In this document: piece after piece, positions 1 through 64,000 of the stretch | Position numbering within the stretch: position 1 is the first letter of the stretch | How the letters are laid out: the number at the start of each line of letters is the position of its first letter | Assembly: GCA_017466405.1 (NCBI GenBank) | Contig: JAFTUF010000060.1 | Location: forward strand, 1 to 64,000 | From: Bacteroidales bacterium | Lineage (GTDB): Bacteria > Bacteroidota > Bacteroidia > Bacteroidales > F082 | Length of the DNA stretch: 64,000 bases | Direction of reading: 5' to 3' | Translations under genes and position numbers: made by a program | Notes under the pieces: model-generated | Told to the model about the DNA's origin: nothing | The model's database searches: none | What the model saw: the letters and a program-made list of their open reading frames with translations, nothing else

Positions 1-142
1 ACAATATTCTACAGATACTGAGCATATCGCTACTGGACAAAACCCCTGTAAATCAACTGCTTAATAATACTGATTACAAATATGTCAAAGAACAAGAATA
101 TAATTTATTGTTATTCAATTAGTTTAAACGGAACACTAGTGG
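1..142 (+). mobile_element. Right end of an insertion sequence (IS4-type, inferred)
   Basis: This stretch holds the last 39 codons of a transposase-like frame (3-122) and about 20 bp of non-coding DNA, ending where homology to L-asparaginase begins on the other strand. The asparaginase frame follows the family up to the codons for AKRI and then departs at about position 142, so the junction is placed there. The outermost bases on the minus strand read CCACTAGTGTTCCGTTT, which would be the terminal inverted repeat. The left end lies outside the window, so neither the repeat pair nor the target duplication can be confirmed. The IS4 assignment rests on a short C-terminal match from memory. Confidence 0.55.
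3..122 (+). CDS. C-terminal fragment of an IS4-family transposase (partial)
   Basis: Open from the window edge to a TAG at 120-122. The 39 residues include ILQILSISLLDKTPVNQLL and end in LLLFN. This resembles the C-terminus of DUF4372-containing IS4-family transposases common in Bacteroidales, which end in a similar ILSISL-DKTP segment followed by a short Phe/Asn tail. The DDE catalytic core would lie outside the window. The gene points toward the broken asparaginase gene and ends about 20 bp from the inferred insertion junction, as expected for the 3' end of a transposase gene inside an IS. The assignment is tentative because only a short tail is visible. Confidence 0.5.
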   Translation, partial: NILQILSISLLDKTPVNQLLNNTDYKYVKEQEYNLLLFN

Positions 143-432
143 ATTCTCTTTGCCAAGATTAACCAAACCTCGTCGCTCATATCCTGTGAGCCGATACGAA
201 CCACTTGTTCACCTTCGCAATAAGCGATATTTTGTAATTCAGGAACAGCTTCCAACAAAGTAGCGATGGCAACTTGACCAGCGGTATAATTTGTTGATGT
301 TGAAGAACCACCTGAGCCAGCAATAGTTCCGCCAGTTGCAAGGATACGGATGTTTGGTTTCTGTGCAAAAGCGATAGTTGCAGTCATCAACAAAGCAACC
401 ATCATAAGAGTCAATTTTCTTAAAGTTTTCAT
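136..432 (-). pseudogene. ansB: Type II L-asparaginase, 3' part removed by IS insertion
   Basis: The product would hydrolyse L-asparagine to aspartate and ammonia in the periplasm. The 98 residues comprise a signal peptide ending in AFA (about residue 23) followed by the N-terminus of type II asparaginase: ILATGGTIAG with the catalytic Thr, then YTAGQVAIATLLEAVPEL, GEQVVRIGSQDMSDEVW and LAKRI, matching E. coli AnsB almost residue for residue. Homology stops at AKRI, where E. coli continues with N-T-D; here one more codon (His) and a TAG follow, inside the IS end. About 250 residues, including the second catalytic Thr-Asp-Lys set, are missing, so no active enzyme is expected. The gene starts at ATG 430-432. 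Confidence 0.85.
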
Positions 433-519
433 AACAATTTATTTTAAATGATTAATGTTTCAAACGTAGAATTTGTTTTGTCAGTGTTTTATTTTTTGTC
501 AAAAATGACAACAATCACC

Positions 520-571
520 AAGTCAGTGTCAGCGTCATCAGTCAACGTCAGTGTCATCAGTCAGTGTCATC
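520..571. repeat. Degenerate heptamer/word-like tract (GTCAGTGTCATCA)
   Basis: The spacer between ansB and the downstream end of the BamA-like gene is built from variations of GTCAGTGTCATCAGTCA, repeated about four times. It resembles in style the TGTTGAC-type tracts elsewhere in the window. It ends at the 3' boundary of the BamA-like gene. Confidence 0.7.
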
Positions 572-2009
572 AGAACAAATAATTAAATCCGATATAAACT
601 CTCAATTTTTCTCCGTCTCTTTTATCTAATGCTTTAGCTGCTTCAGCCGAGATGATGAAATTCTTGTTCATGAGTATCTTAAGGCCGCAACCTGCTGAAG
701 TATGGATTCCTTCTTTATCACCGCTGTAGATTAAGTTCTGAGCGTCTGCTGGTGCAAGATAATATTCTTCTTGAATCTTATCCCAAGCAGCTTCTTGTTC
801 GGCAAGACGGAAGCTTTGTGTCACCATACCAGCGTCGAAGAATGGATTAAGAGCGATGTTCCAGTTTTGGTTTATGAATTGGAAACCTAAAATCTTCCAA
901 CGCAATTCTGCATTAAGCCAAGCATAACCAGCACCGATAACTCCGTTTCTGTTGATGCCGCGTACCGAATTGCTACCGCCCACAGCATCAGTTGACATTT
1001 TTTTGTAAAACAACATATTAGAGTTAAACATAGCGTAATAAGGAATCTCGCCGGCGATGACATTTTGTGTAACGAGACGATATGCGAAAGTGAGGTTATC
1101 TTTTACTATTGGGAAATATTGTTGCCAGACGGCGTTGAAAGTGAGGTGACTATATCCGTCGCCGTCGATGATGTCAGGAGCGCCAGTGAATGTCGCTTCT
1201 AAATAAGTTCCTTTGGTAGGGTCGCTGTCGTGGTTTTTGGAGTCGTAGATGAAAGCAAGTTTAAGTTGAGTGACGTTACCGCCGTCAGCTTCGTTATCTC
1301 TTATCAAACCGCTTTCACGATATAATTCGTACAATGTCATCTGTTGGTCATAATAATATTCATCGTTTTGAATCTCAATTCTTCCCATGTTATAGTTGAA
1401 ATAGCTGAGGCCTACTCCATAGAAGAAATGCTCTCCGAAACCGAATTCACGACGCAAGCATGAGTTGAATCTGAATTGATTACGTTTCATTCTATAGAAC
1501 ACGCTCTTGAAATCAGGATCGAAGTTTTCGACCAACGACTGTTGACCGTTGACTGTTGACTGTTGTCTTAAAACATAAATGTCGTCGAAATATGGAGAAG
1601 CATAACCGTTAAAACCATAGAACTCGAAGCGTTTATCGGTGAAATAACCAGCGTCGATAAAGAGGCGCGACTTTGGAATCAGGTTGTAATAATCGCCGTA
1701 GAAACGAAGGTTGAGAGAGCCTTTGGTGTAAGCCGACACCTCGATATTCATCTTATAGTCGAATTTCGGATAACGCGAGCCGTCGCCGTAGTTGAAAATA
1801 TCGACGCAAGCTCCATACTGGAAACCGAGATCGGAGTTGTAACCCACCACAGGAAGTGGACCGATGTTCCAGCCTTTCTTTATCAGTTCGCCTTTTTCAT
1901 TATAAATCTTTTCTTTTTTCTTCTTTTCATTTCCATTGTTTTGACCTGCATCTTGAGCATTCACAGCAAAAGCAATCATCAAGAATGAGATTAAAAATAA
2001 CCTTTTCAT
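570..2009 (-). CDS. BamA/TamA-like outer membrane barrel protein
   Basis: Predicted 479-residue outer-membrane beta-barrel of the Omp85 (surface antigen D15) type. A signal peptide ends at VNAQ (about residue 19), followed by a short Lys-rich linker and then alternating aromatic strands to the C-terminal FNYLF, a typical barrel end with terminal Phe. The motif GGSNSVRG (about residues 342-349) matches the conserved VRG loop of BamA-like proteins. At 479 residues there is room for little more than the barrel; no obvious POTRA repeats are seen. About residues 148-160 (RQQSTVNGQQSLVE) are encoded by a heptamer repeat tract (1534-1567), so a copy-number change there would shift the frame. Its substrate is not evident; it may export or assemble a neighbouring surface protein. 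Confidence 0.75.
   Translation of the reverse strand: MKRLFLISFLMIAFAVNAQDAGQNNGNEKKKKEKIYNEKGELIKKGWNIGPLPVVGYNSDLGFQYGACVDIFNYGDGSRYPKFDYKMNIEVSAYTKGSLNLRFYGDYYNLIPKSRLFIDAGYFTDKRFEFYGFNGYASPYFDDIYVLRQQSTVNGQQSLVENFDPDFKSVFYRMKRNQFRFNSCLRREFGFGEHFFYGVGLSYFNYNMGRIEIQNDEYYYDQQMTLYELYRESGLIRDNEADGGNVTQLKLAFIYDSKNHDSDPTKGTYLEATFTGAPDIIDGDGYSHLTFNAVWQQYFPIVKDNLTFAYRLVTQNVIAGEIPYYAMFNSNMLFYKKMSTDAVGGSNSVRGINRNGVIGAGYAWLNAELRWKILGFQFINQNWNIALNPFFDAGMVTQSFRLAEQEAAWDKIQEEYYLAPADAQNLIYSGDKEGIHTSAGCGLKILMNKNFIISAEAAKALDKRDGEKLRVYIGFNYLF
1534..1567. repeat. Heptamer tract (TGTTGAC)n inside the barrel gene
   Basis: About four degenerate copies of GACTGTT/GACCGTT in tandem, followed by GTC, inside the BamA-like reading frame. 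They encode a Gln/Ser/Thr/Val/Asn-rich insert. The unit is 7 bp, so gain or loss of one copy would cause a frameshift. Confidence 0.85.
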
Positions 2010-2082
2010 ATTCTAATTATTTTTGTTAATAACTCATCTATTAATTTTAAAGAAACACTTCTTCCCGTTCGTAAAAAATTTA

Positions 2083-2090
2083 TATCTTTG
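2083..2090 (+). promoter_or_regulatory. -7 box of the repeat-rich gene (TATCTTTG)
   Basis: Matches the Bacteroidota sigma-70 -7 consensus TAnnTTTG. It lies 31 bp before the ATG at 2122, predicting a leader of roughly 28 nt. Confidence 0.65.
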
Positions 2091-2121
2091 TTACGTTGAG
2101 CAAAAGTAAAAAATATTTGAA

Positions 2122-3141
2122 ATGGAACAAAGAAATAATAAGCAAAATAGCGTAATTTTTCAGGTCGAAGAGATTTTAAGCAAAATGTCCAATCAGGTTA
2201 GTTTTCTCATTAGAAAAGATAAACTTATGAATCAGCTTGATGTGGATATGCTGATGGAAAACACACGCAAGTTATACGACACACTTTGTTCTGTGAAATG
2301 TAATATGGATGTCAACTCCATTCCAATGGAAATCGTTGAAGAAACCTCAGAAATTTTAGAACCTGAGAATCTGAGAACTTCAGAAACTGAAAACCTGAAA
2401 ATCTCAGGAACTGAAAACCTAGAAGAAGCCTCAGAAATTTTAGAACCTGAGAATCTGAGAACTTCAGAAACTGAAAACCTGAAAATCTCAGAAACTGAGA
2501 ACCTAGAAGAAGCCTCAGAAATTTTAGAACCTGAGAATCTGAGAACTTCAGAAACTGAAAACCTGAAAATCTCAGAAACTGAGAACATAGAAGAAACCTC
2601 AGAAGAAGAACTCAGCAACTCAGCAACTCAGCAACTTAGCAACTCAGAAGAAGAACTCAGCAACTCAGCAACTCAGCAACTTAGCAACTCAGAAGAAGAA
2701 CTCAGCAACTCAGCAACTCAGCAACTTAGCAACTCAGAAGAAGAACTCAGCAACTTAGCATCTCAGCATCTTAGCAACTCAGAAGAAAAAGAGGACTCCG
2801 GCATCAGAGCTTACAGAAAAGAACATCAGACTTTAGGCGACATGCTTGAGCTTCTTGAAGACAACAGTCTCGCCGCTCGTTTACAGAAAAAGCCTGTCAC
2901 CGATCTTATGACAGCCATCGGCATCAACGACAAGTTCTTATTGCTTAACGAATTGTTTGCCGGCAGCATGGAGAAATACAACAGATCCATCAGAGCCTTG
3001 AACAACTTCCCTACGTTATTAGGGGCAAAGACATATATGAGCGAGCTTCAGATAGAATTCCAATGGGATGTCAATTCGGAAGCGTATAGAAAGTTAAACG
3101 ATTTAGTTGAAAGAAGATTTACCCCAATTCATAATTCTTAA
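2122..3141 (+). CDS. Repeat-rich protein of unknown function
   Basis: Not recognised. Residues 1-72 are mostly charged and helical (EEILSKMSNQVSFLIRKDKL). Residues 73-156 are three copies of a 28-residue unit (EETSEILEPENLRTSETEN...), encoded by 84-bp direct repeats at 2338-2589. Residues 161-220 are four copies of a 15-residue unit EEELSNSATQQLSNS (45-bp repeats, 2602-2781). The C-terminal 115 residues look like a folded helical domain (LGDMLELLEDNSLAARLQKKPVTDLMTAIGINDKFLLLNELF). There is no signal peptide or membrane segment, so it is probably cytoplasmic. The repeats are written in the same short words (CTGAGAAT, CAGAAACT, ACTCAGCA) that form intergenic tracts elsewhere, suggesting the acidic linker arose from such a tract. 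It precedes rsmI by about 40 bp. Confidence 0.75.
   Translation: MEQRNNKQNSVIFQVEEILSKMSNQVSFLIRKDKLMNQLDVDMLMENTRKLYDTLCSVKCNMDVNSIPMEIVEETSEILEPENLRTSETENLKISGTENLEEASEILEPENLRTSETENLKISETENLEEASEILEPENLRTSETENLKISETENIEETSEEELSNSATQQLSNSEEELSNSATQQLSNSEEELSNSATQQLSNSEEELSNLASQHLSNSEEKEDSGIRAYRKEHQTLGDMLELLEDNSLAARLQKKPVTDLMTAIGINDKFLLLNELFAGSMEKYNRSIRALNNFPTLLGAKTYMSELQIEFQWDVNSEAYRKLNDLVERRFTPIHNS
2338..2589 (+). repeat. Three 84-bp direct repeats in the coding sequence
   Basis: Three near-identical 84-bp units, each made of shorter CTGAGAAT/CAGAAACTGAAAAC words, encode 28-residue acidic repeats. Because 84 is a multiple of 3, a copy-number change keeps the frame. Confidence 0.9.
2602..2781 (+). 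repeat. Four 45-bp direct repeats in the coding sequence
   Basis: Four copies of a 45-bp unit containing tandem ACTCAGCA octamers encode EEELSNSATQQLSNS. The last copy has drifted (LASQHL). Copy-number change keeps the frame. Confidence 0.9.
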
Positions 3142-3188
3142 TGCATAATGCACAATGAATTATGAATTATTAATTATGAATTATGAAA
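3123..3188 (+). repeat. AT-rich word-like repeat (AATTATGAATTATG) bridging two genes
   Basis: Variants of AATTATGAATTATG/AATGCATAATGCAC run from the last codons of the upstream gene (encoding HNS and its stop) through the spacer and into the first codons of rsmI, whose ATG (3183) is part of the last repeat word. A related tract is found at 55936-55958. Confidence 0.75.
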
Positions 3189-3860
3189 TTATATCTATTA
3201 CCGACACCTATATGAAATCTTGAAGACATCACGATGCGTGCGTTGAGGATCTTGCGCGATGAAGTCGATGTCATCTTAGCTGAAGACACACGTACAAGCG
3301 GTAACCTTCTAAGGCATTACAACATCAGCAAACCTATGATGGCGTTTCATATCAACAACGAACATAAAGTCGTGACATCATACGCCGAGCGTATCTTAAG
3401 CGGAGAGAAGATGGCTCTTGTCACCGACGCTGGCACGCCTGCCATCTCCGACCCAGGATTTCTTCTCGTGAGAGAATGCCTTCGACTCGGCGTCGAAGTA
3501 GAATGTCTTCCTGGAGCCACAGCCTTCGTCCCGGCTCTCGTCAACTCGGGACTATCTGCCGACCACTTCATCTTTGAAGGTTTTCTTCCTCATAAGAAAG
3601 GTCGCCAAACAAAAATAAATGAGATAGCCAATAACCATTACACCACAATACTTTACGAATCACCTTTCCGATTAGTCAAGACTTTACAACAGCTGATAGA
3701 GGTCTGCGGTCCTGAGAGAAAAGTCTCCGTAGCTCGCGAGCTGACAAAAATCTATGAAGAAAATGTCAGAGGCTCGCTCGCCGAAGTGACCGATTATTTC
3801 AGCAAAAAAGAGGTGAAAGGCGAGATAGTGATAGTGCTTGAGGGGAACATGGACTCTTGA
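3183..3860 (+). pseudogene. rsmI: 16S rRNA (cytidine-1402-2'-O)-methyltransferase with in-frame TGA
   Basis: RsmI uses SAM to methylate the ribose of C1402 in the decoding centre. Translating from ATG 3183 gives MKLYLLPTPI, then TGA (3213-3215), then NLEDITMRALRIL and the rest of a full-length RsmI. The family has Gly at the stop position (PIGNLxD), so a single GGA-to-TGA change explains it. The remainder is intact: ILAEDTRTSG, LVTDAGTPAISDPG, FEGFLPHKKGR and ILYESPFR are all present, ending at a TGA. A restart at ATG 3234 (208 residues) would lose the N-terminal strand and the GNL loop and is unlikely to be active. It may be a recent mutation or a base error in the sequence. Confidence 0.85.
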
Positions 3861-3904
3861 CAATGACTTTGACTTTGACATTAGACATTTAAACACATAC
3901 TACT

Positions 3905-6900
3905 ATGAAGATTAGAATATTATTATTAGCAATGTTGTTACTTGGAGTAACATCTGTTTTTGCAGCACCTCTTTTCAATGTTGAGAAGATATTAACACAA
4001 CCCGACGGAACGAAGTTATATTGCTACGCCTCCGGCGACGAGTTCTATAACCGACTCCACGATGCCGACGGCTTCACCATCGTTCAAGCAGAAAATGGCT
4101 ACTTCGTTTACGCCACCACCGACGCCAACGGAAAAGTCATACCTACTCAACACATAGCAGGAAGATCTAATCCTAAAGCTTTGGGACTCACTCCTAACAT
4201 CATGATCTCTCAAGAGGAATACCAGAAGAAAAGAGATGCTATGAGAGTACCTGAGACAAGAGACAGCAAAAATCTTAACCACGGTGTCTATAACAATCTC
4301 GTCGTGTTTATCAAGTTTAAAGGTGATAATGACTTAAGTGCGACCACAACTAAACTGAACGAGATGTTCAACAACGACGGTTATTATGACGTATCTATGA
4401 ATAACTATTATAAGAAAGCCACCTACAATCAACTCTCCATGGCTTCTTACTACTATCCTATACCTGAAGGCGATAAGGTTCTTGCTTACGAAGACATATA
4501 CCCAAGAAATTATTATCAGCCTTATAACGAGGTAACAAATCCTGAAGGTTATACGAACCAGGCAGAACGTGAGTTTCCTCTCCTGAAAAGAGCTATAGAG
4601 TATGTAGCCGACATGGTGCCAGATACTTTAAATATCGACCGCAACAACGATGGTGAAATAGATAATGTCATCTTCGTCGTCAAAGGTAATGTCGGCGATT
4701 GGTCTGATTTACTCTGGCCCCACATGTGGTCGATGTATGGTGAAGACGCTTACATCAACGGCAAGAGAGTAGGAACATTCAACTTCCAGTTGGAGACATC
4801 GACTTATTTCACAGTGTCAACATTATGTCATGAGATGGGTCACTCCTTAGGCCTCCCCGACTTATACCACTACCTTCCAGGATTCGACAACCTATCACCA
4901 GCAGGACCATGGGACTTGATGTGCGGAAATGCCTCACCTCCTCAACACACAGCGACCTACATGAAATATAAATACGGAACATGGATCGACGAGATTCCAG
5001 AAATTGGTTACGGCACTTACACCATCGAGGCAAACTCTTGGGAAGGCGGAAGAAGAAACTGCTATAAGATTGCCACATCACATCCTGACCAATATTACCT
5101 CGTAGAATACAGAAACAGAAACAACTTCTTCGAGAGCGGACTGCCTGGCAGCGGACTGCTTATTTATAGAATCGACACCCGTTACCATGGATGTAACAAC
5201 TTCGATGGCAACACCTATTTCGACGAGGTATATATCTTCAGACCAGGAGGCGCTCACAACAGAAACGGCAACATCAACCAAGCAGCTTTCTCAGCAGATC
5301 AAGAAAAAACAGAGTTCAACATCAATACCGACCCTTATCCATTCTTAAACAAAAACCAAGAAGACCTTACATTTAATATATGTAACATCTCCGAGACTGG
5401 CGACCAGATGACTTTCACATATTGTCCTCTTGATACAGAAATGGTTCCAAAGAACCTAAGTATCTCTGTCAACGGATTTAAGAATATTGTTGAATTAAAC
5501 TGGGACGTTGTAGAAAGCGCTGAGTCGTATAACATATATCGCAACGACTCGCTCATAGCTAATGTGAAAGAAAACAGTTTCAACGATAGTTATGAAGATA
5601 ACACAAGTGAATATTATAATTATCATGTGAATTCGGTCTTTGCTAATGAGGAGTCATATAAATCCAATATCGAAAACGTCGTCACTGGAGATTTCAGCGA
5701 ATACATTATTGATATGGAATCTATAGGCGAATACGGCTGGCAAGGCGGTGAGATAAAAGTCTCTTTCGACAACGAAAACATGGAAGACAAATATTTCACC
5801 ATATATTCTGGAAATGCATTGACAAGAAACTTCATCGTACCTATCGGAACAAAAGTCAGTGTTTCGTGGCTGAAAGGCTGGGATGACAAAGAATGTTCTT
5901 TCACCATAACAAACAACAATGAAACTATTTATACTTCAAGCGATCTACAAGAAGGTTCGTTAATAGAATTTACCGCCGAAAACAGAAGCACATGTTCTGC
6001 ACCTAAAAACCTCACATCAGAGATTGCAGGTAACAGCGTCATCTTAGGGTGGGAGACAATAGTTGATGTCGAAAGTTTCGCCGTTTTACGTAACAATGAA
6101 GTAATAGCAGAAAACATCAAAGGCTACACTTATACCGACAAAGACATCCCAGGAACGAACTCATACGAGTATTGTGTAAAGAGCATGGACTCCGATTGTA
6201 TGTCGCTACCTTCCAATATCGTAACTGAGAACTTCATTAAATATGAATCTGGAGAGATAAACGTCGAGGCTTTATGGCAAGACAATAATGTTGAATTGAA
6301 TTGGAATCTTTCTAATTCAGAGAACAATGTCTTAGGATATGACGACGGCGTTTATGTTGGCAGCGAAGGTTCTACCAACCACAGATGGGGAATCAAGATA
6401 GAGTCGGAAAAACTGAAACTCTACGAAGGCTCAGAGATTTACGCTATAGAAATATATGACGCTTGCTCAGCACGTTATCAATTTAGCATCCATAACGGCG
6501 ACAACGTACACGACAGCACCTTACTGTATAAAGAAGAATTCGTGACAAACAACACCAACAATTTTGTAGAACTCACATTGTCTGAGAAAGTCAGCTTCGA
6601 CAACAACAAAGATCTCTGGCTTGTAGTAAAGACAGTATTATCCAACGGAAAACCTATTCCTGGCGGAGAATATGTCGGCGAGCCTAACAGTTGCTTGATA
6701 AGAACTGGCAACAACGTTTGGAATCCAGCCACGACATACGGATTGAATTATTCATGGTTGATCCGTATAAAGACAGAAGGTGACTTCAACGACGAGAAGA
6801 CGACCTACAACTTATTCCGCGACAATGAGCTGATAGCAGAAAATCTCAATTCCAAGACATTCATCGACCAAAACATAGAAGACAAGACATGCTATAAAAT

Positions 6901-7198
6901 AGAGGCTTTCTATGATAATTGCTTCGTTATGGTTTCTGAAGAAATATGTGTAGAACCAATCGCTGAAGATGAGGACGACAAGATATTCCCTATACCGACA
7001 AACGACTATCTCAATATCAAGTACGACAACATGCTCAACGTGAAGATATTCAACATCACCGGCGCTATTGTCTTCGACCAAGATATCAGCGGCGATGCTT
7101 ATAAGATTGACATGCGACGCTTCGTGAGCGGAGTCTATATCGTCGAGATAGTAACAGCGGAAGAGATAATCACAGAAAAAGTCATCTACGTGAAATGA
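3905..7198 (+). CDS. Secreted M6-family metalloprotease with T9SS sorting domain
   Basis: Predicted extracellular zinc endopeptidase of the immune inhibitor A-like M6 family. Residues 1-20 are a signal peptide (VFA-A). The catalytic motif is CHEMGHSLGLPD, with HEMGH at residues 309-313; a propeptide-like region precedes it. After the catalytic domain come FN3-like modules with the repeated phrase YNIYRND-LIANV or YNLFRDNELIAEN (about residues 515-600, 695-775 and 965-1015), and a jelly-roll-like segment between. The last 75 residues (IFPIPTNDYLNIKY... VYIVEIVT... EKVIYVK) are a type A T9SS C-terminal domain, so the protein should cross the outer membrane and be processed at the surface. The gene starts 44 bp after rsmI; the acyltransferase follows 32 bp downstream. 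Confidence 0.9.
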   Translation: MKIRILLLAMLLLGVTSVFAAPLFNVEKILTQPDGTKLYCYASGDEFYNRLHDADGFTIVQAENGYFVYATTDANGKVIPTQHIAGRSNPKALGLTPNIMISQEEYQKKRDAMRVPETRDSKNLNHGVYNNLVVFIKFKGDNDLSATTTKLNEMFNNDGYYDVSMNNYYKKATYNQLSMASYYYPIPEGDKVLAYEDIYPRNYYQPYNEVTNPEGYTNQAEREFPLLKRAIEYVADMVPDTLNIDRNNDGEIDNVIFVVKGNVGDWSDLLWPHMWSMYGEDAYINGKRVGTFNFQLETSTYFTVSTLCHEMGHSLGLPDLYHYLPGFDNLSPAGPWDLMCGNASPPQHTATYMKYKYGTWIDEIPEIGYGTYTIEANSWEGGRRNCYKIATSHPDQYYLVEYRNRNNFFESGLPGSGLLIYRIDTRYHGCNNFDGNTYFDEVYIFRPGGAHNRNGNINQAAFSADQEKTEFNINTDPYPFLNKNQEDLTFNICNISETGDQMTFTYCPLDTEMVPKNLSISVNGFKNIVELNWDVVESAESYNIYRNDSLIANVKENSFNDSYEDNTSEYYNYHVNSVFANEESYKSNIENVVTGDFSEYIIDMESIGEYGWQGGEIKVSFDNENMEDKYFTIYSGNALTRNFIVPIGTKVSVSWLKGWDDKECSFTITNNNETIYTSSDLQEGSLIEFTAENRSTCSAPKNLTSEIAGNSVILGWETIVDVESFAVLRNNEVIAENIKGYTYTDKDIPGTNSYEYCVKSMDSDCMSLPSNIVTENFIKYESGEINVEALWQDNNVELNWNLSNSENNVLGYDDGVYVGSEGSTNHRWGIKIESEKLKLYEGSEIYAIEIYDACSARYQFSIHNGDNVHDSTLLYKEEFVTNNTNNFVELTLSEKVSFDNNKDLWLVVKTVLSNGKPIPGGEYVGEPNSCLIRTGNNVWNPATTYGLNYSWLIRIKTEGDFNDEKTTYNLFRDNELIAENLNSKTFIDQNIEDKTCYKIEAFYDNCFVMVSEEICVEPIAEDEDDKIFPIPTNDYLNIKYDNMLNVKIFNITGAIVFDQDISGDAYKIDMRRFVSGVYIVEIVTAEEIITEKVIYVK

Positions 7199-7230
7199 TA
7201 ATGACATGTTAATAGCAGTGTGTATTATTT

Positions 7231-8469
7231 ATGAAGAATATTAAAATGTCAGAGATAAAAAATATCACCTCTTCGGCTGCTTTTGCCGACACCAAACCTC
7301 ATTATGAATTACTAGACGGACTCCGTGGAGCAGCGGCTCTCATGGTACTTTGGTATCACGTCTTCGAAGGTTTCGCCTTCGCCAAAGGCTCTGTCATAGA
7401 GACCTTCAACCACGGACATCTCGGCGTCGACTTCTTCTTCATGCTCTCGGGTTTTGTTATAAGCTACGCCTATGACGACAGATGGCGTAATCGTTGTAGG
7501 GACGTATCGAATACGTCCAATGTATCGAATACGTCTAATAATTCATTAACCATCTGGAGTTTCTTCAAACGTCGTCTCATTCGCCTGCATCCTATGTTGG
7601 TGATGGGCGCTTTCATCGGCTTGATAACATTCTTGCTTCAAGGTGGCGTGAAATGGGACGGTAGTTCTGTTTCTCTCCACTGGACTATCATAGCTTTCAT
7701 CCTGACATTATTCTTCATCCCCGCTTATCCTGGAGCGAGCTACGACATACGCGGCAACGCTGAGATGTTTCCACTCAACGGACCGAGCTGGTCGCTCTTC
7801 TTTGAATATATCGGCAATATCTTATATGCTATCTTCATCCGCCGTCTCTCGAATAAAATGCTCGCCGCTTTGGTAGGAGTGACAGGAATATTATGGATAT
7901 GGTTCATCGCCTTCGACATCTCGGGCTACGATATGATTGGCATCGGCTGGACATTAGACTACGCCAACTTCTTCGGAGGTTTGTTGAGGATGATGTTTCC
8001 ATTCACACTCGGAATGCTGATGGCACGTATATTTAGTCAACGGTCAACAGTCAACAGACAACAGACATTCTTCTCAAAAAACATTTTTTGGATCTCGATA
8101 ATAATTCTCTTTGCGCTTTTCTCTGTTCCTTATTTCCCAAAGACAAGCAATATCAGCGTCAACGGAATTTATGAATTAGCATGTATCATGTTGGTATTTC
8201 CTTTCATAGTATGGTTTGGCGCTGCCGGCACTACGACAAATGCATTTTCCACCAAAGTATGCAAGTTCCTCGGCGACATCTCATATCCTTTGTATATAGT
8301 GCATTATCCAGTGATGTATCTCTTCTACTCATGGCTTATCAAAAATCAATATTACACACTTGGCGAAACTTGGCCAATGGTAATCCTCGTGATGGCAGTA
8401 AACATCGTTTTAGCATACGCATGTTTGAAGCTTTATGATGAGCCGATAAGAAAGTTTCTGAGTCGCTAA
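7231..8469 (+). CDS. Membrane O-acyltransferase, OafA/YrhL type
   Basis: Acyltransferase family 3 protein, 412 residues, with about ten hydrophobic segments. It probably transfers an acyl group from an inner-membrane donor to a surface glycan or other envelope substrate. The N-terminal signature LDGLRGAAALMVLWYHV contains the family's conserved His, and FFFMLSGFVISYAY follows. Two repeat inserts interrupt it: the Ser/Asn-rich segment DVSNTSNVSNTSNNS (about residues 91-105) comes from a hairpin element, and SQRSTVNRQQTF (about 270-281) from a heptamer tract. Both lie in probable loops. Translation may start at 7231 or at the Met at 7246. The C-terminal FLSR and the stop lie at the start of another word-like repeat. 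Confidence 0.85.
   Translation: MKNIKMSEIKNITSSAAFADTKPHYELLDGLRGAAALMVLWYHVFEGFAFAKGSVIETFNHGHLGVDFFFMLSGFVISYAYDDRWRNRCRDVSNTSNVSNTSNNSLTIWSFFKRRLIRLHPMLVMGAFIGLITFLLQGGVKWDGSSVSLHWTIIAFILTLFFIPAYPGASYDIRGNAEMFPLNGPSWSLFFEYIGNILYAIFIRRLSNKMLAALVGVTGILWIWFIAFDISGYDMIGIGWTLDYANFFGGLLRMMFPFTLGMLMARIFSQRSTVNRQQTFFSKNIFWISIIILFALFSVPYFPKTSNISVNGIYELACIMLVFPFIVWFGAAGTTTNAFSTKVCKFLGDISYPLYIVHYPVMYLFYSWLIKNQYYTLGETWPMVILVMAVNIVLAYACLKLYDEPIRKFLSR
7495..7537. repeat. Family A hairpin element inside the acyltransferase gene
   Basis: TGTAGGGACGTATCGAATACGTC followed by a second half ATGTATCGAATACGTC. The GACGTAT/ATACGTC arms match intergenic elements near 8510 and 40290. It is read in frame as a Ser/Asn-rich loop. 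Confidence 0.8.
8035..8067. repeat. Heptamer tract (GTCAACA)n inside the acyltransferase gene
   Basis: Four to five degenerate copies of GTCAACG/GTCAACA/GACAACA. Encodes QRSTVNRQQT. A one-copy change would shift the frame. Confidence 0.85.
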
Positions 8470-8487
8470 GACATTGAGTCATCGAGA
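8458..8487. repeat. GAGTCGCTAAGACATT word-like tract
   Basis: CTGAGTCGCTAAGACATTGAGTCATCGAG spans the last codons and stop of the acyltransferase gene. It is built from the same words as the tracts at 46689 and 61843. Confidence 0.6.
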
Positions 8488-8505
8488 ACTTAAAAAAAAA
8501 ATCAT

Positions 8506-8530
8506 AGGACGTTTCTATACGTCTCTACAA
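8506..8530. repeat. Family A hairpin element
   Basis: AGGACGTTTCTATACGTCTCTACAA, a short copy of the GACGTAT/ATACGTCTCTACA hairpin family, lies between the convergent acyltransferase and subtilase genes, where it may also end transcription. Confidence 0.7.
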
Positions 8531-8535
8531 TATTC

Positions 8536-11500
8536 TTACTTCAAGATTATTTTTTGAGTCTTGATGCCGTCTGCGTTTATCAATCTGACGACATAGGCAA
8601 CCTTAGCAAATCCGCCAACATCGATTCTTGGATTTTCGCTATTGAGAACGCTATTGTAAATTACACGTCCCATCATATCGATGATTTGAACAGCGCCTTC
8701 AGCATTGACTACAAGATCTTCTCCATATTGATATACGAAATGGCTGTTAGCCGTTGGCTCTTGGCTATTAGATTTAAACTTCACAACGAAACGATTACAA
8801 TCATCGCGACTCGTTGCAGTGAAGTTGTAATCCTCCAAAAGCATATTGGTCTTTTCTCCTGTAAAACGGTCGTGTAAGATCACGCTTTCGAACTCACCTC
8901 TTGTCTCAAGACTAATTGTATAATTACCTATTTCTTTTGCCTCGAAACTGACATCAACTTCTTTAACATCTTCATCGAAGTTATAAACGCCGTAGCGTTT
9001 GTCGTTATTCTCGACATAAATATCAGCGATAGATTTGTTGAAATTATTCATCTTAGGGAATCCTATATCTTCTGCGCCGCCTAAATTTATCACCACGTTA
9101 TCGCTGCCAGCCTTGCCTGTAGCGATAAGATTGATAAACAAATCCTCTGTCTCCATACCTCTCTGAACTTTAGACGTACTATACGACACCATTGGATTCT
9201 CTCTGACAGCCTTCACGAAGAAACCGTCACCTACTTTTATTGTACCTGAAGAATAATAATCATAACCGCCATCTTCATTTACCACAGCATAACCTCCAGC
9301 AATGTTTTCTCTAACGAGCTCATTCCAATTCATATTAAAAGAGAATGGATTGCCGAGCAGATGGAAGTTGGTAATGTCTTTATCAGCACTATAAGTCAGT
9401 TCATATTCGTATGATGCCTCATGGTTAAGAGTTCCCTTAAAAGCGGCCTTCGTTTCGGATTGATATGACGCCATATAAGCAACACCTTGTTGGAAGGCTA
9501 TCGCTTCATTTACATTATTGTCTTTATAGTTTATCCATTCTAAATCCTTACTGCCATCGTATCTATACAAATCATAATCGGATTCTACAGGAGTAAAATC
9601 ATCGATTGTGGCACCTTTGACAGGTGAACTTATAAACTGCCAGCCTGTTATATTTTCATAACTCCACTCGCTTGGATTGATAATGTTCATATTGAACGTA
9701 GCAGACACGTCGTCATTGTTTTGGAACACCTGAGCGCCGTCGTTGATGATAAACGCTTCTATATCGGTGTTTATAAAATCGTTGTTAACAGTAAGAGTAA
9801 CGTCGCTGTTGAGTGTCAGCGATTTTCCCTTATTTATCTTCAAAGAATTTACTTCGATGTCGCCGCTTGATATTGTAGCATTAGCATTAATGATAATTTG
9901 TTCATCGCTGGTGTTAGGAAGTCTCTTAATAGCCCAGTTGTTTGCATTCGACCAATCTCCATCGGCAATAAACATATTTACATTCTTACTGACATTATTT
10001 GACCACTCAATTCTTGATTCGCTGTTGCTTTCCGTAAAAATGCTTACATTATCAACACCTGAACAATAACCATATCCAGCGACATTTACAAATGCTATAT
10101 AGAATTTTTGATTTACGTAACTGCTTAAATCGACCTCTGCTTCTGCCCAGTCTGAGACATCTGTTTTATTGCTTGACCAGACTTCAGTCCATGGTCCTGT
10201 ATATGAATTTGTACTTACCATAACTTTCAATGTGTTGACATCTGAACCCCAAGCTGGAGTTATGTATCTAAACGACATCTTCATCGTATTGTCGTTGCGC
10301 TGAGTAAGATCTATCTGACGCGACACCAAATAAGTCAAATAATTTGCATTATTATATAAAGATTTTATGAAAGCTGATTGTCCGTCATACGAGTCGTAAG
10401 TATTGATAGATTTAAAACTTTCAGCAAGAGTCCACGTATAATTACCATTAACATTATAGTAATACCAATACGCGTTCATTACTTCATATATAGTAGTATT
10501 ATTCGTCAGATAAATATTCTCAAAGTTTTCTTCGTAAATCACTTCTTTCTTGGCGTATGCATTAGCAACACCATATTGATAAATTCCGTTTTGCAACAAG
10601 TTCCATGTGTTGTCGGTGTAAGTGCTGCCGTTTACTTCAGATGCAATCTTTGTCTCATCTCCCGAAATATAGTCTTTTCTGTAGATGTTAGATGCTTTGC
10701 TGCCATTGGCATTAATCCATGATATATTAACATTATTGTTGTTAATAGTTGCCGTCACATTTGTAGGCGAAGGACTTTCTGGGTTGTCGATAGTCTGAGC
10801 TCTAACGATTTTAGAATGCTCTGATTCCAATTCATTGCGTTTTGATGTTATGGTATAATTGTATAATGTTCCGTATTCCAAGTTTTCGTCTAAATAAGTA
10901 GTTGAAGTAACGTTTGCAACTAAGGTTTCATCACGGTAGATATTATAACTTGTTGCGTTATTAGTTTCTTCCCATGAAAGCCTTACTGAAGTTCCTTCCA
11001 CTTGCGCTGTGATATTTGTTGGAGGAACGAGTTCGTTGGAAATGGTTACTTCAACATTGAAAGCCTTTCCGTTTATTGTTATTGTAATTGGAGCAATGTG
11101 TTGATCTGGTGTGTTACTATTTACAGACATATTGAGATTAACTGTTGTTGTCTGTCCCGAAGTTAATCCGTTATATGTTGCAGTCGCGTTGTTGACTGTG
11201 ATATTTCCGTCTGTTGTAGAAATTGAAACGTTTCCAGAGCCCATTCCGTTACCGTTGTTTATCAAAGTGACGCTGAAGTTTGTATTTTGTTTCGCGTTTA
11301 TCGTCTCTGGGAATGAATATAAATTCACATTGGCGTCGTCAGTGTTAAACTCAGTATATTGTACAGCTGCGAGAGCGTCAACGCAACCAGAGCCATAGTC
11401 GTTGCTTTTTTTATCGGTGAGTTTTGTTGCTGTATTTTCTAATATTCTACATATTTCTGCTGGGGTGAGGTCAGGATTTTTTTCGAGCATAAGAGCCACG

Positions 11501-12822
11501 ACGCCTGCGACGATAGGAGTTGAGATTGAGGTTCCCATTGTTGTTACTGTTCCATTATTCGTATTGCTCAATGTAACTATATTTTCTCCTGGAGCCACGA
11601 GGTCAGGGCGGATAAGACCCATTGAAGCACCGTTGTTATAAGCATAATCGTTATATCCGCTCACGCCTTCCCATGTAACAGGGCCTTGCGATGAGAAAGC
11701 CGCGATATTATTGTCATAACCAACAGAACCAATACACATTACGCCCGATACCCCACCAATTAACGTCTGGTCAGGGTGCAGCCATGGTGGTGGGCAGTTA
11801 GCAGGAGCCATAACGTTACCTGGCACAGGAAAGTCTGTAGAAAGATCCGCTCTATAGTTACCAGCTGACACAACAGTGATAATACCTGCATTTAATGTGG
11901 TATTAAACAAGTTACGGAAAGTGATATGCGCATCATTGTTAGCCCAGCCGTTTTTAGAGATACTTATCACGTCGGCACCTTTCTCGACAGCATACTCCAC
12001 AGCTGCTACGACTGTACTGAGTTGAGCATTGACAGTACTGCTATTGACCTTAAGACACATAAGAGTTGCGTCTGGCGCTATACCTGTCGTAGTTCCAGAA
12101 GTACCATCTCCACCGACAACACCAGCGCAATGTGTTCCATGTCCTTTGTCATCTGAAGGTGCTGTTCCAGGATTGAGGAAGTTGTATCCAGGATATGAGT
12201 TTGAGGCATCCTTCCATAAATGGTCTTTTAAGTCAAGGTGGTCGTAGTTCACGCCGGTATCAATGATAGCAACAACAACACCTTTACCTGTATAACCTAA
12301 TCTCCATGCTTTATCAGCATTGATGTGTGTGATGTGTTGTAACGCAGTCTTACTCTCTCTTGTGGGTAAATATTCTTGGAAATCATCGTCACTAGCAACA
12401 ATCTCTTCCTTGTCATAACCTATTATTTCAATGTCAGGGTGAGAAGCCAATTGATAGATGACATCGCGGGTAGCTTTGCAATTGATGCTGTTTACCAACC
12501 AATGAGACTTGATGTCGGTGACTTTTCTATCTCTTGCTTCAGCTTGAATGAATGTCAAGACGTCCCTCTGTGATTGTTCCGCGAATTGCTTTAACTCGTT
12601 AACGACAAGTTCACGACGTACTTCCTTGTTGTCGCTTCTAAAACTTAATGACAACAAATCTTCCGTCGGCATCTGCGACTTAAAAACAATATTAATGTCT
12701 ATGTAATCATCTGTTTTCTGGATCATTATGGTTTGAAGTTCTGGTTCAATTACGTTACTTTGGGCTAGTCCTAAGAACCCTACCATTAAAAATGTTAAGA
12801 GAATAAAAACGTTTTTCTTCAT
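8536..12822 (-). CDS. Secreted S8 subtilase with FN3 modules and T9SS sorting domain
   Basis: Large extracellular serine endopeptidase, 1428 residues. Signal peptide to about residue 20 (GLAQ), then an inhibitor-like propeptide (22-155) shared with the two other subtilases in this window (begins VIEPELQ). The triad is visible: Asp188 in AIIDTGVNYDHLD, His228 in GHGTHCAG, Ser432 in GTSISTP. A CPPPWLHPDQ segment (about 343-352) lies between His and Ser. After about residue 490 come CARDB/FN3-like modules, a choice-of-anchor J-like jelly roll (about 765-920), and a long beta region. The last 75 residues (VQIIDMMGRVIY... KTQKIILK) form the T9SS domain. The gene lies downstream of the alpha-2-macroglobulin gene but behind a terminator, so it is probably expressed separately. 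Confidence 0.92.
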   Translation of the reverse strand: MKKNVFILLTFLMVGFLGLAQSNVIEPELQTIMIQKTDDYIDINIVFKSQMPTEDLLSLSFRSDNKEVRRELVVNELKQFAEQSQRDVLTFIQAEARDRKVTDIKSHWLVNSINCKATRDVIYQLASHPDIEIIGYDKEEIVASDDDFQEYLPTRESKTALQHITHINADKAWRLGYTGKGVVVAIIDTGVNYDHLDLKDHLWKDASNSYPGYNFLNPGTAPSDDKGHGTHCAGVVGGDGTSGTTTGIAPDATLMCLKVNSSTVNAQLSTVVAAVEYAVEKGADVISISKNGWANNDAHITFRNLFNTTLNAGIITVVSAGNYRADLSTDFPVPGNVMAPANCPPPWLHPDQTLIGGVSGVMCIGSVGYDNNIAAFSSQGPVTWEGVSGYNDYAYNNGASMGLIRPDLVAPGENIVTLSNTNNGTVTTMGTSISTPIVAGVVALMLEKNPDLTPAEICRILENTATKLTDKKSNDYGSGCVDALAAVQYTEFNTDDANVNLYSFPETINAKQNTNFSVTLINNGNGMGSGNVSISTTDGNITVNNATATYNGLTSGQTTTVNLNMSVNSNTPDQHIAPITITINGKAFNVEVTISNELVPPTNITAQVEGTSVRLSWEETNNATSYNIYRDETLVANVTSTTYLDENLEYGTLYNYTITSKRNELESEHSKIVRAQTIDNPESPSPTNVTATINNNNVNISWINANGSKASNIYRKDYISGDETKIASEVNGSTYTDNTWNLLQNGIYQYGVANAYAKKEVIYEENFENIYLTNNTTIYEVMNAYWYYYNVNGNYTWTLAESFKSINTYDSYDGQSAFIKSLYNNANYLTYLVSRQIDLTQRNDNTMKMSFRYITPAWGSDVNTLKVMVSTNSYTGPWTEVWSSNKTDVSDWAEAEVDLSSYVNQKFYIAFVNVAGYGYCSGVDNVSIFTESNSESRIEWSNNVSKNVNMFIADGDWSNANNWAIKRLPNTSDEQIIINANATISSGDIEVNSLKINKGKSLTLNSDVTLTVNNDFINTDIEAFIINDGAQVFQNNDDVSATFNMNIINPSEWSYENITGWQFISSPVKGATIDDFTPVESDYDLYRYDGSKDLEWINYKDNNVNEAIAFQQGVAYMASYQSETKAAFKGTLNHEASYEYELTYSADKDITNFHLLGNPFSFNMNWNELVRENIAGGYAVVNEDGGYDYYSSGTIKVGDGFFVKAVRENPMVSYSTSKVQRGMETEDLFINLIATGKAGSDNVVINLGGAEDIGFPKMNNFNKSIADIYVENNDKRYGVYNFDEDVKEVDVSFEAKEIGNYTISLETRGEFESVILHDRFTGEKTNMLLEDYNFTATSRDDCNRFVVKFKSNSQEPTANSHFVYQYGEDLVVNAEGAVQIIDMMGRVIYNSVLNSENPRIDVGGFAKVAYVVRLINADGIKTQKIILK

Positions 12823-12896
12823 ATAACTTTATAAGTTTATAATAATGCTAATTATCTAAAACGATTGAAAATCAATTCATATCTATACAAAATATA

Positions 12897-12942
12897 AATA
12901 AAAAAAGATGTATCAATAGGTTTGTAAAGATACATCTTTTAT
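12897..12942 (-). terminator. Rho-independent terminator after the macroglobulin gene
   Basis: On the minus strand AAAAGATGTATC pairs with GATACATCTTTT around a 14-nt loop and is followed by a run of T. It lies 40-90 bp after the macroglobulin stop codon. Confidence 0.75.
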
Positions 12943-12983
12943 AAAAGCGATAATATTTTTTTCTAAAAATTTAATCAAAACAA

Positions 12984-15900
12984 TCATTTAGAGACTTCGA
13001 GTCTCATTCCTTCAGAATACGCTGAAAACTCTGGAGAATACATACATTGTATCAAGGCGTAACCATTGCTGAAGTTTCCTTCTTTTGTCACGAACATCGA
13101 ATAACTCACGCAATGTTTTCCCTTTGGAAGTCTGTCGAAATAGAATCCCATGAAAGTGTCGCTATTGCTTTGATAATAATACATTCCGTCGGAATAATTA
13201 TATCTCGACATCTGTTGCGTCGGTTCAAGACAAGCCGCTCTCAAATCTTTCAAGAAGACAAACTCCATATCTTGAATGCTTTCAATAGTCAGATTTACAA
13301 CAACTTTATCTCCGACCTTAAGTTCAGTTTCTTTTATCGGAACGAGATAAGAACCGTTTTCATTATTTCTCTCTACAAACAATTCTCTCTCGACATTCAA
13401 CGGACTCTCATGTTTCCTCACTTCATCTATAGAAACGAAATACTGACGGAACAATCCGCCCCAGACTAAATTATCCGTTTTATTTTCTATTGTCAAATCT
13501 TTAAAATCACTCATTTCATCAGCGTTCCAATTTTTCTGAATGAAGATATTATCAGTTGCGTTATTGTCAGAAGCTTGAATAATTACAGAATTATTCTGAA
13601 TACTGACAGACGACAATTGATATTCACCAATCATCAATTCATAAATCGCATCTACTGTAGTGGCAGCGTTTTCCCACATATTGCAGCGTTTGTTGCATAA
13701 GAGCCAAATCGTCGCCTCTTCAAGAAGCTGCTCATCAGGAGAGATTTCTCTGAGCGCTTCCATAATAATGGTTTGCTCTTTAACATCAGAACTCCAATAC
13801 ATTCCAACATCTTCTTTCTGACGAGCTCTTTCTCTCAACGACTGCATTATCAACTGAGCGGTTTCGTCATTTCCATTTCTATGCAAGACAAGGGCTATCT
13901 TAGCCTGCATCCCGAAATCAAATTTCTGCCAGTCTTTCTGAAGTTGACTCAAGAAAAACTCTTTCGCTTCATCAAATTTTTCATTTCCTCCAAAATCAAA
14001 GAAACTCAATGCATAAAGTTCATTTATAGTATTAGGTGACGAATGAAATTTGCCTTTATACTTTATATCGTTATAAGCTTCAATGATTTCATTTGTAAGA
14101 TATTTTATCGCTTTATCACAAATATTATTAACAATTGATTGTTGTTCCAAATCTAAAGCATTGATAACATTCATTTTATGAAGTTTTCCGAATCCGCTCA
14201 GAATATTTTGCGTGATGAACGAACTTTCAGGCATATTCGGGAACCACGACCAACCACCATTGACAGATTGTTTCTCACTAATAAGATTCAACGCCTCAGT
14301 AGTTTTATAACTCATCGCATTGACATCAAATAAGTTCGCTAATCGAGACTTCTGTTCCGCTTCGCTCTTCGCTTCCAAAACCCAAGGCGTTTCTTCTAAC
14401 ATAATCGCTTTCAGATTCTCGTCTTTCTGTAGCTGCGACATCAACTCATCTGGCGATTCTATCTGCCATTTCTTAATATAATTTAACAGATTTGGAGTGT
14501 TATGAGCTATGTAAGAAGCGAGACTGTTTGCATAGAAAATGTTAAAAGCGACATCAGCACTCTCACCGATTTCCTGAGAAAGATACGGCAACGATTGAAT
14601 TGCGTACCATTTCGGATTAGCGCAGAAATTCAACGTAAGTCCTTGATTTCTTTCATTTTCATTATTAAAGTCAAAATTATATTTCTCTTCAGAATTAGCT
14701 TTGACTGTCATTGGATAAGTCTCTGTCATAAATACCTCGTCAGATAAAATCGGAAGCAGATGCTGTTCAGCGTCTGAGAAATTCTCCGCATTCACACTGA
14801 AACGAAACGCCAAGAGATTTGTCTGGACGTGAGCAGCTACCCCCTTACCAATCGCCACCTTCCATCTCACAGCACGACTTTCTCCCGCTGGAATTTCATC
14901 GATATTTATTTCCTTATCAGAAAGAATCAAGTCCAAAGGCTGCATCGTCAACGCATCAAAAATCTCCAATTTAGCTATAAGTTTAGATAACTGGTCAAAG
15001 TCTGTTGACTGTTGTCCGTTGTCTGTTGTCTTTATAACGTTCGCCACCATCCAAAGCGTATCGTTTTCATAGCAGAAACGCGGCATATCGCTCATTATCA
15101 TAAGTGGCTTCGACGTAGTGAACGTTTTGTTTAATGTTCCGGTTTTCAAGTCTTTAGTATAAGCCAGCATCATCAGATTCCAGCGTGTCAAAGCATCTGG
15201 CATAGTGAAAGAAAACGTGAGACTTCCGTCATCATTCGTTATCAGATTAGGATAGAAAAATGCCGTCTCATTAAAATTCTCTCTCAGAACAGGCTCTTGG
15301 TTTTCAATATCTTTACTAACAAATTCCTCTATATTCAGTTTTGCTTTAGCTGCAATGTTCTCTTTCGAATCAGCTATGCGATATACCGAATATTCCATTT
15401 CTACACCACCAACAGAAGCCGAAATTGCATCTATGTCATGTGCCGACATCGACATCAATTGTCTCGCTGTGATAACACTATTTCTACGAGAACCAACAAA
15501 CGGAGTTAATGTCATATCCGACATAAGATTATAGGCGAACAGACTATAATTTCTAAAACTTTGATTATTAGCGGCACAGAAGAAATTATCGAAACTGTTG
15601 TCGTATCTCGGTTCGGCAGAAAGCATTATATTTGGCTCTACGGGGAAAAACCAACTATTTTTTGCAAAGACATCCAAAGAAGCATCATACATTCCTGCCA
15701 AGAGATTTGCCACAACGCCTTCATCTTTGAAATTCTTAATGGTAAGATTCCATTTCTCATGCGAAGCTGGAAGCAAATCGTCTCTCTCAACATCTAATCT
15801 TATGTCTAACTTTAAATTATCGTATGGAACAAAAACATCCTGCTGTTCAATATTAATTGTATTATTTTTAACGAAGAAAGCCTGAAACGAAATTCTTCCT

Positions 15901-18734
15901 CTGTCTTCTTCCTTTATCTTATATGAAAATTTCAGAACTTTGTCACTTAACGTCTTACGTTCATAATAACGAACTTCATCGCCATGTTTTATCATGACAT
16001 AAACGTTGACATCTTTGGCAGAACTTCCTAAATAAAAATTAACATCTTCGCCAGGCTGCACTGACTCTTTGTCAGAATAAGAAATACACATTGTATCACA
16101 CGGTATCTCATCACTTTCTAAGTCAATGATTGTCAGCTTAACAGAAGTCTTTATCTTTTCATTATCAGCAGAAATAAGTTCAACTAAAAATCTGCCATTA
16201 TTCACAAAATTTTTAACATTTGGAAATAACGGACAACTGCCATTGACATCAATTATATCCTCATAAATTATTTCGACAGAACAAAGTCTGTTGACTGTTG
16301 ACTGTTGACTGTTGTCATTTATTCTATAAATTTTTCTTATCAACTTAGCTTCAACGGGATTTTCTTTAAGATTTTTAACATTAAATGTTATCAAATCTAA
16401 ACTATCTTTGGAAACGACTTCACTCCTATTATTAATATCAATAATCAAGTCGATGTCGGAGGCTTTTAATGTATATGTCTTTGATTGCGTCTCGCCTTGA
16501 GCATTAGTAACATCGACAGTCACAATATATTCATAAACAGGTAATTCACCTTTATCTTTTTTATCAGGAATAAGATTAAAACTTATATTGAAGTTTCCTT
16601 TTTCATCTGTCGTTCCATCACCGAAAGCGATTTGTTTTTCATTATCGCTATAGTCTGCAAACCACCAGAAACGATATGGAAAATAAGCGCGACGAACGAC
16701 TGTATATTTATAATTAACATTATCGAGACCGAATCCAGCATATGCTTTTACTGAACCCGACAATTCAACTTCCTCATTGAGTTTAAATGACTTATCAGGA
16801 TTATCAAAAGTAACTTCAAAAGTCGGACGTTTATATTCTTCCACTTTAAAAGCCAGACTTCCGCTCTCGTTCGTTATCTGGAAATATCCGTTTGAAACAT
16901 TATTCGGGATAATGAAACTTCCATCAAAAGAACCGAATTCATTTGTCGTAAAAGTCTGTGAAGCAACATCTTGAAAATTAGAATCTTTAAAAACGACTGT
17001 CGTTTCTTTTCCTACGAGCAATTCCTTCATTTGTGAATTTTCATTAAGAATTACACCTTTATAATATACAGTCTGCCCCGGACGATAAATCGTTCTGTCT
17101 GTAAAAAAGAAGGTTCTTTCTCTTAATTTCTCTTCACCTTTTTCATGATAATTATAAAAATACGTACTTCTATCAGAAAGGAGTTTATCATCACCTTTGA
17201 AAAGATTGACATTGAATGAACTTGTCTTTATATCTGGTATTAAGGCAGTTCCGTTCTTGTCGGTAGTCAAATCCGCTAAAGTTCTATCTACGTATTTTCT
17301 TTTATCGTAATCGTAAGTTTTATCAAAAATATTAACATTTACATTCCTTATAGGTTTACCGCTATCTCTATCAAGGACATATATCACGAAATCGTCATTT
17401 TCCTTTGTCGTGACAAAACTTAAATTACTTACCTGGAAAAGATGTATCGCAGGAAGTTCATTATCTTTCTTAGAAAACTTATCATCTTTTGAAAACACGA
17501 TGAAATAAGTTCCGCAATCTAATTTAGGCAAAGAAATAGAAATCTCATGTTCTTGATAATCTTTCTTATCTAAAATTTCAATATGATTTTCAACTATCAG
17601 TTCTTTTTTATAAAGTTCTCTTACAAGTTCACTTCCACATTTTTTATTAAGCTTCTCCAAATCATTCTGCGACACCTTATATATTCTATAATGAGGATTC
17701 GTCAGATTTCTGTAAGTCAATTTTGCCGTAATATCTTTATTCGGAAGTTGCACATTCTGCATCGTCAATGACAATTCTTTTTGTAAAATTTCAGAACGTA
17801 TTGATTCACATTGTTTCGCACCTTTGCTTTCTGGAAATAATTTGATTGCTCCATCGCAGATTGAAAGAATTTTAGCTATTGAACTTTGGTTATTGGCTAT
17901 TGGCTGTTGACTCAAAATTGCTTCCGCTTGCAATGCCATCACCGATGTCACCAACGGATTATTAATAATATTATTCTTAATATTTTCTAAGGAATTGAAA
18001 TAGGTTTCAAAGTCGTCTGAGTTATTATATTCATATTTTAATTTTTGAATCTCGTTATAAATGGCGGCATCCTCGTAATTGTTTTTCTTATCAAAATCAA
18101 TGAGATCTTGGTATAAATCAGTGATACGCAGCAATGATATATTATTAATTTTTGCAGGTATCATTGATACGTCTCTACTATATGAATTTTCTTTATAATT
18201 AACAATTTTATGAATAACATAATCGTAAAGCGTAGGTTCGATATTGAAATCAATATCTGCCATTTTATCGTAAATTGTTAAAATATCTTTGTAAGATTCC
18301 GTTGTGTTTTTTTGTAAAGATTCCACATCGGAGAGAGCGTTTTCCAAAAACTCTATGAACGAAGTCTGTTGTCTGTTGCCTGTTGTCTGTTGACAATCTT
18401 CATAGAGAGAAGCTATGGCGAGATTAAAAATTGCTCTTTCAGGTTCTTGTAGGCGAGATATATTTTCTTCTGCAAACTGTATCGAGGCTTCTACAGCATC
18501 GTCGTCTTCCAAATAAAAAATCTTGAAACGATAGAGGAAGGTTTTCAGCAATTCTTTCTGGTTGTTCTCTTTTACGGCTTTTTGTTCGAGTTCGTCTAAA
18601 ATTGTAGCCGCTGATTTAGGAAGATTATTTTCTAAATTTTCATTAAGACTTTTCCACAAATCGTTGTCTGATTGTGCTTTGACATTTGACAAGATAGACA
18701 AAGCAATTATTATTAATAAAAATTTGGTCTTCAT
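12984..18734 (-). CDS. Alpha-2-macroglobulin family protein lacking the thioester motif
   Basis: Giant periplasmic or surface protein (1916 residues from Met at 18734). Bacterial alpha-2-macroglobulins trap proteases and are thought to protect the envelope. A signal peptide ends at VKAQ. The N-terminal 330 residues are helical; then come MG domains with DRTIYRPGQTVYYKGV and VEEYKRPTFEVTF, the A2M signature NFNETAFFYPNL...FTMPDALTRWNLMMLAYT, and an alpha-alpha barrel-like region. Where homologues carry the thioester CxEQ (after SLPYL), this protein reads SQEIGESADVAFN before YANSLASYIA (about residues 1380-1405), so covalent trapping is not expected. Three heptamer tracts encode QQST-like inserts. 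The start at 18734 is preferred to 18779: it gives a clean signal peptide and lies 22 bp after a -7 box (18756-18763). Confidence 0.9.
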   Translation of the reverse strand: MKTKFLLIIIALSILSNVKAQSDNDLWKSLNENLENNLPKSAATILDELEQKAVKENNQKELLKTFLYRFKIFYLEDDDAVEASIQFAEENISRLQEPERAIFNLAIASLYEDCQQTTGNRQQTSFIEFLENALSDVESLQKNTTESYKDILTIYDKMADIDFNIEPTLYDYVIHKIVNYKENSYSRDVSMIPAKINNISLLRITDLYQDLIDFDKKNNYEDAAIYNEIQKLKYEYNNSDDFETYFNSLENIKNNIINNPLVTSVMALQAEAILSQQPIANNQSSIAKILSICDGAIKLFPESKGAKQCESIRSEILQKELSLTMQNVQLPNKDITAKLTYRNLTNPHYRIYKVSQNDLEKLNKKCGSELVRELYKKELIVENHIEILDKKDYQEHEISISLPKLDCGTYFIVFSKDDKFSKKDNELPAIHLFQVSNLSFVTTKENDDFVIYVLDRDSGKPIRNVNVNIFDKTYDYDKRKYVDRTLADLTTDKNGTALIPDIKTSSFNVNLFKGDDKLLSDRSTYFYNYHEKGEEKLRERTFFFTDRTIYRPGQTVYYKGVILNENSQMKELLVGKETTVVFKDSNFQDVASQTFTTNEFGSFDGSFIIPNNVSNGYFQITNESGSLAFKVEEYKRPTFEVTFDNPDKSFKLNEEVELSGSVKAYAGFGLDNVNYKYTVVRRAYFPYRFWWFADYSDNEKQIAFGDGTTDEKGNFNISFNLIPDKKDKGELPVYEYIVTVDVTNAQGETQSKTYTLKASDIDLIIDINNRSEVVSKDSLDLITFNVKNLKENPVEAKLIRKIYRINDNSQQSTVNRLCSVEIIYEDIIDVNGSCPLFPNVKNFVNNGRFLVELISADNEKIKTSVKLTIIDLESDEIPCDTMCISYSDKESVQPGEDVNFYLGSSAKDVNVYVMIKHGDEVRYYERKTLSDKVLKFSYKIKEEDRGRISFQAFFVKNNTINIEQQDVFVPYDNLKLDIRLDVERDDLLPASHEKWNLTIKNFKDEGVVANLLAGMYDASLDVFAKNSWFFPVEPNIMLSAEPRYDNSFDNFFCAANNQSFRNYSLFAYNLMSDMTLTPFVGSRRNSVITARQLMSMSAHDIDAISASVGGVEMEYSVYRIADSKENIAAKAKLNIEEFVSKDIENQEPVLRENFNETAFFYPNLITNDDGSLTFSFTMPDALTRWNLMMLAYTKDLKTGTLNKTFTTSKPLMIMSDMPRFCYENDTLWMVANVIKTTDNGQQSTDFDQLSKLIAKLEIFDALTMQPLDLILSDKEINIDEIPAGESRAVRWKVAIGKGVAAHVQTNLLAFRFSVNAENFSDAEQHLLPILSDEVFMTETYPMTVKANSEEKYNFDFNNENERNQGLTLNFCANPKWYAIQSLPYLSQEIGESADVAFNIFYANSLASYIAHNTPNLLNYIKKWQIESPDELMSQLQKDENLKAIMLEETPWVLEAKSEAEQKSRLANLFDVNAMSYKTTEALNLISEKQSVNGGWSWFPNMPESSFITQNILSGFGKLHKMNVINALDLEQQSIVNNICDKAIKYLTNEIIEAYNDIKYKGKFHSSPNTINELYALSFFDFGGNEKFDEAKEFFLSQLQKDWQKFDFGMQAKIALVLHRNGNDETAQLIMQSLRERARQKEDVGMYWSSDVKEQTIIMEALREISPDEQLLEEATIWLLCNKRCNMWENAATTVDAIYELMIGEYQLSSVSIQNNSVIIQASDNNATDNIFIQKNWNADEMSDFKDLTIENKTDNLVWGGLFRQYFVSIDEVRKHESPLNVERELFVERNNENGSYLVPIKETELKVGDKVVVNLTIESIQDMEFVFLKDLRAACLEPTQQMSRYNYSDGMYYYQSNSDTFMGFYFDRLPKGKHCVSYSMFVTKEGNFSNGYALIQCMYSPEFSAYSEGMRLEVSK
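15001..15030. repeat. Heptamer tract in the macroglobulin gene
   Basis: Four degenerate copies of TGTTGAC/TGTTGTC/CGTTGTC. Encodes the in-frame insert DNGQQST. Confidence 0.85.
16286..16317. repeat. Heptamer tract in the macroglobulin gene
   Basis: Perfect run of three TGTTGAC heptamers followed by TGTTGTC. Encodes NDNSQQSTVNR. It is the cleanest heptamer array in the window and so the best candidate for slippage. Confidence 0.9.
17881..17913. repeat. Word-like tract TTGGCTATTGGCTGT in the macroglobulin gene
   Basis: Tandem TTGGTTA/TTGGCTA/TTGGCTG heptamers. Encodes QQPIANNQSS. A similar tract at 8741-8770 lies in the 3' part of the neighbouring subtilase gene. Confidence 0.7.
18161..18180. 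repeat. Half of a family A element in the macroglobulin gene
   Basis: TCATTGATACGTCTCTACTA matches the right arm of the intergenic hairpin elements. It is read in frame (SRDVSM). An imperfect ATGATA inverted partner lies about 25 bp upstream. Confidence 0.75.
18364..18394. repeat. Heptamer tract in the macroglobulin gene
   Basis: Four to five copies of TGTTGTC/TGTTGCC/TGTTGAC. Encodes CQQTTGNRQQTS. Confidence 0.85.
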
Positions 18735-18755
18735 TTTCGTTATTGTTTGAGAACA

Positions 18756-18763
18756 CAAAAATA
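18756..18763 (-). promoter_or_regulatory. -7 box of the macroglobulin gene (TATTTTTG)
   Basis: Matches TAnnTTTG on the minus strand and predicts a leader of about 18 nt to the ATG at 18734. It lies inside the longer frame starting at 18779, which argues against that start. Confidence 0.65.
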
Positions 18764-18825
18764 ACAAAATAAAGACCAAAAATATTGTGAGAAAGAATAA
18801 TTATACAACAAAAAACTGAGTTGCG

Positions 18826-19021
18826 AACACGAAGTAATATTAGTGCTAATTCGTGTAAATTCGTGGACTGAAACAAGACCACGAATCAACACCAATCTAA
18901 CACGAAAAAAATATTAGTGCCAATTCGTGCCAATTCGTGGACTGAAACAAGACCACGAATCAACACCAATCTAACACGAAAAAATATTAGTGTCAATTAG
19001 TGCTAATTCGTGGACTGAAAT
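18826..19021. repeat. 73-74-bp tandem repeat (about 2.6 copies)
   Basis: The unit contains TTAGTGCTAATTCGTG, GGACTGAAACAAGACC, ACGAATCAACACCAATC and TAACACG. The word GGACTG starts at 18865, 18939 and 19012. Inside each unit GACCACGAATCAACACCAATC and AATTCGTGGACTG are partly inverted copies, so each can form a hairpin. The array fills the space between the S46 peptidase stop codon and the macroglobulin promoter. Repeats are not interrupted by unique spacers, so this is not a CRISPR. Confidence 0.9.
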
Positions 19022-19022
19022 A

Positions 19023-21278
19023 TTATTCTTCTGTTGCTGTCTCTGTTTCAGCTGTTTTTTCGCAGCATGTATGAGTTCCTTCTTTGCAGCATTTTGGAGT
19101 CTTGACGATTGTCAATTCTTCGATGAGGTTTGTTGCGCCAGCGAATTTATCGATGACAAACAAAACGTAACGTGCGTCAACATTGATTGTACGTTGCAAG
19201 TTAGGTTCGAAGTTGACGTCGCCGCTCATAGCTTCCCAGTTACCGTCGAAAGCAAGACCGATGAGTTCGCCTTTGCTGTTCATGATTGGGCTACCAGAGT
19301 TACCGCCAGTGATGTCGTTTGTTGAAAGGAAGCAAACAACCAACTCGCCGTTTTCGTCAGCATATTGACCGAAGTCTCTTGCTTCAACGAGGTCGAGGAG
19401 TCTTTGAGGAACATCGAATTCATAGTCGCCAGGAACATATTTTTCAAGGATACCGTTAGCTGTACATACGTAGTCGTAGTGGATAGCGTCAGCTGGTTGG
19501 TAATCTTGAACAGATCCGTAGCTCATACGTAATGTTGAGTTTGCATCTGGATATAAAGATTTTTCTGGTTGTGTCTCAGCGTAGAATTCGCGTAAGCCTT
19601 TAACGAAGAGATGATTGTTTTCGTCGATGACTTGCATTGCTGCGCGATATGGAGCAATACTATTAATCATGTGATTTATCATAGTGTTGAAAACGATGTA
19701 AGCTGGATCTTTTTCAACTTTCTTAGCATTAGGTTTTGCGATGAAAGCTTTGATTGACTCTGGTGTAGCGAAGATTGAGTTTTCCAAGATATCGTTTGCC
19801 AAAGCAACAACATCACCTTTGTATTTTTTATCGACCAAGTTATAGAAGTTAGGATTTGCTTCAGCGTTGAATTCGTTGTAATATAATTTTAACATTTCAA
19901 CGAGAGTCTTGTCTTCTAATGGCTTATATGTCTCAGCGAAGAAAGCGTCAACGTCTATTTCTTTAAGAGCTTCTTCTGCAAGTTTCTTAGCTTCTTTATC
20001 TTTACCTTGAGCATCAGCTACATATTGACCAAACTCTGATGAGATAGCGATTGCACCTGTTTGTGCGATGTAATTAGGATAATAGATTGAAGAACTGAGT
20101 TCTGAAACGAGAGCGTAGCTGTTTGCTAAGTTGCTCAACACTTCACCATATTCTTTAACGCGGTTAGGATTGATGCTTACCCATTCTGCGAATTGAGCTT
20201 CGAGTTCAGCTTTTCTTTCAGCTACTTTATTTTTACGGAGCATAATCATCTGACCTTCGAAGTTCTTCCATGTGTTAGCGAGACCAGCTTTGTCGTCAGC
20301 GTACATGATATTGACAGAAGCGTCTTTTTGCATGAATTCGTCCATAACATCTGTTTGAAGTTTGAAGATGTCGTGGATGATTGGATAGAAAGTATCTACG
20401 TTATAGTTGATACCGTAAGATGTCATGTAACGTTCTGTTGTTCCAGGGAAACCCCAAATCATTGTGAAGTCGTCTTTTTGGATGCCGTCCAATGAGACTG
20501 GGAGGTGATGTTTTGGAGTAAGAGGTTTGTTTTCTGGTGAATAAGGAGCTGGATTACCCTCAGCGTCAGCGTAAACGCGGAAGATTGAGAAGTCGCCAGT
20601 GTGACGAGGCCACATCCAGTTGTCGGTGTCGCCGCCGAATTTACCGATTGATGAAGGAGGAGTACCTACAAGACGAACGTCTGTAAACACCTGATATACG
20701 AACATATAATATTCGTTACCTTCAAAGAAACCTTTAACGACAGGATTGTACTTGCCACCTTCTGAAGCTGCTTCTTCTAATTCTTTAGCTACAGCGTTGA
20801 TAGCTTTGTTACGTTCTGTCCAGTCCATTGTGTCGTTAACAGCGCCGAGAACGCGTTCTGTAACGTCTTCCATACGTACTAAGAAAGAAGCTGATACGCC
20901 TTCAGCAGGAAGTTCTTCGCTGAAGTCTTTAGCCCAGAAACCATCTGTAAGATAGTCGTGTTCTACTGTACTGAGTTTTTGGATTGAGCTGTAACCACAG
21001 TGGTGGTTGGTAAACATAAGGCTGTTTTGAGAAACTATTTCGCCTGTGCAGAAGAATCCGCGAGGTCTGTCGCCATTTGACAAACCGACGATAGCGTCTT
21101 TCAAGCTGCTGTTGTTGATACTGTAGAGTTCTTCTGGAGTAAGTTGAAGACCCATTTTTTCCATGTCAACATAATTCAAACGCTCGACGAACATAGGAAG
21201 CCACATTCCTTCGTCAGCGTGTACTTTGCCCACTAATGAGAATACTGCAAGGGCAACAAATAAGAATACTTTTTTCAT
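19023..21278 (-). CDS. dpp7: S46 dipeptidyl peptidase, DPP7 type
   Basis: Periplasmic serine exopeptidase that removes dipeptides from peptide N-termini. The signal peptide ends at VHA (residue 21). The mature N-terminus DEGMWLPMFVERLN is the S46 hallmark. Catalytic elements: NHHCGY (about 91-96), GGDTDNWMWPRHTGDFS, and ITGGNSGSPI with Ser661. Eighteen residues after the Ser (position 679) is Gly; P. gingivalis DPP7 has Gly and DPP11 has Arg here, so a preference for hydrophobic rather than acidic P1 residues is inferred. Length (751) is slightly above the family norm because of a tail ending KTPKCCKEGTHTCCEKTAETET, with two Cys pairs not typical of the family. Confidence 0.92.
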   Translation of the reverse strand: MKKVFLFVALAVFSLVGKVHADEGMWLPMFVERLNYVDMEKMGLQLTPEELYSINNSSLKDAIVGLSNGDRPRGFFCTGEIVSQNSLMFTNHHCGYSSIQKLSTVEHDYLTDGFWAKDFSEELPAEGVSASFLVRMEDVTERVLGAVNDTMDWTERNKAINAVAKELEEAASEGGKYNPVVKGFFEGNEYYMFVYQVFTDVRLVGTPPSSIGKFGGDTDNWMWPRHTGDFSIFRVYADAEGNPAPYSPENKPLTPKHHLPVSLDGIQKDDFTMIWGFPGTTERYMTSYGINYNVDTFYPIIHDIFKLQTDVMDEFMQKDASVNIMYADDKAGLANTWKNFEGQMIMLRKNKVAERKAELEAQFAEWVSINPNRVKEYGEVLSNLANSYALVSELSSSIYYPNYIAQTGAIAISSEFGQYVADAQGKDKEAKKLAEEALKEIDVDAFFAETYKPLEDKTLVEMLKLYYNEFNAEANPNFYNLVDKKYKGDVVALANDILENSIFATPESIKAFIAKPNAKKVEKDPAYIVFNTMINHMINSIAPYRAAMQVIDENNHLFVKGLREFYAETQPEKSLYPDANSTLRMSYGSVQDYQPADAIHYDYVCTANGILEKYVPGDYEFDVPQRLLDLVEARDFGQYADENGELVVCFLSTNDITGGNSGSPIMNSKGELIGLAFDGNWEAMSGDVNFEPNLQRTINVDARYVLFVIDKFAGATNLIEELTIVKTPKCCKEGTHTCCEKTAETETATEE

Positions 21279-21324
21279 TTAATGATAATTTATTTAATTG
21301 TTAATGTAATTTCAATTCATTTAT

Positions 21325-21383
21325 TGAGACGTGTCAATTACATTCTTGTTTATTTTTCATTGGTGTAATCGACGCGTCTCTAC
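21325..21383. repeat. Family A hairpin element (59 bp, ATTACA arms)
   Basis: GAGACGTGTCAATTACA and TGTAATCGACGCGTCTCTACA flank a T-rich loop (TTCTTGTTTATTTTTCATTGG). It lies between the DPP7 start and the end of the next peptidase gene. Confidence 0.88.
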
Positions 21384-21389
21384 AAATTT

Positions 21390-23030
21390 TCAATTGTTAT
21401 CAATGAGGAGTTCCGGTGACATTTCATAGTAAATATCCTTTGGAATTCCCATTCCGTTAACTTTATCTAAGTCAGCTTGTAAGGTAGGTTTGATAACGCC
21501 ATCTGTAGCAATCCATTCTTTTACGAATTCGTAGTTACCATCGCCTTGAGCTTTAAGGATTTCACCTCCGAGTTTAGCGACAGCATCTTTCATGTTTTCA
21601 AAGTTGATTGCGTATAAACCTTCTTCGTTACGAGTGAATGCGCCTTCTCTTTCCAAGAAATTGAATGTAAGCATATTGGCCTTACCGTGTGCGCTTGATG
21701 CTCCGAAACGTACCGAACGGAAGATACCAGCCATGAAAGTGGTATAGTTTTCTACCAATGTTGAGTTTGTATATTCGCCCATCTCTGAAAGTTTTGTGAC
21801 TAAATAAAGACCGAGGATGTCGGCTTTAGCTTCTTCGATAGCTGAATATTGTTCTTTAAGAGCGTGACGTACAGTACCTTTTCCATCTAAGGTATTCTTA
21901 ATTCCCATACCGTGAGCCACTTCGTGGAACATAACGTTAGCGAAGAAAGCATCGAATTTTATGTTCTCGCGTGATTCTGGTGTCATAAGAACGTCAGAAA
22001 TTGGAACTAAAATGTTGTCGAACTTAGCTTTCATAGCGTTCTTAAGTTGAAGCTTACGAGTTCCTTTTTGAAGTTGTACTCTCTCGTCGTTAGGCAAGTT
22101 GATAGCGATAGTCTTGCCAGCCATATTACAATCGCCGCTGTATAAAACTGCGTCATAGACAGCGAGGTCAGCGTCAGCACCTGGTTTTTCTTGTTTGTAT
22201 TCTGGTGCTACTGGAAGTTGTGTCTGTAATTCAGGAAGGAAGCCTGCGTAGTGTGCAAGTTTGCTGCTCCAGTCTTGGTCTTTTATCAAGATGAATGCTT
22301 CGTGAGCTGATTTATATCCGTAGAGAGCATCGACGTAGTTTTCAATAGGACCGACAACGAAGTCAACGTTGTTGTTACGGACGTCCATCCATGCCATGTC
22401 GCTTTCAAAATAATCGTCTGTCAATAAAGCTTTTGCTCTTAATTTCAAGTATTCAGCGAATTCTTTGTCGCCAGCAAGTTCAGAAGCTTTCATCAACAAT
22501 TCAGCAGCTTTGTTGATTTGTTCTGCGTATGCGTCGTGGAACCAAACAGCTTGGAGTTTGCCGTTTTCGTCGCGTGTAATCAAAGTATATTGACTTGTCT
22601 TGTCAGGATTGTCCCATGCCTCAAATTCTTCTTTTGTCATGTCGGCTGGATAAAAACCTGCGCCTGCTGGCATTGCTCCGTATTCAGGAAGGAAAGGAGC
22701 GAGGTTATCGAAATGATTCCATGGTCCGTAGTTGATTTCTGCAAACTGACGAGCGTCAGCATCTTTAATAGATTTTAAGAATGTTTCCTTATCTCCTCCG
22801 TAGTTCTGTGTCCAGAAAATATCGTCCATAATATTACCGACTTCATAGAGATAGTTCAACATTTGTTTCTCATTGTCGGATAGATGAGAAATGTCGGAAG
22901 TCAACTGAACCTTAGCATATTGTTTTGTAAGGTCAGAATAGTTAGTCTTTGTTTCTTGTTTAGATGATTCAGCGCAGCTTAACGACACTGAAGCTAATGT
23001 TAAAATCATTACTAAGTTTTTAATTTTCAT
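21390..23030 (-). CDS. M49-like (dipeptidyl peptidase III family) zinc peptidase lipoprotein
   Basis: Predicted zinc-dependent dipeptidyl peptidase of the M49-related group common in Bacteroidota. The lipobox LSC puts the acylated Cys at residue 19, so it is anchored in a membrane, probably facing the periplasm. Zinc ligands are HEVAH (369-373) in FHEVAHGMGIKNT and Glu in EEAKAD (399-404). Classical DPP III has a longer HExxxH and EECRAE; this clade has HExxH, so activity may differ from true DPP III. It sits between DPP7 and an M50-like protease, on the same strand. At 546 residues it is shorter than classical DPP III (about 650-740). Confidence 0.85.
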   Translation of the reverse strand: MKIKNLVMILTLASVSLSCAESSKQETKTNYSDLTKQYAKVQLTSDISHLSDNEKQMLNYLYEVGNIMDDIFWTQNYGGDKETFLKSIKDADARQFAEINYGPWNHFDNLAPFLPEYGAMPAGAGFYPADMTKEEFEAWDNPDKTSQYTLITRDENGKLQAVWFHDAYAEQINKAAELLMKASELAGDKEFAEYLKLRAKALLTDDYFESDMAWMDVRNNNVDFVVGPIENYVDALYGYKSAHEAFILIKDQDWSSKLAHYAGFLPELQTQLPVAPEYKQEKPGADADLAVYDAVLYSGDCNMAGKTIAINLPNDERVQLQKGTRKLQLKNAMKAKFDNILVPISDVLMTPESRENIKFDAFFANVMFHEVAHGMGIKNTLDGKGTVRHALKEQYSAIEEAKADILGLYLVTKLSEMGEYTNSTLVENYTTFMAGIFRSVRFGASSAHGKANMLTFNFLEREGAFTRNEEGLYAINFENMKDAVAKLGGEILKAQGDGNYEFVKEWIATDGVIKPTLQADLDKVNGMGIPKDIYYEMSPELLIDNN

Positions 23031-23050
23031 ATTTGTTAATTTTTAAATTT

Positions 23051-23075
23051 GTCAACAGTCAACGGACAACAGACT
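23051..23075. repeat. Heptamer tract (intergenic)
   Basis: GTCAACAGTCAACGGACAACAGACT lies just upstream of the M49-like gene. Same family as the tracts inside coding regions. Confidence 0.8.
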
Positions 23076-23085
23076 TTGTCCATGT

Positions 23086-23805
23086 TTATGCTTTAAATAA
23101 ATCTACTACCATCATCATGTCGTTCCATGTTTGTGTGAAATATTGCTTAATAGCTCCGAAAATGTTTATCGGGTCAGTAATACCGCCGCTCAAAGAATAG
23201 ATTATCAGCGACATATTGAAGAGTAAGAAAGTTATTATATAAAGATACGAGATAAACACTCCGCATAATTTGATGTCGCTTTGGTCGCGGCGAGTGTCTT
23301 TTTTCCAGCAGAAGAAATAGAACATCAAGCTAAAGCCTATAACAACATCAATTATTGGAAGACATTGATTTTTAATCATAAGACGAAAAAGAAGAAGTAA
23401 AAATGTAAGGTAAGGAAGCATATAAGGTGCTAAAGTTGAAAGCAAGCTTATTCTATTTCCTTTTCTCGAGCTACTCACGAAACCTAAGGTATTGTCACCG
23501 TATGAGAGAGATTCGGCCGACTTTGCGTTAAACTCGTAAATCTTTCTTCTTAAGAAGAGAGCGCCGACAAGCATGTGAGCTCCCTCGTGAGACATTGTCT
23601 GCATAATGTCGATATTTTTTCTAAATATAAGCTTATGGAAGATGATGTACACCACAAAACCAACACCCATCCACAAATAACCTGAGTAAAGTTGATTCAT
23701 TGAGGCATTAACAGCATAACTTAAAGTTCTATAAAACTCAAACGCTGCCACAATGATAGCTATAACCAACAAAAAGATGGTTATAAATTTACGGAACTTA
23801 CTCAT
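23086..23805 (-). CDS. M50-like membrane metalloprotease
   Basis: Polytopic membrane protein (239 residues, about six hydrophobic segments) with HEGAH at residues 73-77 (MQTMSHEGAHMLVGAL), the HExxH zinc-binding pattern of site-2-type proteases placed at a membrane segment. The NPDG-like second motif of M50 is not obvious; SLLSTLAPYMLPYLTFL may take its place. A role in intramembrane proteolysis is possible but unproven, and the substrate is unknown. The gene lies 55 bp upstream of the M49-like peptidase gene on the same strand, with a heptamer tract in the gap. Confidence 0.65.
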   Translation of the reverse strand: MSKFRKFITIFLLVIAIIVAAFEFYRTLSYAVNASMNQLYSGYLWMGVGFVVYIIFHKLIFRKNIDIMQTMSHEGAHMLVGALFLRRKIYEFNAKSAESLSYGDNTLGFVSSSRKGNRISLLSTLAPYMLPYLTFLLLLFRLMIKNQCLPIIDVVIGFSLMFYFFCWKKDTRRDQSDIKLCGVFISYLYIITFLLFNMSLIIYSLSGGITDPINIFGAIKQYFTQTWNDMMMVVDLFKA

Positions 23806-23896
23806 AACTAATTATTTTAATAGGTTTGTAGTTTTATAATTTCACGGGTGTAAAGTTAATAAAAAATACGTAGTAAATTCACCATCATAATTAAAA

Positions 23897-25021
23897 TTAT
23901 AAAAATAAATCTGAAGCTATTCCGTCGGCGAATAATTTACCATTTTCAGAGAGAAAATAGTTATTGTCATTTATCAACATCTCTCCTGACTCGACATATT
24001 TTTTAACATTTTTTAAGAAAAAATCAGCATATTTTATACCGTAGTGTAAAGCTATTTTCTCAACATTACATCCCCATGAGGTACGTAGCGAAGTCATTAC
24101 ATATTCGTTATATTTATCGTCGAGGGTAAGTATTTCTTTTTCAAAGCAGTCGTCTGAGTTTCCAGCGAGTTTAAGATATTGGGAAAGATTAGCGATATTC
24201 CACTGACGAGATTTACCGTCGTAGGAATGAGCTGAAGGTCCTAACCCAAGATATTTTCCGTCACTCCAATAAATACTGTTATGCATTGACCTACAGCCTT
24301 CTTTAGCGAAATTAGAAATCTCATAATGTTCAAAACCATGCTCTTTTGTACGTTCAACTAAGATTTGATAATGCTTTATGGTTTCATCTTCATTAACTTC
24401 TTGCAAGTCACCTTTATCAATCTTCTGACCTAGGATCGTTCTAGGTTCTACAGTGAGAGCGTACGCTGAGAGATGACTTATTCCTGTAGAGAAAAATATA
24501 TCTAAATTCTTATCCCATTTCTCTTCTGTCAGAGTCGGGATTCCATAGATGAGGTCGAGAGTTATTTTATCAAAATTAACATTTTTTAAGTCTTCCAAAA
24601 CTCTCAACGCGTGATTAGAATCGTGACGGCGTCCAAGATACAGCAAGTCGTCGTCAAAGAAACTCTGTATTCCTACACTCATTCTATTGACGCCCATCTG
24701 TTTCAAAGACGACATCTTCTCTCTGTCTATAGTATCGGGATTCAATTCGAGAGTTATCTCTGGGTTGGCGTCAATATCGAAGTTATTATGAAGAAGCGTA
24801 AGTATCTCATCCACCGACTCAACTGGCAAGAGAGAAGGTGTTCCTCCGCCGAAATAGATAGTCTTCACTTCTTCATCTTCAAGATAATCCTTACGATAGA
24901 TTATTTCTCTTTTCAATGCTTCGACATAATCTTTTATCCTACTTTCCGAAGCTAGAGAAAAGAAGTTGCAATAAGCGCATTTGCTCTTGCAAAAAGGCAC
25001 GTGAATATAAATTCCATTCAT
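23897..25021 (-). CDS. hemW: Radical SAM heme chaperone HemW
   Basis: Coproporphyrinogen III oxidase-like radical SAM protein that is thought to hand heme to target proteins. The 4Fe-4S motif is C11xxxC15xxC18 in VPFCKSKCAYCNF; the next residue is Asn-Phe, and the residues typical of true HemN are absent. Family signatures: YFGGGTPSLL, NPDTIDREKM, GVNRMSVGIQSF, HYEISNFAKEG and GLGPSAHSY. Length 374 fits HemW (about 375) rather than HemN (about 455). The -7 box ends 5 bp before the ATG, so the transcript is likely leaderless or nearly so. It is divergent from pcrB. Confidence 0.92.
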   Translation of the reverse strand: MNGIYIHVPFCKSKCAYCNFFSLASESRIKDYVEALKREIIYRKDYLEDEEVKTIYFGGGTPSLLPVESVDEILTLLHNNFDIDANPEITLELNPDTIDREKMSSLKQMGVNRMSVGIQSFFDDDLLYLGRRHDSNHALRVLEDLKNVNFDKITLDLIYGIPTLTEEKWDKNLDIFFSTGISHLSAYALTVEPRTILGQKIDKGDLQEVNEDETIKHYQILVERTKEHGFEHYEISNFAKEGCRSMHNSIYWSDGKYLGLGPSAHSYDGKSRQWNIANLSQYLKLAGNSDDCFEKEILTLDDKYNEYVMTSLRTSWGCNVEKIALHYGIKYADFFLKNVKKYVESGEMLINDNNYFLSENGKLFADGIASDLFL

Positions 25022-25025
25022 AGCG

Positions 25026-25033
25026 CAAAGTTA
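25026..25033 (-). promoter_or_regulatory. -7 box of hemW (TAACTTTG)
   Basis: TAnnTTTG on the minus strand, with only 4 bp between its last G and the ATG at 25021. This predicts transcription starting at or next to the start codon. Confidence 0.65.
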
Positions 25034-25099
25034 CAAAAAAGCATGTTCCGAAGCGAGAAAAATATATTGTGAATTCTTTCCCATAAAAGAAAAAAACCT

Positions 25100-25107
25100 T
25101 ATATTTG
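25100..25107 (+). promoter_or_regulatory. -7 box of pcrB (TATATTTG)
   Basis: TAnnTTTG match 23 bp before the ATG at 25131, divergent to the hemW promoter. Confidence 0.65.
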
Positions 25108-25130
25108 TAAACTCTTAAAAAAAATAAAGC

Positions 25131-25868
25131 ATGAGTGTATATAGTGCATTATCAGATACATCTAGAAAAAAATTTGTAGTCCTCATCGACCCCGACAAAC
25201 CAAGCAACGAACAGATTATAGAGATTGTTGAAAAGTCGAAAGATGTTGGAGTTGATTTTTTCTTTGTAGGTGGCAGCCTACTCCTCACAGACAGTTTGGA
25301 TCACTGCATTAAATTAATAAAGAAACATTGCGACATTCCGGTTTTGATTTTTCCCGGCGACTCATTGCAGATCAGCAAGTGGTGCGACGGATTTTTATTA
25401 TTGTCGCTCATTTCTGGACGTAACTCCGAGATGCTCATCGGACGTCATGTCGTCGCCGCTCCTTACCTGAAATTATATGGCAACGAAATCATCCCGACGG
25501 GATACATGCTTGTTGATGGCGGCAATCCGACTTCTGTATCGTATATGAGTAACACCACTCCTATCCCACACGACAAAGACGCCATCGCGATGTGTACCGC
25601 CCTCGCAGGCGAGATGCTCGGACTAAAAGTCATATATATGGACGCCGGCTCAGGTGCTGTCAATCCTATTTCAAGCGAAATGATTAGCAAAGTAAAAAAT
25701 ACCATCAGCGTACCTCTTATCGTTGGCGGCGGCATCAGGACACCAGAGAAAGCTGCCGAATGCGCCAAAGCAGGAGCCGACATCGTGGTGATTGGCAACG
25801 CCTTGGAAAAAGGAACAGAAAGACTGAAAGAGTTTGCCGATGCAGTACATAATGCAGTTGAAAATTGA
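25131..25868 (+). CDS. pcrB: Heptaprenylglyceryl/geranylgeranylglyceryl phosphate synthase family protein
   Basis: TIM-barrel prenyltransferase joining sn-glycerol-1-phosphate to a polyprenyl diphosphate. Motifs include VVLIDPDKP near the N-terminus, FFVGGSLL, VLIFPGDS, YMDAGSGA and VPLIVGGGIRTPEKA, with the phosphate-binding loop GADIVVIGNALEKG. Length 245 is normal. The enzyme is widespread in Bacteroidota, where its ether-lipid product is not well understood. The start codon follows the -7 box by 23 bp. The 3' end runs into a word-like repeat (GTTGAAAATTGAAAGTTG) that supplies the last codons (VEN, stop). Confidence 0.9.
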   Translation: MSVYSALSDTSRKKFVVLIDPDKPSNEQIIEIVEKSKDVGVDFFFVGGSLLLTDSLDHCIKLIKKHCDIPVLIFPGDSLQISKWCDGFLLLSLISGRNSEMLIGRHVVAAPYLKLYGNEIIPTGYMLVDGGNPTSVSYMSNTTPIPHDKDAIAMCTALAGEMLGLKVIYMDAGSGAVNPISSEMISKVKNTISVPLIVGGGIRTPEKAAECAKAGADIVVIGNALEKGTERLKEFADAVHNAVEN

Positions 25869-25886
25869 AAGTTGAAAGTTGACAAT

Positions 25887-25938
25887 TTGTAGAGACGTAT
25901 CAATGATTCCTAAAAACAAACACACATTGATACGTCTG
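25887..25938. repeat. Family A hairpin element (CAATG arms)
   Basis: TGTAGAGACGTATCAATG pairs with CATTGATACGTCTGA around an A-rich loop. It is flanked on both sides by AAAATTGAAAGTTGAAA-type tracts and lies between pcrB and DPP IV. Confidence 0.88.
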
Positions 25939-25990
25939 AAAAATTGAAAATTGAAACATTAAAAATCGAAACAATTAAAATTATTATACT

Positions 25991-28147
25991 ATGAGAAAAA
26001 CATTATTGCTGACAGTTTTATTCTGTCTTTCATTAACATCGCTTTTCGCACAGGAAAAGAAGATGCTCACTCCTGCTGACGCTGCTTACCAAAATCGCAG
26101 CATCTATCCAGTAGGCAAAAGCGTTAAATGGTTACCAAACACCGACAAATACGTCTTCGCCGACAATGAAAACCCTAACAACCTTATGGTTCAAGACGCT
26201 ACAGCAAAAAGCGCAATAGTCTTGTTAACTTTAGATCAAGTAAATTCTTATCTGAACCAAGCTGGAATGGATAGCGTAAGACGTTTACCAAACCTCACAT
26301 GGATGGACGCAAATCAAGCTTATTACTACAGCTACGATAAGAAAAACAACAGCATCAACTTGAACCTCCTCAACGTAAAAGCCAAGAGTATCAAGAAAGT
26401 GACATCACTTCCTGTAGATGCTGAGAATTATACAATTACAGAACCTTCATTGAAAGTAGCTTACACCATCGACAACAATTTGTATTATGCAGATGGCGAG
26501 AAACAAATACAAGTGACCGACAATCCTGAAAACGTAGTAGCAGGTCAAGCTGTTCACCGTAACGAATTTGCTATCAACGGCGGTATCTTTTGGTCACCAG
26601 ATGGTAACAAATTAGCTTATTATTCAATGGACGAAAGCATGGTGACAGACTATCCTTTAGTTGATATCACAGAACGCGTCGCTACTGCAAAGCCAATAAA
26701 ATACCCTATGGCAGGCATGACAAGTCACGTCGTTACATTGAAAATCTATAACACAGAAAACGCTGAAGAGACAACTATCAAGACAGGAGAACCTGCTGAC
26801 CAGTATCTTACATCAATAACATGGAATCCTGACAACAAGAGAATTTATATCGGCATCTTGAACCGCGGTCAAAATCATCTTCAATTCAATGAATATTGCA
26901 CATTGAGCGGCGATTATATCCAAACCATTTTTGAAGATAAAGACGAACAATATGTTGAACCTGTCGGTCCAGCTCATTTCTTGCCAAACAACACAAAAGA
27001 ATTCTTATGGCTCGCTCAACGCGATGGTTTCTACCATGTTTGGAAACATAACGTAGAGACAAAAGAAGCAAAACAAATAACAAAAGGCGACTTCGTCATC
27101 ACAGCTTTTGAAGGCTTCGACGCAAAAGGCAACAACATCTATTATACTTCAACAGAAGTAAGTCCTTTGGAACGTCATTTCTACAAACATAACCTAAAGA
27201 GCGGCAAGAAAGTTAAGATTTCTAAAGAACACGGAACACATAGCGTCAAGCCAAGCGCATCAGGAAAATATTTCATCGACACATATTCAAGCACCGACGT
27301 TGCCAACAATGTCGATTTGATGAGCCTTAACGGAATGATGAAACGCTTGCACGAAGCAGCCGATCCATTGAAAGATTATAACATAGGTACTATAGAACTC
27401 GGCACTTTGGAAGCAGAAGACGGTCAGACATTATACACACGTATGATAAAGCCTTATAACTTCGATCCTAACAAGAAATATCCTGTCATCATTTACGTAT
27501 ATGGCGGTCCTCACGCTCAATTAATCACCGACGACTGGACAGCGGGTGCTGGCATCTATTTGCATTATCTCTCACAAGAAGGATTCATCGTCTTCAGCTT
27601 GGATAACAGAGGCTCTGCCGACAGAGGTGAAGCTTTCGAACAAGTCATTCACCGTCAATGCGGACAAGCAGAGATGCGCGACCAAAAAGTCGGTATCGAT
27701 TATTTGAAATCACTTCCTTACGTCGATGCTGAACGTATCGGAACAGACGGATGGAGCTACGGAGGTTTCATGAGTACCAACATGAAGATAAATTATCCAG
27801 AAGATGTAAAGGTCTCTACAGCCGGCGGTCCTGTGATGGATTGGAAATATTATGAAGTGATGTACGGCGAACGTTATATGGACACACCAGAAGAAAACCC
27901 AGAAGGATACGAACTCACAAGTTTGGAGAATAAAACCGACAAATTGGAAGGCAAACTGATGATTATCCACTGCACCACCGACCCTGTCGTTCTTTGGCAA
28001 CATTCATTGGTATTCGTTGAAAACTGTATCCACAACGGCAAACAGTTAGACTACTTCGTCTATCCAGGTCACGACCATAATGTTTACGGTCCAGACAGAG
28101 CTCATTTGGTAACAAAAATCACTGAATATTTCAAGACAAATCTTTGA
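25991..28147 (+). CDS. dpp4: Dipeptidyl peptidase IV (S9B)
   Basis: Periplasmic serine exopeptidase releasing X-Pro and X-Ala dipeptides. The signal peptide ends about residue 20 (LFAQ). The N-terminal half is the eight-bladed propeller, including a YSMDESMVTDYPLVDI segment; the C-terminal half is an alpha/beta-hydrolase. The triad is Ser589 (GWSYGGF), Asp664 (CTTDPVVLW) and His696 (GHDHNVYG). The 75- and 32-residue spacings equal those of P. gingivalis DPP4 (Ser593, Asp668, His700). Length 718 is normal. It stands alone with its own terminator. Confidence 0.93.
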   Translation: MRKTLLLTVLFCLSLTSLFAQEKKMLTPADAAYQNRSIYPVGKSVKWLPNTDKYVFADNENPNNLMVQDATAKSAIVLLTLDQVNSYLNQAGMDSVRRLPNLTWMDANQAYYYSYDKKNNSINLNLLNVKAKSIKKVTSLPVDAENYTITEPSLKVAYTIDNNLYYADGEKQIQVTDNPENVVAGQAVHRNEFAINGGIFWSPDGNKLAYYSMDESMVTDYPLVDITERVATAKPIKYPMAGMTSHVVTLKIYNTENAEETTIKTGEPADQYLTSITWNPDNKRIYIGILNRGQNHLQFNEYCTLSGDYIQTIFEDKDEQYVEPVGPAHFLPNNTKEFLWLAQRDGFYHVWKHNVETKEAKQITKGDFVITAFEGFDAKGNNIYYTSTEVSPLERHFYKHNLKSGKKVKISKEHGTHSVKPSASGKYFIDTYSSTDVANNVDLMSLNGMMKRLHEAADPLKDYNIGTIELGTLEAEDGQTLYTRMIKPYNFDPNKKYPVIIYVYGGPHAQLITDDWTAGAGIYLHYLSQEGFIVFSLDNRGSADRGEAFEQVIHRQCGQAEMRDQKVGIDYLKSLPYVDAERIGTDGWSYGGFMSTNMKINYPEDVKVSTAGGPVMDWKYYEVMYGERYMDTPEENPEGYELTSLENKTDKLEGKLMIIHCTTDPVVLWQHSLVFVENCIHNGKQLDYFVYPGHDHNVYGPDRAHLVTKITEYFKTNL

Positions 28148-28172
28148 TACTACTTATAATAAGGAATATTAG

Positions 28173-28209
28173 AAGACAGGAATTCAATTATTGAGTTCCT
28201 GTCTTTTTT
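28173..28209 (+). terminator. Rho-independent terminator after DPP IV
   Basis: GACAGGAATTCAA pairs with TTGAGTTCCTGTC (one G-T) around a short loop, followed by TTTTTT. Confidence 0.88.
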
Positions 28210-28280
28210 ATTTGAAAATTGTATTAAAATAATTGTAAAAAATTACTCTCAAAAAAATTGTTTTATTGAAACAAATATCA

Positions 28281-28288
28281 TATATTTG
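28281..28288 (+). promoter_or_regulatory. -7 box and long leader of the secreted propeller protein
   Basis: TATATTTG with a TTG 20 bp upstream (28258-28260) as a possible -33 element. Transcription would start about 28292, giving a leader of about 110 nt. The leader holds two small hairpins (GGGAT...ATCCC near 28322-28340; GGATTATCAATCC near 28365), an unusually long leader for this window. Confidence 0.6.
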
Positions 28289-28404
28289 CGAGACATTCTG
28301 ATGTGAATCATGAAACAATTTGGGATCTCTCTTATATCCCGCTATTTTATTATTGAAAAATTATTGGATTATCAATCCTCATTTATTAACTAATATTTTA
28401 TACT

Positions 28405-31341
28405 ATGAAAAGATTTTTATTTTCAGTCGCGCTTTTAGCAATGGCTTTAGGCGTTAACGCTCAAAGAAGCGTAAAGACAGTGGTTTCACCTGAAGGAACC
28501 CAAGTAGTATCTTCGACAGAAGTCACACCTGCCAAGTCTAACCTTCCAACAAGAGGCAATGCCGAAATCATCTGGGAGAAACATGAGGAATACGGTATCG
28601 GTATCAATGCATTCATCTCAGAAGAGTCGAAGAACGCATACATCAGATGGGAGACCAACGACCCACGCATCGACGCTATTGCTACGAATGGCAATGTAGA
28701 ATGGAATTTTCCAACATTATCAGACTGGCCATCAATGAGCGCCAACAAATCGGGCTCACTCATCGCTGTTATGGAAGATAGCTTCATCGTCATGCTCGAC
28801 GCTCAAGGCAACGAGTTAAACACCATCTTCATCAGCGGTATCATCGGTGCTGTAAAAGTCAACAATGCAGGTACAGGCGTTTATGCAATCTATAATGCTG
28901 GCGCAAGCGACTACGTTGCTTACTACAAAACAGATTCAGCATCACCTGAATGGGCAACAGAATTACCAGCAGGATTAGTCGGTATCAATGTATCAGACGA
29001 CGAATCAAAAATCATCGTGACATGTGCTGGCACCAACACGCTCTACGTCTTGGAACCAGAAGTAGGCGATGTTATTCAAGATGACATCTATTATTATCAA
29101 AACAGTCCTACCCAAGCTCCTGGCATGAGTGCTGACGGCACATACATCGCATGGGGCGACTTCGACGGCAAAGGACACCTCTACAAATGGAATGGCGAGC
29201 AATATGAAGAGGTATGGAAAGCCACCCTTACACAAAGCGGTCAGAGTTCATGCTGGGGCGAAGGATGCGCCGTATCAGCCGACGGTTCTACAATTGCAAT
29301 AGGAACTTTAGGTTTCGTCAGCAACGGTTATGACGGCTATGTCATGGTTTTCAACAACTATTCAGAAACTCCATTATGGATAGCACAAACAGGCGGACCT
29401 GTCTCCTACTTAGACCTCTCTGCCGACGGCTCTCTCATAGCAGCAGCCAGCGACGGTCCTATGAATCATAGCACAAACGACATGCTCATCTACCGTCGTG
29501 AAAGCAGCGAAGTGTTCTTAGGTGTTAACTCACCAGGTTCTATCCACGGCATCGACATCACCGACGACGGTTCATTATGCGTAGCAGCAGGTAAGGCAGT
29601 TCACTCCTACGAAATGGGATGGGGCGGCGTGGCTTATATGATTCACTCAATCCCTACAACAGCTGGATACCTCAGCGGTACCATCACCTTAAACGAAATG
29701 ACAGACTATAGCGACGCCATCGTCACCATCGAAGGCATCGATAATTATTACGCATACACAAACGCTGAAGGCAACTTCACAGTAAAATATATACCTGAAG
29801 GAACTTACACAGTGACAGTAGAAAAGACAGGCTTCGCTCCACAGACAATCAACAACGTAGTGATAGAAGCTGGCGAGACCGCAAGCATAGAAGCAACATT
29901 GGAACCTGTCGGATCTCCTATCAAAAACCTCTACGCAACAAAAGGCTCTTCTAACGTAGTTGAACTCCGCTGGGAAGCTTTCGAAGATTCTTTCGAAGGT
30001 TATAACATCTACCGTAAAGACAATATCAACGGCACTTTCGGAGAAGCTATAGCTACTTTAGGAACAGACGTGACAACTTACGAAGACGCAACTGCAGTAC
30101 CAACGAAGAACTACTTCTATGCAGTGACAGCTTTATTACCAGACAATGTTGAAACACCTTATTCAAATATTGAAGAAGGCTATACCTCAACAGGATTCTT
30201 GACAGACGTTGCTGAAGTATTTAACGGAGCAGCTCCTACCATCGACGGCACTTTATCGGAAGATGAATGGGTTGACGCTTTCAAAGTTGACGTTTCAGAC
30301 TTCTCAGGCATCTCAGAAGGCATAGACCCTGTCGGAACTGTATATCTCTATCTCAAGACAGAGGGCAACAAGATGTACATCGGTTTAGAAGACTTTGCCG
30401 ACACTGAGCTCTCAGAAAACGACTGCTTGGCATTGTACTTCGACGATAACAACGACCACGTATATCCAGCAGAAAACGACAACTCAGAAGGCAACTACTG
30501 GTTCAAATATAGCGGCGGCACTGGTATCCTTCAATATCGTCCTATCTACGCTTCAGGCAGCGTTGGCGATGTCATCACTGTTGATGGCGCTGAAGTAGAA
30601 TTCTCCGACGCAGCAGGTTACGTCACAATGGAATGCGTACTCGAGTTTGGCGACGAAGATTATCAAATCACTCCGAGCGACAATAATGAAAGTAGCGTTT
30701 ATTTGTTCTACAGATCTAGCGGCTCTGAATATCACGCCTACTGGCCATACGACAATATAGATACTTTCAACCCTATAGCTTACGACACATTCAGATATTT
30801 CGTTGACGATGAAACACCAGAAGCTCCACAAAATCTCTACGTAGATGAAGAATTATTAGGAGCACGCAACTACGTTCCAGTGAGATGGGATATGCCGGAG
30901 ATAAACGACTTCAGCCACTTCAACGTTTATGTCAACTCCGACGAAGCAACACACGTTGTCGTTGGTAATGAAGTAACCATCGATGTCGAAAGCAACACCG
31001 ACTATTCGGTATATGTGACAACCGTCGATAACAACGGCAACGAGTCAGAGAAATCAGAGACATTGACATTCCATGTCGGCGTAATCAATGTTGAAGAGAC
31101 AGCAGCCGTCAGCTTCAGCATCTATCCTAACCCTGCCTCATCAGAAGTATATTTCCAAACAGAGATGAACGGCGAAGCAATGGTAAGCATCGTTGACATG
31201 ACTGGTCGTATGATAAAACGCGTCAACATCAGCGATATACAAAATGCTTCCGTTAACGTTGAAGATTTATCACACGGCTTATATTTCTTCATGATTCAAC
31301 AAAACGACCTTATCGTTGTAAGAAAGATCAGCGTTAAGTAA
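28405..31341 (+). CDS. Secreted propeller/FN3/CBM9-like protein with T9SS sorting domain
   Basis: Surface or extracellular protein (978 residues) without an obvious catalytic motif. Signal peptide to VNAQ (about 20). Residues about 50-410 resemble a PQQ/WD-type beta-propeller (repeated DG-S-IA and SADGTYIAWGD phrases). Residues about 420-495 form a carboxypeptidase-regulatory-like fold (TITLNEMTDYSDAIVTIEG...EGTYTVTVEKTGF). An FN3 module follows (505-595, YNIYRKDN). Residues about 610-790 (APTIDGTLSEDEWVDAF...) look like a CBM9/DOMON-like domain. A second FN3 precedes the T9SS domain (last 70 residues, FSIYPNPASSEVYF...VVRKISVK). A role in binding glycans or host or dietary protein is possible. 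Confidence 0.82.
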   Translation: MKRFLFSVALLAMALGVNAQRSVKTVVSPEGTQVVSSTEVTPAKSNLPTRGNAEIIWEKHEEYGIGINAFISEESKNAYIRWETNDPRIDAIATNGNVEWNFPTLSDWPSMSANKSGSLIAVMEDSFIVMLDAQGNELNTIFISGIIGAVKVNNAGTGVYAIYNAGASDYVAYYKTDSASPEWATELPAGLVGINVSDDESKIIVTCAGTNTLYVLEPEVGDVIQDDIYYYQNSPTQAPGMSADGTYIAWGDFDGKGHLYKWNGEQYEEVWKATLTQSGQSSCWGEGCAVSADGSTIAIGTLGFVSNGYDGYVMVFNNYSETPLWIAQTGGPVSYLDLSADGSLIAAASDGPMNHSTNDMLIYRRESSEVFLGVNSPGSIHGIDITDDGSLCVAAGKAVHSYEMGWGGVAYMIHSIPTTAGYLSGTITLNEMTDYSDAIVTIEGIDNYYAYTNAEGNFTVKYIPEGTYTVTVEKTGFAPQTINNVVIEAGETASIEATLEPVGSPIKNLYATKGSSNVVELRWEAFEDSFEGYNIYRKDNINGTFGEAIATLGTDVTTYEDATAVPTKNYFYAVTALLPDNVETPYSNIEEGYTSTGFLTDVAEVFNGAAPTIDGTLSEDEWVDAFKVDVSDFSGISEGIDPVGTVYLYLKTEGNKMYIGLEDFADTELSENDCLALYFDDNNDHVYPAENDNSEGNYWFKYSGGTGILQYRPIYASGSVGDVITVDGAEVEFSDAAGYVTMECVLEFGDEDYQITPSDNNESSVYLFYRSSGSEYHAYWPYDNIDTFNPIAYDTFRYFVDDETPEAPQNLYVDEELLGARNYVPVRWDMPEINDFSHFNVYVNSDEATHVVVGNEVTIDVESNTDYSVYVTTVDNNGNESEKSETLTFHVGVINVEETAAVSFSIYPNPASSEVYFQTEMNGEAMVSIVDMTGRMIKRVNISDIQNASVNVEDLSHGLYFFMIQQNDLIVVRKISVK

Positions 31342-31361
31342 ATAATGTGATTAAAGTAATA

Positions 31362-31405
31362 AATGGACAGAGGAGCAACAATCTTCCTCTGTCCATTTCA
31401 TTTTT
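31362..31405. terminator. Bidirectional terminator
   Basis: AAATGGACAGAGGA pairs with TCCTCTGTCCATTT around a short loop, followed by a T-rich run. It lies between two convergent genes and can serve both. Confidence 0.85.
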
Positions 31406-31413
31406 GGTCCTTT

Positions 31414-32385
31414 TCAGATTTCAAATTCCAAAATCTCCTCTATAGTCAAACCTGTGACTTCTGCTATAAATTCTAGACTCGTCCCTGACGACCTAAGATT
31501 TGCGACTATATTTCTTATGGTTTCTTCCCGTCCTTTCTTCATACCTTCTGCCAGACCTTCTTCTCGACCCTTCTTTATCCCTTTCTTGATTCCTTTCTCT
31601 AAACCTTCTCGCATACCTTCTTTTCTTCCCATTGCTCTGCCTTCAAGCATGCCTTCACCACGAGATGTGTAAATGTTATCTTTCAATATCACTGTGTTAT
31701 CCAAATGACGATAATACGCCGACAACTCATCCTTGCTCATCAACGCCAACTCCAATTTCTTACGAGCTTCATTAAGTCCTGGAGCTGTTGAGTCTTGTGT
31801 TATGTCGCCAGTACCGAGATAATATATCCATTCCTCTAAAGGAGTCTGCGGCTCACCTTTGAAATCGTTCACTTTCAAAATGTAATATTCGGGATACAAC
31901 TCACTGACGACATCGACATTGAACTTCTGACGTTGAAACGGACTTAGATTCAAGACCTCACCAGTGTTGACTCCCAAGAACTCTGTCTTGCCATGATACA
32001 GATAATCCTTGCCTTGACCTAAATCGAAATAAACAATATTGACACTGTATATCTTCTTGATATTCTGATAGCCTTCTCCTCTATTAATATATTCAGTAAC
32101 CAATTTAGAGACACCAAACAACATCCTCTGAAAATAAGCGTACTCATCATTATTCTGCACCTCGATGATAAACAACTCGCCCTTACTATTCTCAGCAAGA
32201 ATATCGACTCTGTTGTATTTGTCGAACTCGTCTTCCTGATTGCTCTCGCTTTCCAGAAGTCTGTTGATAGAAATTTTCTCTTTGAATAAAGTTGTCAGAA
32301 GACCTTCCAACACTGCGTAATTGGCTTTATCGCGTAGCATACGCTTCATAGCCCAATCGAATCTTATGTATTTTTCTGTTTTCAT
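31414..32385 (-). CDS. Rpn-family PD-(D/E)XK nuclease (putative transposase-type)
   Basis: Member of the Rpn/PDDEXK_2 family, annotated as recombination-promoting nuclease or putative transposase. It begins YIRFDWAMKRMLRDKANYAVLEGLL, the family's usual start. The nuclease core follows: NRVDILAENSKGELFIIEVQNND, with the Asp and the ExQ pair as catalytic residues (about 57-76). The C-terminal third is a Gly-Arg-Lys-Glu repeat (GRKEGMREGLEKGIKKG) predicted to be helical, and common in the family. Standing alone with its own -7 box (32411-32418), it may be a domesticated mobile nuclease. Biological role unclear. Confidence 0.85.
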   Translation of the reverse strand: MKTEKYIRFDWAMKRMLRDKANYAVLEGLLTTLFKEKISINRLLESESNQEDEFDKYNRVDILAENSKGELFIIEVQNNDEYAYFQRMLFGVSKLVTEYINRGEGYQNIKKIYSVNIVYFDLGQGKDYLYHGKTEFLGVNTGEVLNLSPFQRQKFNVDVVSELYPEYYILKVNDFKGEPQTPLEEWIYYLGTGDITQDSTAPGLNEARKKLELALMSKDELSAYYRHLDNTVILKDNIYTSRGEGMLEGRAMGRKEGMREGLEKGIKKGIKKGREEGLAEGMKKGREETIRNIVANLRSSGTSLEFIAEVTGLTIEEILEFEI

Positions 32386-32410
32386 AAAGTTTGAGTTTTA
32401 TTTGTTCTTG

Positions 32411-32418
32411 CAAATATA
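32411..32418 (-). promoter_or_regulatory. -7 box of the Rpn-family gene (TATATTTG)
   Basis: TAnnTTTG on the minus strand, predicting a leader of about 20 nt to the ATG at 32385. Confidence 0.6.
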
Positions 32419-32425
32419 AGAAAAA

Positions 32426-32453
32426 GACAACAGACAACGGACAACAGACAACA
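32426..32453. repeat. Heptamer tract (intergenic)
   Basis: GACAACAGACAACGGACAACAGACAACA: four degenerate heptamers just upstream of the Rpn promoter. Confidence 0.85.
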
Positions 32454-32473
32454 TATTTTTTTGCATCGTTCTG

Positions 32474-32532
32474 GTAGAGATGTATCAACAACAACTATAA
32501 AAATTAACAAGATGTAATTGAAGCGTCTCATT
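32474..32532. repeat. Hybrid family A element with unmatched arms
   Basis: Left arm GTAGAGATGTATCAACAACA is of the CAACAACA type; right arm TGTAATTGAAGCGTCTC is of the CAATTACA type. The GAGAYG ends still pair, but the inner arm does not. The loop resembles the reverse complement of those in other elements. Confidence 0.75.
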
Positions 32533-32717
32533 GATAGCAATTGAAAGTTGGAAATCTTAAAATTCTTTAGACTTTTGTCTTTCGGCGGAACCTCTAACAA
32601 ATGAACCCGAATAAAATAAAAGCGCTGTAGGCGTGAAAGAAAAAGAAAATTTCCGTAAATTCGCAAGGTATTTTATATTTTGAATATTCTCAGTTTTTAA
32701 CTAATTATATTTATACA

Positions 32718-35294
32718 ATGAAAAAATTTTTACTGCTATTATTTACTGCGATAGTATTATGTAACTTCGCTTATTCTCAAAGTTTTAATGTCATAGAACC
32801 AGAACTACAAGAAGTCTTGAATCAAGAGGGTGACGAGTTGATTAAGGTCAATATCATTCTCAAAGATGAGATGGATGCTACTCAGCTGAAGTCGCTCTTA
32901 ACGAACACAAACGACAAAAAAGAAAGACGCGATGTCGTTGTCAGAGAATTAAAGGCTTTCTCTGAGAAGTCACAAAACGACCTTATGAGTATTCTAAAGA
33001 GCGGGAACGGGAACGGGAGAGTTTCGGATATCAAATCGCATTGGTTGTCTAATAGTATCAACTGTCGTCTCTCAAAAGAGATGATTTATCTCGTGGCAGA
33101 TCATAAAGACGTCGCTATCATTGGCCTCGACATCGACAAGAAACTCGTCTGGAGCGAGAATCCTCAGAAAGTCGCAGCGACTAAAGGCATGACAGAGAAT
33201 ATCACTCATGTCAACGCTGATGATGTTTGGGCTGAAGGTTATACCGGTGAAGGCGTCGTTGTCGCTGTTTTAGATTCGGGTGTCAACTATAACCACGTCG
33301 ATCTCGCCGACCATCTCTGGGACGGAGGTGCCGAGTTCCCTAACCACGGATATAACTGCTACGACGGCAACAACGAGACCATGGACTATTATATGCACGG
33401 AACACACTGCGCTGGCACCATCTGCGGCGACGGCACTTCTGGAACAAAGACTGGTATAGCACCCGACGCTACTCTTATGATTGTCAAGATTCTCGACAAC
33501 TGGGGCAACGGCAGCGCTAACAACATCGTCGATGGCATCGAGTTCGCCACCGAACATCAAGCCGATGTGATGAGTCTCTCCTTAGGCATAGCATCTGCTT
33601 CTATATCAGAGAAAGCCATGATGCGTCAGACCTGCGTCAACGCTCTCGAAGCAGGTATCATAGCTGCCGTCGCTGTCGGCAATGAAGGCAACCAGCAATA
33701 TTATTTCCCTGTGCCTAACAACGTTAGAACTCCTGGTAGCTGTCCTCCACCATGGATTCATCCTGACCAACAGTCCAACAGCGGTGGTCTCTCTTGTGTG
33801 GTAGCAGTAGGAGCCGTCGATTATAACAACGCTTACGCTAACTTCTCATCTATAGGACCTTCCACATGGCAAGGCACCTCGTACAACGACTATCATTTCG
33901 TAGGTAAGATCGGTCTCATCCGTCCTGACGTGGTGGCTCCTGGTGTAGGCATCACATCCCTCGACTACAGCACCACCGACGGTTTCATGACGTTGGACGG
34001 CACCTCACAGGCGACACCATGCGTTGCCGGCGTGATGTGTCTGCTGCTTGAAAAGAACCCTTATCTCACGCCGGCTGAAATAAGCATGGCATTAGAGACA
34101 ACGAGCATAAGTCTCTCCGACACAAAGAGCAACCAATTCGGTTCGGGCTGCGTCGATGCACTCGCAGCGATAGAAAGTATCAACGAAGGCACGCCTTTCC
34201 CTGTAATCGACTTCGTATCATGTTCAACAGAATCGATGCCTGCTAACGAAGACGTCACAATAACAATAACATTACAAAACAACGGATACGTCGCTACGAC
34301 AGGTAACACCAACGTCAATATCACCAGCAACGACCAATATATCAACATCATCGACGGCAGTGCTTCTTATCCTGTGATGAACGTAGGTTCAACCGCCACA
34401 GGAACTTTCGTGATACGCGCCGACGAAAACACTCCTCATAACAGAGACATAAACTTCAACCTCACAGCAAGTAATGGCGGCGATACATGGAACGCTACCT
34501 TTTCGATAAAAGTCATCAACAACTGCTCGAAACCTAACAACTTAGAGACAGAGACAATAGACGAAAATACCATAGAACTTACATGGAACACTTCATACAC
34601 TGCAATTAGTTACAAAGTCTATAGAGACGATGAACTTATAGCAGAAGTAAGCGAGAACTCATATACCGACACAGGCTTAAATCCAGGAACAGAATATTGC
34701 TACACAGTGAGAAGCGTCTGCGAAATAGGAACGTCACAGGCATCAGCAGAGTCATGCGCCACGACACTCGAAGCGATAATACCTTGCGAAGCTCCAAATA
34801 ACATCACCGCCGATGTAAAACAAGATGCCGCCGACTTCGAGCATCTCTTCAAGATAACACTCGAATGGGAGGCGGTGGAAGAAGCCGATTCATATAACAT
34901 CTATCTCAACGAAGAAAAAATCGGTAATACTGATGAGACTTCTTTCGTCTTGGGTTATGATAATGAAGAGACTATCACTTTAACAATATCATCATCATGC
35001 GGAGAGCAAGAATCGTCACTATCTAACGACATCGTCTTGAATCTTATCGACGACGCCATCATCGAAAATAACATCTCACTCGAGATACATCCTATTCCTG
35101 CCGACGATAAAATATTTATCACTTCAAGTGATGTTATCAAGCAGATAAGCATTTTCAATATAACTGGCGTAATGATTTACGAAAGCGAAGACAATACCGA
35201 AGAGATTGATATTTCAGGATTTAACAACGGAATTTATTTCATCAAGATAAATACAGATAAAGGAAATATTACTAAGAAAGTTATTAAAGAATAA
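32718..35294 (+). CDS. Secreted S8 subtilase with T9SS sorting domain (tandem copy 1)
   Basis: Extracellular serine endopeptidase, 858 residues. Signal peptide to about residue 20 (AYSQ), then the propeptide beginning VIEPELQEVLNQEGDE. Triad: Asp186 (AVLDSGVNYNHVD), His227 (MHGTHCAG), Ser430 (GTSQATP). It has the CPPPWIHPDQ segment (342-351) shared by all three subtilases here. Two FN3-like modules (about 610-770) with YKVYRDDELIAEV and YNIYLNEEKIGN precede the T9SS domain (IHPIPADDKIF...ITKKVIKE). A short SGNGNGR insert (95-101) is encoded by a GGGAAC hexamer run (33002-33020). The next gene is a closely related paralogue 98 bp downstream, consistent with tandem duplication. Confidence 0.92.
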   Translation: MKKFLLLLFTAIVLCNFAYSQSFNVIEPELQEVLNQEGDELIKVNIILKDEMDATQLKSLLTNTNDKKERRDVVVRELKAFSEKSQNDLMSILKSGNGNGRVSDIKSHWLSNSINCRLSKEMIYLVADHKDVAIIGLDIDKKLVWSENPQKVAATKGMTENITHVNADDVWAEGYTGEGVVVAVLDSGVNYNHVDLADHLWDGGAEFPNHGYNCYDGNNETMDYYMHGTHCAGTICGDGTSGTKTGIAPDATLMIVKILDNWGNGSANNIVDGIEFATEHQADVMSLSLGIASASISEKAMMRQTCVNALEAGIIAAVAVGNEGNQQYYFPVPNNVRTPGSCPPPWIHPDQQSNSGGLSCVVAVGAVDYNNAYANFSSIGPSTWQGTSYNDYHFVGKIGLIRPDVVAPGVGITSLDYSTTDGFMTLDGTSQATPCVAGVMCLLLEKNPYLTPAEISMALETTSISLSDTKSNQFGSGCVDALAAIESINEGTPFPVIDFVSCSTESMPANEDVTITITLQNNGYVATTGNTNVNITSNDQYINIIDGSASYPVMNVGSTATGTFVIRADENTPHNRDINFNLTASNGGDTWNATFSIKVINNCSKPNNLETETIDENTIELTWNTSYTAISYKVYRDDELIAEVSENSYTDTGLNPGTEYCYTVRSVCEIGTSQASAESCATTLEAIIPCEAPNNITADVKQDAADFEHLFKITLEWEAVEEADSYNIYLNEEKIGNTDETSFVLGYDNEETITLTISSSCGEQESSLSNDIVLNLIDDAIIENNISLEIHPIPADDKIFITSSDVIKQISIFNITGVMIYESEDNTEEIDISGFNNGIYFIKINTDKGNITKKVIKE

Positions 35295-35297
35295 AAA

Positions 35298-35380
35298 TTA
35301 AATCTGAGAATCTGAAAACTTAAAAACTTGAAAAAGATGTTAAGTAGCTCAGTTTTTCAGTTTCTCAGTTTTTCAAATTT
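35298..35380. repeat. CTGAGAATCTGAAAACTT word-like tract
   Basis: Variants of CTGAGAATCTGAAAAC, followed by their near-complement CTCAGTTTTTCAGTTTCTCAG, fill the spacer between the tandem subtilases and can fold into an imperfect hairpin. The words match those in the coding repeats at 2338-2589 and 52674-52737. Confidence 0.7.
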
Positions 35381-35392
35381 AAAGAAAAGGGA

Positions 35393-37642
35393 ATGAAGAA
35401 GAATTTATTAGTACTTGTGTTATTGACAATTGTCAATTTCGGTTTTGCTCAGTATCGTATCGAACCGGAATTGCTTGAAGTTATGAATGAGAAAAGCGAC
35501 GAGATGATTAGAGTTAACATCATCATGAAGTCGCAGATTGACACTAATATCTTGAAAGACATCGCTTCGGAAGTCAGGGGCAGAGATGAGAGAAGAGAAG
35601 TCATCGTTAATGAGCTGATGCGTTTTGCGAACTCAGGTCAAGAAGCATTGATGGAAGTGCTTCAGGCAGAGACTAAGAGAGGTGATGTTACTAAAGTGAG
35701 ACAACATTGGCTGGTGAACGCTATCAACTGCGAGGCAAGTCGCGATGTCATTTATGAGATATCGCAGCGTCATGACGTAGCAACTATCGCATACGACAAA
35801 GACGAGTTCTTGTTGTGGGACGAGAAGATGGAAAAAGTCGAAGCTTCTAAAGGTCTGACACAGAACATCACACATATCAATGCTGATGATGTCTGGGATT
35901 TAGGTTTTACGGGTGAAGGCATTCTCGTTGGTCTCATCGATACTGGAGTCAACATCAACCACGTTGACTTGGTTAACAATCTGTGGGACGGTGGCGAAGA
36001 ATATCCAAATCATGGATACAACACCTACGAGAACAACCACGATGTTGAAGATGGATTCGGTCATGGCACACACTGCGCCGGCACCATCTGCGGCGACGGT
36101 TCTTCTGGAACGCAGACAGGCATAGCTCCTAATGCAAAGATAATATGCGTCAAGGTGATGGATAATGCCGGTTATGGCAGCGCAAGTAGTATCAGCGCCG
36201 GTATGGAGTTCGCTATCGAACACGGCGCCGACGTCTTAAGCATGTCGTTGGGAATACCTAACGCTTCTGCATCTGTAAAAGAGATGCTGCGTGCTGCATG
36301 CGACAACACCTTACAGATAGGAATAGCAGCAGCTGTGGCAGCAGGTAACGAAGGTATGCTTAACATCTCATTTCCTGTGCCTAACAACCTCAGAGTACCA
36401 GGCGGCTGCCCTCCACCATGGATTCACCCCGACCAAGAGATAAACAGCGGAGGCACATCGTGCAGCATCACTGTAGGCGCCGTCGATTATCAAAATCAGA
36501 GAGCCGCCTTCTCGTCAATGGGACCTTACACATGGGAAAACACCTCATACAACGACTATCCTTACGACCCAGAGATAGGTCTCATCCGTCCTGACATAGT
36601 AGCTCCCGGCGTAGGAATAATATCTGCCGACCCTTATAGCAACAGCGGTCTTGTCACGATGGACGGCACCTCACAAGCAGCACCTTGCGTGGCTGGCGTG
36701 ATGTGTCTCATGTTAGAGAAAAACCCCGAGCTCACCCCTGAAGAGATTTGCTACATCTTGGAAAACACGGCAGTAAAACTCACCGAAAATAAAGACAACT
36801 ACACCGGCTCAGGATGTATCGACGCCTTGGCAGCGATAAATAATATCGAAGGCGGAGATGTGGTGATTCCTTGCAACGCTCCCACCTCAGTAACAGCAAC
36901 AACAATAGACGAATATTCCATCAGCATCAGCTGGGATGCAAACGACAACGCAAAGAGTTATAACGTCTATCGTAACGAGAATCTCATCAACAACACAGAG
37001 GAAACTTCTTTCATCGACACTGACTTAAACCCTGACACAGAATATTGCTACACAGTGACAAGCGTCTGCGAAGACGGCGAGTCGGAACATTCGGAACAAT
37101 CGTGTGCTACAACAAACGAATTGATAATTCCTTGTAACGCTCCTACCAACTTAGTCGCTCTCGTTGAAGAAGACCTCGCCGACTTCGATTTCAAATTCAG
37201 AGTCACGCTCAGCTGGGACGCAGTAGATAATGCAGTGTCGTATTCAATTTTTATGAATAACGAATTGGTAGAAGAGACGACTACACCTTTATATATATAC
37301 GGAACCGATGTGGAAGAAACAGTGACTTTCGCTGTGATGACAAACTGCGAGACTAATGAATCGGAGATGTCGGAGACTTTAGATGTGGAAATCGTATATC
37401 AAAGCATAAAAGAATACGAGAAGAGATTCGACTTCTACCCTAATCCTATCGAAGATTATCTTCACATAGTGACAAACGAGAATATCAACAAGATAGAGGT
37501 ATATAACGTTATAGGAGTGATGGTTCTCATGAACGACGCTACATCTGACAAAATAAATCTTAGCGCACTTAACAGCGGAGTTTATTTCATAAAGATTAAA
37601 ACCGACAAAGGAACAGTCGTAAAGAGCGTCTTGAAATCGTGA
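35393..37642 (+). CDS. Secreted S8 subtilase with T9SS sorting domain (tandem copy 2)
   Basis: Extracellular serine endopeptidase, 749 residues, paralogue of the preceding gene. Signal peptide to residue about 19 (GFAQ); propeptide starts YRIEPELLEVMNEKSDE. Triad: Asp183 (GLIDTGVNINHVD), His224 (GHGTHCAG), Ser427 (GTSQAAP). CPPPWIHPDQ is at 339-348. Two FN3 modules (about 485-665), each introduced by IPCNAPT, are followed by the T9SS domain (FDFYPNPIEDYLHI...VVKSVLKS). It is about 110 residues shorter than copy 1 because it lacks a CARDB-like domain between protease and FN3. Confidence 0.92.
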   Translation: MKKNLLVLVLLTIVNFGFAQYRIEPELLEVMNEKSDEMIRVNIIMKSQIDTNILKDIASEVRGRDERREVIVNELMRFANSGQEALMEVLQAETKRGDVTKVRQHWLVNAINCEASRDVIYEISQRHDVATIAYDKDEFLLWDEKMEKVEASKGLTQNITHINADDVWDLGFTGEGILVGLIDTGVNINHVDLVNNLWDGGEEYPNHGYNTYENNHDVEDGFGHGTHCAGTICGDGSSGTQTGIAPNAKIICVKVMDNAGYGSASSISAGMEFAIEHGADVLSMSLGIPNASASVKEMLRAACDNTLQIGIAAAVAAGNEGMLNISFPVPNNLRVPGGCPPPWIHPDQEINSGGTSCSITVGAVDYQNQRAAFSSMGPYTWENTSYNDYPYDPEIGLIRPDIVAPGVGIISADPYSNSGLVTMDGTSQAAPCVAGVMCLMLEKNPELTPEEICYILENTAVKLTENKDNYTGSGCIDALAAINNIEGGDVVIPCNAPTSVTATTIDEYSISISWDANDNAKSYNVYRNENLINNTEETSFIDTDLNPDTEYCYTVTSVCEDGESEHSEQSCATTNELIIPCNAPTNLVALVEEDLADFDFKFRVTLSWDAVDNAVSYSIFMNNELVEETTTPLYIYGTDVEETVTFAVMTNCETNESEMSETLDVEIVYQSIKEYEKRFDFYPNPIEDYLHIVTNENINKIEVYNVIGVMVLMNDATSDKINLSALNSGVYFIKIKTDKGTVVKSVLKS

Positions 37643-37728
37643 TTATAATCTATAAGTTTAGAAATTTCTAATCATATTATCTGTTCAAACACATTAGTTC
37701 GAACTGAAGCATGTCCTAATTATTTTAC

Positions 37729-37736
37729 TATTTTTG
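37729..37736 (+). promoter_or_regulatory. -7 box of pth (TATTTTTG)
   Basis: Only 4 bp separate its last G from the ATG at 37741, predicting a leaderless or nearly leaderless transcript. Confidence 0.65.
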
Positions 37737-37740
37737 CAAT

Positions 37741-38304
37741 ATGAAATATTTAATAGCTTGTCTCGGAAACATAGGTGTCGAATATGATAACACACGACAC
37801 AATATCGGATTCAAAGTAGCCGATTATCTTAATGAAGATTTAAAAGGAACCTTTACCACTGGACGACTCGCTCAGGTGTCGGAGCTGCGTTATAAAGGCA
37901 GGACTATGGTTGTCATCAAACCTACGACTTATATGAATCTCAGTGGCAAGGCTGTTAAATATTGGATGCAGCAGGAAAAGATTCCTATCGAAAATGTTTT
38001 GGTCGTTTTGGATGAGATAGCGCTTCCACTTGGCACTCTGCGTATGAGAAAGAAAGGCAGCGACGCCGGTCATAACGGACTCGCCAACATCATAGAAAGT
38101 CTCGGAACAAACGTCTTTCCAAGGCTGCGTTTCGGTATCGGTGACGACTTCCCGAAAGGAAAACAGATTGATTTCGTACTCGGAAAATGGAAGCCATCAG
38201 AATTAGACATCATAAATCCAAGATTAGATGTCGCGGCAAGTTTCATAAAAAGTTTCGTTACGCAAGGTGTCGATCTTACGATGAATCAATTTAATAACAA
38301 ATAA
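37741..38304 (+). CDS. pth: Peptidyl-tRNA hydrolase
   Basis: Cleaves the ester bond of peptidyl-tRNA dropped by stalled ribosomes, recycling tRNA. The N-terminus LGNIGVEYDNTRHNIGF carries catalytic His20. Also present: KPTTYMNLSGKAV, VVLDEIALPLGTLRMRKKGSDAGHNGLANI and RLRFGIG. Length 187 is normal. No other translation gene is adjacent. The stop codon lies inside a hairpin that also covers the stop of the convergent thpR gene. Confidence 0.95.
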   Translation: MKYLIACLGNIGVEYDNTRHNIGFKVADYLNEDLKGTFTTGRLAQVSELRYKGRTMVVIKPTTYMNLSGKAVKYWMQQEKIPIENVLVVLDEIALPLGTLRMRKKGSDAGHNGLANIIESLGTNVFPRLRFGIGDDFPKGKQIDFVLGKWKPSELDIINPRLDVAASFIKSFVTQGVDLTMNQFNNK

Positions 38305-38329
38305 GACGTTGAGGTTTTCAACGTCTTAA
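38303..38329. terminator. Bidirectional hairpin overlapping both stop codons
   Basis: AAGACGTTGA and TCAACGTCTTA form a 10-bp stem around a 5-nt loop, with A/T runs on both sides. The pth stop is at 38302-38304 and the thpR stop (minus) at 38326-38328, so one hairpin ends both convergent genes. Confidence 0.8.
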
Positions 38330-38889
38330 ATTTTATACACCTTAAGAGCTTTATATACTGCGCCTTCTGGACGTAAGAAACTCTGGAATAATATTATCTC
38401 GTTCACCTCTTGTTTGATGTAGGTCTTCTGTTCTATGCCAGCGACGACTTTCTGAAAATATTGTTTCTCACAGAGGTCCTTGATACGTCCGAGTGTGATA
38501 TGAGGAACGAAGTTTTGTCTGTCGCGCATAAATCCGAGTTTATCGAATGTGGCGAGAGTATCTTCTTCCAAGTCATAAAGTTCTTGCGGAGTGTCGTTCA
38601 TCCCAAGCCAGATGACACGTGGTGCATAACGGCTGCCGAAGATTCCGGTCCTGTTGAAATCCATGGTGAAGCTCTTATGATTTTTCAGCATCTCACCCAC
38701 TGCTTCTATCATGCCTGGTATTTCGTGGGAATGAGTGTCGCCGATAAATTTAAGAGTCAGGTGGATATTATTAGGCTTCACCCAGTTGATACGCTGCTCA
38801 TGAGCCAGCTGACGTTTTAATCCGTCGAGCAGAGGCACGAAACCGTTATCGACAGTCTTTATCGGTATTGCAAGAAACAATCTTTTCAT
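38326..38889 (-). CDS. thpR: RNA 2',3'-cyclic phosphodiesterase
   Basis: 2H phosphoesterase hydrolysing 2',3'-cyclic phosphate RNA ends to 2'-phosphates. The two HxT motifs are His43 (NIHLTLKFIGD) and His130 (VPHITLGRI). The LFLAI-like start (KRLFLAIPI) and the WVKPNNIHLTL phrase are typical. Length 187 is normal. The gene is monocistronic between the pth hairpin and a family A element. Confidence 0.92.
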   Translation of the reverse strand: MKRLFLAIPIKTVDNGFVPLLDGLKRQLAHEQRINWVKPNNIHLTLKFIGDTHSHEIPGMIEAVGEMLKNHKSFTMDFNRTGIFGSRYAPRVIWLGMNDTPQELYDLEEDTLATFDKLGFMRDRQNFVPHITLGRIKDLCEKQYFQKVVAGIEQKTYIKQEVNEIILFQSFLRPEGAVYKALKVYKI

Positions 38890-38916
38890 AATTACTTTTC
38901 AACTCTCTCAATTAAA

Positions 38917-38970
38917 GAGAGACGCATCAATGTGTATTTATTTGCACAAAACATTGATACGTCTCTACAA
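38917..38970. repeat. Family A hairpin element (CAATGT arms)
   Basis: GAGAGACGCATCAATGT pairs with ACATTGATACGTCTCTAC around a 19-nt loop. It lies between sdaA and thpR. Confidence 0.88.
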
Positions 38971-38973
38971 TTA

Positions 38974-40185
38974 TCAATAATCCATTTGTTCATATTCGCT
39001 GGCGAGTCCTCCTGTTGAAGTCTCTCTATATAGCAGAGGCATGTCGTGACCTGTTCTTTTCATTGTATCGACCACTTTGTCGTACGACACTCTATGAGTT
39101 CCGTCGGTGAAGGTAGCGAAGATATTGGCGTCCATAGCGCGTGCTGCGGCGAAGGCGTTGCGTTCTATACAAGGTATCTGCACGAGGCCGCATACCGGGT
39201 CGCATGTCATTCCGAGGTGATGTTCGAGAGCCATCTCTGCTGCATATTCTATCTGAGCGCAGCTGCCACCGAAGAGCTGACATACCGCTGCCGCTGCCAT
39301 AGCACAGGCGACACCTACTTCACCTTGACAACCCACCTCTGCTCCGGAGATGGAAGCGTTGGTCTTGGCGATGTTACCTACGAGGGCTGCCGTCGCCAAG
39401 GCTTTAAGTATTCGTGCCTTAGAGAAATCGTAAGCCTTGGCTCCATGATAGAGCACCGCTGGCAAAACGCCGCTCGAGCCGCATGTAGGTGCTGTCACTA
39501 TCAAACCGCCGGAAGCGTTCTCCTCACTGACAGCGAGAGCATACGAGAACACCAAGCCACGACTCTTCAATGTATATTGAAATCCATGTGCTTTGATATG
39601 ATATGTTGCTGCTTTACGAGGTAAGTTGAGAGGTCCTGGAAGACGTCCTTCTGTCTGGATGCCGCGTTCCACCGCAGCTTGCATGGTATCCCATACCTGC
39701 TCGAGATAATCCATGAGATAAGGGTCATTCTCCGAATCTTGTACATACTCCCAATAGGTCTTGCCTGAGTCTTCACACCAGTTGAGGATGTCGGTCATTT
39801 TGGTAATCGGATAAATATCAGGAAGCACAGCAGGCTTGCCTTCTTCTTCGAGAGCTCCGCCGCCCACACTATAAACCGTCCATTCCTCGGTGAGCACGTC
39901 ATTAGCATCGAATGATTTAAATGTCATGCCATTAGGATGATACGGCAAGAAAATGTCTGGTTGCCAAGTAATAGTGACAGGAGCTTTTTTCTCTAACACA
40001 TCTAAGATGGCTTTGTCTGTCAAGTGACCTTTTCCGGTGGCAGCGAGGCTTCCATACAAAACGACTTCAAAACGAACCGCTTCATCATGACGAGCCAAAA
40101 ATTGTTCTGAGGCAAATCGCGGAGCCATGGTATGGCTGCTTGAAGGACCATGACCGATGCGATACAATTCTTTTATAGTCTTCAT
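38974..40185 (-). CDS. sdaA: L-serine ammonia-lyase (iron-sulfur)
   Basis: Deaminates L-serine to pyruvate and ammonia, an entry step in amino-acid fermentation. Single-chain 4Fe-4S type: N-terminal beta domain with [17 protein letters not shown]-terminal alpha domain with [36 protein letters not shown] and [23 protein letters not shown], which supply the cluster Cys residues. Length 403 fits the Bacteroidota form. A -7 box (40220-40227) predicts a leader of about 30 nt. It fits the protein-catabolism theme of the peptidase genes nearby. Confidence 0.95.
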
Positions 40186-40219
40186 CTTAGTAAAAATATT
40201 TAGTTGTTTTTTTAGATTA

Positions 40220-40227
40220 CAAATTTA
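40220..40227 (-). promoter_or_regulatory. -7 box of sdaA (TAAATTTG)
   Basis: TAnnTTTG match on the minus strand, about 35 bp before the ATG at 40185. Confidence 0.6.
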
Positions 40228-40279
40228 AGAAAATTAAAAATTCTATGGCAGGAAAAATTGCAACGATTTTAAATAGAAA

Positions 40280-40306
40280 CAGGACGTATGCAATACGTCC
40301 CCACAA
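40280..40306. repeat. Family A short hairpin
   Basis: GGACGTATGCAATACGTCC is a compact hairpin of the same GACGTAT/ATACGTC type, followed by CCACAA. It lies just after the OstA-like gene stop and may terminate that operon. Confidence 0.8.
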
Positions 40307-40309
40307 TTC

Positions 40310-41803
40310 CTAATCGAAATCTTGTCTCTGTGGTTTCTCATCTTCTTTCCAAAAGAATCCTTTCAGATATTCTTGATTGTCTTTCAACTGTTCTTCAGGA
40401 TATAAGGTCTCTTTTATGTTATTAAAATATCTTATGTCGGAAATCTGTTTATCTTTCATCTTGATAATCATCACTGCCGACTGCGAGAAGTTCACTCCTA
40501 TCAGGCTACCGTCGTCGTCGCGCAGCCAATAAATAGTCTCAGCATTTCCTTCATTGAAAAGATGGTCAATCTCGTTGCCATCGAAATAGGCTGTCACCTG
40601 TTTTCCTTTCACCTGATTAAAACCTTTTATCGTATCTTGCTGTATGATAAAAGCATTAGGATACATCAGCATGCTATCGATAGCCTGATCTCTCACCGCG
40701 ATATTGATGGAGTCGGCAGTCATCTGCGTATCTTCCGCCCATATTATCGGCTCCCTCCTCATATAAACGACAGAGTCGGCGACAGCATAATGCAATGAAT
40801 CGCACTTGCCTTGTATGTCGTTTCTAAAAAACCTCACATTATAGAAAGCCTTGATACGCTGGACGTCGTTTGTCAAAGTGTCGAAATAAACATAAACGGT
40901 GTCGGCTGTAGCGAAGAGTGTATCAATCTCCTCGTAGTAATAAGCTCGCAGATTGTCGGTCATCATGCACTTACCGAGGTCTCTCCACATCTCTGCAAAC
41001 TCTCCTTTCATAATGGCTTTGTTCGTAGTGTCTTCTAAAACGACATCACTCAGAGCCTTTGCATAACCTGTCTTCTTGTTGTAATACATAGTGTCGGCAA
41101 TCATCAGCTGCTCCTTGTTACGCAAAGTAGCTCTCTTGTCGAGATACGCCAACTCACTCTCTGTATTATACCAGCCATAATTACCAAACAAGGTATTCTC
41201 CTTATTGTATATGGTCGTCGGTCCATAGAAATACATCATCTCGTTGTCGGTGTCATAAACCAAGGTGTCGGAAACGATTTTATAGTCTGGCATGGTTCCC
41301 ACTACGTCTTTCCTGAAATAAACCACTTTTATGTCGTCGCGATAATAGCCTTTCTTACTGACAAGCTTCTTGTCGTTACGCGTTATCGTTCCTTTGTTGG
41401 GATAAGTGGCGAGATGCTTCACCCTGTCGTAAGTCATATATTCTGTCCTAAGAACTGTGGAATCGTCTTTAAGAATCACGTCATGAAAGAGCTCTGCAAA
41501 CTTAGTGTCGCCATTATATTTCAACAGCTTACTATAAATATCAGTGCTGTCATTGACTTTAATATGAACATTACCAAAACCGTCGAAGAATTTTGTCTTC
41601 TCGTTATAATAAGCGCTGTCGCTATAGAAATATGTAGAGTCCTGACGCATCACCACATTACCGATGAGACGCTGCACGTTCTTACCAAGACGCTCGTCGT
41701 AGTCGGCCTTGTCGGCGTTCAAGATATGAATCGTCGTCTTTCCTTTCTGCGCAGAGACATTGCCAACAATAAATATCAATAATATTAAAATATAATTCCT
41801 CAT
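40310..41803 (-). CDS. OstA/LptA-like LPS transport protein
   Basis: Bacteroidota OstA-like protein (497 residues) expected to form part of the periplasmic bridge carrying lipopolysaccharide to LptD. A signal peptide ends at VSAQ (about residue 18). It has repeated beta-jellyroll strands with the motifs GNVVMRQDSTYFYSDSAYYNEKTKFFDGFGNVHI and MTYDRVKHLATYPNKGTI, typical of the OstA N-terminal fold. It is the third gene of an amidase-MCE-OstA set and lies close to the divergent lptD gene, supporting an LPS-transport role. Confidence 0.82.
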   Translation of the reverse strand: MRNYILILLIFIVGNVSAQKGKTTIHILNADKADYDERLGKNVQRLIGNVVMRQDSTYFYSDSAYYNEKTKFFDGFGNVHIKVNDSTDIYSKLLKYNGDTKFAELFHDVILKDDSTVLRTEYMTYDRVKHLATYPNKGTITRNDKKLVSKKGYYRDDIKVVYFRKDVVGTMPDYKIVSDTLVYDTDNEMMYFYGPTTIYNKENTLFGNYGWYNTESELAYLDKRATLRNKEQLMIADTMYYNKKTGYAKALSDVVLEDTTNKAIMKGEFAEMWRDLGKCMMTDNLRAYYYEEIDTLFATADTVYVYFDTLTNDVQRIKAFYNVRFFRNDIQGKCDSLHYAVADSVVYMRREPIIWAEDTQMTADSINIAVRDQAIDSMLMYPNAFIIQQDTIKGFNQVKGKQVTAYFDGNEIDHLFNEGNAETIYWLRDDDGSLIGVNFSQSAVMIIKMKDKQISDIRYFNNIKETLYPEEQLKDNQEYLKGFFWKEDEKPQRQDFD

Positions 41804-41823
41804 TCCTAATCGTTAATTTTTTT

Positions 41824-41879
41824 GAGACACTGCAATTACATATTGTTTATTTTCATAGGTGTAATTGATACGTCTCTAC
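41824..41879. repeat. Family A hairpin element (ATTACA arms)
   Basis: GAGACACTGCAATTACA pairs with TGTAATTGATACGTCTC; the loop reads TATTGTTTATTTTCATAGG. It lies inside the amidase-MCE-OstA gene set, between the MCE and OstA-like genes. Confidence 0.9.
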
Positions 41880-41883
41880 GATT

Positions 41884-42786
41884 TTAAAACACGCTCAATT
41901 TTATTTTTTTCGGATTGGCTTTAATCTCTTCTAAGAGAGATTGCAGAGTTCCAACCGTAGCGTTGATATTGTTGTATAAAGAGTCTTCTTTCACGAGGCG
42001 ACCTGCGCTGCCTTCGCCATTGTTGACACCTTCGAGCAATGTGTTGAACTCGGCTATGCAGCTTTCCAAAGAACTCACTAAATGTGCATAATCTATTCTC
42101 TTCAAGGAGTCGCCTACTGCCGAGAAATCGTTGGTTATAGTTTCCAAATTATTGACAACCAAAGTAAGTTTGCCGTCTTCCTTATCGGTGAGATATTGCA
42201 AATCGTTGGTTATCGTGTTGATATTTTCCATTGAAGAAGCAAAATTATTCACTCCTTTGTTAATATCATTTTTAAGATTCTGATTCAACAAATCGTTGAG
42301 GTTGGCTGTCAAGTCGTTGAGAGAATTAAGTAGAGTTTGGAGACTGTTTTTGAGAGGGACTAATGTCTCTGTTATCATTCCCATCGTTCCGTTGTCGTAA
42401 GCTGATGTCAAGGTGTCGCCGCTTTCTGCCAGTTGTTGTGAATCGCCAAGCTTAAGTTCCAGACTCACTGAACCTGTGAGGCTCGATGCTAAATTCACTA
42501 TTGTATTTTCAGGGATATCGAGGTCTCTGTTCATGGTGAAAGCCACCACTATGGATCCATCCTGACTTGGATGAAACTTCAGAGAGCTCACTGTTCCGAC
42601 CTGCATTCCGTTTATTGTCACAAGGTCGCCGGGCAGCAGACCTTTAGAGTTTTCATAAACCACATAAAAGTTATACTGATTGCGGAGTATCGACTTACCT
42701 TTCAAGAAGTTAAATCCCCATACAAACAATAACAAAGCTGCTATAAACGATAGCGCTACTAATATGGACTTAGTTCTATCTTTCAT
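41884..42786 (-). CDS. MCE-domain lipid transport protein (MlaD family)
   Basis: Inner-membrane-anchored periplasmic protein thought to pass phospholipids between the membranes. One N-terminal transmembrane helix (about residues 8-28) is followed by the MCE domain (VYENSKGLLPGDLVTINGMQVGTVSSLKF) and a long helical region (LNSLNDLTANLNDLLNQNL...) likely to form a coiled-coil barrel. Length 300 is normal. It starts 23 bp after the amidase gene, so the two are probably cotranscribed. No MlaE or MlaF partner is visible here. Confidence 0.88.
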   Translation of the reverse strand: MKDRTKSILVALSFIAALLLFVWGFNFLKGKSILRNQYNFYVVYENSKGLLPGDLVTINGMQVGTVSSLKFHPSQDGSIVVAFTMNRDLDIPENTIVNLASSLTGSVSLELKLGDSQQLAESGDTLTSAYDNGTMGMITETLVPLKNSLQTLLNSLNDLTANLNDLLNQNLKNDINKGVNNFASSMENINTITNDLQYLTDKEDGKLTLVVNNLETITNDFSAVGDSLKRIDYAHLVSSLESCIAEFNTLLEGVNNGEGSAGRLVKEDSLYNNINATVGTLQSLLEEIKANPKKIKLSVF

Positions 42787-42809
42787 TTTTATTTTGTTGT
42801 TAGTTGTTT

Positions 42810-43901
42810 TTATTGTCTTATTCCATTTTTAAACGACACTACAAAAGCGCTGCTATAACCTTTAGCCTTCACTGTTTTACAATATTCGTCGGCCTCTTTC
42901 TTAGTATAGAAAACTCCCGCCGTGTATTTATATTGTCCGTTATGTTCATAGAAGTCAATATTTTCAAGACCTTTATATTGTTGCGCAGCATTATCGAGTT
43001 TCCTGCTTCTAGATTCTATCTGCACCTTATAAACAATTTTATTGACATCTGTGATTTGAGGTGTGTCGATTTTTTCGTATGAATCGCCTTCAATAGCATT
43101 ATCCTTCTCATATTCTTTCTTGTAGTCGCGGAACGCTCTGTACAATGCCGATGCTATGTAAGTCTGTCCATCTTTAGAGTTAAGGAAATTCTCCTCGGCC
43201 GGATTTGAGAGGAAGCCTATCTCCACCAAGACCGAAGGCATCGCTGTCTTATAAAGCACGAGGAATCCAGCCTGTTGCACGCCTCTGTCTTTTCGTCCCA
43301 CCCTGTTCACCAACTGATGCTGCACATGTTCGGCAAATTTCAGGGAAGAGTTTTTAAACTCGCTTTGAAAGAAATTCAGCATGATATAAGCCTCTGTGCT
43401 GTTAGGGTTGAAGCCGTCGTAGGAGTTCTCCGCGTCGTCTTCATACATGATAGCTGCATTTTCCTTCTTAGCGACTTCAAGGTTAGCAGCGTTTCTATGC
43501 TCACCCATCACGAAAGTCTCGACGCCATTAACCTGAGTAGATTTTGTCGCGTTGCAGTGTATGGAGATAAACAAATCGGCATTATTGTCATTAGCAATCT
43601 GAGCTCTCTTTGCAAGTTTTATAAAGACGTCGCTGCTTCGGGTGTAAATAACTTTAACGTCAGGACAGTTCTTCTTGATGTAGTCGCCAGTCATCTTCGC
43701 AACCTTCAGAGTGATATCCTTCTCCTTACATTTCCTGCCTACAGCTCCCGGGTCGTCGCCGCCATGACCAGCGTCGATGACGACTGTAGTGATTTTCTTT
43801 CCCGTCTGCGCCTCAACTTCAGCATAAAAAATAAAGTTGATTATCAAGACAAGAAAAAATAAAATCAATCGTTTTTCAGAAATTAGTCGCAACTTAAGCA
43901 T
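42810..43901 (-). CDS. N-acetylmuramoyl-L-alanine amidase with SPOR domain
   Basis: Amidase_3 zinc enzyme that cuts the amide bond between N-acetylmuramic acid and the peptide stem. The ATG at 43901 is preferred to 43,0xx upstream codons because it gives a signal peptide (LILFFLVLIINFIFYAEVEAQ) and follows a -7 box (43931-43938). Motifs: VVIDAGHGGDDPGAVG with the zinc His, FISIHCNA, and a Glu in SVLVEIGFLSN. The last 70 residues (YKVQIESRSRKLDNAAQQYK...AFVVSFKNG) resemble a SPOR domain that binds denuded glycan at the septum. Length 363. It is divergent from lptD, and the two promoters overlap. Confidence 0.88.
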   Translation of the reverse strand: MLKLRLISEKRLILFFLVLIINFIFYAEVEAQTGKKITTVVIDAGHGGDDPGAVGRKCKEKDITLKVAKMTGDYIKKNCPDVKVIYTRSSDVFIKLAKRAQIANDNNADLFISIHCNATKSTQVNGVETFVMGEHRNAANLEVAKKENAAIMYEDDAENSYDGFNPNSTEAYIMLNFFQSEFKNSSLKFAEHVQHQLVNRVGRKDRGVQQAGFLVLYKTAMPSVLVEIGFLSNPAEENFLNSKDGQTYIASALYRAFRDYKKEYEKDNAIEGDSYEKIDTPQITDVNKIVYKVQIESRSRKLDNAAQQYKGLENIDFYEHNGQYKYTAGVFYTKKEADEYCKTVKAKGYSSAFVVSFKNGIRQ

Positions 43902-43909
43902 AAGAAACG

Positions 43910-43917
43910 TATATTTG
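43910..43917 (+). promoter_or_regulatory. -7 box of lptD (TATATTTG)
   Basis: TAnnTTTG match with transcription expected near 43921, so all codons upstream of that are excluded from lptD. It lies only 13 bp from the oppositely directed amidase -7 box. Confidence 0.65.
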
Positions 43918-43930
43918 CATAAATTTTCTA

Positions 43931-43938
43931 CAAAAATA
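43931..43938 (-). promoter_or_regulatory. -7 box of the amidase operon (TATTTTTG)
   Basis: Minus-strand TAnnTTTG match; transcription would start near 43927 and give a leader of about 25 nt to the ATG at 43901. It overlaps the lptD promoter region. Confidence 0.65.
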
Positions 43939-43947
43939 AAAAATAAA

Positions 43948-46689
43948 TTGTTGAGGAGTAATACATATAGATTTTTTCTTGTTTTTTTCTTTATATCTTC
44001 CTTGATATTATCAGGTTGCAAGACCGTCAGGCATATCAACGAAGTCGAGGAGAATCAAGAAGACATCATTGTAACCGACAGTCTCATCAGCGATTCCATC
44101 ATCCAAAAAGAAACCGAGAGAGATTCAGTAGCAGTAGATTCTTCATACATCAAAAAAAGCGACACCATTTCTCAAGACACTTTATATACAACACCAAAGA
44201 AGAAACAAGAGAAAAAGCCAGAGAAAGAGACATTCATCGACGACAAGATAGAACGCTCGTGCAACGACTCCACCGTCCAGGATTTTAAGAACAACAAGAT
44301 TTACTATTACGGAGGAGCCAAAGTCGTTTATGAAGACATCACCATCGAGGCTGAGTTCATAGAGTTCGATTTCGACAAACGCACCGTCTTTGCCAAGGGT
44401 CTTCTCGACTCCACAGGAAAACTCTATGGCACGCCAGTCTTCACAGAAGGCGACCAGAAATATCAATCCGAGTCGATGACATTCAACTTCGACACCAAGA
44501 AAGGCATCATCACCAAGGTATTTACCGAAGACGCCATGGGTTATATACACGGCTCGAGAATCAAGAAGATGGACGACAACACCATCAACATTAAGTCGGG
44601 TTCTTATACCACTTGCAGCAATCCTGAGCATCCTCATTATGAGTTTCATTTCGGCAAGGCCAAGGTCATTCCTGATGACAAGATTGTGACGGGACCAGCA
44701 TATTTCAAATTAGCTGAGACGCCTCTGCCAATAGGCGTACCCTTCGGCATCTTCCCCAACTCCAAAGGACAACGCAACGGCATCTTAGTGCCTTCGTGGG
44801 GAGAGTCGGCTAACAGAGGCTTCTATCTTGAAAACGGAGGTTTCTACTGGGGTATCAACGAACACATCGACTTGCAACTCGTCGGTGACATCTATACCAG
44901 AGGCAGCTGGGCTGTCAAGCCAACGTTACGTTACAACAAGCGCTACGCCTACAACGGATCTTTTTCGGGAAGCTACGCCGTAAATAAGATTGGCACCAAA
45001 GGCTCTGCCGACTATAACGAAAGCACCGACTTCAAAGTGAGATGGGTTCACAAGCAAGACCCTAAAGCGAGACCAAGATCGTCATTCTCAGCAGACGTTT
45101 ATATCGTGAGCTCCAACTATAACAAATACAACGCCATCTCGTCGAACGAATATCTCAGCAACACCTTCCAGTCGAGTATCGCATATCAGACGAGCATCGG
45201 CAGTTTGTTCAACTTCACAGCCAACGCAAGCCACAGCCAGAACACCCTCACCCACATCATGACGGTGACACTGCCTGAGTTCACGCTCAACATGAACAGA
45301 ATATATCCTCTGAAAAACATCGGCAATCCAGCCAAGAAGAGATGGTACAAAGACTTATATATCAGCTATACCGCCAACGCCAAAAACTATATGAGCATGG
45401 CCGACAGCCTCTACTTCAAACCTAATTGGCTCGACAACCTGCAAAACGGAATACAACACAGAGTGCCTATCAGCATGCCTGTCAAGCTATTCAAACATAT
45501 CACTTGGACGACATCAGCTACATTCCTCGACAGAATGTATTTCAAATACTTCGAGAAAGAGTGGGTCAACGACAGCACCATGCCTAACGGCGGCTATCTC
45601 AGGACCGACACCATCAACCAATTCAGAAACGTATTCAGTTTCGACGTGTCAAGCACCTTGACGACTAAGTTATACGGACAAGTCAACTTCAAGAAAGGTC
45701 CGATCCGTGCCATACGTCACGTCTTCACTCCTTCGATAGGAATATCATACAACCCCGACTTCTCCAAAGACTTTTGGAATTATTACGACACATACTACGA
45801 CGTCAATGGCATCGAACAGCTTTATTCTATGTTTCAAGGCAATATCTACGGGACACCGCCATCAGGCGAGGCTGGACGTATCAACTATAGCTTCGGCAAT
45901 AATTTAGAGATAAAGGTGCCATCCAGAAAAGACACCATCACTGGAATGAAGAAAATCAAGATTATTGAAGACCTCACTTTCAGCGGCAGCTACGACATCG
46001 CCAAAGACTCGCTCAACTTCTCCTATCTCTCCGTCAACGGAAGAACGACATTGTTCAAGAATCTCTCCGTCAGATATTCTAGTATCTGGGACCCTTATAT
46101 CTTGGATTCTGCCGGTAAGAAACAACTCAACCAATTTGAGTGGGATGTCAACAAACGTCTGTTCAGAAAAAACAGCGTCTCCTGGAACTTCAGCCTCAGC
46201 TACTCGCTCAACAACGACACCTTCAAGAAAAATAAAGGCACGAAAAACTCAGCCACACGACAGTTCGACTCATCGCCTTTAGCATCGGAACAAGAGATGA
46301 ACGACATCCGCTCACATCCTGAAGACTATATCGACTGGACGACAAAATGGTCGCTCTCTTTGAGCTACAACCTGACTCTGTCGAACAACCTTTCTTATAT
46401 CAATCTCGTACTTAATGACAACAGGAAAGTCATTCAGACACTCGGCGTCAACGGAAACATCAACCTGACACCGAATTGGAAAGTCTCGGTGCAGACAGGT
46501 TGGGACTTCGAGTTAAACAAATTATCATATACCTCGTTCACAGTATATCGCGACCTGCACTGCTGGGAGATGCGATTCAACTGGATTCCTCTTGGAACCT
46601 ACAAGAGCTGGAACTTCTCTATCAATGTCAAAGCCTCCGCTTTGCAAGATCTGAAGCTTTCGAAGAAAAAAGATTATCGAGATAATTAA
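43948..46689 (+). CDS. lptD: LPS-assembly outer membrane protein LptD
   Basis: Outer-membrane protein that places lipopolysaccharide in the outer leaflet. The frame is open from 43837, but the promoter (43910-43917) rules out the early ATG; the likely start is TTG at 43948 or 43951, giving a signal peptide LRSNTYRFFLVFFFISSLILSGC. The LSGC could act as a lipobox, which is odd for LptD. After a Ser/Asp-rich linker come the OstA-like jellyroll (NNKIYYYGGAKVVYEDITIEAEFIEFDF) and the barrel (GTPVFTEGDQKYQSESMTFNFDTKKG, then PLPIGVPFGIFPNSKGQRNGILVPSWGES). Barrel strands rich in Tyr and Phe reach the C-terminus. About 914 residues. Confidence 0.88.
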   Translation: MLRSNTYRFFLVFFFISSLILSGCKTVRHINEVEENQEDIIVTDSLISDSIIQKETERDSVAVDSSYIKKSDTISQDTLYTTPKKKQEKKPEKETFIDDKIERSCNDSTVQDFKNNKIYYYGGAKVVYEDITIEAEFIEFDFDKRTVFAKGLLDSTGKLYGTPVFTEGDQKYQSESMTFNFDTKKGIITKVFTEDAMGYIHGSRIKKMDDNTINIKSGSYTTCSNPEHPHYEFHFGKAKVIPDDKIVTGPAYFKLAETPLPIGVPFGIFPNSKGQRNGILVPSWGESANRGFYLENGGFYWGINEHIDLQLVGDIYTRGSWAVKPTLRYNKRYAYNGSFSGSYAVNKIGTKGSADYNESTDFKVRWVHKQDPKARPRSSFSADVYIVSSNYNKYNAISSNEYLSNTFQSSIAYQTSIGSLFNFTANASHSQNTLTHIMTVTLPEFTLNMNRIYPLKNIGNPAKKRWYKDLYISYTANAKNYMSMADSLYFKPNWLDNLQNGIQHRVPISMPVKLFKHITWTTSATFLDRMYFKYFEKEWVNDSTMPNGGYLRTDTINQFRNVFSFDVSSTLTTKLYGQVNFKKGPIRAIRHVFTPSIGISYNPDFSKDFWNYYDTYYDVNGIEQLYSMFQGNIYGTPPSGEAGRINYSFGNNLEIKVPSRKDTITGMKKIKIIEDLTFSGSYDIAKDSLNFSYLSVNGRTTLFKNLSVRYSSIWDPYILDSAGKKQLNQFEWDVNKRLFRKNSVSWNFSLSYSLNNDTFKKNKGTKNSATRQFDSSPLASEQEMNDIRSHPEDYIDWTTKWSLSLSYNLTLSNNLSYINLVLNDNRKVIQTLGVNGNINLTPNWKVSVQTGWDFELNKLSYTSFTVYRDLHCWEMRFNWIPLGTYKSWNFSINVKASALQDLKLSKKKDYRDN

Positions 46690-46748
46690 GAGTCACCAAG
46701 TCTCCGAGTCACCGAGTCACCAAGTCTCCGAGTCTATGAGTCAATAAG
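46689..46748. repeat. GAGTCACCAAGTCTCC word-like tract
   Basis: About six degenerate octamer-like words (GAGTCACC, AAGTCTCC, GAGTCTAT) follow the lptD stop. Similar tracts occur at 8458 and 61843. Confidence 0.8.
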
Positions 46749-46749
46749 T

Positions 46750-46804
46750 GGAGAAGCGTCAATTACACCAATAAAAATAAATAATATGTAATTGACACAT
46801 CTGA
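46750..46804. repeat. Family A hairpin element (ATTACA arms, opposite orientation)
   Basis: GAGAAGCGTCAATTACA pairs with TGTAATTGACACATCTGA; the loop is the reverse complement of that at 41824-41879. Confidence 0.88.
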
Positions 46805-46858
46805 TTACGAGGTTTTGAATTTCTGAGTTTTTTACTATGATATATGAAATTAAAATTT

Positions 46859-46866
46859 TATATTTG
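46859..46866 (+). promoter_or_regulatory. -7 box of the transglycosylase gene (TATATTTG)
   Basis: Predicts transcription start near 46870 and translation from the ATG at 46887 with a leader of about 17 nt. Confidence 0.65.
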
Positions 46867-46886
46867 CATCATTAATTCAAGTGCTT

Positions 46887-48077
46887 ATGAAAAAATTGTT
46901 ACTTCTCTCCCTCTTCATCCTTTGTGCCAACATGATTCATTCTCAGGTGGAGTCTGAGTTCGAGAAATTCAAGCGGGAACAAGAAGAGACAATGAAGGCA
47001 ATGCAGCAAAGCGACAGCACTTTACTATCTTCCCTCGAAAAAGAATATCAGGATTACATCAAAGCGGAACAAGAAGCATACGCCAACTTCAAAAAGAAAA
47101 TGGGTAATCTTTGGGGCAGCGATAACGTAATAGAAAGTACTAATAAAGACTGGGTAGAATATTCCGATGACGGCAACAGCCGCAGCAGCGTCGATTTTGA
47201 AAAAGGCGAGGCGACAATAGAAATCATCGTCACTACCGAAGATGAACAATCGGAAGTAAGTTTAGAGAAGAAAGTCGAGGATAAGATAAAAGAACTCATC
47301 GTCAGCAGAGGCAAGACCAAAGATTATGACACCGAAAAAGAGAAAGCCGTTCCTTTGCAAGAGACGGCAGTACTCGAGAATCAGATACAGACACCTTCAG
47401 GAGAAATCATCACAGAAGACAATATCGACGAAGGAGTAAAGGAAATCGTCAAAGAGACCGTGGTGGAGAAGAAAGAAATAACAGGCGATGACGGGAAAAA
47501 GCGTCAAGTCGTAACGGTGAAGTTAGACCTGCTTCCCGACCATGTCAGGACGAGAGCCGAGAAATATAAAAACGAAGTAGATAAATATTGCGAGAAATAT
47601 GATGTCGATCCAGCGATGGCATACGCCGTAATGCAGACCGAATCGTCGTTCAATCCAAAAGCCAAGTCGCATGTGCCAGCATACGGCCTCATGCAGATAG
47701 TGCCGGCATCAGCAGGAAAAGACTGCGCTCAAAGTCTCAAGAAACCTTTCTCGAAACCGACAGCCAACTATCTTTATGAACCGGAAAACAACATCGAGAT
47801 GGGAGTACATTATCTTCATCTCCTTAAAAAACGCTATTACACCAAGGTGGAAGATTCAGACAGTCAGGATTTATGCGTGATAGCTTCATACAATACAGGC
47901 GCAGGCAATGTGGCAAGAGCTCTCCGTGGCGACACAAAAATATCTAAGGCAATACCTCAGATAAACGCAATGTCGTACGAAGAACTGTTTAAATATTTTG
48001 AAAGGAATCTTCTTCCTGAGACACAAAACTATATCAGAAAAGTCACAGAAAGAATGAAGGCTTATAAGAGTTTATAG
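46887..48077 (+). CDS. Lytic transglycosylase (MltC/Slt-type)
   Basis: Cleaves peptidoglycan glycan strands to 1,6-anhydro products in the periplasm. The start ATG at 46887 is preferred to the GTG at 46881 as it follows the -7 box. The signal peptide ends at IHSQ. The N-terminal half (FEKFKREQEETMKAM... to VEYSDDGNSRSSVDFEKGEATIEIIV) resembles the MltC N-terminal domain. The C-terminal SLT domain has YAVMQTESSFNPKAKSHVPAYGLMQIVP (catalytic Glu in TESSF) and SYNTGAGNV. Length 396. It follows lptD but has its own promoter. Confidence 0.9.
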   Translation: MKKLLLLSLFILCANMIHSQVESEFEKFKREQEETMKAMQQSDSTLLSSLEKEYQDYIKAEQEAYANFKKKMGNLWGSDNVIESTNKDWVEYSDDGNSRSSVDFEKGEATIEIIVTTEDEQSEVSLEKKVEDKIKELIVSRGKTKDYDTEKEKAVPLQETAVLENQIQTPSGEIITEDNIDEGVKEIVKETVVEKKEITGDDGKKRQVVTVKLDLLPDHVRTRAEKYKNEVDKYCEKYDVDPAMAYAVMQTESSFNPKAKSHVPAYGLMQIVPASAGKDCAQSLKKPFSKPTANYLYEPENNIEMGVHYLHLLKKRYYTKVEDSDSQDLCVIASYNTGAGNVARALRGDTKISKAIPQINAMSYEELFKYFERNLLPETQNYIRKVTERMKAYKSL

Positions 48078-48141
48078 TTCATAGTGTATAGTTTAGAGTA
48101 GTTGTAAGTTGAGAGTTTTGTAGTTTGATAGTTTATCGTAT

Positions 48142-48172
48142 GGACACATAATGTGTCCGATTGACACGTCTG
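48142..48172. repeat. Family A-like hairpin
   Basis: GGACACATAATGTGTCC is a perfect 8-bp-stem hairpin followed by GATTGACACGTCTGA, the right arm of family A. It is preceded by a TATAGTTCATAGTTTAGAG word-like tract (48070-48140). Confidence 0.65.
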
Positions 48173-48218
48173 AGAAAAACGAAATATTGATAATTGTTTA
48201 ACATCAAAATATAAAAAG

Positions 48219-48596
48219 ATGAAAAAAGTCATTTCAACAAAAAATGCTCCTGGAGCAATTGGTCCTTATAGCCAAGCTATCGAGGCTAACGGTATGTTAT
48301 TTATTTCTGGTCAACTTCCTGTAAATCCTGAGACAGGCAACATAGTGGAAGGCGGCATCTACGAACAAACAGAACAAGTCATGAAGAACCTCGAAGGTAT
48401 CTTGACAGAAGCTGGTTACACTTTCGACGACGTTGTCAAATCTACATGCTTGCTCAGCGACATGGCTAACTTCGCAGCGATGAATGAGGTATATGGCAAA
48501 CGCTTCGCTCAGAATCCTCCTGCAAGAGCAGCCTTCGCAGTGAAGACTCTCCCTAAAGAAGTTCTCATCGAGATAGAAATGATAGCAGCAAAATAA
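48219..48596 (+). CDS. ridA: RidA-family imine deaminase
   Basis: Hydrolyses reactive enamine/imine intermediates made by PLP enzymes such as serine/threonine dehydratases, protecting other enzymes. Signatures: APGAIGPYSQAIEANGMLFISGQLP, EQTEQVMKNLEGILTEAGY and NPPARAAFAVKTLPKEVLIEIEMIA, with the catalytic Arg in PPARAAF. Length 125 is normal. It stands alone with a following terminator. Confidence 0.94.
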   Translation: MKKVISTKNAPGAIGPYSQAIEANGMLFISGQLPVNPETGNIVEGGIYEQTEQVMKNLEGILTEAGYTFDDVVKSTCLLSDMANFAAMNEVYGKRFAQNPPARAAFAVKTLPKEVLIEIEMIAAK

Positions 48597-48608
48597 TCTA
48601 TTATTAAC

Positions 48609-48658
48609 GAGGGATTTCTGTCATGACGATTGTTATAACAGGAATCCCTATTTTTTTA
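48609..48658 (+). terminator. Rho-independent terminator after ridA
   Basis: GAGGGATTTCTGT pairs with ACAGGAATCCCTA around a 15-nt loop, followed by TTTTTTT. It ends just before the next gene. Confidence 0.88.
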
Positions 48659-48663
48659 ACATT

Positions 48664-49047
48664 ATGAAAAAAATAAACCTTTTAGCACTATTGTTCTTAG
48701 CACTCATCGCCACCTCATGCGGCGGAGGCTTAGAAGACCCAAAAATCGACAAGACACAAATCGTCGGCAAATGGATGACACCAGACGAGAAATATTTCGA
48801 GGTATATTACTCCGACGGAACAGGCAAGTTCTGGGACCTCAAAGACGACGTCACCGAAGAAGAAGCTTCGAAGTTCACATGGGAATTTGACGAAGGAGCC
48901 GACAATAAATTCTTCCAATATCACGAAATGGAAATCGGTGGAGCTATAGTACCTCAATACTGCAACATCTTAGAATTGACTGCTACGAACTTCAGATACA
49001 ACAACGACGGTTTTAGAGCAACATATAACCTCATCAGAGCCGAATAG
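48664..49047 (+). CDS. Small lipoprotein, lipocalin-like, function unknown
   Basis: 127 residues. The lipobox is ATSC, with the acylated Cys about residue 19, followed by Gly-Gly-Gly. The mature part reads IVGKWMTPDEKYFEVYYSDGTGKFWDL, the start of a lipocalin-like beta-barrel as in many Bacteroidota lipoproteins, and lacks catalytic motifs. The stop lies 2 bp before the AsmA-like gene start, so the two are translated from one transcript. It may assist the AsmA-like or MauE-like protein in the envelope. Confidence 0.8.
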   Translation: MKKINLLALLFLALIATSCGGGLEDPKIDKTQIVGKWMTPDEKYFEVYYSDGTGKFWDLKDDVTEEEASKFTWEFDEGADNKFFQYHEMEIGGAIVPQYCNILELTATNFRYNNDGFRATYNLIRAE

Positions 49048-49049
49048 CC

Positions 49050-52000
49050 ATGAATAAAGCACTGAAAATTACACTCATAAGTTTAGGTTCTTTGTTAGGA
49101 CTTATCTTGATAACAGCACTCATAGCTTGCTGGTTAGTATTCACTCCAGCTCGTCTTACCTCTATAGTGCGAAACCAAGCACCAAATTTCATCGACTGCG
49201 AGTTCGAGATAGAACAAGCCGACATCACATTATTCAAGTCGTTTCCTAAGTTAGGACTTAAGATAGACGATGTGGTAGTTATCAACCCGATGATAAACAG
49301 TCCTTCCGACACCCTCGTCTACATTCATGAGTGTATCGTTTCAGTGGATATAAAGAAATTCCTTAAAGAAGATAATATCATTATCGACAACTGCCGACTT
49401 AACGGAGGCTATGCCAATCTCTTCACCAACGAGTCGGGACAAACAAACCTCGACATCTTCCCTCCTTCAGAGCCCGACACCATTGAAGAAACATCGGAAT
49501 TTAATTATTCCATAGATTTGGCATTGTTAAAATTTGACAACATCTCGCTGAATTATACCGACCTCACACAAGGCTTGTCTGCCGACATCGACGGCTTCAA
49601 CATGATGGCTAAAGGCAAGATGAAGGGTAACACCATAGTTGGCGATGTCAACATGGCTTTGCGCAATATCGATTTCCAACAAGAGACAGATTCGTTGATG
49701 ATGGCTGTGGCACTTCACGACTTGAAGATGGAAGGCGAAGCCGAGATGATTGGCGATAATGTCAATGCCGACATCGCATTATCTTCTTCCAAGATGTTTT
49801 ATGAAAGCGGCAGTCAGACAGCAGAATTCGATTCATTTAATTTCAGATATGACGGCAGTGTAAACAATTACGACGCTGTCAAAGGCAATATGGAATTAGC
49901 TGTCAACGACATGTCATTCATTATGGATAAAGAGACGCTCCTCGACAAAGCCGACATCAGGATGATAAGTCCTATCAACGCCACCTTAAGTACAATGAAT
50001 GTGGAACTCGGAGCGTCGCAGCTTGCGCTCAACAACATCTTCATCGACCTCATCGGAAAGGTCGCTATGCCTAATGACGACATCATCCTCGACCTCAACA
50101 TAAATACAAATACCTTAATTGTAGAAGAGCTCATCGAACTCATTCCTGCCTCGATGCGCGAAGAATTACTTGATGGCATAGATGTCAAGGGCGAGCTACA
50201 GCTTGCAGCCGAAGTCGATGGCATTTATAACGAAAACTCCATGCCTGTCGTCAACGCTGAATTGAAATATAACAAAGGTATGGTCTCCATGCCAGAGATG
50301 CTTCCTTATCCGTTAACAAATCTTAACACTTCCATCAAAGCCGACATCGACCTCAACGACAAATCCGATGTCTATCTCAATTACCTTAACGCTCAGATGT
50401 CGAACTCGTCATTAGCTCTTTCTGGAACTATAAAAGACGTTATGAATAAGATGTATTGTAACATCAGTCTTAAAGCCAATGCCGACTTAGATGAGTTACA
50501 ATCATTTATTCCAGAAGGTATCATCGCCAAAGGTGACGTAAGTCTCGATGTGAGCGCCAATGTCAACAAGCATCAGATCGACAACATGGATTTCATGAAG
50601 TCCAAAATCAGAGGAGAGATGCAGTGGAACGACATGGAAGTCGTCTATGCCGACAGCATAAACGTAGATGCCGACAATCTTAATATTAATTTTGTTTTGC
50701 CCAACTCCGCTTCTGAGGACTTAAGCAACAGCCTCGCTGCCATAACGATTAGCGGCACTAACTTGGACGCTAAAGTCTCAGATATGATTGTCGCTAATCT
50801 AAGAGATTATAACATCGACGCACAGACATCTAACATCTTAGACGAAAACATCCCTATGTCGGTCTATGCCGATTATTCTTTCTCGAGGATAGAGGCTGCT
50901 ATGGACAGCATGGCGTTTTTCACTAACAATCCTAAAGGAAGCCTCGCCATGTTTATGAAAGAAAACAGCAACGATGCCTCATATATAGCTGTTTACAATG
51001 GCGACAGCCTCTCTTTCAAGATGGGCGATGAGATGTGCTTCGAGACAGAGAAACTCGACTTCAATGTCTCCGCCGATTATGACGACGACCAAGAAAGCAT
51101 CATCTTACAATGGAATCCTCACGCAGGCATCAAACTCGACAAAGCCATCTTCAGCATGAGCGACATACCTACACCTATCTATATCCCATCTATCGATTTC
51201 CAATACGACACCACTGGCATCGACATCAAAAACAGCAGCGTCGTCTTGGGCAATTCCGATTTCGAGTTGCAGGGCAAGTTCACTAATGTAGATGAGTTTT
51301 TCAGAAAGGAAGCCCTGCTTAAAGGAACGCTCGACTTCACTTCCAACTTTACCGACGTAAATCAGATTATGGAGCTCTTCAGCGGAATGGGCGACACCAC
51401 ACAAGTCGTTGAGGAGGTCGTTGTTGCCGATACCATCGAGGAAGAAAGAGAGCCTTTCATGGTACCAAAAGGTATCGACATCACTCTTAACACCAACATC
51501 AAGAGAGCAGAAGCTGGGAACATGTCGCTCACCGACGTAGGCGGCGGACTCACTGTCAAAAACGGCGTCCTCGTCATGGAGGAGATGGGCTTCACCACCG
51601 ACGCCGCCACTATGATGCTCACCGCAATGTATAAGTCGCCACGCAGAAATCACCTCTACTTAGGCTTCGACCTGCATCTATTGGAGATAGACATCGCTGA
51701 GATGATTGACATAATACCTGAATTGGACACCCTCGTACCAATGCTCAGCTCTTTTGCAGGAAAGGCAGAGTTCCATCTATCGGCAGAGACATACCTCAAC
51801 TCACAATATGAGATGAAAGTGTCAACCCTTAGAGGAGCGACGGCAATACACGGAAAAGACCTTGTCATCCTCGACAACAATACATACAAGAAGTTGGGAC
51901 GATTCCTCGGTTTCAAAGACAAGGAACATAATAAAATCGATAACCTCTCTGTCGAGATTACCGCCTTCAAGAACGAGATCGACGTATATCCTACACTCAT

Positions 52001-52268
52001 AACAATAGATAAATATCATGCTGTGGTCGGAGGCCGTCACAACCTGAACATGACATTCGACTACAAGATTGGTATGTCGAATCCATGGCCTTTCAAGAGG
52101 TTAGGTATCATCATCAGCGGAACACCGGAAGACACCAAGTTTAGATTCAAGAACAAGAAGAACATAGACCTTGACGAACCTGAAGGCAATAGCGAAGACG
52201 TTCACGTGATGGAACAGGCATTAAGGCTGAAGAAAATGATATACGAATCTCTTAATGAAGACCTCTAA
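49050..52268 (+). CDS. AsmA-family envelope protein
   Basis: 1072 residues: one N-terminal membrane anchor (about 7-30, LISLGSLLGLILITALIACWLVF), then a long periplasmic region of repeated beta-strands of the AsmA/TamB-like type (for example SSLALSGTIKDVMNKMYCNISLKANADLDEL and the C-terminal GKDLVILDNNTYKKLGRFLGFKDKEHNKIDNLSVEITAFKNEIDVYPTLITIDKYHAVVGG). Such proteins are thought to form hydrophobic grooves carrying phospholipids between membranes. It is part of an operon with the upstream lipoprotein (2-bp gap) and the downstream MauE-like gene (3-bp gap). Confidence 0.88.
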   Translation: MNKALKITLISLGSLLGLILITALIACWLVFTPARLTSIVRNQAPNFIDCEFEIEQADITLFKSFPKLGLKIDDVVVINPMINSPSDTLVYIHECIVSVDIKKFLKEDNIIIDNCRLNGGYANLFTNESGQTNLDIFPPSEPDTIEETSEFNYSIDLALLKFDNISLNYTDLTQGLSADIDGFNMMAKGKMKGNTIVGDVNMALRNIDFQQETDSLMMAVALHDLKMEGEAEMIGDNVNADIALSSSKMFYESGSQTAEFDSFNFRYDGSVNNYDAVKGNMELAVNDMSFIMDKETLLDKADIRMISPINATLSTMNVELGASQLALNNIFIDLIGKVAMPNDDIILDLNINTNTLIVEELIELIPASMREELLDGIDVKGELQLAAEVDGIYNENSMPVVNAELKYNKGMVSMPEMLPYPLTNLNTSIKADIDLNDKSDVYLNYLNAQMSNSSLALSGTIKDVMNKMYCNISLKANADLDELQSFIPEGIIAKGDVSLDVSANVNKHQIDNMDFMKSKIRGEMQWNDMEVVYADSINVDADNLNINFVLPNSASEDLSNSLAAITISGTNLDAKVSDMIVANLRDYNIDAQTSNILDENIPMSVYADYSFSRIEAAMDSMAFFTNNPKGSLAMFMKENSNDASYIAVYNGDSLSFKMGDEMCFETEKLDFNVSADYDDDQESIILQWNPHAGIKLDKAIFSMSDIPTPIYIPSIDFQYDTTGIDIKNSSVVLGNSDFELQGKFTNVDEFFRKEALLKGTLDFTSNFTDVNQIMELFSGMGDTTQVVEEVVVADTIEEEREPFMVPKGIDITLNTNIKRAEAGNMSLTDVGGGLTVKNGVLVMEEMGFTTDAATMMLTAMYKSPRRNHLYLGFDLHLLEIDIAEMIDIIPELDTLVPMLSSFAGKAEFHLSAETYLNSQYEMKVSTLRGATAIHGKDLVILDNNTYKKLGRFLGFKDKEHNKIDNLSVEITAFKNEIDVYPTLITIDKYHAVVGGRHNLNMTFDYKIGMSNPWPFKRLGIIISGTPEDTKFRFKNKKNIDLDEPEGNSEDVHVMEQALRLKKMIYESLNEDL

Positions 52269-52271
52269 GAC

Positions 52272-53330
<1,059 letters not shown>

Positions 53331-53342
<12 letters not shown>

Positions 53343-53404
53343 GAATCGAACTCATGACCTCTTGACTGCCAGTCAAACGCTCTAGCCAACTGAGCTAATG
53401 CCCC
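53331..53404 (-). tRNA. tRNA-Ala (anticodon GGC)
   Basis: 74 nt with full cloverleaf: acceptor GGGGCAT/ATGCTCC with the G3-U70 pair that identifies tRNA-Ala, D arm GCTC/GAGC, anticodon stem TTTGA/TCAAG with loop CTGGCAG, T arm ATGAG/CTCAT with TTCGATT. Discriminator A; CCA is not encoded. It has its own -7 box (53420-53427). The last 12 bp overlap the 3' end of the MauE-like gene on the opposite strand, with no gap for a terminator. Confidence 0.95.
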
Positions 53405-53419
53405 ATCATTTTGCGAATG

Positions 53420-53427
53420 CAAAGATA
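53420..53427 (-). promoter_or_regulatory. -7 box of tRNA-Ala (TATCTTTG)
   Basis: TAnnTTTG on the minus strand, 15 bp before the mature tRNA 5' end, predicting a 5' leader of about 12 nt. Confidence 0.65.
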
Positions 53428-53484
53428 TGATTTTTTTCAATTGTAATACATTATTTTAAAATAAATTTTTAATTCCTACACTTC

Positions 53485-55914
53485 TCATTTTCCTAAGACT
53501 AACCTCAGCTCGAAATATGAGAAATCTTCTCCTAAGACATCACGAGCTGCAGTAACGGATGTGTCGCCTGTTTCTTCGTAATATTCTCTTATTATCTCTA
53601 TATGTTCCTTGCTGACAAAGTCTTCAATATCATAAAAACCGTTCTTGACGATAGTGCCGACATGTGTCTCTATAGTGCTTCTGGCAAATTCTCTTTCCTT
53701 GGCAATCTCGTCTATTGTAAATCCTTCGTCGAGAAGCTCTAATGTCTTCATCTCGCTGCGCGATAATTTTATTTCTTTGAGCGAATCTTCGTCGTCGAAG
53801 TCCATCTTCTCTAAACCCTGCGACTCCAAAACCATATTGATAATATCCGCACCGAAACTCTTGATACGTGTAGCGCCAAGTTTCGAAATCTCCTTCAGTT
53901 CTTTTATCGTGACAGGCTTCTTCTCGACAATAGCCGTCAGCACGCTCTTAGGCAAGACACGATATTCTTCCACCTCCATCTCGAAAGCTTTCTCATCACG
54001 CCATTTCAACAGTTTATCTAACAACGGCTTATCCTTCTTATCGACAGACTTCGATTTCAGTTTCACAGATTTAAGATTTTCTGCTTCGACTGTCTTCTTG
54101 TTTTTTAACTCGAGATATTTCTCTGTGTCGAAGCCTTTTTTCGTAAGGTTAAGACAAGCCGTCTTGACATATAGTATCTCTTTAATCAAATCGAGGACAG
54201 CCTTGACAGAAGTATTGACCGTCTTGTTATCAGTCTCGCTGACGCTTTCGTTGATATTTTCTAATTCATTGAGTTTATTGAAGAAATATTCTGAGGCTTT
54301 CTTGATTCTCTCTTGAAGGAAAGAAAAATCGGTATTGGTTCTGTTGATAAAGATAGAGTCAATCTGTCGAGCGAATTTCATCTCCACATCTACAATCTCA
54401 TCTCTGAATTTCTGACGTCTTGTGCTGATAGTATCGACAGTTTCTTTCGTGAAGATATTGTCGTTTTCACGAATTACTTTTGCGAGGCGGTTGATCTGTA
54501 TCTCTAAGTCTTTGAAATTGAAAAGGTCGAGAATCATCTGATGAAAGAAGTTCCATTCTTCTTCACGCAGTTTCTCTTCGTTAGGTTCGAGAGACGGAAT
54601 CTTTTCTACATAATTATTAATAGTATAATCGTTGAACAATACGTTTCTCGATAATTTTGTCTGAAGCACGAGACCTTCTAAGGAGGTGCATCGGCTCAAC
54701 GCCACATAGACCTGTCCATGAGCGAAAGCCATCTCGGCGTTGAGAATAACTTTATCGAACGTAAGTCCCTGACTCTTATGTATGGTTATTGCCCATGCTG
54801 TCTTCAGAGGTATCTGTGTGAAACTACCTATCTCTTTCTCTTCAATCTCGTTGGTCTCCTCGTTGAGAGTATATTCAAAGTTCTGCCATTTCACAGGTGT
54901 CACGTTGATTATTTCCTTGTCGCACTTCACCTTGATGCCGGTGCTTTTGTCATAATCGACGATCTTTCCTATCTTTCCGTTGTAATATTCTTTCTCTGGC
55001 GAAGGGTCGTTCTTCACGAACATGACCTGTGCTCCTACTTTCAGCTCGAGAGTCTCTTTCGTTGGATATGCGTTCTGAGGAAATATTCCTTCTATCTCAG
55101 CCTCGAAAGTCAGCATCTTAGATTTTATCTCCTTCAGTTTCTCTTCATTAATCTCATCAGCTTGCTGGTTATGTGTCGTCAGGGTTATATAACCCTCGTC
55201 GTCATCAGGATTGAAATCTGGTTTGTATCGTGAGTTGAGCAGATCGAGGTTTCTGTTATCGAGTTTGTTGTTTCTCACCTGGTTAAGCATCTCGATGAAA
55301 GCGGTGTCGCTCTGACGATAGATATGGTCTAGCTCCACGCAGATATACGGATTTTTCTGTAGCACGAGGCTGTCGAAGAAAAACACCGACTTATAATAAG
55401 GCTGTAGCAGTTCCCATTCATTAGGACGCGCCACAGGAGCGAGCTGTTGTATGTCGCCTATCATGAGAAGCTGCACTCCGCCGAAAGGCTTGTCGCTACG
55501 TCTTACTTTTCTAAGCACGTTATCCACAGCGTCGAGGAGATCGGCGCGAACCATACTTATCTCATCGATGACGAGGAGGTCGAGACTGCGCATGATTTTC
55601 AGCTTCGTCTTGTTGATTTTCTGTGCGCTGAGTCCTGATGCTGGCAGCGACTTGTTCACCGTTCCGGTATCCGGCACTATAGGCCCGAAAGGAAGTTGGA
55701 AAAATGAATGTATAGTGACGCCGCCCGCGTTGATAGCAGCGACACCCGTCGGAGCCACGATGACCATCCGCTTATATGTGCTGATGGCAAGGTTGCGGAG
55801 GAAGGTGGTCTTACCAGTACCAGCTTTTCCTGTAAGAAAGATGTTGACATCGGTGTTCTGAACAAACCTCGTCAACAACTCAATCTTTTCGTTTTTAAAT
55901 TCTTTAGGTTCCAT
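53485..55914 (-). CDS. PIF1-like helicase with HRDC and helix-turn-helix C-terminus
   Basis: Superfamily 1 5'-3' DNA helicase, 809 residues. Walker A is IFLTGKAGTGKTTFLRNL (about 25-42), Walker B LLVIDEISMVRADLLD, followed by GDIQQLAPV, LDHIYRQSD and the C-terminal RecA motifs TAWAITIHKSQGLTFDKVI and YVALSRCTSLEGL. Residues about 640-710 (LLDKLLKWRDEKAFEMEVEEYRVLPKSVLTAI) form an HRDC domain, and the end contains an HTH (LLDEGFTIDEIAKEREFARSTIETHVGTIV) as in RQC-type proteins. PIF1 helicases unwind G-quadruplexes and repeats, notable beside the G-rich array 500 bp away. Start at ATG 55914; sensor kinase 38 bp upstream. Confidence 0.9.
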   Translation of the reverse strand: MEPKEFKNEKIELLTRFVQNTDVNIFLTGKAGTGKTTFLRNLAISTYKRMVIVAPTGVAAINAGGVTIHSFFQLPFGPIVPDTGTVNKSLPASGLSAQKINKTKLKIMRSLDLLVIDEISMVRADLLDAVDNVLRKVRRSDKPFGGVQLLMIGDIQQLAPVARPNEWELLQPYYKSVFFFDSLVLQKNPYICVELDHIYRQSDTAFIEMLNQVRNNKLDNRNLDLLNSRYKPDFNPDDDEGYITLTTHNQQADEINEEKLKEIKSKMLTFEAEIEGIFPQNAYPTKETLELKVGAQVMFVKNDPSPEKEYYNGKIGKIVDYDKSTGIKVKCDKEIINVTPVKWQNFEYTLNEETNEIEEKEIGSFTQIPLKTAWAITIHKSQGLTFDKVILNAEMAFAHGQVYVALSRCTSLEGLVLQTKLSRNVLFNDYTINNYVEKIPSLEPNEEKLREEEWNFFHQMILDLFNFKDLEIQINRLAKVIRENDNIFTKETVDTISTRRQKFRDEIVDVEMKFARQIDSIFINRTNTDFSFLQERIKKASEYFFNKLNELENINESVSETDNKTVNTSVKAVLDLIKEILYVKTACLNLTKKGFDTEKYLELKNKKTVEAENLKSVKLKSKSVDKKDKPLLDKLLKWRDEKAFEMEVEEYRVLPKSVLTAIVEKKPVTIKELKEISKLGATRIKSFGADIINMVLESQGLEKMDFDDEDSLKEIKLSRSEMKTLELLDEGFTIDEIAKEREFARSTIETHVGTIVKNGFYDIEDFVSKEHIEIIREYYEETGDTSVTAARDVLGEDFSYFELRLVLGK

Positions 55915-55935
55915 AAGTTTTGATTAAAATTTATA

Positions 55936-55958
55936 AAATTGTGAATTATGCATTATGA
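55936..55958. repeat. AT-rich word-like tract (AATTATGCATTATGAAC)
   Basis: Short copy of the tract at 3123-3188, at the 3' end of the sensor kinase gene, supplying its stop codon region. Confidence 0.6.
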
Positions 55959-57482
55959 ACTTTTCTTCATGCTCACTCTGAACGTCGTTCCTTGTCCCAC
56001 GATAGACGATTTTACGAATATCTTTCCTTTATGATAATCTTCTATGATGCGTCGTGCTAATGAGAGACCAAGTCCCCAGCCGCGTTTCTTGCTCGTATAA
56101 CCAGGCTTGAAGATTTCTTTATAAGCTGAACGCTGCATTCCTTTGCCGGTATCTGTCACATCGATATAAACGTTCTCGGCGTCTTCAGTCATCTCGACGG
56201 TCAGGTCGCCGTGGTCTTCCATAGCGTCGAGGGCATTTTTAGTGAGATTCTCCAACACCCAGCTGAACAGAGCAGCGTCTAATGGTATGACAATCTCGCG
56301 ATTCGGAATCTTGATGTCGAAGTTGAATTTGTTGTTGGCGAAACGACGTTTGAGATAATTCATAGTGTCGTTGACGGCAGCCACCACGTCGTGAGGTTCT
56401 AAGGTTGGGATGGAACCGATCTTAGAGAAACGCTCTGTGATGGTCTTCATCCTGTCGATGTCTTTCTCCATCTCCGTTGTCCCGATGAAAGGAGTGTCTT
56501 GTAACTTAAGGAGTTCTATCCAACCCATGAGCGAGGTGAGCGGCGTTCCAATCTGATGAGCTGTCTCTTTCGCCATGCCAGCCCACACCTGATTCTGCTC
56601 CGAACGACGTGCGTAACTGAAGAGAAGATAAGCGACGATGATGAAGAAGGTGAAGACGAAAATCTGCACTATAGGGAAGTAACTGACGATACGAAGAAGG
56701 TCGGAGCTGCGATAATAGATGTAAGCTTTCTCGCCATCTAAGTAATTCACTTCTATAGGCATATTCTCGTCACTCATTATCTCGAGCTGTCGTTCTACAT
56801 AATCGCTGTTGTTCATCATAGAAGCGTCGAGGTTGCCAAAACTGAGAATCTCTCTTTGCGACTGGTCGAGGATGATGACAGGGACGCCGGCGGCGTTGTC
56901 GGCTACATCGCTAATGAAGAAGTTGAACATATCGTCGAGGACGTTACGGAGTTCCGTATAAATAAGCGATTCGTTGTAATAGAGATAAGATTCTTTTCCG
57001 TAAATATCAATCTTTATCGGAGGATAAATGCTGAAGTCTTCTTGCATATCAGCGTCGAAGAACTCTTTACCCTGATGCTTCTTCGGAAGGTTGATGGAGA
57101 GCGTGATGTTGTTGTCGCTATCCGTTATGATGACAGGAATGCTGATATTACTTTGTATGATTTCCAGATAAACGCTAGTGTTTTCGTTCGACGATGCTGC
57201 CAGAAAACGACGATACGCCATAGCAAGAAGCTCCACTCTCTTACTTTCCTGCGCACTTACCTCATTAAAAAACAGCTCTGTATAATTCATCAACTCCGCA
57301 TGATTCTGAACTGCCTCAGCCCACATCGTCATCTGTCGCTGCTCCTGAGCCGCGAACCTCTTCACGAGATTGTTGGTATAATACATCGAGAGACTGACAA
57401 TCACGACAGCGATAATGGAAAGGGCTATCTTCCACCTTTTCTTCCTAGCATATAAGTCAACGTTTATTTTCTTGCCTGACAT
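55953..57482 (-). CDS. Sensor histidine kinase
   Basis: Inner-membrane two-component sensor, 509 residues. Two membrane segments (about 17-38 and 262-284) flank a periplasmic sensor region. The H box GMAKETAHQIGTPLTSLMGW (phospho-acceptor His about residue 310) and the ATPase boxes NLTKNALDAMEDHG, DTGKGM and FKPGYTSKKRGWGLGLSLARRI are intact. No response regulator lies next to it, so the partner is probably elsewhere. The helicase gene follows 38 bp downstream and may be cotranscribed. Confidence 0.92.
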   Translation of the reverse strand: MSGKKINVDLYARKKRWKIALSIIAVVIVSLSMYYTNNLVKRFAAQEQRQMTMWAEAVQNHAELMNYTELFFNEVSAQESKRVELLAMAYRRFLAASSNENTSVYLEIIQSNISIPVIITDSDNNITLSINLPKKHQGKEFFDADMQEDFSIYPPIKIDIYGKESYLYYNESLIYTELRNVLDDMFNFFISDVADNAAGVPVIILDQSQREILSFGNLDASMMNNSDYVERQLEIMSDENMPIEVNYLDGEKAYIYYRSSDLLRIVSYFPIVQIFVFTFFIIVAYLLFSYARRSEQNQVWAGMAKETAHQIGTPLTSLMGWIELLKLQDTPFIGTTEMEKDIDRMKTITERFSKIGSIPTLEPHDVVAAVNDTMNYLKRRFANNKFNFDIKIPNREIVIPLDAALFSWVLENLTKNALDAMEDHGDLTVEMTEDAENVYIDVTDTGKGMQRSAYKEIFKPGYTSKKRGWGLGLSLARRIIEDYHKGKIFVKSSIVGQGTTFRVSMKKSS

Positions 57483-57508
57483 AAAATTCTATTCTTCTTA
57501 TTATTAAT

Positions 57509-57565
57509 GAGACGCAGCAACAACATATTGTTTATTTTCTTCGGTGTTGTTGATACGTCTCTACA
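57509..57565. repeat. Family A hairpin element (CAACAACA arms)
   Basis: GAGACGCAGCAACAACA pairs with TGTTGTTGATACGTCTCTACA; the loop is TATTGTTTATTTTCTTCGG, nearly identical to the loop at 41824. The arm differs from other copies on both sides together. It lies between divergent genes. Confidence 0.9.
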
Positions 57566-57662
57566 TTGTTACCTTTCTGCAAACTTACGAAAAAAATAAT
57601 GATTATATATTTAAAAAAAACGTAATTTTACAAACTATTATTGTAACATAAATATTCAAACT

Positions 57663-59966
57663 ATGAAATATGTATTAGCTTTATTTTTAAGTGCTTGCTT
57701 AGCTTTATCATCATACGCTAAGTCAGATGAAGTAGGTCAGAATGTAGATGTGAAACATTATGAGATTCATCTCAACGAAATCAATATCTCTGAGAGAACT
57801 CTCGACGCCACTACCATAGTGACTCTCACCTCTCTCGCATCTCTCGACAAGATAGAATTAGAACTCAAAAGCCTTAACGTCACTGCCGTCACAGCAGACA
57901 ACGCTGCTGTGGAAAGTTTCTCTCAAGACGGCGACATACTCACGATAAACCTTACATCTCCACTAGCAGAGAACTCGACAGTATCTTTCACAATAGATTA
58001 CAGCGGAAGTACTTTCAACGAAAGTTGGGGAGGAATACACTGGAGCAACGACTACGTCTATAACCTCGGCGTCGGCTTCGACAGTCAGCCTCATAATCTT
58101 GGAAAGACATGGTTCCCTTGCGTAGATAACTTCACCGATAAAGCTTCTTACGATTTGTTCATCACTTATCCTGAAGATATGCTTTCATCATGCGGCGGAC
58201 TTCTCGAAGAGACAAAAAACAACAACGACGGAACAAAAACCGACCACTGGGTTATGAGTCAAGAGATTGCTACATATCTCATCTCTTTCGCTATCGGCGA
58301 TTTCGTTTTGTGGGAAGACACTTACCAAGGCATCGAACGCGACATTCCAATCAACGTCTATGCTAAGTCGAATCAGATAGATAAGGTGGCGACGACATTC
58401 GCTAACACTAAAGCCTTCGCCGCTTTCTTCGAAAGTCAGTTCGGACCTTATCCTTTCAACAGAATATCTTACGTCAGCACTGGTCTCGGCTGCATGGAAC
58501 ACGTCGATAACATAGCTCTCTCTAGTTCTTTGATAACAGGAACTACAAATATGAACAGCGACTTCTTCATCTCACACGAGATGTCACACTCATGGTTCGG
58601 TAATAAAGTAACTTGCGCTACCGCTGCCGATATGTGGCTCAACGAAGGCTTCGCTACTTTCTGTAACAACTACTATTTCACAGAGTTCTACGGCGACGAC
58701 TTCTATTACGATGTTATGGACGAACTCATCGACGACATCATCATGTCGTGCCATACCAAAGAAGGCTGGCTTCCTCTGAACGAACTTCCTCTAGACATCA
58801 CTTACGGAACGATGGCATACGACAAAGGCGCTGTCGTGGCTCACAGTTTGATGAACTATCTCGGAAGAGAGACTTTCAGCGACGCTATGAAATATTATCT
58901 CAACAAGTTCAACGCTAAATCCGCATCGTCGGAAGATTTATGCGAGGCATTGTCGGAAGCGACAGGTTTGAATATGAACGACTTCTTCGAAGCTTGGGTT
59001 TATAATCCAGGAAGTCCTGTATATTACGTCCAATATTTCACAGTGGAACCTAATGGCGATAAATACGATGTTCAAGTTAATATGATTCAAGATCATAGAG
59101 GAGCAGATTATATTGGCAACGGAGCTCGTTTTGAGATAAGCTTCATCGATGAAGACTGGAATATGCATAGCGAGATGGTAAGCTGGGATGGCAAGTCTGG
59201 TACAATAACAAAGACATTAGACTTTGAACCTGTTGCAATATTCTGCGACGTAAACAATAAATTTGCTGATGCCTCTCACGAAGAGACTTTCGTCATTAAA
59301 CAAAATGGCAGCAAGGACTTTAGCGCTGCTAAATTCAAGGCTATAGTGGAAGAAGTCAGCGACTCTACATTGCTGCGTATAGAACATCGCTGGGTGGGAC
59401 CTACTACCGTCGGCGAGATACCAGAAGGACTGACGATATCATCGGATCGTTATTGGACAATACATCGTCTCGATAAAGGCGAGTCTAAGATAAAAGGCGA
59501 GTTCCAATATCAAGACGCTGTAAACTACGAAGAAAATCTTATCGTCTCTCCAAACGACTCTATAGTTCTTTTATATCGTCCTGACGGCTCGCAACAGTGG
59601 CGTTCAATAGATTACGTCTTCCAAGGTCTGAGCAACTACGGAAGAATGACACTCGACGATGTAATGAGCGGCGACTATGTACTTGGAATGTGGGACGAAG
59701 AACACGCTTCAATAATAGAGACAGAATCAGATTCTAACATCAATATTTATCCTAATCCTGCAGAAGGGAAGATTAATATTGAATTGAAAAACGACATCAA
59801 AGGAAAAGTCACCATCTGTAATCAGTTAGGACAAATTGTTAGAGAAATGAAAATCAACGATAAAAACATGACGATATATTTTGACGGATTAACATCAGGA
59901 ATTTATACCGTCAATGTTATGAATAGAAAGAATATCGTTTATAGCGAGAAGGTCGTTGTGAAATAA
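57663..59966 (+). CDS. Secreted M1 aminopeptidase with T9SS sorting domain
   Basis: Gluzincin aminopeptidase, 767 residues. The signal peptide ends at about residue 20 (SSYAK). The zinc site is HEMSH (305-309) with Glu328 in MWLNEGFATF (HExxHx18E). The exopeptidase motif is GCMEH (about 278-282). After the catalytic part and a linker, the last 75 residues (INIYPNPAEGKINIEL...VYSEKVVVK) form a T9SS domain. The enzyme is likely surface-exposed or secreted and removes N-terminal residues from peptides made by the endopeptidases encoded nearby. Confidence 0.93.
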   Translation: MKYVLALFLSACLALSSYAKSDEVGQNVDVKHYEIHLNEINISERTLDATTIVTLTSLASLDKIELELKSLNVTAVTADNAAVESFSQDGDILTINLTSPLAENSTVSFTIDYSGSTFNESWGGIHWSNDYVYNLGVGFDSQPHNLGKTWFPCVDNFTDKASYDLFITYPEDMLSSCGGLLEETKNNNDGTKTDHWVMSQEIATYLISFAIGDFVLWEDTYQGIERDIPINVYAKSNQIDKVATTFANTKAFAAFFESQFGPYPFNRISYVSTGLGCMEHVDNIALSSSLITGTTNMNSDFFISHEMSHSWFGNKVTCATAADMWLNEGFATFCNNYYFTEFYGDDFYYDVMDELIDDIIMSCHTKEGWLPLNELPLDITYGTMAYDKGAVVAHSLMNYLGRETFSDAMKYYLNKFNAKSASSEDLCEALSEATGLNMNDFFEAWVYNPGSPVYYVQYFTVEPNGDKYDVQVNMIQDHRGADYIGNGARFEISFIDEDWNMHSEMVSWDGKSGTITKTLDFEPVAIFCDVNNKFADASHEETFVIKQNGSKDFSAAKFKAIVEEVSDSTLLRIEHRWVGPTTVGEIPEGLTISSDRYWTIHRLDKGESKIKGEFQYQDAVNYEENLIVSPNDSIVLLYRPDGSQQWRSIDYVFQGLSNYGRMTLDDVMSGDYVLGMWDEEHASIIETESDSNINIYPNPAEGKINIELKNDIKGKVTICNQLGQIVREMKINDKNMTIYFDGLTSGIYTVNVMNRKNIVYSEKVVVK

Positions 59967-59986
59967 GAGATGTATCTCATAAAAAA

Positions 59987-60018
59987 ACAGGATTCCGTTC
60001 GGAACCCTGTTTTTTTTA
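59987..60018. terminator. Bidirectional terminator
   Basis: ACAGG-TTCC pairs with GGAA-CCTGT around GTTC with one A/C mismatch, flanked by an A run on the left and T run on the right. It serves the convergent M1 and rplY genes. Confidence 0.85.
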
Positions 60019-60032
60019 TAAACATCAAAAGA

Positions 60033-60605
60033 TTATTCTTCTGTTTCTTCTTCAGTTACAGCTGATTTCTTAGCTTTAACGTCGCAAACGATGTTGTTAG
60101 CTGCTACCAATGGGGTTACGTTTTCGATGTTGATGTCTTTAACTCTGATAGCTTGGTTGACGTTCAATTCTGAGATGTTAACCATAACGATAGCTGGGAG
60201 GTCTTTAATCAAACCTTTAACTTTAAGGCGAGGGATTCTCACTTTAAGTTTACCACCGCGCATAACGCCTGGTGATGTACCTTCTGTACGGACAGGAAGA
60301 GTAACTGTGATAGGTTTTTCTTCTGTTACTTCCAAGAAGTCAGCGTGGAGAACTTCGTCGCTGATTGGGTGATATTGTACGTCTTGGAGGATTGTGCGAT
60401 AGACTTGACCATCGATTGTGAAGTCGATGATGTATGTTTCAGGTGTGAAGAGGATAGTTTTGAAGCTCTTTTCCTCTGTGTAGAAACGTACTTCTCTACC
60501 GTTACCGTAAATGATACAAGGAACTAAACCTTGTGCACGCAATTTTTTAGCATCTTTTTTCCCTACGTTCTCGCGAAGAGAACCGCTCAATGATACTGAA
60601 TTCAT
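60033..60605 (-). CDS. rplY: 50S ribosomal protein L25, Ctc-type
   Basis: Binds 5S rRNA. N-terminal L25 fold (LSGSLRENVGKKDAKKLRAQGLVPCIIYG) with C-terminal TL5-like domain (EVTEEKPITVTLPVRTEGTSPGVMRGGKLKV...). Length 190 matches the long Ctc form. The acidic tail ends in EETEE. It follows prs on the same strand, the classical prs-rplY order, with a short family A hairpin between them. Confidence 0.94.
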   Translation of the reverse strand: MNSVSLSGSLRENVGKKDAKKLRAQGLVPCIIYGNGREVRFYTEEKSFKTILFTPETYIIDFTIDGQVYRTILQDVQYHPISDEVLHADFLEVTEEKPITVTLPVRTEGTSPGVMRGGKLKVRIPRLKVKGLIKDLPAIVMVNISELNVNQAIRVKDINIENVTPLVAANNIVCDVKAKKSAVTEEETEE

Positions 60606-60643
60606 AATTTAATTTTTAAAAAACTGTTAATAATTTATTTAAG

Positions 60644-60667
60644 TGGGCGTATTCGATACGCCCGTAC
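60644..60667. repeat. Family A short hairpin between prs and rplY
   Basis: GGGCGTATTCGATACGCCC is an 8-bp stem with a 3-nt loop, then GTACA. The type is GGGCGTAT/ATACGCCC. Confidence 0.75.
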
Positions 60668-60672
60668 ATTAT

Positions 60673-61608
60673 TTATTTCTTGAATAAGTCGCTCAATGAT
60701 TCGTAGTTTTCAACGCGTTTGATGACTTCTGCAAAGAGAGGAGCTGTTGAAAGCACGTGGATCTTGCTGCTTGGGTTTTCAATTGGAATAGTGTCTGTCA
60801 CGACTACTTCATCGAATACTGAGTTTTCGATTCTTTCCATTGCTTCGCCTGACAAGATTGGGTGTGTTGCGAAAGCGCGGACGCTGCGAGCACCATTATC
60901 TTTTATCAACTTGCCGGCTTTTGTGATTGTACCTGCTGTGTCGATCATGTCGTCGATGAGGATAACGTCTTTGTCTTTCACGTCACCGATGAGCAACATT
61001 TGTTCGATAGCGTTTGGTTTTGAACGTTGTTTGTGGCAGATTGAGAACACAGTGTTCAACATCTTAGCGTAAGAAGCAGCGCGGCGAGTACCACCTGCGT
61101 CTGGAGAAGCTACCATTAAATTAGGTAAGTTAAGGCTTTCGATATAAGGGACGAAAATCTTTGAAGCGAAGATGTTATCTACTGGGACGTTGAAGAAACC
61201 TTGGATTTGGTCGGCGTGGATGTCCATAGTGATGACACGTGTTACGCCTGCTGTTGTCAACAAGTCAGCCATCAATTTAGCAGCGATGCTGATACGTGGA
61301 CGGTCTTTTCTATCTTGGCGTGCGAAACCGAAATAAGGTATTACAGCGATAATTCTACGAGCTGAAGCGCGTTTTGCTGCGTCAATCATCAACAACAATT
61401 CCATCATATTTTCGGTTGGTGGGAATGTTGATTGGATTAAGAATACGTCTCTTCCTCTAATGTTTTCTTCGAAACTAGGTTGGAATTCACCGTCGGAAAA
61501 AACTAATACGCTTGATTCTCCGAGAGGTTTGCCATAATACTTAGCGATTTCATCAGCTAAATAGCGTGTGGCTCTACCTGAAAAAATTGATACTAAAGGC
61601 TGTTGCAT
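60673..61608 (-). CDS. prs: Ribose-phosphate pyrophosphokinase
   Basis: Makes PRPP from ribose 5-phosphate and ATP for purine, pyrimidine, His, Trp and NAD synthesis. Motifs: IFSGRATRYLADEIAKYYG, FSDGEFQPSFEENIRGRDVFLIQS, RRIIAVIPYFGFARQDRKDRPR, DIHADQIQGFF and the PRPP loop DVILIDDMIDTAGTI. Length 311 is normal. Start at ATG 61608, with a -7 box at 61640-61647. Confidence 0.96.
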   Translation of the reverse strand: MQQPLVSIFSGRATRYLADEIAKYYGKPLGESSVLVFSDGEFQPSFEENIRGRDVFLIQSTFPPTENMMELLLMIDAAKRASARRIIAVIPYFGFARQDRKDRPRISIAAKLMADLLTTAGVTRVITMDIHADQIQGFFNVPVDNIFASKIFVPYIESLNLPNLMVASPDAGGTRRAASYAKMLNTVFSICHKQRSKPNAIEQMLLIGDVKDKDVILIDDMIDTAGTITKAGKLIKDNGARSVRAFATHPILSGEAMERIENSVFDEVVVTDTIPIENPSSKIHVLSTAPLFAEVIKRVENYESLSDLFKK

Positions 61609-61639
61609 GACATTAATTTATTGGGTTTGAAATTTTTTG

Positions 61640-61647
61640 CAAAAATA
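61640..61647 (-). promoter_or_regulatory. -7 box of prs (TATTTTTG)
   Basis: TAnnTTTG on the minus strand, predicting a leader of about 28 nt. The tRNA-Leu promoter lies 35 bp away on the other strand. Confidence 0.65.
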
Positions 61648-61681
61648 ATAAAATTTTTCTTTGCCGTAACAAAAAAATTAT

Positions 61682-61689
61682 TACTTTTG
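61682..61689 (+). promoter_or_regulatory. Promoter of tRNA-Leu (TACTTTTG, with TTTG at 61660-61663)
   Basis: A -7 box TAnnTTTG preceded by TTTG with 18 bp between, the best -33/-7 pair seen in the window. Transcription would start near 61693, about 24 nt before the mature tRNA. Confidence 0.75.
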
Positions 61690-61716
61690 CACTCGCAAAT
61701 GTTCATTGAAACTAAT

Positions 61717-61800
61717 GCCTAGGTGGCGGAATTGGTAGACGCGTCGGTCTCAAAAACCGATGAGGTAACACTCGTGCCGGTTCGATCCCGGCCCTGGGTA
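61717..61800 (+). tRNA. tRNA-Leu (anticodon CAA)
   Basis: 84 nt, class II. Acceptor GCCTAGG/CCTGGGT (with G-U pairs), anticodon stem TCGGT/ACCGA with loop CTCAAAA giving anticodon CAA (reads UUG), a variable arm (TGAGGTAACACTCG), and T arm GCCGG/CCGGC with TTCGATC. Discriminator A; CCA is not encoded. Confidence 0.95.
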
Positions 61801-61807
61801 CAACAAA

Positions 61808-61842
61808 GGCAGCTTCGTAAACCACGAGGCTGCTTTTTTTTT
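61808..61842 (+). terminator. Rho-independent terminator after tRNA-Leu
   Basis: GCAGCTTCGT pairs with ACGAGGCTGC around AAACC (one mismatch), followed by TTTTTTTTT. Confidence 0.92.
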
Positions 61843-61870
61843 AAGTCACCGAGTCGCTGAGTCAACAAGT
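61843..61870. repeat. AAGTCACCGAGTCGCTGAGTC tract
   Basis: Three to four octamer-like words as in 46689-46748, directly after the tRNA-Leu terminator. Confidence 0.7.
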
Positions 61871-61907
61871 AATAATTTACATTCGATATTTAAAGCATAT
61901 ATTTAAT

Positions 61908-62921
61908 ATGAAATCTCTTTTAGGCTTAACTCTATCTGAAATACAAGACATCGTCGCGCAACATGGTTTGCCGAAATTTACCGCTAAACAATTGACAGAA
62001 TGGCTCTATAAAAAACATTGCGGCAACTTCGACGAGATGTCTAATCTCTCTAAAACAACACGTCAGCTTCTATCAGAAAACTATACTACCGGCTACCGTA
62101 ACTTCCTTAATGTGCAGGAATCGAAAGACGGAACAAAGAAATATCTCTTCCCTGGCGCCGACGGTTTCATCGAATCTGCTTACATTCCTGATAAGGATCG
62201 CGCTACCTTGTGCATCTCTTCTCAAGTGGGTTGCAAGATGAACTGCCTTTTCTGCCAAACCGGAAAACAGGGCTTTCAAGAGAATCTCCCTGCAAGCGAC
62301 ATCTTGAATCAAATACTCAATCTTCCTGAAGTCGATAAACTGACCAACTTCGTCTTCATGGGAATGGGCGAGCCGATGAACAATTATGACAACCTCATGC
62401 GCACTCTCAACGTAATGACTTCCGACTGGGGTCTCGCCATGAGTCCGACTCGCATCACAGTCTCGACAGTGGGCGTGATACCTTATATGAAACGCTTCCT
62501 CGAAGAATCGAAATGCAACCTCGCAGTGAGTCTGCACTCTCCATTCCACGACGAACGTCTAAAGCTGATGCCTGTAGAGAAAGCTTATCCTATCAGAGAA
62601 GTGATTCACGCTATACGTCAGTACGACTGGAGCGGACAACGCCGCGTCTTCTTCGAGTATATCGTCTTCAAAGGTCTCAACGACACACCAGACCACATCA
62701 AAGAACTCGCTAAACAACTTGGCAGCCTCCGTTGCAGAGTCAACCTTATCCGATTCCACGACGTGCCTGGCGTAAATCTCAAGAGCCCGACAAATGAAGA
62801 CATGGTACGTTTCCGCGACCGCCTCAACGATAAAGGAATAATCGCAACGATACGCGCTTCAAGAGGTCAAGACATCGACGCTGCATGCGGATTGCTTTCA
62901 ACGAAGAATCTACAAAAATAA
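61908..62921 (+). CDS. rlmN: 23S rRNA (A2503-C2)/tRNA (A37-C2) methyltransferase
   Basis: Radical SAM enzyme methylating C2 of A2503 in 23S rRNA and A37 in some tRNAs. The cluster motif is C109xxxC113xxC116 (QVGCKMNCLFCQTG). Other signatures: GMGEPMNNYDN, ITVSTVGVIPYM, LAVSLHSPFHDERLKLMP and RVNLIRFHDVPG. The second catalytic Cys is C327 near the C-terminus (DIDAACGLLS). Length 337 is normal. Confidence 0.95.
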   Translation: MKSLLGLTLSEIQDIVAQHGLPKFTAKQLTEWLYKKHCGNFDEMSNLSKTTRQLLSENYTTGYRNFLNVQESKDGTKKYLFPGADGFIESAYIPDKDRATLCISSQVGCKMNCLFCQTGKQGFQENLPASDILNQILNLPEVDKLTNFVFMGMGEPMNNYDNLMRTLNVMTSDWGLAMSPTRITVSTVGVIPYMKRFLEESKCNLAVSLHSPFHDERLKLMPVEKAYPIREVIHAIRQYDWSGQRRVFFEYIVFKGLNDTPDHIKELAKQLGSLRCRVNLIRFHDVPGVNLKSPTNEDMVRFRDRLNDKGIIATIRASRGQDIDAACGLLSTKNLQK

Positions 62922-62955
62922 ATTATTATTTCGATAACTTGTAAATGTGTTCATC

Positions 62956-62989
62956 AATGAAATTTTCATTATCTTTGTAGGTAATGAAA
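62956..62989. promoter_or_regulatory. Palindromic operator-like site at the methyltransferase promoter
   Basis: AATGAAATTTTCATT (62956-62970) is a perfect 7-1-7 palindrome that overlaps the first base of the -7 box TATCTTTG (62970-62977). A second half-site AATGAAA lies at 62983-62989, next to the expected transcription start. The layout suits autoregulation by the methyltransferase or a control protein; the binding protein is unknown. Confidence 0.5.
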
Positions 62990-63026
62990 ATTTATTATTT
63001 TTTTACAGAAAACATATTATTTTACA

Positions 63027-64000
63027 ATGGCTTATAAAGCATCTGCAATAAATAATCGTCGTTATCTTGGCAATAAATATAAATTGCTTCCTTTTATAAG
63101 TAAGGTTGTTAACGAAAATTGTACGAATGTAGAAATATTTGCAGATTTATTTGCTGGAACAGGTGCGGTTTCTTCGGCTTTTCATGATAAGATAATAATA
63201 ACAAACGACTTATTATACAGCAATTATATCTGTAACGTCGCGTGGTTTGGTTCAGAACAGTTTGATAAGGAAAAAATTGAAAGCATTATTTTAGAATATA
63301 ATCTGAGTGATCCTGTGGAAGAAAATTATATGTCAATAAATTTTGCTGATACTTTTTTTAGTCGGAAGGATTGTGTGAAAATTGGATTTGTCAGAGATGA
63401 TATAGAAAAGAAATTCAATTCTGCCATTATCAATAAGCGAGAAAGAGCGTTGTTGATAACATCTTTATTATATGCTATGGATAGAATTGCCAATACCTGC
63501 GGACATTATGACGCTTACCGCCAAGGTGTAGAATACGACAAACATCTTGAATTGTGCTATCCAGATGCATCGAATGACAATAATTCCCAAAATAAATGTT
63601 ACAATATGGATATAAACCGTCTTGTAGATGATATTTATGCAGATTTGGTTTATTTAGATCCTCCTTATAATTCAAGACAGTATTGTGACGCATATCATTT
63701 GTTGGAAAATGTGGCCAGGTGGGAGAAACCAAAGGTAAAAGGTGTCGCAAGAAAAATGGACAGAAGTAATCTGAAAAGTAATTATTGCACGAGATTGGCG
63801 ACGGAAACTTTTGAAGATCTGATCGACAAACTTAATTGTAGATATATATTGTTATCTTATAACAATATGAGTAATAAAGGCAATGAACGCTCCAACGCAA
63901 AAATATCTGATGATGATATTTTTAGAATTTTAGCGGCTAAAGGTACAGTGAAGATTTTCTCAGAAGCATATAAGCCTTTCATGGCAGGAAAGTCAAATAT
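63027..64000 (+). CDS. D12-class N6-adenine DNA methyltransferase (3' end outside window)
   Basis: Transfers a methyl group from SAM to N6 of adenine in a DNA recognition site. The first 324 codons are visible. Conserved parts: YLGNKYKLLPFI near the N-terminus, motif I FADLFAGTGAVSSAF (about 37-51) for SAM binding, and motif IV DPPYNSRQYCDAYHLLENVARW with Asp211. This fits the COG3392-type D12 methyltransferases often paired with a type II restriction enzyme. No stop codon occurs before the window end, so length and any following restriction gene are unknown. Base composition is clearly more A/T-rich than its neighbours, consistent with acquisition by transfer. Confidence 0.88.
   Translation, partial: MAYKASAINNRRYLGNKYKLLPFISKVVNENCTNVEIFADLFAGTGAVSSAFHDKIIITNDLLYSNYICNVAWFGSEQFDKEKIESIILEYNLSDPVEENYMSINFADTFFSRKDCVKIGFVRDDIEKKFNSAIINKRERALLITSLLYAMDRIANTCGHYDAYRQGVEYDKHLELCYPDASNDNNSQNKCYNMDINRLVDDIYADLVYLDPPYNSRQYCDAYHLLENVARWEKPKVKGVARKMDRSNLKSNYCTRLATETFEDLIDKLNCRYILLSYNNMSNKGNERSNAKISDDDIFRILAAKGTVKIFSEAYKPFMAGKSN

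Follow-up and report, generated by a model that had tools for sequence, protein, structure and literature searches.

The window analysed here, a stretch of 64,000 nucleotides from a Bacteroidales genome (2.43 Mb in 69 contigs, 95% complete), carries dispersed hairpins set between and within its genes, which include genes for acyltransferase, alpha-2-macroglobulin-like, serine dehydratase, MlaD-like and OstA-like proteins (Table 1). A preliminary description had counted at least 12 elements of one family. Twelve hairpins are indeed present, though of two kinds. Eight long copies are recovered at E <= 1.4e-7 by a covariance model, R1, which was built from 14 copies, six of them window copies, with those at 25888 and 38918 absent from the model. 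The other four, found by direct scan, are 24-25 nt long with a foot and a stem of GGACG, GAGACG or GGGCG. Because they score weakly or not at all with R1 (E 0.14 for 8459-8529 and 0.27 for 7495) and resemble a second and related type of REP, the original twelve are better read as eight plus four. Two copies, one of each kind, lie inside genes (18122 and, in the acyltransferase frame, 7495). The two outer-arm motifs have 16 and 18 matches in the window, more than in any shuffle (means 4.27 and 5.72), and in DNA folding six of the twelve hairpins (z from -1.96 to -6.72 over all twelve) do better than all 200 shuffles, the other six being equalled by one to eight shuffles and the weakest, at 32473, by eight of the 200.

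Table 1. Hairpins of the window, with position, strand and the evidence for each
Feature	Position	Strand	Detail
Short REP, second kind, in acyltransferase frame	7495..7518	+	direct scan, fold
Short REP-like hairpin, degenerate	8505..8529	-	direct scan, fold
Long REP copy inside alpha-2-macroglobulin-like gene	18122..18179	-	arms CAATGATA/TATCATTG; R1 77.3 bits
Long REP copy, CGT/ACA class	21325..21384	-	R1 65 bits
REP copy, shorter inner stem (CAATG../..CATTG)	25888..25939	+	R1 42.1 bits
Long REP copy, arms of two types CAACAACA/TGTAATTG	32473..32530	+	R1 71 bits
REP copy, shorter inner stem, 3' of serine dehydratase stop	38918..38969	-	R1 39.2 bits
Short REP after OstA-like gene's stop	40281..40305	-	direct scan, junction comparison, fold
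Long REP copy, 3' of MlaD-like gene stop	41823..41880	-	arms CAATTACA/TGTAATTG; R1 81.1 bits
Long REP copy, GTGG foot	46747..46804	+	R1 68.4 bits
Long REP copy	57508..57565	-	inner arms CAACAACA/TGTTGTTG; R1 84.5 bits, E 2.9e-19
Short REP, GTAC foot	60645..60668	-	direct scan, fold

Other features share this stretch with the hairpins. A gene for a PD-(D/E)XK family transposase (31414-32385) adjoins the copy at 32473. A second dispersed repeat, whose GTTGACTGTTGTC/GACAACAGTCAAC units face either way, occurs at 1530, 8035, 14993, 16279, 18357, 23043 and 32425, and the alpha-2-macroglobulin-like gene has a string resembling it within its coding frame. Modules of 8 nt (CTGAGAAT, CTCAGCAA, GAGTCACC) are repeated at 2329-2822, 35301-35334, 52643-52737 and 46690-46745, both within a gene and between genes.

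Structure and pairing of the long hairpins

The long copy is a two-storey hairpin of 52-60 nt. Read from the GTAG end, its first half consists of the foot, GAGACG, three bases, an 8-nt inner arm and a conserved, A-rich loop with a sequence like CC..AAAATAAACAATA, after which come the other inner arm, three bases and CGTCTC. GAGACG and CGTCTC form an outer stem of 6 bp, above which lie a conserved 3x3 mismatch region and an inner stem of 8 bp and free sequence, giving at least 14 pairs in two storeys. In each of the eight long copies of the window a single end bears GTAG or GTGG. Their ends are asymmetric; a MITE with terminal inverted repeats is marked by symmetric ends together with target-site duplication. 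For a larger set, 218 candidates were collected from own-genome stretches by a head motif (at most four mismatches, with foot letters 1, 2 and 4 fixed by the selection) together with a tail; 172 of them have at least five of the six outer pairs, the long form accounting for 122, and the inner arms played no part in selecting this set. The loop measures 15-21 nt in 116 of the 122 copies. Their middle shows two linked mismatch states, TAT/CTG in 45 and CGT/ACA in 26, so the 3' outer arm that had been described as shared, GATACGTCTC, does not characterise them: it is rare, and most long copies carry a mismatch there.

The joint change of the inner arms, also part of the preliminary description, is borne out by these 122 copies. 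Within one copy the arms form 7.34 of 8 possible pairs, against 6.35 when partners are shuffled (maximum 6.56 in 2000 shuffles), and when each of the 47 distinct arm combinations is counted once the figures are 6.47 against 5.39 (maximum 5.87). Inner pair 5, for instance, is T-A in 62 copies, A-T in 20, G-C in 17 and C-G in 10. What the inner stem keeps is its pairing and not its sequence. The copy at 32473 goes against the rule, its arms CAACAACA/TGTAATTG pairing poorly. Statistical significance of the covariation, in a home-made test in the manner of R-scape (APC-corrected G statistic, with changes redistributed on the tree of copies), extends to part of the stem: the four highest of 666 places all belong to stem pairs, and two of the 17 stem pairs fall below E 0.05, with values of 0 and 0.033 on a tree of the whole element and of 0 and 0.017 on a tree of the loop only, while the remaining 15 do not pass. 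A run with 40 simulations instead of 60 let one pair pass. Nine further genomes combine this foot and loop with other paired stems (one to nine copies each, only copies with at least six of eight inner pairs being kept, a rule under which G063 gave none).

Paired changes would likewise be produced, with no selection on structure, by templated correction of imperfect palindromes, in which one arm is copied from the other during replication, and the changes alone cannot separate this process from selection. Arm copying should, however, erase the middle mismatches, and these persist beside perfect stems in the two states and numbers given above; across species, moreover, loop and foot are the same while stems vary. 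We therefore regard templated correction as an unlikely source of the co-change.

Copies in the genome and at gene junctions

The hairpins extend throughout the genome: R1 has at least 148 matches at E <= 0.01, a lower bound because 150 of 3995 candidates were scored, and a pattern search gives 186 matches against seven for the reversed pattern. Among 99 genomes of the genus, 11 are positive for R1, each with 43 to at least 56 matches, and 88 have no match at E <= 1e-4. At family level the positives are the same in number, 11 of 173 genomes, all belonging to one genus of 16. G060 has no R1 match, yet it yields 4405 first-look candidates, as many as positive genomes, along with a match of 129 bits to the RAYT (REP-associated tyrosine transposase) profile, and it may hold a diverged REP family.

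In the window's genome, 154 of 172 copies lie outside called ORFs and 18 inside (ORFs being called by length only), some of the latter, such as that at 34249 in the window, probably being chance matches. The intergenic copies favour the ends of genes: 104 of the 154 follow the stop of the gene on their GTAG side, 57 of these within 30 nt and 27 within 10, and at 37 the GTAG-side gene runs the opposite way, so that the copy faces its start, four within 30 nt. REPINs are inverted REP pairs, and this architecture is rejected here, with copies less than 150 bp apart forming direct repeats in 18 of 21 pairs.

Comparison with relatives shows that copies vary between species at the same gene junctions. 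None of the 15 rows from relatives shows the copy that stands here, at 38918, between the serine dehydratase and LigT genes; in five of these rows, all from genomes without long REPs, the comparison covered 150 nt of a longer spacer, and one had no detectable downstream gene. At the MlaD/OstA junction, copies of other types occur in two of ten rows and none in eight. In G047 (L288) the junction after the OstA-like gene holds the hairpin ACGCATCAATG..CATTGATGCG with a long run of T behind it, perhaps a REP that has decayed and become a terminator; modules similar to AGTCTATA fill several of the compared junctions in relatives. Within the alpha-2-macroglobulin-like protein the reading frame runs on through the copy at 18122-18179, and two relatives (G067 and a second, taken as G062 from the order of the output) show gaps of 11 and 14 residues at this site. 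To judge from the alignment it is an in-frame insertion, probable rather than proven given that this region of the protein is variable.

The position of most copies after stop codons, over half of them within 30 nt, might suggest host RNA elements at transcript 3' ends, stabilisers or terminators selected by the host with mobility a secondary matter, and the stems would form in RNA too. However, only 19 of the 122 copies (15 on the other strand) show at least five T among the 8 nt 3' of the hairpin, so that as a class the hairpins do not qualify as intrinsic terminators. The same junctions lack a copy in most relatives and RAYT genes are located among the copies, which makes this explanation very improbable.

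RAYT genes and the origin of the copies

Weak hits to Pfam Y1_Tnp, below the cut-off, sit between family copies in relatives. The corresponding long-type RAYT proteins have about 180-195 aa and the motifs MPNH[VI]H, W..RF.D.IIR and YI.NN. Five of the 11 positive genomes (G053, G062, G063, G070, G072) have an intact RAYT gene among copies of the same family, the arrangement of a REPtron; G047 has a partial gene at a contig end, and in G067 the gene is split over two frames. These loci favour the one among several options of the preliminary description that saw REP/BIME elements mobilised by a RAYT, although the enzyme sought in the window's own genome did not turn up: that genome is one of four positive ones (G000, G009, G027, G040) in which the RAYT profile search found no gene, its best match having E 0.09. 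The gene may have been lost, leaving the copies orphaned, or may be hidden in an assembly gap, as several contigs begin close to a copy.

An NCBIfam scan of two long-type proteins returned REP_Tyr_transpos (NF047646) as the sole family, with E 2e-10 and 1e-10 and scores of 40.6 and 41.6 bits, below the cut-off of 80; Pfam PF01797 gives at most 19 bits on long-type genes against a cut-off of 23. These cut-offs are naming thresholds, and the usual Pfam one misses these RAYTs. A profile of 30 RAYT proteins compared with the PDB finds TnpArep 4er8 first (E 3.7e-7, over 41 residues), and H82, H84, W146 and Y167, corresponding to HuH, W and the putative catalytic Y, are invariant among the 30. One RAYT of G053 has an identical counterpart in a MAG of Bacteroidales from the colon of dairy cattle and another of 98% identity in a MAG from yak cecum, so that the window probably comes from a Bacteroidales of the ruminant gut.

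With 67 of the 99 genus genomes matching the profile at E <= 1e-6, RAYTs as such also occur outside the clade with long REPs. In genus genomes that lack long REPs, an automatic rule assigned a short hairpin in the flank to each of the 22 RAYT frames extracted (L166-L190), e.g. GTAGAGACGTGCCATGGCGCGTCTC, and many short REPs of sister RAYTs have a foot at both ends. A hairpin label is available for 61 of 82 RAYT-like frames, a few labels being spurious. A quick tree built from 57 of these 82 proteins groups the seven RAYTs with long REPs and two with short ones into a clade of nine (SH-aLRT 96), on which the long/short label needs two changes, some labels having been set by hand from flank listings (L143 and L145 to long, L152 kept long; L178, L138 and L144 to short, L250 and L254 kept short; L202, L208, L247 and L255 to none); the long REP may nonetheless have had a single origin. 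Other RAYT types in G047 are accompanied by other short REPs, GTAGGGACGCATCGAATGCGTCC at L142, which the four short REPs of the window resemble, and GTAGAGACGTACGGACGTACGTCT at L154. At L146 (1002-2265) and L157 (779-1983) the hairpins around the RAYT gene form a three-type composite, which is also present with no gene inside it, in the manner of a gene-less derivative; the RAYT stop codon lies in, or overlaps, a GTAG copy.

With no RAYT found in its own genome and two Y1_Tnp genes above the cut-off (L001, L002), the window's family might instead owe its mobility to these IS200-like transposases. Their ends carry other hairpins, as do those of similar genes in G053 and G047; R1 finds three weak matches in 26 Y1 loci (best E 0.0036); and G027 and G040, with 76 and 72 long-REP copies, have no Y1_Tnp match at E <= 10. 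Such a mover can hardly be the right one. The composite hairpins at L001 (1370-2070) and L002 (1440-2380), GCGCTGTAGGCGCG and CGTCCCTACGGGACT, are in part repeated without a gene. The tRNA-like option raised at the outset, or any other Rfam RNA, is rejected, the window's Rfam listing consisting of two tRNAs that both lie elsewhere, and an exact 20-base pattern has no match in viral contigs, which argues against phage carriage of that pattern only.

The reading that we prefer, with a probability of roughly 0.87, is that the hairpins are a GTAG-type REP family copied in trans by a RAYT (TnpAREP). Copy number, the one-sided foot, paired arm change, flanking RAYT genes and the differences between junctions support it; against it stand the four positive genomes with no RAYT found, the scores of long-type proteins below the Pfam and NCBIfam cut-offs and the 15 stem pairs that fail the covariation test; in addition, two RAYTs of the long-REP clade carry short REPs, and close copies are mostly direct repeats, whereas REPs usually stand in inverted pairs. 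The hairpins would be small non-autonomous DNA elements whose folded single strand is recognised by the RAYT, an HUH Y1 nuclease, which would cut and move the long REP. The enzyme may read the foot, the mismatch and the A-rich loop, the inner stem acting as a spacer of free sequence. If the window's genome has lost its RAYT, or hides the gene in an assembly gap, its orphan copies could descend from at least two RAYT lineages, represented by the TAT/CTG and CGT/ACA classes, and some copies just after stop codons may secondarily affect mRNA ends. More tentatively, and at short of an even chance, one RAYT clade may have expanded a REP palindrome of about 25-29 nt into the bipartite hairpin of 52-60 nt, recognition shifting to foot, mismatch and large A-rich loop and so freeing the stem, whose variants, arising in each genome by paired changes, would serve as heritable labels of distinct copying lineages and outlive the enzyme where a genome has lost it.

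Relation to known REP systems

Like REPINs, the long REPs would form RAYT-dependent populations of short repeats within one genome; REPINs are inverted pairs, whereas the long REPs are single or in direct tandem. With the E. coli REPs (TnpAREP subclass 2.2), as presented in the parts of PMC8266576 drawn on here, they share the GTAG foot, the imperfect palindrome and a conserved stem mismatch, and the RAYT proteins are similar to the E. coli-type TnpAREP structure 4er8; E. coli REPs measure 29-37 nt, as opposed to 52-60 nt and a large A-rich loop here. In E. coli, according to the same passages, GTAG and the mismatch in the stem are important in cleavage of the folded single strand (PMC8266576), roles that by analogy may carry over to the long REP.

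The GTAG REPs catalogued by Di Nocera et al. in 2013 are likewise high in copy number, with GTAG at one end, lie on the 3' sides of genes with GTAG near or in stop codons, and are in some cases intragenic (passages of PMC3733652). Their published size, 20-40 bp with stems of 6-13 bp, is exceeded by the 52-60 nt and at least 14 pairs seen here, but this range is descriptive and not defining, so that the long hairpins count as a variant of the GTAG REP; where the catalogue lists the phyla that harbour GTAG repeats, Bacteroidetes are not mentioned (PMC3733652). Compensatory change in REPs is not new, as selection for complementary changes had already been inferred for Stenotrophomonas in 2010 (PMC2817692, in part).

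Among the closest known systems is also TnpAREP subclass 2.4, which the relevant passages of a 2018 survey place in Bacteroidetes and Cyanobacteria and equate with Bertels RAYT group 4, with NH[IFV]H, WQ and YIxNNP motifs, proteins about 190 aa in length, REPs that are long or have two feet, and REP insertions that preserve the reading frame (PMC6006769). Host phylum, NH[IFV]H and WQ motifs, protein length, long REPs, the double-foot REPs of sister RAYTs and the probable in-frame insert agree with what is described here; the tyrosine motif differs, being mostly YIxNNV or YIxNNI in place of YIxNNP. The search rule, as those passages state it, requires the basal stem to be fully paired over 7-20 nt and, in short hairpins, the loop to measure 2-5 nt (PMC6006769). 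A basal stem of 6 bp below a 3x3 mismatch and an 8-bp stem, with a loop of mostly 15-21 nt, falls outside it, and published rules would probably miss these long REPs. Among the open-licence papers listed for RAYTs in Bacteroidetes, none visibly describes the family.

A single genus of uncultured Bacteroidales offers a graded series from short REPs beside sister RAYTs to long bipartite REPs that go with one clade of RAYTs; the intact, broken and undetected RAYTs of 11 related genomes make the co-evolution of RAYT and REP, and the fate of REPs once the enzyme has gone, testable. What is known is most likely the kind, a GTAG-type REP; what is new is the bipartite stem with a loop of mostly 15-21 nt, outside the published REP search rules examined, and the combination of a free stem sequence with a conserved foot, mismatch and loop.
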